Shown here piece after piece: positions 1-37,612 of a stretch of DNA of 37,612 nt. The notes below the pieces were generated by a model that worked only from the letters and a program-made list of their open reading frames with translations, had not been told where the DNA came from and searched no databases. Origin of the DNA: Planctomycetota bacterium (lineage in GTDB: Bacteria > Planctomycetota > Phycisphaerae > Phycisphaerales > SM1A02); contig QWPW01000030.1 in assembly GCA_003671025.1 (NCBI GenBank), positions 1-37,612 of the forward strand, written 5' to 3'. Within the stretch, counting starts at the first letter, position 1. Each line of letters begins with the position of its first letter. The translations under genes were made by a program, and so were the position numbers.

Positions 1-753
1 AGCATTTTTCACCAACATCACTTCGGCGTCGGTGGGATCAAGCGGAACCGCCGCCGCGAGTGTGCCCAGCAACGCGGGCGGGCTCAACGTGAGTAGGAGC
101 GACCACGCCGAGTTCATGATGTCGGTGTTGGTCTCGCTGCCGACGAGGTAGAACACGCCACGCAGCAACGCGGGGGCGAGTGCAAGCAGCACAAAGAAGG
201 CCATCGCGCCCGTGCGCGCGCGTGGCGTTGATCGACAGGTGAACATCGAAAGCAGCGCCGCGACGAAGGCGATCGACATCGCGAGCGCGACATCCATCGC
301 GATCATTCGTGTGATGGTCCATGTTGTGACCAAACGCAAAGGCCACAACACCACCTGCGCGAGCGTGAACAGTGAGATGGCATCAAGCGCGCATTGCGCG
401 ACGGGTGCCAACGAGCACGGGCCCGACAGTCGCAGCAGCGGCCAAGCGATTCCGATGCCCACGCCAAACGAGACCATCATGAGATGCATCGAAGGCGCGT
501 AGCTGCCCGCTTGACTTTGAATGGGCGGATCGAATCCAAAGAGCGAGAGCCACGTCGCGAATGCCCACACCGATGCGACGAGTACCAGTCCGCGGGGGAC
601 AAAGAGCCGCGCAGCAACAGGTGGCAGCTGCTGCTCAACATCACGCTCGGTGTCTGTCAATTCGGCCGACGCTAGACGCGCATCAACACTTGACGAATCA
701 AGCTCGCGGGCGATCGATGGTGGATCGTCGCGCTCGCGAGCCTCGTCGGTCAC
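1..753 (-). CDS. Polytopic membrane protein downstream of ftsQ (partial, runs off left edge)
   Basis: The frame is open from a GTG at 753 to the first base of the window, so 251 codons are visible and the carboxyl end is missing. After a charged, acidic cytoplasmic head of about 50 residues there are about six hydrophobic segments, near residues 55-77, 90-115, 125-150, 155-177, 183-205 and 218-240, so it is an integral membrane protein. The GTG overlaps the ftsQ stop by four bases (GTGA), which argues for translational coupling and sets the start. I do not recognise the family. Its position is where ftsA and ftsZ lie in classical division clusters, but it resembles neither. A role in the envelope is inferred from location only. 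Confidence 0.75.
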   Translation of the reverse strand, partial: MTDEARERDDPPSIARELDSSSVDARLASAELTDTERDVEQQLPPVAARLFVPRGLVLVASVWAFATWLSLFGFDPPIQSQAGSYAPSMHLMMVSFGVGIGIAWPLLRLSGPCSLAPVAQCALDAISLFTLAQVVLWPLRLVTTWTITRMIAMDVALAMSIAFVAALLSMFTCRSTPRARTGAMAFFVLLALAPALLRGVFYLVGSETNTDIMNSAWSLLLTLSPPALLGTLAAAVPLDPTDAEVMLVKNA

Positions 754-1682
754 GGCTCGTCCTGTGCCATCGCGGTCGAAGCGGGCGCGACGGCAGCAGG
801 CTGCATGGTCACGAGATCGCCGCGCAAATCGAGAGTGCGGCCGCCGCCGTTGTCGATGCGTCCGTGTTGCGCGTAGAGGTAGCCGAGCGTGCGCAACTTC
901 GTGTCGCAGGGAACTTCTGCGGCGGTGCGTTCACTCGGAGCGCGTCCCCAAATCACTTCGCCACCGTTGGCGGTGATCAGCGTGAGCGCGTTGCTCGATG
1001 CAAACTGCGAGACGTTGATCGCCGCGACTTGGCCGATCCACGGCTCTTGATGGAGCGCGCGCGCCAATTCGAGTCCTGCAGCGATGTCGCCGCCTGGCCA
1101 CGGCGTGCCAAACTCTCCGCGAGGAAACTCTTTCGCGCCTACGAGTGCGATGTAGTGCGGACTGGCAGGGCGATGTCCCGCGGGCCATTGCAGCGGAAGC
1201 AGTCGCCCTGAGGTGTCGACGAGATAGTCGTATTGTTCGTGGCGCACCACTGCGAACGGTTTCACAAAGGTCGCGTCGACGATGAAGCCGCCGTTGTCTG
1301 CCAAGCGCACTTGTTCGACCGTGTGAAACCATCCTGTTGACGTGAGCGCAGCCTGCGCCTTGGCCAATCGATGAGGATCGAGAGTCGAGCCCGTACCCAC
1401 CGCGCGCGCGACTTGCTGCGAAACCTCTGATTGGCGCAGGCCGTCAAACCACGCTGGTGCATCGACGAACGAAACAGTGGTGAGACCGCCGCCATCAAGC
1501 AGTTTCTGATCGAGGCGCGTGCGCAGTTTGGGCACGCCCCACCACACGAGTCCAACGCAGACCAGCAAAAATGTGACGGCGGCCAACGCGCACAAGCGCG
1601 TGCTTCCCGCACGAATCGCGGCGCGCAGTGAATCGAAACGGTCGGCGAATGAAGATGATTTGTTGCGTGTTTTGCGGGCCAT
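750..1682 (-). CDS. ftsQ: Cell division protein FtsQ/DivIB-like, POTRA domain
   Basis: This 310-residue protein has the FtsQ layout: a basic cytoplasmic head (MARKTRNK onward), one transmembrane helix near residues 30-51, then a periplasmic part with a POTRA-like stretch (about 70-145, including the TGWFHTVEQV segment) followed by a beta-rich domain. FtsQ family proteins link early and late divisome components and bind FtsB/FtsL. The start was placed at ATG 1682 because it follows a GAAAGG ribosome site by about six bases and gives the basic head and helix typical of the family; a longer open frame upstream overlaps ddl and looks spurious. It follows ddl after 104 bases and overlaps the next gene by four. 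Sequence identity to FtsQ is usually low, so the call rests on architecture plus the murC-murB-ddl context. Confidence 0.78.
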   Translation of the reverse strand: MARKTRNKSSSFADRFDSLRAAIRAGSTRLCALAAVTFLLVCVGLVWWGVPKLRTRLDQKLLDGGGLTTVSFVDAPAWFDGLRQSEVSQQVARAVGTGSTLDPHRLAKAQAALTSTGWFHTVEQVRLADNGGFIVDATFVKPFAVVRHEQYDYLVDTSGRLLPLQWPAGHRPASPHYIALVGAKEFPRGEFGTPWPGGDIAAGLELARALHQEPWIGQVAAINVSQFASSNALTLITANGGEVIWGRAPSERTAAEVPCDTKLRTLGYLYAQHGRIDNGGGRTLDLRGDLVTMQPAAVAPASTAMAQDEP

Positions 1683-1786
1683 CCGTGGCCTTTCGGTGTG
1701 TGCGGTGTGTGCCGAGCAGGAGCTGTGTTTGAAGAACGAATCGAAACACGTGGATCGGGAATGAATGCGAATCGCGAAAGAGAAAC

Positions 1787-2785
1787 TTAGCGAGTGACCG
1801 CGCCGCGCGCCAATGCGCGATGCACCATTCCTGCGCAGAGTTCTGCCATGTCCACGCCGCGATGACGCGACGCCATTGGCACAAGTGAGTGGGTCGTCAT
1901 GCCAGGCGCGCTGTTGATTTCGAGAAACCACGCACCGCGCGCGTCGACCATGAAGTCCGCGCGCGCGGCGTCGCGCAGACCAATGCGCTGGTACACGGCT
2001 TTGGTCGCGTCGCACATTTCTTGCTTGATCGCTTCAGGCATTTCGGGGTCGAGCACGTAGCGCGTGTCGTTGCGGAAGTACTTCGCCTCGTAGTCGTAGA
2101 ACGCAACCGCGGGCACGATCTCGATGATGGGCAACACTTCACCGTTGACGATGGCCACGGTCATCTCGCGTCCTGCGATGTATTCCTCGGCCATGAGATG
2201 CGCGCGCTTTGGTTCGAGCTCGGCGCGTGCCGCTGCGACTTGTGCGTCGTCGTGGCAGATGCGCAGATCAACGCTCGAGCCATCATTGGAAGGTTTGAAC
2301 ACCAACGGCGGTTGCAGATCGAGTTCTTCGCCGGCACGAATCTGTCGCGAGCGCGGCGTGCGCACCTGCACCGTGGCCGCGAGCATCTTGGTCTGCAACT
2401 TGTCCATCGCAATCGATGCGGGCAGCGGACGCGGACCGACATAGGCGATGCGATGCGCGAGAAAGATTCCCTCGAGAATTTCTTGCAGCGGACCGCCTTC
2501 TCCCCACGGTCCATGGAGCACGGGATAGATGACGTCGGGCGCGCATTCGAGAAGTTCGCGCGCGTCGGGACGCATCACCGTGCGCAGCACAACCTCGAAT
2601 TCGCCCGAGGATTCCAGTGCTTTCGCAACTTCGGTGCCCGACATGATGCTGACCTCACGCTCGGCGTCGGGTCCGCCCATGAGCACGAGTACGCGCGGCT
2701 TGCGGCCCGTGCATTCGCCTGCAGTGACGACACCGTGCGTGGAAAGGGATTCATTGGAACTGTTCATAAACGACTCATGCTTCAT
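1787..2785 (-). CDS. ddl: D-alanine--D-alanine ligase
   Basis: This ATP-grasp enzyme joins two D-alanines with ATP in the cytoplasm to supply the dipeptide end of the peptidoglycan precursor. Visible motifs are the amino-terminal LMGGPDAEREVS block, HGPWGEGG, the ATP-lid FKPSNDGSSVDL, the EEYIAGREMTV strand and the metal-binding EINSAPGMT near the end. The length of 332 residues is normal (about 300-370). The ATG at 2785 lies inside the end of murB, an 11-base overlap; a second ATG six codons later (2767) is possible, and neither has a strong ribosome site. Compared with the usual HGxxGEDG, the Asp is replaced by Gly in HGPWGEGG, a minor variation. It sits third in the murC-murB-ddl-ftsQ run. 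Confidence 0.93.
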   Translation of the reverse strand: MKHESFMNSSNESLSTHGVVTAGECTGRKPRVLVLMGGPDAEREVSIMSGTEVAKALESSGEFEVVLRTVMRPDARELLECAPDVIYPVLHGPWGEGGPLQEILEGIFLAHRIAYVGPRPLPASIAMDKLQTKMLAATVQVRTPRSRQIRAGEELDLQPPLVFKPSNDGSSVDLRICHDDAQVAAARAELEPKRAHLMAEEYIAGREMTVAIVNGEVLPIIEIVPAVAFYDYEAKYFRNDTRYVLDPEMPEAIKQEMCDATKAVYQRIGLRDAARADFMVDARGAWFLEINSAPGMTTHSLVPMASRHRGVDMAELCAGMVHRALARGAVTR

Positions 2786-3716
2786 CGCCGCGACGCCAGA
2801 ACACAACCTCAGTGTGAAGATGCACATTGAATTGCGCGAACACGCGCTCTTGCACCAAGTCAACCAACGCGCGCATGTCATGCACCCGCGCGCCTTTGTT
2901 TACTGCGAGAAAATTTCCATGCTGCATGCTGACAAACGCGCCGCCAACACTGGTTCCCTTGAGCCCCGCGAGATCGATCAACTGCCCCGCGCTCTTCATA
3001 GTGCCATCGGGCATCGTGGGATTGCGGAACATGCAGCCCGCGCTTGATGCGGCGAGCGGCTGTGTCGACTGCTTGTAGGTAAAGATTTCGAGAACACGTT
3101 TGCGGCACGCGACGGGGTCATCGCTGGCGACTCGAAAGCTCGCCCACACCACGATGCCCGCAGGAAGATTGGTCGTGCGATATCCGAAGTTCAACTCGTC
3201 GCGCTGGTAGATGCGCAGCGCGCCGTCGTGTGCCAGCAACGCCACCGCGTCGACGGCATCACCGATCGCTCCGTACTTTCCGCCGGCGTTCATGCGAATC
3301 GCTCCGCCGATAGACGCAGGAATTCCCGCCATTTGCTCGAGGCCGCGTAGTCCGCGACGTTTGCATTCTTGCACGATGCTTTCCATCGATGCGCCGCCAT
3401 AGGCACGCATGCGCTCGACGATTCCCGATGCATTCCATTCAACCGTCTTGAAGATCGCGCTGTCGAGTTTGACCACGACTCCATCGACGCCGTCGTCATC
3501 GACGAGAAGATTCGCCCCAGAGCCGAGCACGCGCAGGGGAAGTCCATCGCGACGACAGCGACGCATCAACGTCTCAAGCGCGGGCAACGTGCGCGGACGA
3601 AGCAAGAGATCCGCGTGACCACCAATGCCAAACCACGTGTGTGATGCGAGTGGCGCATCGAGTTCGACTGCGACGTCGAGATCGGAGTAGAGGCTCGACG
3701 GACTGGCCACGGTCAT
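2775..3716 (-). CDS. murB: UDP-N-acetylenolpyruvoylglucosamine reductase (MurB)
   Basis: MurB is the FAD- and NADPH-dependent cytoplasmic enzyme that reduces UDP-GlcNAc-enolpyruvate to UDP-MurNAc. The 313-residue product has the FAD-binding PCMH motifs: TWFGIGGHAD, GSGANLLVDD, and GIPASIGGAIRMNAGGKYG. SAGCMFRNP carries the region of the catalytic proton donor, here a Cys as in type II (Gram-positive-like) MurB. The C-terminal substrate domain ends with the conserved LHTEVVFW segment. The start ATG overlaps the murC stop as ATGA, so translation is probably coupled to murC. A longer frame upstream lies inside murC and was discarded. Confidence 0.95.
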   Translation of the reverse strand: MTVASPSSLYSDLDVAVELDAPLASHTWFGIGGHADLLLRPRTLPALETLMRRCRRDGLPLRVLGSGANLLVDDDGVDGVVVKLDSAIFKTVEWNASGIVERMRAYGGASMESIVQECKRRGLRGLEQMAGIPASIGGAIRMNAGGKYGAIGDAVDAVALLAHDGALRIYQRDELNFGYRTTNLPAGIVVWASFRVASDDPVACRKRVLEIFTYKQSTQPLAASSAGCMFRNPTMPDGTMKSAGQLIDLAGLKGTSVGGAFVSMQHGNFLAVNKGARVHDMRALVDLVQERVFAQFNVHLHTEVVFWRRGDEA

Positions 3717-5341
3717 GCCACCGCCCCAGCGTTGCAGCTTCCGTGCACAGCGCTGGAACTGATCCCGCGCGCGAGAAACTCTTGCGCCACTTGATTCACC
3801 GGACCAGCGCCCATGGTCACGATGAGATCGCCATCGCGACACACGGATTCGAGATGAGTCACGATTTCAGGAAACGCGGCGATGTGCACTGCCGATGTGT
3901 TTTGTTCACGCAATCGATCGACGAGGTCTTGGGCGCACACGCGAGTCTTCTCGAGTTCGCTGTCGCGCACAAAGTAGATCTGCGGCACGATCACCTGATC
4001 GGCCTGCGAGAAACTCGTGGCGAACTGCTCCAACAAGAATCGCGTGCGACTGTGTTGGTGCGGCTGAAAGATGCACAGAAGTCGTTTGGGTGAATGTGCA
4101 GTGCGTAACGCGCGCAGCGTCTTCTCGCACTCGGTCGGATGGTGTCCGTAGTCGTCGAACACTTCCACTTTGCCGCCGCCGGCAAGCGTGCGCGTGCCTA
4201 GTTTTTGGCTGCGTCGATCGAGTCCGCGGAAACATCCCAGCGCAACACTGATGTCATCCCAATCCGCGCCGAGCCAATGATTGATGATCGCCGCGGCCGC
4301 GCTGTTGAGCGCGTTGTGTCCGCCAGGCATCGTGCCATCCCACTGCGCAACCCAATGTCCATCGCGCAGCAATCCCACGCGATTCGCCTTCGCGTCGTAG
4401 AACACTTGATAGTCCGCCGACGGCGAAAAACCAAACGTCGTCACTTCGCAATCGAGTCCCGCGGCAACTTCGCGTCGATGCGCGCCTTCTTCGGCGATGA
4501 GCAACTTTCCACCGTGCGACGCAGGAGGCAGGATCTTTGCGAAGTCGCGAAAGCTGCCAATGATCTCGGTGAGTGACGAGTAGTAGTCGAGGTGATCTTC
4601 TTCGATGTTGTTGATCAACCCGATGGTGGGGCGGTGTTGATGAAACGAGCGATTGAACTCGCACGCTTCACAGACCAACACGCCGGGCGCACCTTGCATG
4701 GCGCCGGTGGGAATGAGCGTCGAACCAGTACGCGAACCGCCGCCGAGTTGATCGCACGTCGCACCAACAATCACGCTCGGATCGAGACCGCAGTGAATGC
4801 CCACCCACGAAGTCATCGCGGTGGTTGTGCTCTTGCCATGCGTTCCCGCGATCGACACCGCAGTGCGTCCACGCTGCGCGAGGCCGAGCGCTTCGGCGTA
4901 GTTGATCCACTCAATGCCCTTCGCGGTCGCGGCGAGAATTTCAGGATGATCGGTCTTGATCGCCGCCGACGCGACCACCAGCTGTGTGTCGGCGGGCAGC
5001 GACTGCATCGCATTGCCGACACGCACCACGATGCCCTCTGCATCGAGTCGCGCAATCATCTCGCTGTCGGATTGATCCGAGCCCGTCACAATGGCGCCGC
5101 GATTACGCAGCATCAACGCAAGGCCAGACATCCCGCATCCACCGATCCCGATGAAGTGGATGTGCCGATCGGAGAAACATGGATCGTGCGTGAGCCGATC
5201 AGACGGAACTGGATCGTGCGTGAGCCGATCAGACGGAACTGGATCGTGCGTGAGCCGATCAGACGGAACTGGATCGTGCGTGAGCCGATCAGACGGAACT
5301 GGATCGTGCGTAGCCGTCGAGCGAATTGGATGGTGACTCAC
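3713..5341 (-). CDS. murC: UDP-N-acetylmuramate--L-alanine ligase (MurC) with N-terminal decapeptide repeats
   Basis: MurC adds L-alanine to UDP-MurNAc in the cytoplasm using ATP. The protein has 542 residues, longer than the usual 450-490. The excess is an N-terminal tail of about 58 residues made of four perfect THDPVPSDRL units plus a degenerate fifth (THDPCFSDRH) before the normal core. The core begins with the IHFIGIGGCGMSG nucleotide-binding loop; the Mur ligase P-loop GTHGKST lies near 166-172; later motifs are NNIEEDHLDYY and DDYGHHPTE. The GTG start at 5341 has a GGAGAG ribosome site about ten bases upstream. No in-frame ATG, GTG or TTG lies between it and the glycine-rich loop, so the repeats should be translated. 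It follows nth by 73 bases and overlaps murB by four. Confidence 0.94.
   Translation of the reverse strand: MSHHPIRSTATHDPVPSDRLTHDPVPSDRLTHDPVPSDRLTHDPVPSDRLTHDPCFSDRHIHFIGIGGCGMSGLALMLRNRGAIVTGSDQSDSEMIARLDAEGIVVRVGNAMQSLPADTQLVVASAAIKTDHPEILAATAKGIEWINYAEALGLAQRGRTAVSIAGTHGKSTTTAMTSWVGIHCGLDPSVIVGATCDQLGGGSRTGSTLIPTGAMQGAPGVLVCEACEFNRSFHQHRPTIGLINNIEEDHLDYYSSLTEIIGSFRDFAKILPPASHGGKLLIAEEGAHRREVAAGLDCEVTTFGFSPSADYQVFYDAKANRVGLLRDGHWVAQWDGTMPGGHNALNSAAAAIINHWLGADWDDISVALGCFRGLDRRSQKLGTRTLAGGGKVEVFDDYGHHPTECEKTLRALRTAHSPKRLLCIFQPHQHSRTRFLLEQFATSFSQADQVIVPQIYFVRDSELEKTRVCAQDLVDRLREQNTSAVHIAAFPEIVTHLESVCRDGDLIVTMGAGPVNQVAQEFLARGISSSAVHGSCNAGAVA
5161..5310. repeat. 30-bp tandem repeat inside murC, four perfect copies plus one degenerate
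   Basis: Units at 5191-5220, 5221-5250, 5251-5280 and 5281-5310 are identical; 5161-5190 is a degenerate fifth copy that keeps the first and last ten bases almost intact. The unit is a multiple of three, so each gain or loss changes MurC by one decapeptide without a frameshift. Identity of all four copies at third codon positions points to recent expansion or ongoing homogenisation. There are no spacers, so this is not a CRISPR array. Confidence 0.97.
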
Positions 5342-5414
5342 GCGCGCTGCTCTCCGCGGGGGTTCTCTACAACCTAAGATGAACGCTGGTCGCGCGGGGA
5401 GCGCGGGCTTGAGA

Positions 5415-6176
5415 TTATCGTCGCGGCGCGGACTTGCGCGCCACTTTCTTCACGATTGGTGCGCGACTTTTTTTGGCTGCTGATAGCGCCTTCGGAGCAG
5501 TCGGAGTCTTCGCCTTCGAGCGTGCCTGTGAGCAGTACTTCTGACAGATCGCATCGTGTGCGCAATCGCCTCCGCGCGCCTTGCATGCGCGGCGACCGTG
5601 GAAGATCAGGAGGTGCGAGAGCAAACCCCACTCTGGCTGCGGGAAAAGTGCCATGAGATCGCGTTCGATCGCCATTGGGGTGGTGGCATTGGTGAGCGCA
5701 AATCGGTGCGCCAATCGATCCACATGCGTGTCCACGACGACGCCCACGTGACTGTCGAAACAATTGCTCAGCACGACGTTGGCGGTCTTGCGCGCGACGC
5801 CGCGCAGGAGCAACAACTCGTCCATGGTGCGCGGAACTTCACCGCCAAACTGTTCGACCAACAGACAACAACTGGCGTGGATCGCTTTGGCCTTGTTGCG
5901 AAAGAGCCCGATCGAGCGCACATAGGGTTCGATCTCGAGCGCCGTCGCGCGCGCAAACGCGTGCGGTGTTGGAAACGCCGCGAAGAGTGCAGGGGTCGCG
6001 CGATTGACCGACACGTCGGTGCATTGCGCGGAGAGAATCGTGGCGATCAAGAGTTCGTGCGGCGCACTCCAGTTGAGTTCGCAGTGCGCATCGGGATAGC
6101 GCGCCTTGAGGTCGGCGAGAATGTGGCCCGCGCGCAAACGCTGCGCGGAAGTCTTGCGAGGCAACGCATCAATCAC
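5415..6176 (-). CDS. nth: Endonuclease III (DNA glycosylase/AP lyase)
   Basis: Nth removes oxidised pyrimidines and nicks the abasic site in base-excision repair. The 253-residue product has the helix-hairpin-helix LLLLRGVARKTANVV with the catalytic Lys, and VDTHVDRLAHR with the catalytic Asp. Near the end four cysteines that would bind [4Fe-4S] occur as C-X6-C-X5-C-X3-C (CKARGGDCAHDAICQKYC), not the usual C-X6-C-X2-C-X5-C. After it comes a lysine/alanine-rich basic tail of about 38 residues, perhaps a DNA-binding extension. The GTG at 6176 overlaps the upstream membrane-protein gene by eight bases; a longer frame upstream overlaps that gene and is not credible. It precedes murC by 73 bases with no obvious terminator. 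Confidence 0.93.
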   Translation of the reverse strand: MIDALPRKTSAQRLRAGHILADLKARYPDAHCELNWSAPHELLIATILSAQCTDVSVNRATPALFAAFPTPHAFARATALEIEPYVRSIGLFRNKAKAIHASCCLLVEQFGGEVPRTMDELLLLRGVARKTANVVLSNCFDSHVGVVVDTHVDRLAHRFALTNATTPMAIERDLMALFPQPEWGLLSHLLIFHGRRACKARGGDCAHDAICQKYCSQARSKAKTPTAPKALSAAKKSRAPIVKKVARKSAPRR

Positions 6177-6804
6177 GGCGCGTTCCCCCGATTGTGACCA
6201 GCACGACGAGTAAGGCGATGACCTCAACGCTGGCCAATCGCGAGGCGTTGCTGTGCGCGGCATCAACTGCGGGCTTGAGTGCGCGCGCCACCTCGAGTTG
6301 ACCGTCGCGCGCGGCGTTGCGGTACGCGGTTTCCTCAACCGCAAACTGCGGCTGCGCCCAAAACACCCCAAAAAGCAGGGCAATCAGCGCAATCACGCTG
6401 GCACCGAGGCGCAGGTGATCCGTGCGCCTGCAGTCCTTCCGTCGCGCGGACACCATGATGAGGCTGACGGCAACGAGCGCGATCCACAGTCGCGCCTGGG
6501 CAGTGAACACGAAGACGCTTTGCACGAGCACGCCTGCGATCAACATCCTTCCTTGCGTTGCATCCGCCTGCACAAACGTCTCGAAGCCTTCGAGCGAGAG
6601 TGGCGTCTCTCGCGCAGTCGGAAAGATCGTCGTTGCGGCAATCGCGCCGGCGAGCACGAGTGCCAACCACAGCGCGAGCAGAATGAGTGTGACTGCGGCA
6701 ACCACGGTGCCAAGTGTGCTGCGCGATGGAGAGCGCGCGTTCGACAAGGGTTGATTGGCGGACAATCGCGCGTGTCGTTCATTCGCTACTGCATCGTGAG
6801 CCAT
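6169..6804 (-). CDS. Small multi-pass membrane protein, DUF4149-like
   Basis: The 211-residue product starts with a polar head of about 30 residues, then has about four to five membrane spans, near residues 32-60, 83-118, 128-148 and 188-207. The pattern of a first helix with Gly/Ala-rich face ending in TTIFPTA, and a last helix preceded by a polar AHSNASR stretch, resembles DUF4149 (TMEM205-like) membrane proteins; this is inference from topology and a few residues. The ATG at 6804 lacks a ribosome site but is preceded six bases away by TACGAT, so the mRNA may be leaderless. It is first in the run that continues with nth and murC. Confidence 0.7.
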   Translation of the reverse strand: MAHDAVANERHARLSANQPLSNARSPSRSTLGTVVAAVTLILLALWLALVLAGAIAATTIFPTARETPLSLEGFETFVQADATQGRMLIAGVLVQSVFVFTAQARLWIALVAVSLIMVSARRKDCRRTDHLRLGASVIALIALLFGVFWAQPQFAVEETAYRNAARDGQLEVARALKPAVDAAHSNASRLASVEVIALLVVLVTIGGTRRD

Positions 6805-6810
6805 CAACGC

Positions 6811-6816
6811 ATCGTA
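6811..6816 (-). promoter_or_regulatory. Putative -10 box (TACGAT), leaderless start for 6804
   Basis: On the minus strand TACGAT ends six bases before the ATG, placing the expected transcription start at the first base of the codon. No Shine-Dalgarno sequence is present, and I see no convincing -35 box. Confidence 0.5.
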
Positions 6817-6875
6817 CGAATGTCGCTGATGCGCGTACGCATCGGTGCTTGGACGCGCATGCAGAGATTGACTCG

Positions 6876-6881
6876 TACACT
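6876..6881 (+). promoter_or_regulatory. Putative -10 box (TACACT), leaderless start for 6889
   Basis: TACACT ends seven bases before the ATG at 6889. This would give an mRNA beginning at or next to the start codon. It faces away from the 6811-6816 box, so the two genes appear to share an 84-bp divergent promoter region. Confidence 0.5.
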
Positions 6882-6888
6882 CGATGTC

Positions 6889-7647
6889 ATGTCCACGGCC
6901 TCTTCCCATTCTGATCCGAGGCCACGACTTTCGGCGACTGTGATGCCGCTCACCAGCGGCGCGAACGCGATGCCGTTACGCGAAGCATTCGCATGGCTCT
7001 CAAGTGCGGGCTACTCGGCCGTTCAACTGAGCGCGACCGATCCGCTCACGCGTCCGCGCGAGCTTTCGCGATCTGCGCGCAGCGATCTCGCCTCGGCGTT
7101 GACGCGCTCGGAACTGGTCTGTTCGGGCGTGGACTTCTTCATCCCGCCCGCGCACTTCCTCGACTCAGCGCAGCTCACTCGCGCCATGGAGTCGCTGCTC
7201 GCTGCCGTGGAATTCGCGGCGCAACTTTGCCGCGTTCCCGTCGTCGCAGCGATTCCCGTGGAGACCGCTGCCGATGTTGTCGCTGAAATCGCTGCCACCG
7301 CCGCGAAACTCGGAAGTGCGGTGCTCATCCCCGTGGCCAGCGCCGACAGTGCGTTGATTCCTGCGGGACTCGGCGCGTGCCTCGACTGCGCCGCCGCGCT
7401 TGGACTTGGACAGGAGCCGCACACGGTGGTCGCGACGCTGGGCAACCGTCTTGGAGGAGTGCGCGTGGTCGACCTCTTACGCAGCGGAATGCGCGGACCC
7501 ATTCACGAACCACGCGAATCACGCCTCGATGCGATGGCACTTCGCGCAGTGCTCGATGTCGCTAGTTTTCGCGGCATTCCCGTGATGGACGCGCGCCAGT
7601 GGCCAGACCCGCGCGCGGGATTAGCGCGATCGATCGAACGTTGGTGA
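6889..7647 (+). CDS. TIM-barrel protein of the xylose isomerase-like (AP endonuclease 2) superfamily
   Basis: The 252-residue product has the alternating strand/helix pattern of sugar phosphate isomerase/epimerase-like TIM barrels. It opens with a strand (LSATVMPL), then a helix (LREAFAWLSSAGYSAVQLSA), a pattern in which the first helix is followed by the GYxAVQL segment. Later strands include VPVVAAIPV, AVLIPVA and HTVVATLGN. The usual metal ligands (Glu, Asp, His) of xylose isomerases are not clear: there is no obvious ENH or EPH motif, so it may be non-catalytic or use other residues. The start was placed at ATG 6889 because it follows the TACACT box and gives a normal barrel start. A longer open frame upstream overlaps the divergent gene. 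Substrate unknown. Confidence 0.7.
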   Translation: MSTASSHSDPRPRLSATVMPLTSGANAMPLREAFAWLSSAGYSAVQLSATDPLTRPRELSRSARSDLASALTRSELVCSGVDFFIPPAHFLDSAQLTRAMESLLAAVEFAAQLCRVPVVAAIPVETAADVVAEIAATAAKLGSAVLIPVASADSALIPAGLGACLDCAAALGLGQEPHTVVATLGNRLGGVRVVDLLRSGMRGPIHEPRESRLDAMALRAVLDVASFRGIPVMDARQWPDPRAGLARSIERW

Positions 7648-7727
7648 GTGCAAAGAGCGAACTCGCGACGACCGACCTCGCAGCACTCGCTGCGTTCTGT
7701 GCAGAGAAAGTGCGCGGCGAATTGTCG

Positions 7728-8474
7728 TCAGTGTGGTCGCTGGCCAAACGCGAAGAGCGCGGGCCCGAGCGAGCTGGGGATGAGACGATGGGCGATGGCG
7801 CCAATTCGAAAGAGAACCGAACTGAACGCGAAGTAGTTTGGCTCTGATGTCCAGCCATACACCGCGACGTCAAACCCAGCGCGTCGCGCCGCGCGCTCAA
7901 TCGCCCACTTGGTGTTGCATCGATACAACGTCGGGAAGACATCTTTGTCTTCGCGGCCGGGCTGCACCCGTGAAATCACTGCGGTGTGAAACCGGTTTGG
8001 AATACACGCGGAGATGAGTCCAGGGTATCCCAAGAGATTGGTGGTATTGATCGCGAACATCCCGCCGGGCTTGAGCACTCGGTGCAATTCAGCGAAGAAT
8101 TCATGGGGATTTGGCACGTGTTCGAGCACCGTGCGCGCCATCGCGACGTCGATTGAGGCCGATTCGATTGGCCACGCCTTTCCCAGTGTGAGCAGGCGAA
8201 ACTCATCGAGGCTCGGATTCTCCACACCAACCTCGTCGACGTCGATGCCGATGACCTTGCGCGTTGGACCGCGGAGGTCGTGCAAGCGAGCTCGATACGA
8301 AGAACCCGTGTCGTCGAATGCAACCCCGCGGCCACACCCGATGTCGAGGCATGTTCCGTGGGTGGGAAGAATGGATTGGACGCGGGCTTGGAACTCCACG
8401 CTGCCATCGCAGCGCGAATAGCCGCCGTACATCGCTTCTGGGTACACACTTTGCGTGAGGTTCTTTGGTTTCAT
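7728..8474 (-). CDS. Class I SAM-dependent methyltransferase
   Basis: The 248-residue product has the Rossmann methyltransferase motifs in order: motif I CLDIGCGRGVAF (about residue 42-53), motif II acidic strand end IGIDVDEVG, motif IV-like SIDVAMARTVLEHVPNP, and the post-motif LKPGGMFAINTTN. This places it among the Methyltransf_11-like enzymes that act on small molecules, lipids or glycans. The C-terminal part has an aromatic, hydrophobic stretch (FAFSSVLFRIGAIAHRLI) that may contact a membrane or lipid substrate. The ATG at 8474 has an AGGA ribosome site about eight bases upstream. It converges with the TIM-barrel gene across 80 bases. Substrate unknown. Confidence 0.85.
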   Translation of the reverse strand: MKPKNLTQSVYPEAMYGGYSRCDGSVEFQARVQSILPTHGTCLDIGCGRGVAFDDTGSSYRARLHDLRGPTRKVIGIDVDEVGVENPSLDEFRLLTLGKAWPIESASIDVAMARTVLEHVPNPHEFFAELHRVLKPGGMFAINTTNLLGYPGLISACIPNRFHTAVISRVQPGREDKDVFPTLYRCNTKWAIERAARRAGFDVAVYGWTSEPNYFAFSSVLFRIGAIAHRLIPSSLGPALFAFGQRPH

Positions 8475-8888
8475 TGGGAATCCTGTCGGCCGTTCATCGG
8501 TTCGCAGGCGCGCTGTGTCTGAACTGAATCATTCAAATCGTGAGCGAATGCGCAGAGAGGGAGAAAGGCCAATCTGCGCGAAGGCCGCGGATGCGCGTCC
8601 TCAGGTACCGATCACGTACTGATCAGGTACTGATGCGACGCGATGGCGATCACGACCTTCGAGGCCGCCCGTGCCCGGCGGCGAGTGGTGCGTGGCGCGC
8701 TCAGGCTCGAGGCAATGCTGCGGTAAAGCCTGGTTGCTCGATGGACGGGTGAACGAGAGAACGCAATGAGCGCGATCCCCGAAACAGATTGAATAAATCA
8801 GAGCGCAAAGCGTGCGATGTTCGGCGCAACCGATCGCGCAACGCTTGTTACGATTCGCCCTTCACTCCTGAACCCAAAGGTCGAAACT
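8475..8888. other. Intergenic region, divergent, with a short 11-bp repeat
   Basis: This 414-base spacer separates the methyltransferase from the SPOR-like gene. It should contain both promoters. At 8604-8636 there are three imperfect 11-bp tandem units of a GGTACTGATCA type. A TGtTACGAT sequence at 8846-8854 is a plausible extended -10 for the rightward gene. A 70-codon frame at 8540-8752 has no ribosome site or recognisable content, so I do not call it. Confidence 0.55.
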
Positions 8889-9608
8889 ATGGCCCGTCGC
8901 GGTGGACCCGCTCTCTATGAATTGCTTGGAAACCGTCGCGATACTGCGACAGGTGGTTCGCTGTCGCAGCGCACCCATGCGCCGCGCGCAGTGCTTGATC
9001 CTTCTCAAGTGCGATCGTTGGTGACGTTCATCATCGTGCTTGTTCTCGTGATCGGCGCGTATCTCGTGGGCGTGTCTCGCGGTCAACGACTCGGTCGCGA
9101 AGGCATCGCACAAGAGCGCGCGGAGGAAATGCGTTTGCTCGAAGAGGGCCGACCCTCGGGGAGCGGCGTTGGTCAGCCGAACAACACAGTCAGTGCCGAC
9201 AGTGCCGGCAGTGGCATTTCGCTGCCGATTGCGTCCGAAAACGCGCTCGCTCGCGTGACCAATGACGCGACGACTAGCGCGACGACTGGCGCGCTCGCAC
9301 CCACCGCCATCGGCGTCGATCCACGGGAAGCGGGGAAGAACTATTTCGTCCTCGGCTCCGTGCTCGCGGAGAACGCATCGCGCCTCGTCGCGTTCTGTCG
9401 CGAGCGTGGACTTGACGCATGGGTAGTCCCTGATCACAATGGTCGGCTTCGCGAAATCATCGTGCTCCCCGGCTACGCCTCGGGCGAACGAGAGAGTGTG
9501 GTGATCAGCGAACTCGAAGCGCGTATCCGCAAAGTCGGCGTCCTCTTCAAGGCGTCGGGTGGCGGTACTGACTTCGGGGACAAGTATCCCAAGCTGTTCA
9601 AAGGTTGA
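8889..9608 (+). CDS. Single-span membrane protein with C-terminal SPOR-like domain
   Basis: The 239-residue protein starts with a polar head of about 40 residues (MARRGGPALYELL), followed by one strong helix near 45-64 (VTFIIVLVLVIGAYLVG). A charged helix (about 65-95), a Ser/Thr/Ala-rich linker, and a carboxyl domain of about 80 residues from NYFVLGSVL follow. The domain's two strand-helix repeats, with FVLGS...RLVAFCRERGLDAWVV, look like a SPOR-type peptidoglycan-binding fold, though the match is from pattern only. It would sit in the inner membrane with the domain in the periplasm. An AAAGG ribosome site lies eight bases before the ATG. The upstream longer frame was dropped. It lies immediately before the PVC small basic protein. 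Confidence 0.72.
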   Translation: MARRGGPALYELLGNRRDTATGGSLSQRTHAPRAVLDPSQVRSLVTFIIVLVLVIGAYLVGVSRGQRLGREGIAQERAEEMRLLEEGRPSGSGVGQPNNTVSADSAGSGISLPIASENALARVTNDATTSATTGALAPTAIGVDPREAGKNYFVLGSVLAENASRLVAFCRERGLDAWVVPDHNGRLREIIVLPGYASGERESVVISELEARIRKVGVLFKASGGGTDFGDKYPKLFKG

Positions 9609-9656
9609 ACAACCTCACCAGAGGTTGTTTATGACTGAGGCGAAACAATGCCTCAG
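9608..9656 (+). terminator. Two adjacent stem-loops after the SPOR-like gene
   Basis: Stem one pairs AACAACCTC (9608-9616) with GAGGTTGTT (9621-9629) around an ACCA loop, starting at the stop codon. Stem two pairs CTGAGGC (9635-9641) with GCCTCAG (9650-9656). Neither has a strong T-run, so this could be a weak terminator or an mRNA processing or stability element between the two genes. Confidence 0.45.
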
Positions 9657-9792
9657 CACAATCGACCCGGTGCACGTCTCGCTCTCAACAGCGATGCGCG
9701 TGTCGAGTTCACAAGACAAGTTGCAGTCGAGGGCTTCCCAGCTCGTCGCTCGCACGGTGTTTCCATCCGCGTTTCTCTCGAAAGTTTCCACA

Positions 9793-10071
9793 ATGAGCAT
9801 CCATCCAAGTCTGAAGACCAAGTCCGGCGCCCTCAATCAGCATCGCAACGTGCTCACTCGTGACGAGCGCGTCGCGAAGCTCACCGAGAGCGAGCGCTTC
9901 GTCGGTGGCGCATCCTCTCCGCTTGGTTTGCCCAAAGTGTTGAGCATCAAGATCACCGCCGGCAAGAAGCCTAAGAAGGAACCAGGTGCTGAAGCCGCCG
10001 ACGCGAAGAAGGGCGACGCCAAGAAGGGCGCAGCCAAGCCCGCAGCCAAGGCCGACGCGAAGAAGAAGTAA
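9793..10071 (+). CDS. PVC-superphylum signature small basic protein
   Basis: The 92-residue product begins MSIHPSLKTKSGALNQHRNV, followed by LTRDERVAKL and, near residue 46, PLGLPKVLSIKI. These features match the small basic protein family described as a signature of the PVC superphylum (Planctomycetes, Verrucomicrobia, Chlamydiae), thought to bind nucleic acid or ribosomes. Here it carries an additional tail of about 35 residues rich in Lys, Ala and Asp/Glu (KKG/AKK units), longer than the usual family length of about 60-70. The start is set by the family motif; the longer frame upstream is spurious. No strong ribosome site is visible. It is probably monocistronic, followed by a hairpin at 10291. 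The exact function is not established. Confidence 0.88.
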   Translation: MSIHPSLKTKSGALNQHRNVLTRDERVAKLTESERFVGGASSPLGLPKVLSIKITAGKKPKKEPGAEAADAKKGDAKKGAAKPAAKADAKKK

Positions 10072-10237
10072 ACCGCGCACTCGGTGCACTCCGCTCGGGT
10101 CGAGGGCAACAACAATCCGCTCTCCTTCGAGCGCGGTTGCCGAGGTCCTGCGGCATCGAGACGAGTTTCCACGCGAGGCCTCTCGCGGTCGACTCGACTC
10201 GCGTGCATCGCAGTCAGTGCGATGCAGTCACCGCTGT

Positions 10238-10278
10238 GCATGTTCAACGCATGTTCAACGCATGTTCAACGCATGTTC
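10238..10278. repeat. 11-bp tandem repeat, three copies plus partial
   Basis: GCATGTTCAAC occurs perfectly at 10238-10248, 10249-10259 and 10260-10270, followed by an eight-base partial copy (10271-10278). It lies just upstream of a terminator-like hairpin. Confidence 0.95.
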
Positions 10279-10290
10279 TGCAATACTGCA

Positions 10291-10316
10291 ACGCCTCCGA
10301 CATTTGTCGGAGGCGT
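10291..10316 (+). terminator. Stem-loop, probable terminator
   Basis: ACGCCTCCGACA pairs with TGTCGGAGGCGT around a very short loop, giving about 10-11 stable GC-rich base pairs. The following T-run is short (TTTGCATTGG), so termination would be modest. It probably ends the small basic protein transcript. Confidence 0.6.
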
Positions 10317-10384
10317 TTGCATTGGTCAAGCACTCATGAAGGGTGCGTTTCGCGCGCTCGACTGGCACCACGCAGGATTTTTTG

Positions 10385-11608
10385 ATGCACCCCCCGACTT
10401 CGACTCATTCTCCATCTGCGACATCGAGTCACACGACAACAGCGGGGGCACCACTTGATGTTGGAAACTTGTTGTCGCGACGCGCGCGATCGATCGACGC
10501 GAGTGGGATTCGCAAGGTGTTTGATCTCGCGGCGCATCTGAAGGATCCGATCAATCTCTCGATCGGACAGCCAGACTTTCCGGTGCCCGATGTGCTCAAA
10601 GACGCGGCAATTCGCGCGATTCAAGACAACCGCAACGGATACACGCCCACCCAAGGATGTCCCGAACTGCTCGGCGCAATCTGGAAACGCCTCGGCAGCG
10701 AAGTGGGTTGGAGTCTCGACGCGCAGCAAGGCACCAGCGCGATTGTGACCAGCGGAACCAGCGGCGGCTTGGTGCTGGGCATGATGTGTTTGCTCGACAC
10801 GGATGACGAGGCCATCGTGCCTGATCCGTACTTCGTGATGTATCCGCAGCTCGCGGCGCTCACGGGCGGCAAGATCGTCTTGTGCGACACCTATCCTGAT
10901 TTTCGCATGACGGCCGCGCGCATCGAGCCGCTGATCACGCCGCGCACCAAGGCGGTGTTGATCAACAGTCCCGGCAATCCCACCGGCGTCGTGCTTTCGG
11001 ATGACGAGTTGCGTGACATCGTCGATCTCTGTCGTGCGCGCAACATCATGTTGATCTCGGATGAGATCTACGACGAATTTACCTTTCGCGCTTTTCGTGA
11101 AGAGGGGCGTTTCCCCACACCTGCGCGATTCTCCAAGGATTGTCTGCTCATTCGCGGCTTCGGTAAGACGTATGGCTGCACCGGTTGGCGATTGGGCTAC
11201 GTCGCGGGGCCGCACGAACTCGTGCAGTCGATCGCGAAGTTGCAGCAGTACACCTACGTATGCGCGCCGAGCATGGCGCAGTACGCCGCGGCGCATGCGT
11301 TTGAAATCGACATGCAGCCATGGGTCGATCGATTCGAACAACGACGCGACAGCGTGTTGGCGGCGTTTGACGGACTGACCAAGGTCACTGTTCCCGGCGG
11401 CGCGTTCTACGCGTTTGTCGAAGTACCTTCGTCGCTCGGCTTGACCGCGACGCAATTCGTCGAGAAGGCCATCGAGCGAAACGTCCTGATCATTCCCGGC
11501 AAAGTGTTCTCCACGCGAGACACGCACTTCCGCCTTTCGTTCGCAGCGAAAGAAGAGACTCTCGCGCGCGGACTCGAGGTCTTGCGCAACATCATGCAAG
11601 GCAAGTGA
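10385..11608 (+). CDS. Class I/II pyridoxal-phosphate aminotransferase (aspartate aminotransferase family)
   Basis: The 407-residue product shows the fold-type I aminotransferase motifs: NLSIGQPDF (about 57-65), GYTPTQG (85-91), SPGNPTG (195-201, substrate/PLP Asn), SDEIYDEF (225-232, PLP-pairing Asp and Tyr) and GFGKTYGCTGWRLGY (258-272) with the Schiff-base Lys near 261 and the Arg that binds the PLP phosphate near 269. The usual SFSK is GFGK here. The carboxyl end has the FRLSFA segment with the carboxylate-binding Arg. The reaction is likely transfer of an amino group between an amino acid and 2-oxoglutarate; the amino acid is not evident. ATG 10385 has an AGGA ribosome site eight bases before; an earlier GTG gives a poor extension. 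It stands alone. Confidence 0.9.
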   Translation: MHPPTSTHSPSATSSHTTTAGAPLDVGNLLSRRARSIDASGIRKVFDLAAHLKDPINLSIGQPDFPVPDVLKDAAIRAIQDNRNGYTPTQGCPELLGAIWKRLGSEVGWSLDAQQGTSAIVTSGTSGGLVLGMMCLLDTDDEAIVPDPYFVMYPQLAALTGGKIVLCDTYPDFRMTAARIEPLITPRTKAVLINSPGNPTGVVLSDDELRDIVDLCRARNIMLISDEIYDEFTFRAFREEGRFPTPARFSKDCLLIRGFGKTYGCTGWRLGYVAGPHELVQSIAKLQQYTYVCAPSMAQYAAAHAFEIDMQPWVDRFEQRRDSVLAAFDGLTKVTVPGGAFYAFVEVPSSLGLTATQFVEKAIERNVLIIPGKVFSTRDTHFRLSFAAKEETLARGLEVLRNIMQGK

Positions 11609-11696
11609 GTCTGCAGAAGTGAGTGCAGAGTTGGTGTCGTGAATTCGCGCGTTGCAGTCCACGCAAGGACGCGCGACGCTCGAGTGTTCACCGCAC

Positions 11697-11736
11697 AAAT
11701 AAAACCGCCGTCTGAATCAGAGATCCAGAGCGGCGG
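11697..11736 (-). terminator. Orphan minus-strand terminator
   Basis: On the minus strand CCGCCG-C-TCTG pairs with CAGA-CGGCGG around an 11-base loop, followed by TTTTATTT (11704-11697). The shape is a normal Rho-independent terminator. The nearest minus-strand gene already has its own terminator about 260 bases upstream, so it is unclear which transcript ends here. Confidence 0.6.
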
Positions 11737-11988
11737 CGGGTGGATGGCCAGAACTTTGAGGTCTTGGGGATTCGTTTGCGCGAACACTCGCGAACACCAG
11801 CGAACACCAGCGAACACCTTTGACACCCTCTCTATCCGTCCAACAATGATCCGAGTTCAGAAGAAGCCCCAAGTTCCGTCAGGATCGACCGCCTTTCTTG
11901 CGCGGACTTAGGTTTGGGCGGGCGCGGCTTGGTAACTCAAAGTTGCGAACGTCTGCGCCGTTTGCGATCTCGCGCCGGGCGCATCACC

Positions 11989-12023
11989 AAAAAAGACGAC
12001 GCGCCGACCTTGCGGGGCGCGTC
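11989..12023 (-). terminator. Rho-independent terminator of the lipoprotein gene
   Basis: Minus strand: GACGCGCC (12023-12016) pairs perfectly with GGCGCGTC (12005-11998) around a ten-base loop and is followed, after two or three bases, by a run of six T (11994-11989). It lies about 80 bases after the lipoprotein stop. Confidence 0.78.
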
Positions 12024-12060
12024 GAAATGGTGTGCGTTTGAGAGACGCTCCTCAGTGAAT

Positions 12061-12096
12061 CACAGCCTGAAACACAGCCTGAAACACTGCCTGAAG
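12061..12096. repeat. 12-bp tandem repeat, three copies
   Basis: CACAGCCTGAAA is perfect at 12061-12072 and 12073-12084, with a third copy carrying two changes at 12085-12096. It sits in the 3' untranslated region of the lipoprotein gene, between its stop and its terminator. Confidence 0.93.
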
Positions 12097-12104
12097 ACCG
12101 GGGA

Positions 12105-12308
12105 TTAGTTTCCCGCGGGCTTCGATGGTGGCGGGGGCGCATCGGACTTGTTCGAGCCGAGCTTGATTCCCGAGCCTGGCGGATCGACTGGCTTGGCGTC
12201 TGGCTGACGGACCTGATCCGCAGGGATCGTGGTCGTGTCGCCGCCGCCGTCGCAACCAGTGAGGAGCACGCATGCGCTAAGGCATCCGAGTGCGAGGAAA
12301 GTCTTCAT
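12105..12308 (-). CDS. Small lipoprotein
   Basis: This 67-residue product has a lipoprotein signal: MKTFLALGCLSACVLLTGC, with LTGC as the lipobox and Cys19 as the lipidation site. The mature part has only about 49 residues. It is low complexity, with DGGGD, many Pro and Asp/Lys, and SDAPPPPSKP near the end, so it looks like a flexible envelope tether. The ATG follows an AAAGGA ribosome site by about six bases. A clear terminator follows at 11989-12023, so the gene is probably monocistronic. I recognise no family and cannot assign a role. Confidence 0.8.
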   Translation of the reverse strand: MKTFLALGCLSACVLLTGCDGGGDTTTIPADQVRQPDAKPVDPPGSGIKLGSNKSDAPPPPSKPAGN

Positions 12309-12535
12309 ATGCAGTCCTTTCGAGAGAGTTTCCCAACTGGAGAACCACCTTTACTGGGATGGAGCGCCAACTGGGCGGAATTGATCGAAACACGTTGATC
12401 GGAATCATGGACGCTGGAACCTGAAAATCTCAAGCTCCGCACCAGCGTATTGGACGGGACGAGCGCGTCGAGGTCAAGTCGCGCGTAGTCGAGGGCGCCT
12501 GTCCGACGCGTCAAAGAGTGCATCTGCCCGTGAGG
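12309..12535. other. Upstream region of the lipoprotein gene
   Basis: These 227 bases should contain the lipoprotein promoter. A TTGATCG motif appears twice within about 20 bases, near 12380-12400. I see no terminator for the metallophosphatase that ends on its far side, and no gene. Confidence 0.4.
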
Positions 12536-14512
12536 TCACGGCTTGCCGCTCACGCGCGCGGGCAGAGTTTTCGGCGCAAGCCAACGCCACTGCGTGTGAT
12601 ACGTCTCGTCGTTGTCGGCGACGCCGAGGTTGATCGCGACTCCATCGCCCTCGTCGCCTTTGCCGTTCCAAAGCGCGGAAGCATCGAGCGTCAGGGTCAG
12701 TTGCCACTGCGTTTGTGCGCGTTGCAGCACCGCATCAACGCCAACTGCACGCACCAGTTTCTTGCCATCGGCGCTCAGCGTGCGCACAAACGGCGTGAGG
12801 TCGCCCATCGAAAACGTGACGAGATACTCGCGCGCGTCATCGCCCTCACCGAGGATCAATCGCACCGAGTCACCAAGAGGATCCGCGAGCGCGCCTTTGC
12901 TGCTGGCGAGATTCGCGTCCGTCGCGTCTTTGGTGCTGGGATTTTTTAGCAGCGCGCTATCGCCAGAGAACACGCTGTCGGGAACAGTCACACGAATCTG
13001 CACCGAATTCGGGGCGCTTCCCGTAGTGCCACCTTTGGCGAGACGCATCGACGAGTTCGCTTCGGTCGAGTCGTATTCCGACACATCCCACACCGCGATC
13101 GGATAGTCGGTCGCGACTTCGAAGGACTCCGCGAGTGCGATTGTGCGAGCGATGGGTCCACGTTGGTGCAGCACGATGGGAACCGTGCGTCCCTTGTTGT
13201 CGGCGTATTGCGCGATGATTTCAAACGGCGGTGGTTGCGGCGGAACGATTTGCGCCGGCGCCTGGAAGGGAATCTTCACGCTTTCGCTCGCGCCCGCAGC
13301 GACTTGAATCTCGTCTTGCGGAAGTTCAAGCCGAATCGGTGAATCAAGATCCGTCGTCGCTGCATTGAACGTGTCGATGCCGGTGCGGCTCACCCATGAG
13401 CGTTGCAACTCTTGTCCATCGACGCGATCGATCACAGGCCACGGCGTCGGTGCACGCGTCGCTTGAAAGCGAAAGGCAACGGGACGATCAAGCGGATTGC
13501 GCAGCGTGACTTCAAACGAACCCTTGATCACCGCGTTCGCTGGTTTTCCAAACGGATCGGGAATCGCGCCGGTGATCGTCACTGCATTGCGCGAGCTCTT
13601 GAGTTTGTACGCGAGGTCTTGATCTTCCTTGGTCATCCAATCGAGCGGCAGTGTGCAGCCCGCAATCTGGTGATAGGGCGCGATCTTGCCTGACTCTTCG
13701 ATCACTAAAAAAGTCGTGTGCTGCAACTGTCCCGCGAGTGGATGCTGATCGACCGCGCCTCCGCACGTTCCAAGAATGAGATACGGAATGCCATCACGCG
13801 GAGGCAGCCACGAGAGCGCGTGATAGTGACCGGCGATGACATAGTCGACGCCATGACGCACCAACATTGGTTGCACGCGTTCGTCCCACTTCGTTGGCTT
13901 GTGATCCCACAGCGGACGGTGGAAGAGCAAGATGATCGGTCGCGCGCGCTGCTCGAGTTGCGTGAGCGTTTCATCGAGCCACGCGAGTTGCTCGTCGGAA
14001 AATCCTGGCTGCACGCGACTGTCGCCATCTTCGCTGTTGAGAATCACCACACTCGCGAGATCAAGTTCCACCGCGTAATAGAGCGGTCCAAACATGTGGC
14101 GATACTGCTGCGCGAATGTCGCATCAGACGTGTCGCGCGTGCCGCTCACTAGATCGTGATTTCCCGCGGTGGGATAGAAGGGCATTGTGAGTCGGCCGAC
14201 GATGTCGAGAAAATCTTGTCGCTCTTGCGCGACGTGCTCCTTGTTGCGTGAGTAACCCTGCACGAGATCGCCGACACAAAACACCGCATCGGGCGCGCCG
14301 CGATTGAAGTCTTCGACTGCTTCGCGCAAATAGCGCAATCCCCAATCACGGCCCGTGGTGCGATCAGGAATGATGGCGAGGATCTGTTTGCGCGGCCCCG
14401 CGGGCTGTGTGATGCGCTGGCCGTTCACGGATCCGCCGTCGGCCTCCTTTTCGAAGGTCGGAGGGACAATGAGCGAGAGTGATGCAATCACAAACAGGGC
14501 GGAGGCGATCAT
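12536..14512 (-). CDS. Secreted calcineurin-like metallophosphatase with C-terminal CBM9-like domain
   Basis: The 658-residue product starts with a hydrophobic export signal (MIASALFVIASLSLIVPP). The metallophosphatase motifs appear in order: GDLVQG (about residue 82), GNHDL (about 118), FHRPLW (about 197) and GHYHALSW (about 229). The first motif, normally D-x-H, reads PDRTTG, so its His is missing; substrates and metal site may differ. A middle Ig-like region (about 310-430) follows. The last 200 residues (from about VATDYPIAVWDVSEY) include a region like family 9 carbohydrate-binding/heme-like beta sandwiches, with DSVRLILG and AINLGVADND. It probably acts in the periplasm or outside the cell on phosphoesters; substrate unknown. 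The stop of a 96-codon frame overlaps its ATG, but that frame does not look coding. Confidence 0.82.
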   Translation of the reverse strand: MIASALFVIASLSLIVPPTFEKEADGGSVNGQRITQPAGPRKQILAIIPDRTTGRDWGLRYLREAVEDFNRGAPDAVFCVGDLVQGYSRNKEHVAQERQDFLDIVGRLTMPFYPTAGNHDLVSGTRDTSDATFAQQYRHMFGPLYYAVELDLASVVILNSEDGDSRVQPGFSDEQLAWLDETLTQLEQRARPIILLFHRPLWDHKPTKWDERVQPMLVRHGVDYVIAGHYHALSWLPPRDGIPYLILGTCGGAVDQHPLAGQLQHTTFLVIEESGKIAPYHQIAGCTLPLDWMTKEDQDLAYKLKSSRNAVTITGAIPDPFGKPANAVIKGSFEVTLRNPLDRPVAFRFQATRAPTPWPVIDRVDGQELQRSWVSRTGIDTFNAATTDLDSPIRLELPQDEIQVAAGASESVKIPFQAPAQIVPPQPPPFEIIAQYADNKGRTVPIVLHQRGPIARTIALAESFEVATDYPIAVWDVSEYDSTEANSSMRLAKGGTTGSAPNSVQIRVTVPDSVFSGDSALLKNPSTKDATDANLASSKGALADPLGDSVRLILGEGDDAREYLVTFSMGDLTPFVRTLSADGKKLVRAVGVDAVLQRAQTQWQLTLTLDASALWNGKGDEGDGVAINLGVADNDETYHTQWRWLAPKTLPARVSGKP

Positions 14513-14542
14513 TTGCGGAGGGTAACGGTCCTAGCGCGGTAA

Positions 14543-14573
14543 GGAATTTTCTGCGCGACGCGCAGAAAAATCC
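14543..14573. repeat. Near-perfect 31-bp palindrome
   Basis: A 15-base arm (14543-14557) and its inverted copy (14559-14573) differ by one mismatch and are separated by one base. T's precede and A's follow the core on both strands, so it is not a terminator. It lies 31 bases upstream of the metallophosphatase start and may be an operator or cruciform. Confidence 0.85.
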
Positions 14574-14829
14574 GCGTTCTTGCGTGCGCGGAGGCCTCTC
14601 TCACGTGATTCACAAAAAAAGTGTGGCGAAGACTTGCGAATCGCCGAACGAAGGAGCAGCACTTGGGATTGTCTTGTGTGAAGTCGAGGTTCAGCCTCGG
14701 CGCAATTTCTGCAAAGTCCTGCGTGGCGAGCAATTCGTCGTCGCGATGGAACTCGGTTTGAGCAGCGTTTAGATTTCGGATTTCAGCGCAGCTGCTCACT
14801 CTTTCAAACAGTCATCTTTCTCCCCTCCG

Positions 14830-14870
14830 CCCCGTCCGCTCAGAATCCTGATCGAACGGGGTTTTTCTTT
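14830..14870 (+). terminator. Strong rightward Rho-independent terminator with no assigned gene
   Basis: CCCCGT (14830-14835) pairs with ACGGGG (14856-14861). The inner part also pairs as CG/CG and TCAG/CTGA around an AATC loop, separated by matched mismatches. TTTTTCTTTTCT follows directly. All genes around it point the other way. Confidence 0.78.
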
Positions 14871-14922
14871 TCTCGTAAGCGTTTTTCGCTACGTTTCCGC
14901 GGGTTTCTCGCTGAGGCGAGGA

Positions 14923-15447
14923 TCACTGGGCATCGAGCGTACGCGTCGGTGAACAGGATGGTGAACGCAAGGCATCGCGAATCTCATCACCAATGGCGCA
15001 GGCGCGACGCGAGCTGAGATCAACCATCGCCCAACGACTCGAGGCTCGCGCGATGACGCGTTCATCGCATGTGCGCAGCACGGTGGTTGCGCGCGTCAAA
15101 CTGGTTCGTCCGATCGACTCGACCCACGTCGCGAGGATGATGCTCTCGCCGGCAAATGCTTCCGCGAGGTAATCGATTTCGTGACGAGCCACGAACCACA
15201 TGCGACCTTGTTGCGCCAACGATTCGCGCGCCGCGCCGACTGCGTCACCGTGCGCACTCGCGACAAGATCAATCCATGAAACGATGGCGATGTTGTTCGC
15301 GTGAGGGACCAACGCGCTGGTCTCGGATGGCGTGATGGTGTGGCTCAACGCAAAGATTCCCTCGTGGCTCGAGGCCAGGCAGGTGGGCAACGCAGCGCGA
15401 GCAACAACGCGAAAGGAATCCAACTCCATCGCCTCAAAGCGTAGCAT
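14923..15447 (-). CDS. Acyl-CoA thioesterase (4HBT hotdog family)
   Basis: The 174-residue product has the hotdog-fold 4-hydroxybenzoyl-CoA thioesterase pattern: the helix motif HANNIAIVSWIDLVA (H-x-NN-x5-WID), then FVARHEIDYLAEAFAGESI, the strand TWVESIGRTSLTRATTVLR and a terminal ASSRWAMVDLSSRR. It would hydrolyse an acyl-CoA or act on acyl-carrier substrates; substrate unknown. The ATG at 15447 lies six bases from the ATG of the divergent DUF971 gene; a second ATG at 15429 is also possible and gives a little more room. Neither has a clear ribosome site. The longer upstream frame lies on the opposite strand of the DUF971 gene and is not real. Confidence 0.82.
   Translation of the reverse strand: MLRFEAMELDSFRVVARAALPTCLASSHEGIFALSHTITPSETSALVPHANNIAIVSWIDLVASAHGDAVGAARESLAQQGRMWFVARHEIDYLAEAFAGESIILATWVESIGRTSLTRATTVLRTCDERVIARASSRWAMVDLSSRRACAIGDEIRDALRSPSCSPTRTLDAQ
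15442..15447 (+). promoter_or_regulatory. Putative -10 box (TAGCAT), leaderless start for 15454
   Basis: TAGCAT ends six bases before the ATG at 15454. It overlaps the first codon of the divergent thioesterase (if that starts at 15447). No ribosome site precedes 15454. Confidence 0.4.
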
Positions 15448-15453
15448 GGGCGG

Positions 15454-15795
15454 ATGAATTCGAATCCGCCGCGCGCGTTGCATATCGATCTCGATCGCGA
15501 GCGCGGACTCACGATCGAGTGGGACGATGGCGCTGCGTTTTTTCTGGCGGTTCCTGATCTGCGTCGGCTCTCGCCCTCGGCCGATGTGCGTGAATTGCGC
15601 GCGGAAATGGCGCGCAATCCCTTCACTGTGCTCCCAAACGCGCCAACCGCGGGACCACTGCGCATCGACGCGATCGAGCCCATCGGTCACTACGCGCTGC
15701 GCATTCGTTTTAGTGATGGTCACGACACGGGCATCTACACATGGAGCTACTTGCGCACGCTGTGTTCATCACATGGGAAGCCGCCGGTTGCCTGA
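15454..15795 (+). CDS. DUF971 domain protein
   Basis: The 113-residue product is a single DUF971 domain (also called gamma-butyrobetaine hydroxylase-like N-terminal domain). Hallmarks are the LTIEWDDG strand, the central PDLRRLSPSADVRELR helix region, the IDAIEPIGHYALRIRFSDGHDTGIYTW block and the final SYLRTL. The family is common in bacteria, often near iron-sulfur or heme genes, but its role is unsettled. The usual metal-binding cysteine pair of the eukaryotic form is not evident here. Start is the ATG after a TAGCAT -10-like box. It ends 42 bases before pyrF, and could be cotranscribed, although pyrF has its own -10-like box. Confidence 0.85.
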   Translation: MNSNPPRALHIDLDRERGLTIEWDDGAAFFLAVPDLRRLSPSADVRELRAEMARNPFTVLPNAPTAGPLRIDAIEPIGHYALRIRFSDGHDTGIYTWSYLRTLCSSHGKPPVA

Positions 15796-15818
15796 GTCGC
15801 GCGCGCGGACAAGATTCG

Positions 15819-15824
15819 TACAAT
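15819..15824 (+). promoter_or_regulatory. Putative -10 box (TACAAT) of pyrF
   Basis: TACAAT matches the -10 consensus at five of six positions and ends 13 bases before the pyrF ATG, leaving a leader of only about seven bases. Confidence 0.55.
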
Positions 15825-15837
15825 CAACTTTACCGCT

Positions 15838-16752
15838 ATGACTTCCTGCACTTCGCCGATGAGTTCGCCGCACGCCACCAGTTTTCACGCCGCAGATTTC
15901 TTGGTGCATCGCATTGAGGTCACCGGCGCGGCGACCTGTGTTGGACTCGATCCCGTCATCGAAAAGTTGCCTCGCGAACTTGTGCCGCGCGACAGCAACA
16001 ACGCCGCGGAGTGCGCGCAGAGCATCGAAACATTTTCCTGCGCCGTCATCGACGCAGTTGCTGCCGACACCGCGGCGGTGAAGATTCAGGCTGCATGTTT
16101 CGAACGCTACGGTCCCCTTGGTTACGCGGCGTTGTGGCGCGTGTTGGCGGCGGCGCGCGCGAGTGGTCTTGCTGTTGTGCTCGACTTCAAGCGTGGTGAC
16201 ATCGGTATCTCCGCCGAGCATTACGCAGCGAGCGCGCGCAGCAGTGGAGCGCACTGGACCACCATCAGTGCCTATCTCGGTGCCGACGGGATTCTGCCGT
16301 TTCTCGCGCAAGGCCACGGCGCGTTTGCACTGGTTCGCACCAGCAATCCATCGGGCGACGCGTTGCAAGCGCAAGTGTTGCAAGACGGAAGCACAGTGGC
16401 AGAACGCGTTGCCTCATTGGTCGATGAACTCGGTCGCGCATCGATTGGCGCGCGCGGGTTTTCCAATCTCGGCGCAGTCGTTGGCGCAACCAAGCGCGCA
16501 GAGATCGCTGCGCTGCGCGAACGAATGCCCGCGACAATTTTCTTGGTCCCAGGCTACGGCGCACAAGGTGGAACCGCTGACGATGTGCGCGCATGTTTCA
16601 CGGGTAACAGTCAAGGCGCGCTCATCACTGCGAGTCGCTCGGTGATTTATCCCAGTGGCGGTGCGAGTGCTGCGGGCGCCTCGTGGCAACAGCAGATTCG
16701 TGACGCCGCGCGCGTCTTCGCAGATGAGATTCGCGCCATCGCCCAAGGCTAA
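15838..16752 (+). CDS. pyrF: Orotidine 5'-phosphate decarboxylase, type 2
   Basis: This enzyme decarboxylates OMP to UMP, the last step of pyrimidine synthesis. The 304-residue product shows CVGLDPVIEKLP at the first strand, AAVKIQAACFERYG, the catalytic LDFKRGDIG motif (Asp-Lys-Asp array), ISAYLGADGI, ALVRTSNPSG, and the phosphate-binding FLVPGYGAQGG and LITASRSVIYP strands. This is the long type 2 form seen in many actinobacteria and mycobacteria, not the short E. coli type. ATG 15838 was used; an ATG at 15859 is also possible. No strong ribosome site is present. An ABC solute-binding protein gene follows after 36 bases. Confidence 0.95.
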   Translation: MTSCTSPMSSPHATSFHAADFLVHRIEVTGAATCVGLDPVIEKLPRELVPRDSNNAAECAQSIETFSCAVIDAVAADTAAVKIQAACFERYGPLGYAALWRVLAAARASGLAVVLDFKRGDIGISAEHYAASARSSGAHWTTISAYLGADGILPFLAQGHGAFALVRTSNPSGDALQAQVLQDGSTVAERVASLVDELGRASIGARGFSNLGAVVGATKRAEIAALRERMPATIFLVPGYGAQGGTADDVRACFTGNSQGALITASRSVIYPSGGASAAGASWQQQIRDAARVFADEIRAIAQG

Positions 16753-16788
16753 AAAGGCGCTGGGTTTATTCGTCACAGGAGTTCGCTC

Positions 16789-18414
16789 GTGAGCCTCGGT
16801 CGATTCGTGCTTCCATCTCTGTTGATCGTGCTCGCGGCGTTGCCCGTCGTGCTCTCGCGCGGAATCGAGCGGTCGGATGACGCAACCAAACGCGCCATCA
16901 TCTACACGCCGCACAACGAACAGATTCGCGCTGAGTTCGCTCATGGCTTTCGTGCGTGGCATCAACGCACGTATGGCGAGCCCGCGGAGTTGGTGTGGAA
17001 TACTCCCGGCGGAACCAGCGAGATTCGCCGCATTCTCGAAGCGAATGCGGAGAGTGCGCTGCGCGAAGGTCGTCCCATCGGTGGCAACGCTGATCTCGTG
17101 TTTGGCGGCGGAAGTTACGAGTTTGGCCAACTCAAGCGCGAGATCTCTATCGGTGAAGGCGACGCGAAACGCAGTGGCCGCATTCTCGAGAAGCCATCGT
17201 TTGACGCGGCATGGTTAGCGAAGACATACGGCGAAAATCTCGTTGGCGATCAACCGATCTACGACCCCGAGGGCTATTGGTTTGGCGCCGCGCTCTCTGG
17301 GTTTGGCATCGTCTACAACCGAGATCTTCTCACGCGCCTTGGCGTGCCCGAGCCACGCGAATGGGCCGACCTCGCCGACGCGCGTCTCGCGGGCGCTGTC
17401 ACGCTCGTCAATCCCGCGCAATCAGGTTCGGTGACCACGGCGCTCGAAGCGATCTTGCAGCGACTCGGTTGGGATCAAGGTTGGAAGATCATTCGACGCA
17501 TGGCCGCGAACGCGCGCAGTGTTGCTTCGAGTGCGCCGAAAGTTCCTCTCGATGTCTCTGCGGGCGAGAGTGCGGCGGGACCATGCATCGATTTTTACGG
17601 CCGCTATCAAGCGCAAGCGATTCGTGACGCAGGCGATGCCGATCGATTGGGCTACATCGATCCCGTGGGACAAACGGTGATCGATCCTGATCCCGTGGCG
17701 CTGCTTTCGAACGCGCCCAATCGCGAAACCGCCGAGCGCTTCATTCGTTTCGTGCTCACTGATGAAGGGCAAGCGTTGTGGCAGTATCGCGCCAACGTTC
17801 GCGAGAGCGTTGTGGATGTGATCGACCTCGGGCCCGAGCAGTTTGAACTCCGTCGCATGCCAGTGCTGCGCTCGTTCATCGCCGCGCATCACGACGAGTT
17901 CATTGATGACGTCGATCCCTTCGCGCTCGCCAGCGCCGTGGTGAACCCGGACAAGAACGCGCGCGCATTCATCGCGCCGCTTTTCAGCGCAATGTGCGCG
18001 GATCGCCGCGATGAACTCGCCGACGCATGGCGCGCGATTCGCACTCATCCGCACTATCCGCGCGCCGACGAGTTGAGCAAAGTGCTCATCACCGCTGATG
18101 ACGTGAGCGACCCGCAGCTGAAGAGCATGCTGGTGGCGTTCGACGCGTTTCCAGCGGTTGCGGCACCAAACGGCGCGACGCTTGATCTGAATACACGCGA
18201 AGGACGTGCTGCGATTCGTGATGGTTGGCTCAAGGGAAAATTCAACGGCGCGGGACTTTGGCCCGACGGCGCATCTGCGAGTGACGAGCTCCGTCGGCAA
18301 ATCGGCGCGGGCATCGATGAGAACTACGCACGCATCGTGCGCGCAGCGAGTGATGCCAACACAGATGCAGTAGTAACCGAAGCGACTAGCAACACATCGG
18401 AGCGTCTGCCGTGA
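16789..18414 (+). CDS. Family 1 extracellular solute-binding protein (ABC transporter type)
   Basis: The 541-residue product has an N-terminal hydrophobic anchor/signal (LPSLLIVLAALPVVL) followed by a FbpA/PotD-like binding-protein core: IIYTPHNEQIRAEFAHGF, ADLVFGGGSYEFGQLK, GFGIVYNRDLLTRLGV and LVNPAQSGSVTTALEAI. About 200 extra residues at the C-terminus (from about 340) are not typical of the short iron-binding forms. It would bind a ligand in the periplasm for an inner-membrane importer; ligand unknown, with ferric iron or an organic phosphate as family options. The GTG has an AGGAG ribosome site about six bases away. Permease and ATPase genes are not adjacent: the next gene, cinA, overlaps it by four bases. 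Confidence 0.82.
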   Translation: MSLGRFVLPSLLIVLAALPVVLSRGIERSDDATKRAIIYTPHNEQIRAEFAHGFRAWHQRTYGEPAELVWNTPGGTSEIRRILEANAESALREGRPIGGNADLVFGGGSYEFGQLKREISIGEGDAKRSGRILEKPSFDAAWLAKTYGENLVGDQPIYDPEGYWFGAALSGFGIVYNRDLLTRLGVPEPREWADLADARLAGAVTLVNPAQSGSVTTALEAILQRLGWDQGWKIIRRMAANARSVASSAPKVPLDVSAGESAAGPCIDFYGRYQAQAIRDAGDADRLGYIDPVGQTVIDPDPVALLSNAPNRETAERFIRFVLTDEGQALWQYRANVRESVVDVIDLGPEQFELRRMPVLRSFIAAHHDEFIDDVDPFALASAVVNPDKNARAFIAPLFSAMCADRRDELADAWRAIRTHPHYPRADELSKVLITADDVSDPQLKSMLVAFDAFPAVAAPNGATLDLNTREGRAAIRDGWLKGKFNGAGLWPDGASASDELRRQIGAGIDENYARIVRAASDANTDAVVTEATSNTSERLP

Positions 18415-19712
18415 ACGGAACGCGCGTGGCCATCCTCTCCGTTGGTGATGAGTTGATCCTCGGCCAAATCGAAGACAGCAATGCCCCGTTCCTCGCGCGC
18501 GAATTGCAACGCATCGGCTGCATGCCTGGCGAACGACGAACCATCGCCGATGATCGAGCCGCGCTCGCGCAAGCGTTGCGTGAATTGATCGCCGGCAACG
18601 ACGCGGTGATCGTCACTGGTGGATTAGGTCCGACACTTGACGACATCACGCGCGAGGCGCTGCTCGATGTGATCGACAGCGGCAAGGAATTGCAGCAAGA
18701 CCCCGCGGGAATCGCGCATTTGCACTCGTGGTTCGCTGCGCGCGGCCGCGAGATGGCGTTGTCGAATCTGCGTCAAGCATTGCGTCCGCCCTCGGCGCGA
18801 CTACTGGCTAATCCCAACGGAACTGCGCCAGGACTCGCCGCGACCTTCGCCGCGTGTCACGTCTTTTGCCTTCCAGGACCACCCGCGGAAATGCGGCCGA
18901 TGTTTACCGCGGCTGTTGCGCCCATGTTGTTTGATGCGCAATCGGTGGTGCTCACTGCCGCGTTGCACACGATTGGTCTGGGTGAGAGCAACATCGCATC
19001 ACAGCTCAATGAACTCATGGATCGCGCGCGCGAGCCGCTGGTTGGAACAACGGCGAGTGACGGCGTCATCACCATTCGGGTACGCGCGACAGGAACGGCG
19101 ACCGCTGCGCGCACTGCTTTGGAAGATTCGATTCGCATCATTCGCGAGCGCGTGGGCGACATCGTGTTTGGTCGCGATGAAGAGACGTTGGCGTCGAGCG
19201 TTGGCGCGTTGATGTTGGCGCGTTCGCTCACGTTGGCCACCGCGGAAAGTTGCACGGGCGGATTGATCGGCGCGCTGGTGACCGATGTTGCAGGTTCGAG
19301 CGCGTGGTATCGCGGTGGATTCATTCCCTATGAAAACGCGCGTAAAGAAGTAGATTTAGCTGTCAACGCGAACACGATCATCGCGCACGGAGCGGTGAGT
19401 CACGAGACTGCGATCGAACTTGCTCGCGGCGCTCTTGCACGCACGGGCGCGGACTACGCGCTCTCGACTACCGGTATCGCTGGTCCAAGCGGAGGAAGCG
19501 AGAGCAAGCCCGTGGGTACCGTCTTCATCGCGCTCGCGCGGCGCGAAGGCGATGTGCTCTCGCGACGATTTTTGTTTCCGGGAAACCGTGCGGCAGTGCG
19601 CTCGCGTGCGGCGCGCATGGCGTTGGCTTGTGCGCGCGTCGCGTTGCTCGATGATGCGTCTCGCGTATTGCTGTGGAGCGAAGCGGAGGCGATTCGTGTC
19701 GAGCGATGTTGA
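18411..19712 (+). CDS. cinA: CinA: competence/damage-inducible protein, NMN amidohydrolase
   Basis: The 433-residue product has the full two-domain form. The N-terminal MoCF-like/COG1058 domain carries AILSVGDELILGQIEDSN and GGLGPTLDDITREAL (ADP-ribose pyrophosphatase in studied members). The C-terminal PncC domain carries TLATAESCTGGLIGALVTDVAGSS and STTGIAGPSGG, the nicotinamide-mononucleotide deamidase signature with its ESCTGG catalytic loop. The role is nucleotide repair in pyridine-nucleotide salvage, in the cytoplasm. The GTG start overlaps the solute-binding protein stop as GTGA, and folK starts inside its end, so the three are likely read from one message. Confidence 0.94.
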   Translation: MNGTRVAILSVGDELILGQIEDSNAPFLARELQRIGCMPGERRTIADDRAALAQALRELIAGNDAVIVTGGLGPTLDDITREALLDVIDSGKELQQDPAGIAHLHSWFAARGREMALSNLRQALRPPSARLLANPNGTAPGLAATFAACHVFCLPGPPAEMRPMFTAAVAPMLFDAQSVVLTAALHTIGLGESNIASQLNELMDRAREPLVGTTASDGVITIRVRATGTATAARTALEDSIRIIRERVGDIVFGRDEETLASSVGALMLARSLTLATAESCTGGLIGALVTDVAGSSAWYRGGFIPYENARKEVDLAVNANTIIAHGAVSHETAIELARGALARTGADYALSTTGIAGPSGGSESKPVGTVFIALARREGDVLSRRFLFPGNRAAVRSRAARMALACARVALLDDASRVLLWSEAEAIRVERC

Positions 19713-20247
19713 CGCTCTCGCGCAACCCATCGATGTACGCGAAACGCTCGCGGCGATTGCGCTAGGCGCAAATCTCGGCGACCGCCTAGGCACGCTGCGC
19801 GCCGCCGTCGGACAACTTTGTGCGCGCACGGATGTCGCGGTCATCGCGCAGTCGAGCGTGTACGACACTGAGCCGCTGGGATCAGCCGATCAGCCGCGCT
19901 ATCTCAATGCAGCGGTGTTGTTGCGCACGTCACTTGAGCCCCTCGCGTTGTTGCGTGTACTGCTGGAGATCGAACGCGCGCTCGGTCGCACCCGCGGTGA
20001 GGACCGTTGGATGTCCCGTTCCATCGATCTTGATCTCATTCTTATGAGCGATTGCGTGCTCAACGCCGAGGATCTCGTCTTGCCTCATCCGCGTTTTCGC
20101 GAACGCGCGTTTGTGCTGCTTCCGCTCTTTGAAATCGCGCCGTCGATGCATGATCCCATCACGGGCAAAAGTGTAGAATCGCTCCTTCGTGCCTGTCCTG
20201 GCCGCTCGGATGCGGTGAGGACAGGGCCGCTCGCCGTCGAGACATAG
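19696..20247 (+). CDS. folK: 2-amino-4-hydroxy-6-hydroxymethyldihydropteridine pyrophosphokinase (HPPK)
   Basis: HPPK transfers pyrophosphate from ATP to 6-hydroxymethyl-dihydropterin in folate synthesis. The 183-residue product shows AIALGANLGDR at the first strand, the substrate loop SSVYDTEPLG, PRYLNAAVLL, and the catalytic block GRTRGEDRWMSRSIDLDLIL followed by LPHPRFRERAFVLLPLFEIAP. The GTG at 19696 has a perfect GGAGG ribosome site six bases before; it lies inside cinA by 17 bases. A longer frame in the same phase overlaps cinA and is wrong. folB and folP are not adjacent. The last codons form a strong hairpin (20192-20225). Confidence 0.94.
   Translation: MSSDVDALAQPIDVRETLAAIALGANLGDRLGTLRAAVGQLCARTDVAVIAQSSVYDTEPLGSADQPRYLNAAVLLRTSLEPLALLRVLLEIERALGRTRGEDRWMSRSIDLDLILMSDCVLNAEDLVLPHPRFRERAFVLLPLFEIAPSMHDPITGKSVESLLRACPGRSDAVRTGPLAVET
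20174..20179 (+). promoter_or_regulatory. Putative -10 box (TGtgTAGAAT) inside folK
   Basis: TAGAAT matches the consensus at five of six positions and would start a leader of about 138 bases for the thioredoxin-like gene at 20324. No clear -35 box is visible, so this is tentative. Confidence 0.35.
20192..20225 (+). other. Strong stem-loop at the end of folK
   Basis: CCTGTCCT (20192-20199) pairs with AGGACAGG (20218-20225), and CCGC (20202-20205) with GCGG (20212-20215) inside it, leaving one mismatch and one G-T pair. No T-run follows, so it is not a standard terminator. Confidence 0.7.
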
Positions 20248-20323
20248 ATCTCGAATCGAGCGGGGGGATGGCTTCGCTAGTCATCTCGCACAAGCGGCGC
20301 ACGGGCGCTACTAGGAGTACCTC

Positions 20324-21646
20324 ATGACGATTTCGAAGAATTTCGCGCGCGTGCTGTTGGCATCGAGCCTTGCGTTCACCGCGCACGCCTTTGCGCAAGA
20401 TGGTGCACCACCTGCTGCGCCTGCTGGCGACGCGCCTGCTGGAGTTGATCAAGAAATGCCGGCAATGGAATTGCCTAAGGCGCCGGACATCGCGCAAGAC
20501 TTTGGCGATATGCAGAAGTCACCCGAAGCAATCGCTGCAGGTGAAATCGCGTTGGCGAAAGTCGCGAAGTCGTATCGCGATGCCAAGAGCTTCAGCGACA
20601 CCATCACCATCGTGGTGGACATGATGGGTCGCAAGCAAGAGCAAGCATTTTCAGTGGCGCGTGACAGCAACGGCGCACGACTTGATCTTGGCGGAATGGC
20701 CATCACTTCGATCAACAGCAAGGTCTATCTCGAGAGCAGCGACGCAAAGGGCAAGTACGTCGCGTATCCACTCGATGGCACGCTGATGAACACGCTGGAG
20801 AAGACACTCGGCGGACTCGGTTTGCCGATGCCACGTTGGATTCTCGATGTCTCTGAAGACGCAGATCTCGCGGGCGGACTCGCTGGCGCGATCATGCAGG
20901 GTGCGAAACTTACGGGTTTCGATGCGGCAGGCAATCGCCTTCTCCTCACTGGCGAAGGAAGCAGCGTGGGCGTGTTCACGGTCGATGCGACTTCAGGTGT
21001 GATCTCGAGCGCTTCGATCAACATCGCTCCTCCCGGCGCGCCTCCAGGATTCATGATTCCTCTCAACATCACCTTCAAGCCAGTCATCGCCGATGCGTTG
21101 ACGACTCCGATCGCGTTCAGCGAAGAGGGCAAGAAGCAAGTTTCGTCGCCCGATGAACTCGCCGCGCAAGCGATCGAAGTCGGCGCGTTGGCACCTGACT
21201 TTTCGCTGAAGACCCTCGATGGCAAGACAGTTTCGCTGGCCGACCTCAAGGGTAAGGCAGTGGTCATCGACTTCTGGGCCGAGTGGTGTGGTCCGTGCAA
21301 GCGCGGTCTCCCGCACATCAATGAGTTCGCCAAGTTTGCGAAGGAGTCAGGCAAAGCGATTGAAGTTTACGGAATCAATACCCTCGAGCAGAAGAAGGGC
21401 GATGAGCGCATCACCAGCGCAGCCGGCTTCTGGACCAAGCAGGGTTTCACGTTCCCTTGCCTCGTCGACATGGATGACTCACTCATCAAGTCGTACGGTT
21501 TCAGCGGCATTCCTGCGACGGTCGTGATTGGTCCAGATGGAATCATCGTGGCCATTCACAACGGCATCGATCCTAAGGATCCCGCAAAGATCATCGAGGA
21601 GCTCAAGGCCGAGTGTGACAAGGCGCTCGCGCCAGCCGCGGGCTGA
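20324..21646 (+). CDS. Secreted thioredoxin-like protein with N-terminal DUF2092-like domain (first paralogue)
   Basis: The 440-residue product has a Sec signal (MTISKNFARVLLASSLAFTAHAFAQ) with cleavage likely after AFA. Residues about 75-265 are a beta-rich domain like the DUF2092/LolA-fold outer-membrane lipoprotein-sorting group, including VVDMMGRKQEQAFSVARDS. From about 285 a TlpA/ResA thioredoxin follows: PDFSLKTLDGK, VVIDFWAEWCGPC (active CGPC at 322-325) and GIPATVVIGPDG with the cis-proline. It would act in the periplasm as a disulfide or thiol-transfer protein. The ATG has an AGGAG ribosome site, and a clear terminator follows at 21676. The next gene is a paralogue. Confidence 0.88.
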   Translation: MTISKNFARVLLASSLAFTAHAFAQDGAPPAAPAGDAPAGVDQEMPAMELPKAPDIAQDFGDMQKSPEAIAAGEIALAKVAKSYRDAKSFSDTITIVVDMMGRKQEQAFSVARDSNGARLDLGGMAITSINSKVYLESSDAKGKYVAYPLDGTLMNTLEKTLGGLGLPMPRWILDVSEDADLAGGLAGAIMQGAKLTGFDAAGNRLLLTGEGSSVGVFTVDATSGVISSASINIAPPGAPPGFMIPLNITFKPVIADALTTPIAFSEEGKKQVSSPDELAAQAIEVGALAPDFSLKTLDGKTVSLADLKGKAVVIDFWAEWCGPCKRGLPHINEFAKFAKESGKAIEVYGINTLEQKKGDERITSAAGFWTKQGFTFPCLVDMDDSLIKSYGFSGIPATVVIGPDGIIVAIHNGIDPKDPAKIIEELKAECDKALAPAAG

Positions 21647-21675
21647 GAGCGGGCAAGTTCATCAATGTAGTGTTC

Positions 21676-21711
21676 AGCCGCGCGCAGACTTCTGCGCGCG
21701 GCTGTGTTTTT
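21676..21711 (+). terminator. Rho-independent terminator after first thioredoxin gene
   Basis: AGCCGCGCGCAGA (21676-21688) pairs with TCTGCGCGCGGCT (21691-21703) around a two- to four-base loop, followed by a TGTGTTTTT tract. It separates the two paralogues, so each probably has its own promoter. Confidence 0.85.
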
Positions 21712-21731
21712 GCGCGTGACAGGTTGGCGCG

Positions 21732-21737
21732 TACAGT
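21732..21737 (+). promoter_or_regulatory. Putative -10 box (TACAGT) for second thioredoxin gene
   Basis: TACAGT lies 19 bases before the ATG at 21757, with a GGAG ribosome site at 21747-21750. It falls after the terminator of the first paralogue. Confidence 0.45.
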
Positions 21738-21756
21738 GCGAGTCACGGAGATTGCT

Positions 21757-23157
21757 ATGAGTCACGCACGAACTTTCATGGTCACGCTCACGGGTTTCAT
21801 GCTCGCTTGTTCGTTGATGAACGAACCGCTACAGGCGCAAGCCGACAAAGAGCAGGACGCGAGCGCACCCGCTGCTCCCGCGGTCAAAGAAATCGTGGTG
21901 CGCGACGCCGCCGCTGATCGAGCGCAAGCCGCTCAGGCGCTCAAGGAAATCATCGCGGCCTATCGCGATGCCAAAGGTGTTGATGTCACCACCACCACCA
22001 CCGTGAGCACGATCAAAGATGGGGTCGAAGGCAAAGGAGCGCCGTCGTCCGCCCATTTTTTGTTGGCCTCGAATCGGCGGGCGATCGTGTGGGTGAACGA
22101 CTTCAAACTGCATCTCGCGCAAGGACGCATCAAGGCCACGCACGCGACGTCGACGCTGACTTACCTCGATGTCTCTGATCATGAATCGCCGTATTACGCG
22201 CTGTTCAACGCGTTTCAAGCGTTGCCCTATGCGGAACTCGCGCTGGCGCTGGGCGAAGAGGATCCCGACGAAGTGTGCATGCAGTTGTTGCCACAACTTC
22301 CCAACGTGTTACCCGTGCGCGTCGAGAGTGCAGAGATCGAAGGACAGGTCTATTCAGTGTTGCTGTTGCTGTCCGACGATGACTCGGAAGAAGTGCGACT
22401 CTCGTACGACCCCGACACGAAGTTGGTGGAGTTCGTCCGCGGCGAACTGCGCGGCGGACCGAATGTCGAAGCGGGCGCGCAATTGGTGTGGAGCAGCGCG
22501 TCGAGAGTCACTCGTCCTCCATATGTTGTCGACGACGCGACATTCGCGCTCGATGTTTCCACGCGACAAAAAGTTGACGGCATGTCCGCGCTCATCGACA
22601 AGGCTGCGGCGCCAGACAAAGAAGTCGAAGGGCTCAAAGCGGGCGATCCAGCGCCGGAACTCGCGCTGCCCAAAGTCGGCGCGCCTGCGGGGGCAGAGTG
22701 GTCGCTGGTTGCCGCGCGCAGCAAGCCCGTGGTGATTGACTTCTGGGCCACGTGGTGTGGACCATGCCGCGCCGCGATGCCCGAGTTGGACAAATTGGCG
22801 CAAGAGTTTGCGGGACGCGCTGAAGTGATGTTGGTCAACAGCGGCGAGCAAGGCACGCGCGAAGAACGAGAGCAGCGCATCAACCAAGTCCTGCAAGAGC
22901 GCGGCAAGAATCTCGCGTGCGTGCTCGATCTCGATGGAGCAGCAGCGCGGCGATGGTTGGTGCGCGCGTTTCCCACGACGTTTCTCATCGGACGTGATGG
23001 AAAGATCGCGGGCGCGTGGATCGGCGCGTCGCCATCGTCGCAGCGCGAACTCCGCGAGAAACTCGAAGCGATGTGCGCCCCCGAAGTCGTCGCTCCCGCT
23101 CAGCCAGCGTTGCCCGCGACTGACACTCCTATCGCGCCTGCGAAAACACCGCAATGA
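21757..23157 (+). CDS. Secreted thioredoxin-like protein with N-terminal DUF2092-like domain (second paralogue)
   Basis: The 466-residue product has a signal sequence (about residues 1-28, likely cut after LQAQA; a weak lipobox-like MLAC is also present). It shares its plan with the preceding gene: a conserved helix ending AYRDAKG (SYRDAKS in the first), a long beta-rich domain to about 280, then a TlpA-type thioredoxin with VVIDFWATWCGPC (active CGPC at 334-337), GEQGTREERE and FPTTFLIGRDGKI. A Pro/Ala tail ends the protein. The start follows a GGAG site by six bases and is past the upstream terminator. It is probably the result of a tandem duplication followed by divergence; partner unknown. 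Confidence 0.88.
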   Translation: MSHARTFMVTLTGFMLACSLMNEPLQAQADKEQDASAPAAPAVKEIVVRDAAADRAQAAQALKEIIAAYRDAKGVDVTTTTTVSTIKDGVEGKGAPSSAHFLLASNRRAIVWVNDFKLHLAQGRIKATHATSTLTYLDVSDHESPYYALFNAFQALPYAELALALGEEDPDEVCMQLLPQLPNVLPVRVESAEIEGQVYSVLLLLSDDDSEEVRLSYDPDTKLVEFVRGELRGGPNVEAGAQLVWSSASRVTRPPYVVDDATFALDVSTRQKVDGMSALIDKAAAPDKEVEGLKAGDPAPELALPKVGAPAGAEWSLVAARSKPVVIDFWATWCGPCRAAMPELDKLAQEFAGRAEVMLVNSGEQGTREEREQRINQVLQERGKNLACVLDLDGAAARRWLVRAFPTTFLIGRDGKIAGAWIGASPSSQRELREKLEAMCAPEVVAPAQPALPATDTPIAPAKTPQ

Positions 23158-23178
23158 CGCTCGGATTATCCTGCGCTC

Positions 23179-26100
23179 ATGCATGATGGCGTAGCAGCGA
23201 GCACAGGGCACTCGGTCAGCCTTCCGCTGATGAAGCGCCCCGACGCACTGGACGCGTTGCGCGCGCGACTCTCGTCAGCATTGCGCGGCGTGGCTCGCGC
23301 CGACATTCGTTTTGGCCGTCACGACCGAATGCTCTACGCGACTGATGCGAGCATCTATCAAGTCGAGCCCATCGGCGTCGTGGTCCCACACACGGTGGAT
23401 GATGGCGCGAAGGTCGTCGCGTTTCTCGCGCAAGAAGGCGTCGCCATTCTTCCTCGCGGCGCAGGAACCGCGCTCGCTGGCCAAAGTGTGAACCGCGCGG
23501 TGGTTGTCGATTTCTCGCAGTATTGCCGAGGAATTCGCGCGATTGACCTCGAGGCACGACGCGCAATCGTTGAGCCTGGCGTCACTCTTGATCAACTCAA
23601 CGAAGCGCTCTCGCCGCATGGACTGATGTTTGGCCCCGATGTCGCGACGAGTTCGCACGCGACCATCGGCGGCATGGTGGGCAACAACTCTGCGGGCGCG
23701 CATTCGATTTTGTATGGACGCACGGTGGAGAATTTGCTCGCGCTCGAAGTTGTTTTTGCCGACGGCTCCGTGCATCGACTCGAAGAGGGAAGTTGCGATC
23801 GCGATCCGTCACAGCGTGCGCTGATGGAAGCGCTCGCCGCGATTGTGACGCCGATCGCCGATGAGATTCGCGCGCGGTTTCCCAAGCTTTTGCGTCATGT
23901 CGATGGATACAACCTCGACCTCTTGCTCGATCAATTGCAACGCTCGAGCGCGGGGACATTCGATCGCGTCAATCTCGCGCATCTCTTGTGCGGCAGTGAA
24001 GGAACTCTCGCGGCAACGCTTTCCATCGAAGTGAGTTTGGTGACCAAGCCGCGCGGTCGGGGACTGGCCATTTTGGGTTTCGCCAGTGTGGCGCAATCGC
24101 TGTCGCATCTTGCGGCGATTCTGGCGACCAAACCAGCGGCGGTTGAGTTGGTCGATGATGTGGTGATCGATGTCGCGCTGCGCAACACCGAGTATCGCCA
24201 GTACGTCGAGTTGATGCCGCAACCACGCGAGGGCTTGCTTGGTGCGGTGCTCTATGTCGAATACTTTTCGCACGCACAGAGTGATGCGGACAACGAACTT
24301 GAGTTGTCGCAACGATTCGCGGCCTTGCGCCAAGCGGTTCCCGATGTGGCGATGTCAACGTATCTCGGAGCGACTGAGCGTTTGAAGGCGTGGAAGTTGC
24401 GCAAGGCTGGTGAGCCGCTGTTGCACGGTGTGCCCGGTCTGCGCAAGCCCTTCACCTTTGTCGAGGACACCGCAGTCGATCCCGCGCTTTTGCCTGCATT
24501 TGTCGAGGAATTCCGCGCCATCGTCACGCGCCACGGCACAACGGCCGCGTACTACGCGCACGCTTCGGTGGGATGTCTGCACATCCGTCCGCTGGTGGCA
24601 ATTCATGAGAAGAGTGATCGCGCGATCATGGTGAGCATCGCGTGCGACATCGCGGATTTGGTTGCGCGCTACGGCGGCGCGCTCTCTGGTGAACATGGTG
24701 ATGGCCGCGTGCGCTCGCCGTTGTTGAGTCGCTACTTCGGTCAAACGATTTGCGACGCGTTGCGCGCGGTGAAGCGCGCATTTGACCCCAAGGGCATCTT
24801 CAATCCAGGCAACATCGTTGAGACCCAACCTCCCGAGGCGATCATCACCAACTTGCGCGTGGCGCCCGACGGCAACGACGCGCATGTGCCTGTAGGAGAA
24901 ACATATTTCTCCTACGCGCGCGAAAACGGATTTGGTCATGCAGTCGAAGCGTGCAACGGCGCTGGACTTTGTCGACGCATGTCGGGTGGCACCTCGATGT
25001 GTCCTTCGTATCGCGTGTTGCAAGATGAGCGACACGCGACGCGCGGTCGCGCCAACGCTTTGCGACTGGCTACTACGGGACAGCTCGGCGCGCAGGCGTG
25101 GAATGATCCCGAAACGATGGAGACGCTTGACCTTTGTCTCTCGTGTAAGGCGTGCAAGACGGAATGTCCTTCGAATGTCGACATCTCAAAGTTGAAGGCC
25201 GAGTACACCGCGCAACGCTACGCACGCACAGGGATTCCGTTGGCCGCGCGCGTGTTTGGAAATGTGCGCAAACTCAATCGCATCGGTTCGCGCTTTGCCA
25301 CGCTGGCAAATCTCTTCAACGCGAGTGGGTTGGGGAAATCGCTGGCAAGTGCGATGCTCGGAGTCGATGCCCGCCGCTCCATTCCAGAGTTTGGTGCCTC
25401 ACTTTTTAGCTGGTTTGCGCGGCGAGAAGCGCAATCGGCGCAGCGCAGCGTGATTCTCTTTGGCGATTGTTTTGCTGCGTACAACGAACCAGGCATCGGG
25501 CGCGCGGCCATCACGTTGCTCGAAGCGTTCGGCTACCGCGTGATCCTCGCCGATGTTGGATGCTGCGGACGAAGTTTGATTTCGACGGGGCTCCTCGCGC
25601 AAGCGCGCGACGAGATTGCGCGTGCGTCGGACGCGCTCACTTCGCTGCTCGAGTCGACGCACGCTGATGCAGTGCTCGTGCTTGAGCCTAGTTGCGCGAG
25701 CGCGCTGCGCGATGATTGGCTCGAGTTGCTTCCAGCGTTGCGCGATGACGCGATGCTTGCACGAGTTCGCGCACAACGGCAACATCTCGCTGCGCACACG
25801 TTTCTCGTCGAAGAGTTTCTCGACAGCCGTTGGGATGCGCACCCATTGCGTCCCGCAATTCCCGCGCAAGCCGATCGCGTGTTGCTGCACGGACATTGTC
25901 ATCAGAAGGCGCTGTGGGGCAACGAGAGTTCAGCGCGGTTTTTACGGCGATTGTTCGGTGATTCGCTGACCACACTCGACACAGGTTGCTGCGGAATGGC
26001 GGGCAGTTTCGGTTATGCCCAACATCGATACGACTTGTCCATGGCCATCGGCGAGGAACGACTTTTCCCCGCAGTGCGCGCTCATCCCAACGCAGTTGTG

Positions 26101-26199
26101 TGCGCACCCGGAACAAGTTGCCGTCACCAGATTCATGATGGCACGGAGCGCGAGGCGCTTCATCCAGTTGATCTTGCGGTGCGTGCGCTCTCGCTATGA
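23179..26199 (+). CDS. FAD-linked oxidase fused to Fe-S reductase (D-2-hydroxyglutarate dehydrogenase/YdiJ type)
   Basis: The 1006-residue protein fuses three parts. An FAD-binding PCMH domain (about residues 40-270) has PRGAGTALAGQS and GGMVGNNSAGAHSILYG. An FAD-oxidase C-terminal domain (about 270-540) has YYAHASVGCLHIRPL and LSGEHGDGRVRSPLL. An iron-sulfur part has CNGAGLCRR...MCPSYR and CLSCKACKTECPSNVD near residues 590-680. Two cysteine-rich (CCG) domains follow, with DVGCCGRS, GHCHQKAL and DTGCCGMAGSFGYA. This is the order of E. coli YdiJ (about 1018 residues), which oxidises D-2-hydroxyglutarate; glycolate or D-lactate oxidation by GlcD/F-like enzymes is the alternative. Electrons probably go to a quinone or flavoprotein. 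No lldR or glcC-type regulator is adjacent. Confidence 0.9.
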   Translation: MHDGVAASTGHSVSLPLMKRPDALDALRARLSSALRGVARADIRFGRHDRMLYATDASIYQVEPIGVVVPHTVDDGAKVVAFLAQEGVAILPRGAGTALAGQSVNRAVVVDFSQYCRGIRAIDLEARRAIVEPGVTLDQLNEALSPHGLMFGPDVATSSHATIGGMVGNNSAGAHSILYGRTVENLLALEVVFADGSVHRLEEGSCDRDPSQRALMEALAAIVTPIADEIRARFPKLLRHVDGYNLDLLLDQLQRSSAGTFDRVNLAHLLCGSEGTLAATLSIEVSLVTKPRGRGLAILGFASVAQSLSHLAAILATKPAAVELVDDVVIDVALRNTEYRQYVELMPQPREGLLGAVLYVEYFSHAQSDADNELELSQRFAALRQAVPDVAMSTYLGATERLKAWKLRKAGEPLLHGVPGLRKPFTFVEDTAVDPALLPAFVEEFRAIVTRHGTTAAYYAHASVGCLHIRPLVAIHEKSDRAIMVSIACDIADLVARYGGALSGEHGDGRVRSPLLSRYFGQTICDALRAVKRAFDPKGIFNPGNIVETQPPEAIITNLRVAPDGNDAHVPVGETYFSYARENGFGHAVEACNGAGLCRRMSGGTSMCPSYRVLQDERHATRGRANALRLATTGQLGAQAWNDPETMETLDLCLSCKACKTECPSNVDISKLKAEYTAQRYARTGIPLAARVFGNVRKLNRIGSRFATLANLFNASGLGKSLASAMLGVDARRSIPEFGASLFSWFARREAQSAQRSVILFGDCFAAYNEPGIGRAAITLLEAFGYRVILADVGCCGRSLISTGLLAQARDEIARASDALTSLLESTHADAVLVLEPSCASALRDDWLELLPALRDDAMLARVRAQRQHLAAHTFLVEEFLDSRWDAHPLRPAIPAQADRVLLHGHCHQKALWGNESSARFLRRLFGDSLTTLDTGCCGMAGSFGYAQHRYDLSMAIGEERLFPAVRAHPNAVVCAPGTSCRHQIHDGTEREALHPVDLAVRALSL

Positions 26200-26289
26200 C
26201 GAGGCGATGAGAGGCGAGTTGAGCCACACTCGCGATGGCCCGAAAGAGTTGCTCGCGCGCGTGAGCCCGGATGCGCACCAGTGATGTGC

Positions 26290-26295
26290 TAGACT
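26290..26295 (+). promoter_or_regulatory. Putative -10 box (TAGACT), leaderless start for 26303
   Basis: TAGACT, preceded by TGTGC, ends seven bases before the ATG. No ribosome site is present, so translation from the 5' end is likely. Confidence 0.5.
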
Positions 26296-26302
26296 CGCGC
26301 GC

Positions 26303-26785
26303 ATGACCGGTGCGACCCAACCCATCATCGATGAGAGCGCGCTCACCGACCTTTCGCAGGCGAGCATCCTGCTGGTTGACGACAATCAGCAAAACCTGGA
26401 ACTCATGCAGGCGTATCTCGAGTCGCTCCCGTGTCGGCTGCTCACCGCGCGCGATGGTCTCGAGGCGATCGAAGTCATTCAGCGCGAAAGACCTGATCTT
26501 GTATTACTCGACGTGATGATGCCCAAGATGTCGGGGTTTGAGGTGTGCCGCAAGGTTAAGAGTGATCCCGCGACGCGCGACATGGTGGTCATCATGGTGA
26601 CCGCGTTGCATGAGGTTGGCGATCACGAACGCGCCGTCGAGAGCGGCACCGACGACTTCCTTACTAAGCCCGTGAACAAACTCGAACTCTTGACTCGAGT
26701 GCGCAGTCTGCTGCGCGTCGCGCTGCTCAAACGCAAACTCACCGAACTGTTGGGGAACTCGCGCGGGACCGACGCGACGCTTTGA
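26303..26785 (+). CDS. Single-domain response regulator (receiver)
   Basis: The 160-residue product is a receiver domain with short tails. LLVDDNQQN has the acidic pair at 26-27, LVLLDVMMPKMSG has the phosphoacceptor Asp at 70, MVTAL has Thr at 100, and FLTKPVNKLELL has Lys at 122. The last 25 residues are a helix (LRVALLKRKLTELLG) without an output domain. It may signal by protein-protein contact like CheY/DivK or Spo0F. No histidine kinase is adjacent. The starting ATG is consistent with a leaderless mRNA from the TAGACT box; the longer frames in other phases are shadows. Confidence 0.93.
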   Translation: MTGATQPIIDESALTDLSQASILLVDDNQQNLELMQAYLESLPCRLLTARDGLEAIEVIQRERPDLVLLDVMMPKMSGFEVCRKVKSDPATRDMVVIMVTALHEVGDHERAVESGTDDFLTKPVNKLELLTRVRSLLRVALLKRKLTELLGNSRGTDATL

Positions 26786-26856
26786 CCTGCGTCCATCTGC
26801 GCCGACTTTCAAGCAATCGCCGCGAACAGCCGATCTGAAACCCACGGAGGCTTACC

Positions 26857-27054
26857 GTGGCAGAGAAGCATCACCTCATCGTTGAAATTCGCGAGCTCAA
26901 CCCATCGGCATCGCACGACTGGCTGAGCGCGTTTAGCGCGAGCGAATTGCTCGAGTATCTCGAGCATCTCCACACCTCGTTTGAACCAGCGACGGCAGCT
27001 CGTTGGGTACGCCGCAGCGATGCTCCAGCGTTCTCCATGCGCGAGTGCGCGTGA
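26857..27054 (+). CDS. 65-residue conserved-looking small protein, unknown function
   Basis: A GTG start preceded six bases away by a perfect GGAGG ribosome site gives a 65-residue product: MAEKHHLIVEIRELNP..., then a helix-rich stretch (SASELLEYLEHLH), ending in a mixed basic region. It is soluble and has no signal or recognised motif. The strong ribosome site, lack of overlap and position 71 bases after the receiver gene all support a real gene, possibly cotranscribed with it. It ends 28 bases before the scpA stop on the other strand. Family not recognised. Confidence 0.72.
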   Translation: MAEKHHLIVEIRELNPSASHDWLSAFSASELLEYLEHLHTSFEPATAARWVRRSDAPAFSMRECA

Positions 27055-27082
27055 GCGAAGACTGCGCGTGTCAGCTCGCCGC

Positions 27083-27922
27083 TTAGTTGTTTGATTCGGT
27101 ATTCGCGGTGGCGAAGGGCGCATCTGGCCCGCGCTCCACTGCAAGCGTGACCTCGATCTGATCATCGAGGTCATCCTGTTTCACATGGATGCGGCCTTGG
27201 CGCACCAATTCCAACAGCGCTAAGAAGAGACCGATGCGCTCGCTGTGCGTGCGTCCTTCGAACACCGTGGTCAAGTCCAATCGGTTGTGAGTGACGCGAC
27301 TCAGTCGATCAACCAAGTCATCTTGATGGAGTGCGATCGGCGTGTCGTCGTACTCGACGCGATGGTCGCCCACGCGCGTGAGATCGATCGAAGCGGCAAT
27401 CGTTTCAAACGCGGCGTAGAGGTCGCGCAGATCAAGATCTTCCAACTCAAACTCTTGCGCCGTCACTCCATCGACATCAAGGCCATCGTTCGCATTCTCT
27501 TGGGCATCAATCGAGCCAGGACGAACACGAGCGGGCGCGCGCTGGGCAAACTCGCGCCGACGCACATCGAGAATCTCCGCAGCGGTGCGAAACTTTTGAT
27601 AGGCCAAGAGTTGGCGAATGAGTTCGGAGCGGGGATCTTCGCCCGCGTTGGTGTTGGTCGCGTTGTCGGCTTCGTCGCCTGTTGCGGTGGGGGCGAGCGA
27701 ACGCGATTTGATCTCGACCAACGTCGCGGCCATCACCAGAAACTCGCCGGCGAGATCGATGTCGACAGAGGAGAGTCGACGCACATACTCGAGGTAGTGA
27801 TCGGTCAACGTGTGAATCGGAATGTCGTGGATGTCGACCTCTGCACGCCTCACGAGGAAGAGCAAAAGATCAAGTGGGCCCTGAAATACGGGCAAACGGA
27901 CGAGCCAATCGTTCTGCGACAT
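27083..27922 (-). CDS. scpA: Segregation and condensation protein A
   Basis: ScpA is the kleisin that bridges the SMC heads and pairs with ScpB in chromosome condensation. The 279-residue product begins VRLPVFQGPLDLLLFLVRRAEVDIHDIPI, the classic ScpA start, and includes LAGEFLVMAATLVEIKSR. Between the N-terminal SMC-binding helices and C-terminal winged helix there is a charged linker (about 95-135, TNTNAGED region). The C-terminal RIGLFLALLELVRQGRIHVKQ closes the fold. The start at ATG 27922 follows a TAGATT box by seven bases and lacks a ribosome site; a longer frame upstream runs through the divergent promoter and was dropped. scpB is not adjacent. Confidence 0.93.
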   Translation of the reverse strand: MSQNDWLVRLPVFQGPLDLLLFLVRRAEVDIHDIPIHTLTDHYLEYVRRLSSVDIDLAGEFLVMAATLVEIKSRSLAPTATGDEADNATNTNAGEDPRSELIRQLLAYQKFRTAAEILDVRRREFAQRAPARVRPGSIDAQENANDGLDVDGVTAQEFELEDLDLRDLYAAFETIAASIDLTRVGDHRVEYDDTPIALHQDDLVDRLSRVTHNRLDLTTVFEGRTHSERIGLFLALLELVRQGRIHVKQDDLDDQIEVTLAVERGPDAPFATANTESNN

Positions 27923-27929
27923 CGCACGC

Positions 27930-27935
27930 AATCTA
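27930..27935 (-). promoter_or_regulatory. Putative -10 box (TAGATT), leaderless start for scpA
   Basis: Minus strand TAGATT ends seven bases before the scpA ATG. TTGTCGACAA, a small palindrome just upstream (about 27947-27956), could be an operator but is not a clear -35 box. Confidence 0.5.
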
Positions 27936-27953
27936 CCACGCGCCGTTGTCGAC

Positions 27954-27999
27954 AATGTGCGATCAATGTGCGACCGATGCGTGATCGTGGTGCGTGATC
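27954..27999. repeat. Imperfect 11-bp tandem units in the scpA-kdsD spacer
   Basis: AATGTGCGATC, AATGTGCGACC, GATGCGTGATC and a 13-base variant ending GTGATC follow each other. The units are imperfect, so this may be a degraded repeat or clustered protein-binding sites in the divergent promoter region. Confidence 0.6.
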
Positions 28000-28051
28000 G
28001 AATGACTGAACTCAGCCTCGACGCGGCTTCGTCGACGCAAGACACCCGCCG

Positions 28052-28057
28052 TACACT
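28052..28057 (+). promoter_or_regulatory. Putative -10 box (TACACT), leaderless start for kdsD
   Basis: TACACT ends seven bases before the ATG at 28065. The same hexamer and spacing occur at 6876-6889. Confidence 0.5.
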
Positions 28058-28064
28058 GCCGCGC

Positions 28065-29105
28065 ATGCCTGAGAAACAACACTCGGAACCTGCAACGACG
28101 GACCCGCATGACGCCGCGATTGAGCGCGCCTTTTTGCGCGAAGTACTCATCACCGAAGCGGGCGCAGTGAGCGCGTTTGCGCAGCGGGTGGGCAGTGGCG
28201 TCGAGACGGGAATTCATCGCGCGATTGACTTGCTCGAAGCGTGTCGCGGTCACGTGGTGGTTTCGGGCATGGGAAAGTCCGGGCTCATCGGTGCCAAGAT
28301 TTCCGCCACGCTTTCGAGTCTGGGACAGCCTTCGCACTTCGTGCATCCAGCCGAAGCGGTGCATGGCGACCTCGGAAGTATTCGTGCAGATGATGTGGTG
28401 CTCTTGCTCAGTTGGTCGGGCGAAACGCAAGAAGTGGTTGCGCTCGCTTCGATTCTCAAGGCCGACAACATTCCTACCGTGGGGCTTTCAAGCAAGGCGA
28501 AATCAAGTCTCGCGCGCGCGTGTCGTGCGCATGTGGATCTTGGAGATCTCACCGAAGCGTGCCCGCTCAATCTCGCTCCCACGGCATCGACCACCCTCAC
28601 TCTGGCAGTGGGCGACGCGCTTGCATTGGGCCTGGCGCAGCGACGCAACTTTGGCAAAGACGATTTCCACAAGCATCATCCCGGCGGCATGCTTGGCGCA
28701 GGATTGCGTCCTGTCACTGAAGTGCTGCGGTTTCGCGTGGGAAAAAATCTCGCCGCTGTTTCCGACACCAGCAGTGTGCGCGATGCGTTGCGTGCCGCAG
28801 GTGAAGGTCGACGCGCAGGCGCGATCGTGTTGGTTGATGCACTGGGCCGACTCAGCGGAATCTTCACCGATGGAGATTTGCGTCGGCACGTGAACTCTGG
28901 ATCACTCGCGGTCCTCGATGCATCGATCGCCACCGTCATGACTCGTCATCCCGCGACACTCTCCACAGATTCACTGGTGCGAGACGCGGTGCAGATGATT
29001 CAAGAGCGACGACTCGACGAGATTCCCGTGGTCGATCACGATGGCAAGCCAGTTGGGCTCGTCGATGTGCAGGACTTGATCGCGATGCGCATCGTGTGCG
29101 AGTGA
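28065..29105 (+). CDS. kdsD: Arabinose-5-phosphate isomerase (KdsD/KpsF/GutQ family)
   Basis: The enzyme interconverts ribulose-5-phosphate and arabinose-5-phosphate, the first step of Kdo synthesis for lipopolysaccharide. The 346-residue product has an SIS domain: VVVSGMGKSGLIGAKISATLSSLG, FVHPAEAVHGDLG and LLLSWSGETQEV, with PLNLAPTASTTL and FHKHHPGGMLG, the family signature. A CBS pair follows (from about 225 to the end), with GIFTDGDLRRHV and LDEIPVVDHDGK. The ATG at 28065 fits the leaderless -10 box; earlier ATG 28002 is in frame and would add 21 residues. It is convergent with cysNC, only three bases apart, leaving no room for a terminator between them. Confidence 0.93.
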   Translation: MPEKQHSEPATTDPHDAAIERAFLREVLITEAGAVSAFAQRVGSGVETGIHRAIDLLEACRGHVVVSGMGKSGLIGAKISATLSSLGQPSHFVHPAEAVHGDLGSIRADDVVLLLSWSGETQEVVALASILKADNIPTVGLSSKAKSSLARACRAHVDLGDLTEACPLNLAPTASTTLTLAVGDALALGLAQRRNFGKDDFHKHHPGGMLGAGLRPVTEVLRFRVGKNLAAVSDTSSVRDALRAAGEGRRAGAIVLVDALGRLSGIFTDGDLRRHVNSGSLAVLDASIATVMTRHPATLSTDSLVRDAVQMIQERRLDEIPVVDHDGKPVGLVDVQDLIAMRIVCE

Positions 29106-29108
29106 GCG

Positions 29109-31118
29109 TTAGCGCAAGAGCGCGCCGCGCTCGCGCAGCAATTCCATGACGCGCTCAACTGCAGTGTGAACCGCCGCGTCTTGCGTGCCCAACGCGTGCA
29201 GCGGGAGCACGAGTTCTGCGTCGCTCGGTTCTTCGTAAACGAAGTCGATGCCTGGGACATCGCGCACCACGCCGCGATCAGCATCCGCGTACAACCCGTG
29301 CGCATCGCGCAGACGACACTCGACGAGTGGAGTGGAAAGGTGCACTACCGCAAAGCGATCGCGTCCCACGAGTTCGCGGGCGCGCTCGCGCACTGCGGCG
29401 TCAGGCGCGGTAAAGCTCGCGAGCACGATGAGTCCGATTTCGTTGAGAGCGCGCGCAACTTCCATGCCGCGACGAAGGTTCTCTGAGCGATCAGCGCGCG
29501 TAAAACCAAGATCGCGACTCATTCCGCTGCGCAATTGCGCGCCGTCGATGACCGCGCCAAATCGACCTTGATCAAAGAGTCGGCGCTCCACCGCGCGCGC
29601 GACCAAACTCTTGCCCGAGCCAGAAAGTCCTGTGAAAAGCAGGGTAAACGGCTGTTGCCCCAAACGATTGGCGCGCTCTGGCACGGTCACTACTCGCAGC
29701 GAGGGCGCGAGATGTCCGCCTTGGGGCGTGTCGCGCCAATGTCCGCTTTCGCTCGGCGCACCATCGAGTGATTGCTGTGGATCAAGCAGCATGCCTGCAC
29801 CAACGGTCGCGTTGCTAAGGCGATCAATCAGAATGAACGCACCCGTGTCGCGATTGGATTCATACGCGTCGTAGACCAACGGCGAGTTGGTGTGGATGGA
29901 CAACGCGCCGATGTCGTTGAGCGCGAGCGCGGGCGCATCGACGCGCTGAAGCGTGTTCACATCGACGCGATGAATGATGCTGCTGATGGTGGCGGGCGTG
30001 GTGTGTGTGCCATGCTTGAGCAAGTACTCCTTGCCCGGCAGGAGTGGCGCCGTGTCGTCCATCCACACCACCATCGCGCGAACATTCTGCGCGACAAACG
30101 GTTCATGTCCGACGTGCACCAACATGTCGCCGCGCGCGCAGTCCACTTCATCGGTGAGCGTGAGCGTCACCGAGAGCGGGGCCGAGGCTTGCGCGAGGTC
30201 TCCGTCGAAGGTCACCACTCGTGCGACGGTCGACGTGCGTCGACTCGGCAGCACCAACACGCGGTCACCTGGCTTGACCGTGCCTGCCGCAAGAGTGCCT
30301 GTAAACCCGCGAAAATCGAGGGTTGGACGATTGACCCACTGCACCGGAAATCGCAGCGCGCCCACACGATGCCGATCGGGAATGCTCACAACATCGAGGT
30401 GTTGCAGCAGCGTCGGGCCGTCGTACCAAGGCATGCTCGTGCTGCGATGGACGACGTTGTCGCCGTTGAGCGCCGACATGGGAATGAACTGCGTGCGCCG
30501 CGAAGGAAGCTGCTGCGCGAACGCGGTGTATTCACGCACGATCTCATCAAAGCGTGCCTGCGCGTTGCCCACCAGATCCATCTTGTTGATGGCGACCACA
30601 ATCTCTCGGATGCCCAGAAGACTGGTGATGTACGCGTGTCGGCGCGTTTGCACTGCGACGCCCGCGCGCGCATCGACGAGCAAAATCGCGAGGTCGCATG
30701 TGCTCGCGCCCGTGGCCATGTTGCGCGTGAACTGCTCGTGTCCTGGCGTGTCCGCGATGATGTACTTGCGCGCGGCGGTGGTGAAGTAGCGATAGGCCAC
30801 ATCGATGGTGATGCCTTGTTCGCGCTCACTCTTGAGACCGTCGACCAACAGCGCAAGATCAAGCGCGCCCGCTTGCGTGCCCATCGATTTCGAGTCGCGC
30901 TCCGCGGCGGCAAGCGTGTCCTCGTGAATCACATGCGTGTCGTGCAGCAGTCGACCGATGAGTGTGCTCTTGCCATCATCGACCGATCCACAAGTGAGAA
31001 AACGCAGCAATTCCTTGGATTCGTGACGCGCGAGATAGCTCTCGACATCGCGCTCAAGCAGTGCGAGTTCGTCTTGCTCGCTGTCGGTAGAAGAGAATTT
31101 TTGTGCATCGCTCGGCAT
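29109..31118 (-). CDS. cysNC: Bifunctional sulfate adenylyltransferase subunit 1 / adenylylsulfate kinase
   Basis: The 669-residue product joins CysN, the GTPase subunit of ATP sulfurylase, to a CysC-type APS kinase. The CysN part has the EF-Tu-like G motifs: GSVDDGKSTLIGRLLHD, DTPGHEQFTRNM, NKMD, and the typical insert EREQGITIDVAYRYF. The APS kinase part begins at about residue 490 with [14 protein letters not shown] (497-504), then IDGAQLRSGMSRDLGFTRADRSEN. The kinase half is more diverged than stand-alone CysC: the usual DGDN is DGAQ and the DPKGLY segment reads DAHGLY. Both activities fit but kinase activity should be checked. The ATG overlaps the cysD stop by one base (TGATG), so translation is coupled. 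Confidence 0.94.
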   Translation of the reverse strand: MPSDAQKFSSTDSEQDELALLERDVESYLARHESKELLRFLTCGSVDDGKSTLIGRLLHDTHVIHEDTLAAAERDSKSMGTQAGALDLALLVDGLKSEREQGITIDVAYRYFTTAARKYIIADTPGHEQFTRNMATGASTCDLAILLVDARAGVAVQTRRHAYITSLLGIREIVVAINKMDLVGNAQARFDEIVREYTAFAQQLPSRRTQFIPMSALNGDNVVHRSTSMPWYDGPTLLQHLDVVSIPDRHRVGALRFPVQWVNRPTLDFRGFTGTLAAGTVKPGDRVLVLPSRRTSTVARVVTFDGDLAQASAPLSVTLTLTDEVDCARGDMLVHVGHEPFVAQNVRAMVVWMDDTAPLLPGKEYLLKHGTHTTPATISSIIHRVDVNTLQRVDAPALALNDIGALSIHTNSPLVYDAYESNRDTGAFILIDRLSNATVGAGMLLDPQQSLDGAPSESGHWRDTPQGGHLAPSLRVVTVPERANRLGQQPFTLLFTGLSGSGKSLVARAVERRLFDQGRFGAVIDGAQLRSGMSRDLGFTRADRSENLRRGMEVARALNEIGLIVLASFTAPDAAVRERARELVGRDRFAVVHLSTPLVECRLRDAHGLYADADRGVVRDVPGIDFVYEEPSDAELVLPLHALGTQDAAVHTAVERVMELLRERGALLR

Positions 31119-32041
31119 CAGAAATATCCCTCCTTCTTCTTCTCTTCCATGCTGCCTGCCGCGTCGTGATCGATGAGTCGCCCTTGGCGCTCACTCTGTC
31201 GAGCCTGCAACATCTCTTTGATGATGTCGGGCAGCGTCGCCGCGGTGGACTCAATCGCGCCCGAAAGCGGATAGCAACCGAGTGTGCGAAAGCGAATGAC
31301 TTTGATCTGTGGTTGCTCGCCCGGCTCAAGCACGAGTCGGTCATCATCGACCATGATCGGCACGCCTTGGCGATAGACCACCGGCCGTGGCGCTGCGAGA
31401 TAGAGCGGCACGATGCGAATGTTTTCCATCCAGATGTATTGCCACACATCGAGCTCAGTCCAGTTCGACAGCGGAAACACGCGGATCGATTCGCCGCGAT
31501 TGATCTCGGTGTTGAAGATGCTCCACAACTCGGGGCGCTGTTGCCGCGGTTCCCAGCGGTGGTTGGCGTCGCGGAAACTAAAGATGCGTTCCTTCGCGCG
31601 CGACTTTTCTTCATCGCGACGCGCGCCGCCGAACGCGGCGTCAAAGCCATACTTGTCGAGCGCTTGTTTGAGCGCTTGCGTCTTCATCACATCGGTGTGC
31701 TTGCGCGAGCCATGTGAAATGGGACCGATTCCCGCGGCCAAGCCCTCTTGATTAATGTGAACCAACAACTCGAGTCCCAGTTCCTTCACCACGTACTCAT
31801 CGCGCAGCCGGTACATGTCTTTGAACTTCCATGTCGTATCGACATGAAGCAAGGGAAATGGCGGATTCGCCGGAAAAAAGGCCTTGCGCGCGAGGTGCAG
31901 CAGCACTGCCGAATCTTTGCCGATCGAATAGAGCATCACCGGCTTTTCAAAGCTCGCCGCGACTTCGCGAAAAATTTGAATGCTCTCTGCTTCGAGTTGG
32001 CGCAGATGAGTGAGACGGGGTTGGTTGATGAGCGAAGTCAC
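31118..32041 (-). CDS. cysD: Sulfate adenylyltransferase subunit 2
   Basis: CysD is the catalytic nucleotide-alpha-hydrolase-type subunit that makes APS from sulfate and ATP with CysN. The 307-residue product has the PP-loop [30 protein letters not shown], and [21 protein letters not shown], plus the terminal EGYF found in CysD. The GTG at 32041 is a typical family start (about 302-305 residues in E. coli); longer frames upstream overlap cysC on the opposite strand and are false. No strong ribosome site is seen; a TACCCT box is near. It runs directly into cysNC and faces cysC across 51 bases. Confidence 0.95.
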
Positions 32042-32092
32042 GGTGGGGCGATAGGGTATCGTTTGCGTCTCGCAGCGCAGGCCACGCAACCG

Positions 32093-32728
32093 ATGCAAAC
32101 TGACTCTTCCAACAACCCATCTCGTACTGCGCCCAATGTCACCTGGCACGACGGCCAAGTGCTCCGCGTCGATCGTGAACGCTTGCTGCAACAGCGCGGC
32201 GCGGTGGTGTGGTTCACCGGGCTTTCCGGCTCGGGCAAGAGCACGATCGCGGTCGCGGTCGAAGTCATGCTCACTCACGCGGGACGCTTGTGTTACCGCA
32301 TCGACGGCGACAATCTGCGCCATGGACTCAATCGCGATTTGGCGTTTTCCCGCGAAGATCGCAGCGAAAACGTCCGCCGGACTGGTGAGGTGTGTCGCAT
32401 CGTGGCCGACACGGGCGCGATCGTGCTTGCGAGTTTGGTTAGCCCGTTCGCGGCAGATCGCGACAAGGTGCGCGCCTTGCACGACGAGTGGGGGATTCCG
32501 TTTCTTGAGGTGTTCGTCGACGTGCCGCTCGCGGTGGCGCAGACGCGTGATCCCAAGGGTCTTTATCGCAAAGCGGCTGCAGGCGAGATTCGTGATCTGA
32601 CTGGCGTGCATCAGGCGTATGAAGCGCCACCCGCGCCCGAATTAGTGTTGCACTCGGATCAGTGCAGCGTCGAACAACTCGCGATCACAGTGATCGACGC
32701 GTTGCGGGCACGAAGTATTGTGAAGTGA
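32093..32728 (+). CDS. cysC: Adenylylsulfate kinase (stand-alone)
   Basis: This second APS kinase makes PAPS from APS. The 211-residue product has [19 protein letters not shown] (P-loop 43-50), [48 protein letters not shown] and [11 protein letters not shown]. All match the classical CysC pattern more closely than the kinase half of CysNC. The ATG at 32093 is the first fitting start; the longer frame upstream overlaps cysD and is a shadow. No clear ribosome site. It diverges from cysD across 51 bases, which must hold both promoters, and ends 58 bases before the nucleotidase gene coming the other way. Confidence 0.94.
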
Positions 32729-32779
32729 GTCAATCGCGACGCCGTGCGTCGTGCGAACTCCAAAATTGCGATTTGGGCA

Positions 32780-32807
32780 TTGCGATTCACGCGTTGTGAT
32801 TCACGCG
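32780..32807. repeat. 14-bp direct repeat overlapping the nucleotidase stop
   Basis: TTGCGATTCACGCG and TTGTGATTCACGCG (one mismatch) abut at 32780-32793 and 32794-32807. The second spans the end of the nucleotidase coding sequence. Confidence 0.75.
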
Positions 32808-33821
32808 CGCAAACGCGTCGATCAAGCGCGCAACGATGCGCGGATTCCCCGCAAAAATCCCGCGATTGGCGCTGAGTTTGCGTCCTTGCGAGAAGTCGAG
32901 CACGCGGCCATCAACATCAGTGATGAGCGCACCCGCTTCGCTTGCGATGAGCGTTCCCGCCGCGTGATCCCAAATGCATTCGCGATAGTCTTTGATGGTG
33001 GGCAAGCGCAAGTACACATCGGCACCGCCGCGCGCGACCACAACATATTTCGCTTGGCTATCAAGGCGCGCAGGCGCACCGACAGCACCTAGTTGTGCGA
33101 GCAACGCCGCGGACAAATCCTGTTTCGAATGCCCGCTCTCCACCGATTCGCAAGCACGGATGTCCATGCCCTCACTCCACTCACGCATGCGAATGGGTTG
33201 CGCAACATCGTCACCACATTGAAGGAACGCGCCACAACCGAGCGCCGCAAACGCTTGGCACCCGACCGCGTCGGCGGTGTCGTAGTTGCCCTCGCCGCGA
33301 GCGAGATTGGGGCAGCCAACAACGCCCGCGGTGACACGCCCATCCTCGATGAGACCAAGTGAGATCGCATACTGTTCGCGGCGCAAAAAACCCTTGGTTC
33401 CATCGACAGGATCGAGCGTGAGGAATCGCTTCGACGGCTGCGCGCGACCCGAATCAATCGCATCGAGACATTGTTCGAGTGTCACAACTCCAAACCCATT
33501 TCCGATCGCGTGCGTGACCGCTTCAAGCACGCGCTCACGCAGCATGGCGTGGCTTGGCGCGCGAAGTTCCGTCGCGTCTTCTTCACCGACGAGCGGAATG
33601 TTCGCCGTCGAGGCGTCGCGCGCGAGCAGCAACGCGACCACTGCTTGGCTGGCCCAATCGGCAACCGTGACCGGACTGCGGTCATTTTTTTCGAGACCGC
33701 TCAACGCAGTCGAAGCGTGCACAAACTTGGTCGCGCGCGCGGCCCCGCGTACCGCGTTTTGCAACGCCTCAAGCATCGGTGAACTGAAACCATCGGCGTG
33801 TTGTTGCGTCATTGGGTGCAC
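32787..33821 (-). CDS. 3'(2'),5'-bisphosphate nucleotidase (HAL2/CysQ-like PAP phosphatase)
   Basis: The 344-residue product belongs to the inositol monophosphatase-like, lithium-sensitive phosphatase family. Metal-site motifs are LVGEEDA, TLDPVDGTKGFLR and, near the end, CIWDHAAGTLIASEAG. The extra KNDRSPVTVADWASQ at the N-terminus is typical of HAL2/SAL1 PAP phosphatases. It would hydrolyse PAP, the by-product of PAPS reduction or transfer, to AMP and so relieve inhibition of the sulfate pathway. The GTG at 33821 follows the transporter stop by four bases; ATG 33812 is also possible. Neither has a strong ribosome site, so coupling to the transporter is likely. Confidence 0.9.
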   Translation of the reverse strand: MHPMTQQHADGFSSPMLEALQNAVRGAARATKFVHASTALSGLEKNDRSPVTVADWASQAVVALLLARDASTANIPLVGEEDATELRAPSHAMLRERVLEAVTHAIGNGFGVVTLEQCLDAIDSGRAQPSKRFLTLDPVDGTKGFLRREQYAISLGLIEDGRVTAGVVGCPNLARGEGNYDTADAVGCQAFAALGCGAFLQCGDDVAQPIRMREWSEGMDIRACESVESGHSKQDLSAALLAQLGAVGAPARLDSQAKYVVVARGGADVYLRLPTIKDYRECIWDHAAGTLIASEAGALITDVDGRVLDFSQGRKLSANRGIFAGNPRIVARLIDAFARVNHNA

Positions 33822-33825
33822 AGAT

Positions 33826-35616
33826 TCAAAGTGGTGCGGTCACGGGAAACATCCACGCCAACGCGGCGATGGCTACGAATCCAGTGAGTAGTCCAAGCGG
33901 AATACCAATCTTCATGTAATCACTGAAGCGGTATCCACCAGGTGCCTGCACCATGAGATTGGTTTGGTATCCGATGGGCGTTGCGAAACTCGCACTTGCG
34001 CCCACCATGACCACCATGGCTGCCGCGCGTGGATCAAGTCCCGCAGCGCTCACCGCCGCGAGCGCGATGGGGAACACGATCGCTGCAGCGGTGGCGTTGG
34101 CGAGCAACTCGGTGAGGATGAACGTCGCGAGATAAAGCGCAGCAAGTGTTCCCACGGGGCTCGATGGAGTGAGCGCGATGAGTCCATCCGCGAGCAGCGT
34201 GGCCAATCCAGTTTTTTCGAGCGCGAGTCCCAGCGCGAGTGAGCCGGCGATCACAAACATCAATCGCACATTGAGTGCTTTGCGTGCTTGCGTGCCCGTG
34301 CAACATCGCGTGGCCACCATCAACGCCGCACCGCCGAGCGCCGCGTGAAACATCGACATCCCCAACGGTTGCAAGGTGGCGACGAGAATCACGCCCAAGA
34401 GAATTGCGGCCGCGATCGGTGCGCGCTCATGACGAACCGGTGCGGAATCTTCGATCTTGCGAGCAAGCAAAAAGTCGCGCGATGATTCATACGTCGTGAG
34501 GAACGCCTCGCGCGCCTCAAGCAGCAACACATCGCCTTCGCGCAAAGCGATGCTGCCCAGCTTGACATTGCTCAGACGTTCACCGTTGCGCGACACCGCG
34601 ATGACCACCGCGCCGTAGACGCTGCGAAAGCGCGACTCACGAATGGTCATTCCTAAGAGCGGACTCGAATTGGAAACCACCGCTTCCACCAAAAAACGTC
34701 GGTGACGATCTTGCCCGAGTGCGGCCACTTCATCCGTGGCAGGCGCGAGTCCGCGCAACTTCTGAAGCAAGACTACCGACGCGACGTCACCGACGAAAAA
34801 CAGACGATCGCCCCCGAGCAATCGAGTGGTCGGCTCTACCGGCGCGATGAGTTCGTTGTCGCGTTCGATCTCCGCGAGGTACAGCCCTTCGAGTCCGCGC
34901 AAGTTTGCTTGCTCGACGGTCTTGCCGGCGAGCGCCGTTCCTTCCACGCGCATCTCAACCGTGAAACTGCGGGGATCCACGGCGGCGGTGAGCGCTCGTC
35001 CGCTCTCAGGAAGCAGGGCGCGGCCCGCGAGCAACACAAACGCGATCCCAGCGAGCGCGACGGGAATGCCCACGGGCGCAATGTCGAACATCGCGAGGCT
35101 CGGGTGCCCAGCCTTCATCCACATCTCGTTGACCACAAGATTGGTGCTCGTGCCGATGAGCGTGCACACGCCGCCGAGCGTGGCGGCATAGGTCAGCGGG
35201 ATGAACAGCTTTCCTGGAGCAATGCGTGAGCGTCGCGAAAAGTCTTCGACTACGGGGATGCACATCGCGACCAGCGGCGTGTTGTTGATGAAGGCTGAGA
35301 GCGCCGCGACAGGAAGCATCAGTCGAAACTGCGCGCCCACGACACTCTTGGCGCGACCAAACAACATGGGGCCGATCCATTGGATGAGTCCCGTTTCAAT
35401 CACGCCTTGCGACACGACGAGCAAGAGTGCGATGGTGATGATCGAAGGACTCGCGAGACCCGAGAGCGCTTCGCGAGGGTCAAGCACGCCCGTGAGCACG
35501 AGCAACACCAACGCGCCGGCCATCACAAGATCGTGAGGGAGAGTTCCGCGCACCAGCAAGATCAAAGCGCCCGCCACGGCGGTGATGGCGGCGATGGTGT
35601 GAAAATCAAAGTGCAT
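33826..35616 (-). CDS. SLC13-type (DASS) anion permease with two RCK_C domains, probable sulfate importer
   Basis: The 596-residue product is polytopic with two helix bundles, about residues 1-205 and 400-596, separated by a soluble part of about 190 residues. The soluble part has two TrkA-C (RCK_C) modules, around 213-285 and 305-375. SLC13 signatures include AFINNTPLVAMCIPV and IGTSTNLVVNEM in the first half and ANATAAAIVFPIAL with PIGYQTN in the second. This arrangement is that of the sodium-coupled/SAC1-like sulfate permeases. The neighbouring sulfate activation genes make sulfate the likely substrate; dicarboxylate cannot be excluded. The nucleotidase follows after four bases, so the two are an operon. 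Confidence 0.9.
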   Translation of the reverse strand: MHFDFHTIAAITAVAGALILLVRGTLPHDLVMAGALVLLVLTGVLDPREALSGLASPSIITIALLLVVSQGVIETGLIQWIGPMLFGRAKSVVGAQFRLMLPVAALSAFINNTPLVAMCIPVVEDFSRRSRIAPGKLFIPLTYAATLGGVCTLIGTSTNLVVNEMWMKAGHPSLAMFDIAPVGIPVALAGIAFVLLAGRALLPESGRALTAAVDPRSFTVEMRVEGTALAGKTVEQANLRGLEGLYLAEIERDNELIAPVEPTTRLLGGDRLFFVGDVASVVLLQKLRGLAPATDEVAALGQDRHRRFLVEAVVSNSSPLLGMTIRESRFRSVYGAVVIAVSRNGERLSNVKLGSIALREGDVLLLEAREAFLTTYESSRDFLLARKIEDSAPVRHERAPIAAAILLGVILVATLQPLGMSMFHAALGGAALMVATRCCTGTQARKALNVRLMFVIAGSLALGLALEKTGLATLLADGLIALTPSSPVGTLAALYLATFILTELLANATAAAIVFPIALAAVSAAGLDPRAAAMVVMVGASASFATPIGYQTNLMVQAPGGYRFSDYMKIGIPLGLLTGFVAIAALAWMFPVTAPL

Positions 35617-35736
35617 GGCGGCTTGAGGAACGGTGGCTTGAGCAATTCAATGTGTGCGCGTTCAGCCTATCAAACGCCGACGGAAAGGTCGCTCGAACGA
35701 CTCCGCCGTGTCGCCTCGATGGCACGAGTTTGTGTG

Positions 35737-37347
35737 TCAGTTCCGAGACTTCGTCGCGGAGTTCGCGTCGGACTTGAGTGGCGTTGGTTCCAGTTCACGC
35801 ACCAGTTTCCACACGATGTCCTCTTGCAGTTTCTTGGCCTTGCCCACGCCATCGCCAGAGAGGTTGTTGCCCAGAATCGCGAAGAGGAGTTGACGACCGT
35901 CTCCGCTATCGACGCGTCCGCACAGGCAACTCACGCCGCGGATGTATCCCGTCTTGCATTGCACCGTCGTGCGGTACTTCTCGAGGCCGTTGAAGCGTTT
36001 GCTGACGGTGCCCGTGCTTCCGGCGACGGCGAAACTGTCGAAATAGGTCGCAGCGAATTGCGCATCGATGGCGAACGATCGCAGCCACCGCGCGAGCCCT
36101 GCGGCAGTAACGCGGTTCTCTCGCGCGAGTCCGCAGCCGTCAGCGATCACCCATGACTGCGCGGTGTTCGCGTCCACCCTTTGTGCAACGATGTCCCGCA
36201 GGGCCTGAGCGCCATTGGCCCAACTTCCCGGGCGGACTGTGGGACTTGGAAGGATCATGTCCGAGTCGAGCGGATGATTTGCGACTGCGCATCCGAGTCG
36301 TTTGAACAGACATTCGGCGTACAGATTCTGACTGTCGGTGTTGGCCCGTTTGAGCACCACCGAGATTGGAGTTTGAAAAACTGCTCCGATGATCGTGCCC
36401 GCGGGGGACGGATCGTTCGCGTTGGCGACACGCGAACTTTGAACTTCGATGCCCTCAGCGCGCAGTCGCCGTGCCAGCAGTTCGGCGAACAACACAGGCG
36501 TGTCATGGACGGTGAGCGCCAACTGGTCCTTCGGATTGGCGACGACGTTCCCGCCGTAACTCAGTGCGTTTGAGCCGGGAGCGCGTCCAACCCAAAACGC
36601 TTTGTTGGATTTTTTCCCCGCGCTTGCCGCGGTCGATTGAAGCCAGTCGTAGGGGGGATCCATCGCGCCGATGGTCGCCGACTTTCCGACCACTTTGGGC
36701 AGGATGTCCAGTGTGTTCGCGTGGAAGTTCAGGCCCCACACTTCCGCGCAAAATGGCGCGGCGGCTTGCTCAACGGGCCACGAAGGATGAAAGCCTTCGC
36801 TCTCGAACATGCGCGCGTCCACGACGACCTCGGTGACGCGCGTGATGCCCGCGCTGCGCACACCGTTAACCCAACTTGCGAGCAACTCGGTCGTGCCCAG
36901 GCCCTGATGAACCGTGCCGTTTTCGTCAACCCATGAGCAATTCTTGAGTAACTCAGGATCGCCTAGCGCAGGGTCTCCGCTGCCGACGACGGTGAGGCGA
37001 ACCGCCGGCGTCGCGCCCTCGCTGACGGCGCTGGCCACGAGACGTGTTTGAAATCTAAATTCACTGCCTAAACGCAGCAGCGCGGCGCCAGTTGTGAGCA
37101 CTTTCATGTTGCTCGCGGGCGCCATCGGAGCGTCCGCGTTGCGCGCAGCGACGGTCTCGCCCGTGGCAGCGTCGATCACGCAGTAGGCGATTGAGTGACG
37201 AGCGAGACCTGAACTTTCTGCAATTTTTGTAATCTCAGTTGAAACATCGAGCGCATTCGCAGTGTTATCAATCCCACCCAAAAAAAATGTTAGAGCGAGG
37301 AGTGATAAACATTTCCGACTCGCGGGGAGGCTCGATCGCATGGTCAT
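35737..37347 (-). CDS. dacB: D-alanyl-D-alanine carboxypeptidase/endopeptidase, PBP4 family
   Basis: This is a low-molecular-mass class C penicillin-binding protein, which trims or cleaves crosslinked peptidoglycan in the periplasm. The 536-residue product has a Sec signal (MTMRSSLPASRKCLSLLALTFFLGG), then the three serine-acyltransferase motifs: SNMK with the nucleophile Ser at 79 (ASNMKVLTTGAALL), SQN (DSQNLYAECLF) and KTG (QCKTGYIRGVSC). The large insert between the first and second motifs (about 100-330) is typical of PBP4. A second ATG two codons on is also possible. The gene lies 120 bases from the transporter start and is not visibly linked with the murC run at the other end of the window. 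Confidence 0.95.
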   Translation of the reverse strand: MTMRSSLPASRKCLSLLALTFFLGGIDNTANALDVSTEITKIAESSGLARHSIAYCVIDAATGETVAARNADAPMAPASNMKVLTTGAALLRLGSEFRFQTRLVASAVSEGATPAVRLTVVGSGDPALGDPELLKNCSWVDENGTVHQGLGTTELLASWVNGVRSAGITRVTEVVVDARMFESEGFHPSWPVEQAAAPFCAEVWGLNFHANTLDILPKVVGKSATIGAMDPPYDWLQSTAASAGKKSNKAFWVGRAPGSNALSYGGNVVANPKDQLALTVHDTPVLFAELLARRLRAEGIEVQSSRVANANDPSPAGTIIGAVFQTPISVVLKRANTDSQNLYAECLFKRLGCAVANHPLDSDMILPSPTVRPGSWANGAQALRDIVAQRVDANTAQSWVIADGCGLARENRVTAAGLARWLRSFAIDAQFAATYFDSFAVAGSTGTVSKRFNGLEKYRTTVQCKTGYIRGVSCLCGRVDSGDGRQLLFAILGNNLSGDGVGKAKKLQEDIVWKLVRELEPTPLKSDANSATKSRN

Positions 37348-37491
37348 GATGTGGGTTCTGTGCGTGTCAACGCTGATACCGAGGCGGTGGAGTAGAGGAA
37401 GGCTCCTCGATTATCTCGCCTATCGACCGCATCACGCGAGCGACTAGAAGTTCGCATGGGTAAAGAATTGGTGTGTAGAGCGTTCGCGCAG

Positions 37492-37519
37492 TTGACTTGA
37501 GTGAAACAGACGCTAGACT
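37492..37519 (+). promoter_or_regulatory. Sigma70-like promoter for the gene at the right edge
   Basis: TTGACT (37492-37497) and TAGACT (37514-37519) are separated by 16 bases, the only clear -35/-10 pair I found. It gives a leader of about 65-70 bases before the ATG at 37594. Confidence 0.7.
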
Positions 37520-37593
37520 CGAACGTTGTGGGCGTCCGTGGTGGCCGCCTATCGGTTTGGGGTTTGAACAGCATAAATCAGAAGGAAAGAAAG

Positions 37594-37612
37594 ATGAAAT
37601 TGGCCACGCTTG
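37594..37612 (+). CDS. Start of a gene cut by the right edge
   Basis: The ATG follows an AAGGA ribosome site about nine bases upstream and the promoter at 37492-37519. Only six codons (MKLATL) are visible, compatible with the start of a signal peptide but too short to identify. Confidence 0.65.

What the first reader, a model, noticed from the sequence alone, without database searches (positions are those of the whole stretch)
6811..28065. Repeated TAnnnT box 6-7 bases before start codons: leaderless mRNAs
Six starts lacking a ribosome site have a -10-like hexamer exactly six or seven bases before the start codon: TACGAT-6 (6804, minus), TACACT-7 (6889), TAGCAT-6 (15454), TAGACT-7 (26303), TAGATT-7 (27922, minus) and TACACT-7 (28065). 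A -10 box normally ends about six bases before the transcription start, so these mRNAs would begin at the start codon. With about 20 % A and 20 % T each, I estimate a chance match at these two offsets of roughly 0.016 per start, or about 0.5 in 30 starts. Genes with good ribosome sites (10385, 16789, 19696, 21757, 26857) do not show this spacing. Start choice was partly guided by the pattern, so the count is slightly biased.
Basis: partly seen in the sequence, partly recalled or inferred. Interest (0 to 1): 0.65.

Follow-up and report, generated by a model that had tools for sequence, protein, structure and literature searches.

The report
Leaderless genes in a Phycisphaerales bacterium
In this planctomycete bacterium many genes have their promoter box so close to the start codon that the messenger RNA must begin at or next to the start codon itself, and the same tight spacing is kept in related species although the surrounding DNA has changed completely.

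Summary
It is not chance. In 837,612 bp of the same genome, with starts chosen blind to upstream sequence, TANNNT lies 6 or 7 bases before the start in 61 of 531 genes (expected about 3.5). Without gene calling, TACNCT-N6/7-ATG occurs 128 times in the assembly, against 7 at gap 4-5, 42 at gap 8-9 and 21 at gap 18-19. All 16 genomes of the genus show the peak, 5- to 20-fold. The eight window genes keep the box in 71 of 99 congener homologues, the other 19 genes in 2 of 179, while flanks are randomised. In 11 congeners the divergent scpA/kpsF start codons are 52-68 bp apart. Best explanation: -10 boxes driving leaderless or near-leaderless mRNAs. The mechanism is known from Actinobacteria and Deinococcus-Thermus; I found no report of it for Phycisphaerales. 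No transcript 5' end was seen.

The parts
6811..6816 (-). -10 box TACGAT, gap 6 to ATG at 6804 (gene 6169-6804, no Pfam match)
   Evidence: TANNNT-6/7 before a start in 13 of 14 congener homologues, with a shorter N-terminus there; none of 12 in the stricter count
6876..6881 (+). -10 box TACACT, gap 7 to ATG at 6889 (gene 6889-7647, weak AP_endonuc_2/TIM-barrel match)
   Evidence: gap 6/7 in 3 of 14 congeners; read by eye, TACACT is visible in 12 of 14 printed regions, 7-9 nt before the first start codon in 7, 11-12 nt in 2, unclear in 3
   Evidence: 7 of 8 congeners, 6 of 8 in the stricter count
15442..15447 (+). -10 box TAGCAT, gap 6 to ATG at 15454 (GBBH-like gene 15454-15795)
   Evidence: 10 of 11 congeners, 9 of 11 in the stricter count
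15819..15824 (+). -10 box TACAAT, gap 13 to ATG at 15838 (OMP decarboxylase gene 15838-16752): short leader of about 6 nt; TACAAT or TACACT at gap 7-9 in 6 of 11 congeners printed
   Evidence: read by eye
   Evidence: 9 of 14 homologues; in 4 of the 5 misses the matched piece starts beyond residue 500, so the start was not examined, the fifth (G010) is a true miss
26290..26295 (+). -10 box TAGACT preceded by TGC, gap 7 to ATG at 26303 (response regulator 26303-26785)
   Evidence: TANNNT-6/7 in 14 of 14 congeners
27930..27935 (-). -10 box TAGATT, gap 7 to ATG at 27922 (scpA 27083-27922)
   Evidence: 12 of 12 congeners at gap 7 or 8; 5 of 12 at gap 6-7
28052..28057 (+). -10 box TACACT, gap 7 to ATG at 28065 (kpsF/SIS-CBS gene 28065-29105)
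   Evidence: the same TACACT at gap 6 in 11 of 11 congeners whose start was held; 10 of 12, the misses being a truncated locus (G009) and G002, which has it
27923..28064 (.). divergent promoter region scpA/kpsF, 142 bp here, 52-68 bp in 11 congeners, one -10 box next to each start codon

Best explanation
The TANNNT hexamers are -10 elements read by the housekeeping sigma-70-type RNA polymerase. Transcription starts 7 or 8 bases after the hexamer (spacing recalled from general knowledge of bacterial promoters), which is the A (or G) of the start codon, so the mRNA is leaderless; in a minority it begins a few bases earlier. The ribosome then has to start on the 5'-terminal AUG (known from other bacteria; not tested). 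The genome uses two start modes: leaderless, commoner at heads of transcription units, and Shine-Dalgarno, commoner for genes inside tight gene strings. Shown here: the box, its spacing, its conservation, its exclusion from SD genes, and the absence of a detectable -35. Inferred: promoter function, the transcription start and the mode of ribosome binding.
For: Blind-start histogram: gap 6 = 35 and gap 7 = 26 of 531 genes, mean of gaps 14-49 1.75 per position; congener G014 25 of 240, background 0.69 per position. Whole-assembly counts of TACNCT before ATG, own genome: gap 4-5 7, gap 6-7 128, gap 8-9 42, gap 18-19 21; sums over the 16 genomes of the genus, own included: 193, 1771, 723, 236. Reciprocal-best orthologues with G014: 70 pairs of at least 50% identity; 15 have the box in the own genome, 9 of these share it at the aligned start, with 4-10 of 27 upstream bases identical (chance level); of the other 55 only 1 has it in G014. 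Five of the nine are window genes. Window genes: 71 of 99 against 2 of 179. SD-like sites at 2 of 91 congener starts of box genes against 77 of 165 of others. By start codon: ATG 47 of 290, GTG 14 of 150, TTG 0 of 91. C is the commonest base just before the start (54% at gap 6, 59% at gap 7). Divergent start codons 52-68 bp apart in 11 congeners. Position class (496 of 532 genes could be classed): box 28 of 170 divergent and 5 of 96 tight same-strand; SD-like 20 of 170 and 37 of 96.
Against: No RNA data. No -35 element was found in 104 high-confidence cases, so the promoter would rest on -10 alone or on features not seen. Of the 15 own-box orthologues, 5 have no box in G014 and 1 has it at another start. 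For 6889 the distance drifts to 7-12 nt or is unclear in congeners, and 2 of 14 printed regions show no TACACT. A stricter re-count found no box at 6804 minus in 12 congeners, because the homologous start lies about 30 codons further in. The 12-base 16S 3' end was not found in the own assembly (0 hits; 12 of 15 genomes have it), so the anti-SD of this species itself is untested. Outside the genus the signal is much weaker (samples of five other genomes gave 5 of 178, 3 of 95, 3 of 91, 0 of 62 and 3 of 79).
Confidence: 0.93

Rival explanations
1. Very short leaders (1-6 nt) as the rule rather than truly leaderless mRNAs: the polymerase starts a few bases upstream of the start codon. (Overlaps with the best explanation, which allows this for a minority.)
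For: Shoulder at gap 8-9 (42 in the own genome, 723 in 16 genomes); 6889 and 15838 show longer gaps in the window or in congeners; scpA has gap 8 in 4 of 11 congeners.
Against: The peak is at gap 6-7 (128 own), the distance at which a -10 box would place +1 on the A of ATG; gap 4-5 falls to 7.
Confidence: 0.2
2. The hexamer is a translation signal (AU-rich or S1-type enhancer, or a non-SD ribosome site), not a promoter.
For: It lies at the usual place of a ribosome site. PMC5397173 (passages read) says AT bias at about -20 to -10 could be leaderless mRNA or S1.
Against: Only T1, A2 and T6 (fixed by the search) and C at positions 3 and 5 stand out, in GC-rich surroundings, which is no AU-rich tract; scpA/kpsF start codons 52-68 bp apart leave little room for separate promoters and leaders; the box is commoner at divergent heads than inside tight gene strings, where a translation signal would be needed too.
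Confidence: 0.04
3. Chance plus biased start choice.
Against: Blind starts, gene-free pattern counts and congener homologues all show it.
Confidence: 0.005
4. Operator sites of a widespread regulator placed at start codons.
For: The hexamer middle tends to be conserved gene by gene (TACACT at kpsF in 11 of 11 congeners).
Against: Genes of unrelated function, several different middles, no partner motif in position-by-position counts (palindromes were not tested); -10 boxes would still be needed elsewhere in 52-68 bp.
Confidence: 0.02

Closest known systems
TA-like (TANNNT) leaderless genes of bacteria, as in Actinobacteria and Deinococcus-Thermus (Zheng et al. 2011, PMC3160421; passages and section 6 read)
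   Same: TANNNT about 12 bp before the start, middle three bases weak in a high-GC genome, mixed with SD genes
   Different: The passages and Table 2 that I read do not name Planctomycetes (a pooled row 'Other Bacteria', 8 of 20 genomes, may include some); about 11% of genes here by blind starts (61 of 531), against averages of 19.2% and 39.4% there
-10-motif adjacent to ORFs in Deinococcus (PMC12340547; outline and Results part 1 of 3 read)
   Same: Box 6-7 bp before the ORF, TACACT the most frequent form there and here, GGAG sites as the second motif, reporter-tested there as a promoter
   Different: Nearly one-third of D. radiodurans genes against about one in nine here; another phylum; no experiment here
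Leaderless transcription predicted by GeneMarkS-2 in 21.6% of bacterial species (as told in PMC9581028; passages read; the original paper is not held)
   Same: Promoter box next to start codons in genomes that also use SD sites
   Different: Which phyla are included beyond those named in the passages was not seen; planctomycetes may be among them
Non-SD genes of Planctomycetes (PMC5397173; passages read)
   Same: The one planctomycete examined had few SD genes and a bias ascribed to leaderless mRNA and/or S1
   Different: No -10 box at gene level and no congener comparison in the passages read

Membership tests
TANNNT-type leaderless genes of bacteria | TANNNT enriched at about -12/-13 from the start codon genome-wide | tested here: met
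   sample of 26% of the genome; whole assembly, sub-form TACNCT with ATG only
TANNNT-type leaderless genes of bacteria | No Shine-Dalgarno site in front of these starts | tested here: met
   SD-like at 2 of 91 congener starts; 12% of 104 against 28% of 686; distant-position controls 6-12% in the three sets
TANNNT-type leaderless genes of bacteria | Box and spacing kept between orthologues of related species | tested here: met
   9 of 15 against 1 of 55; 71 of 99 against 2 of 179; exceptions 6889 and 6804 told in the report
TANNNT-type leaderless genes of bacteria | Commoner at heads of transcription units than inside operons | tested here: met
   28 of 170 divergent against 5 of 96 tight same-strand
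TANNNT-type leaderless genes of bacteria | Mapped transcription start at the start codon | not testable with these tools
   no RNA data on hand
TANNNT-type leaderless genes of bacteria | Translation of the leaderless message from the 5'-terminal AUG | not testable with these tools
   needs ribosome profiling or in vitro translation
sigma-70-type promoter with -35 and -10 | -35 hexamer 16-19 bp upstream of the -10 box | tested here: not met
   no clear -35 in 107 (own, any candidate start), 40 (G014, any candidate start) or 104 (high-confidence) cases; TTG alone is slightly raised at spacing 14 (6 of 107) and 17 (4 of 107); filed as -10-only

The most novel reading that the evidence does not exclude
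This Phycisphaerales genus has independently expanded -10-only, leaderless expression to a bulk mode of gene expression, converging on the same TACACT box as Deinococcus. It lets divergent gene pairs share about 55-65 bp with little or no room for leaders, and the level of each gene may be tuned by its own conserved hexamer middle. Within Planctomycetota the mode varies strongly between lineages (from no enrichment to about 20-fold), so its gain and loss could be followed inside one phylum.
Probability: 0.45. Interest if true: 0.6.

Novelty: new member of a known kind. Interest (0 to 1): 0.42.

Why it matters
Leaderless expression changes how genes are found (gene callers that look for SD sites would misplace such starts), how promoters are recognised in metagenome-assembled genomes, and how translation starts in a phylum for which my one search found no dRNA-seq paper. 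A genus with a strong signal next to relatives with a weak one is a natural test of how the leaderless mode spreads and what it does to regulatory DNA.

Tried and rejected
Chance and biased start choice were tested and rejected. A -35 partner was sought as TTG, TTGA and TTGAC at spacings 8-29 and as 4-mers in the region upstream of the box; nothing convincing stood out. Samples of 62-178 genes from five other genomes and pooled named contigs were too small to rank lineages, so counts over whole genomes were used instead: 80 of the 96 handles then known (left out: G079 and G081-G095). The reversed-pattern control printed by the tool (own genome 49 against 128) was not used for ratios because its letters differ; gap 18-19 was used. 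Rows dropped before counts: genes open at the left edge of a stretch (from then on), one gene without 60 bases in front, TTG starts and in the any-candidate counts, homologues whose match began beyond residue 45 or near a locus end; truncated homologues were kept and count as misses. The taxon name below order was not settled: the nearest named kpsF hits are an unnamed bacterium and Phycisphaerae/Phycisphaerales MAGs. Literature: 8 of 10 searches used. The GeneMarkS-2 paper is not held.
Full report
What was checked. All six hexamers are in the sequence at the stated places and gaps. The window is a whole contig of a 3.25-Mb, 68-contig genome. Its kpsF is nearest to an unnamed bacterium (68%) and to Phycisphaerae and Phycisphaerales MAGs of the Planctomycetota (63% and 58%). 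Fifteen congeneric genomes are held.

Is it more than chance? I took 800 kb of the same genome in stretches and, with the window (837,612 bp in all), called genes with a codon-context model that sees nothing upstream of the start. Of 531 usable starts (532 genes), TANNNT lies at gap 6 in 35 and at gap 7 in 26; the mean over gaps 14-49 is 1.75. In-frame internal ATGs show 4 and 1 of 2,343 (on the first 437,612 bp). Starts with the box by codon are ATG 47 of 290, GTG 14 of 150 and TTG 0 of 91. A congener sampled for 400 kb gives 25 of 240.

A test without gene calling. TACNCT followed by ATG was counted on both strands of whole assemblies. Own genome: 7 at gap 4-5, 128 at gap 6-7, 42 at gap 8-9, 21 at gap 18-19. 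Sums over the 16 genomes of the genus, own included: 193, 1771, 723 and 236. The sharp lower edge and the upper shoulder are what a transcription start limited by the start codon would give. Enrichment of gap 6-7 over gap 18-19 is 5- to 20-fold in all 16 genomes of the genus, 1.3-4.1 in 9 others of the family, 0.9-3.5 in 16 others of the order, 1.1 in one of another order of the class, and 0.7-4.6 in 38 others of the phylum; 16, 2, 2, 0 and 5 of these pass a one-sided binomial p < 0.001/80. Only one sub-form of the box, with ATG, was counted, so weak lineages may use other forms.

Comparative test. Between the own genome and G014, 70 reciprocal-best pairs of at least 50% identity were found; 15 have a box start in the own genome: 9 of them share it at the aligned start, 5 have none in G014 and 1 has one at another start. 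Of the other 55 pairs one has it in G014 only. In the nine, the 27 bases further upstream are identical at 4-10 positions, which is chance; five of the nine are window genes. In the window, the eight box genes keep a TANNNT-6/7 start in 71 of 99 congener homologues, the other 19 genes in 2 of 179 (truncated homologues count as misses). With gap 8 allowed, scpA has it in 12 of 12; kpsF has TACACT at gap 6 in 11 of 11 whose start was held. The middle of the hexamer tends to be kept gene by gene: TACACT at kpsF, TATCCT at the FAD oxidase (TATTCT in one), TAGCAT or TACGAT at the GBBH-like gene. Exceptions: 6889, where TACACT is seen in 12 of 14 printed regions, 7-9 nt before the first start codon in 7, 11-12 nt in 2 and unclear in 3; and 6804, where the own protein has about 30 extra N-terminal residues and a stricter count found nothing in 12. 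A ninth gene, 15838, has the box at gap 13 here and at gap 7-9 in 6 of 11 congeners.

Two start modes. SD-like sites stand at 2 of 91 congener starts of box genes and at 77 of 165 of the other genes, some of whose starts are surely wrong. Over three sample sets the share is 12% of 104 box genes and 28% of 686 others, with distant-position controls of 6-12%. By position (496 of 532 genes classed), box starts are 28 of 170 divergent genes, 22 of 177 same-strand genes with more than 60 nt in front, 5 of 53 with 21-60 nt and 5 of 96 with 20 nt or less; SD-like sites are 20, 32, 11 and 37 of the same.

Anatomy. In 104 high-confidence cases the consensus is about G-T-A-C-N-C-T followed by G or C, a GC-rich gap, C just before the start, and no -35. 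In the scpA/kpsF pair 52-68 bp separate the two start codons in 11 congeners (142 bp here), each with its own box, the boxes 27-42 bp apart (116 here). Two ordinary leaders with ribosome sites would hardly fit; the polymerases would compete for the same DNA (inference).

How it works. Most likely a -10-only sigma-70-type promoter whose start is the start codon, giving mRNA without a leader that the ribosome starts on from its 5'-terminal AUG. The DNA part is shown; promoter function and translation are inferred. Compared with the literature, this is the TANNNT leaderless class of Zheng et al. (PMC3160421), and its commonest form, TACACT, is also the commonest in D. radiodurans, where reporters showed promoter function (PMC12340547). 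For planctomycetes I saw only a hint from one species (PMC5397173) and, for Phycisphaerae, a row in an anti-SD table (PMC10783764), in searches; the library is partial, hits were judged from listings and passages, and GeneMarkS-2's genome classes were not seen (PMC9581028 passages).

Verdict. It is a new, strong case of a known kind, not a new kind of system.

Noticed in passing
window 6169-6804: The own protein is about 30 residues longer at its N-terminus than 13 congener homologues, although both are preceded by a TANNNT-6 box and ATG; either an insertion after the start or a start that moved together with its box.
   Followed up: partly
window 29109-32611: A run resembling sulfate assimilation genes by Pfam: EF-Tu-type GTPase fused to APS kinase and a PAPS-reductase-family protein; with an inositol-monophosphatase-family gene at 32787-33821 and a citrate-type transporter with TrkA-C domains at 33826-35616.
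   Followed up: no
genomes G053, G059, G069, G071, G077 (same phylum, other families): Five unnamed planctomycete genomes outside the order also show significant TACNCT-6/7-ATG enrichment (2.1- to 4.6-fold), while others (G057, G067, G074) show none.
   Followed up: no
G000 whole assembly: The 12-base 16S 3' end was not found in the own assembly, nor in G005 and G008, though 12 of 15 genomes searched have it; possibly the rRNA operon is missing from these assemblies.
   Followed up: no
window 26287-26295: The response-regulator promoter keeps TGC just before TAGACT/TAGAAT/TATTCT in 13 of 14 congeners (TGT in G014), like an extended -10 element.
   Followed up: no
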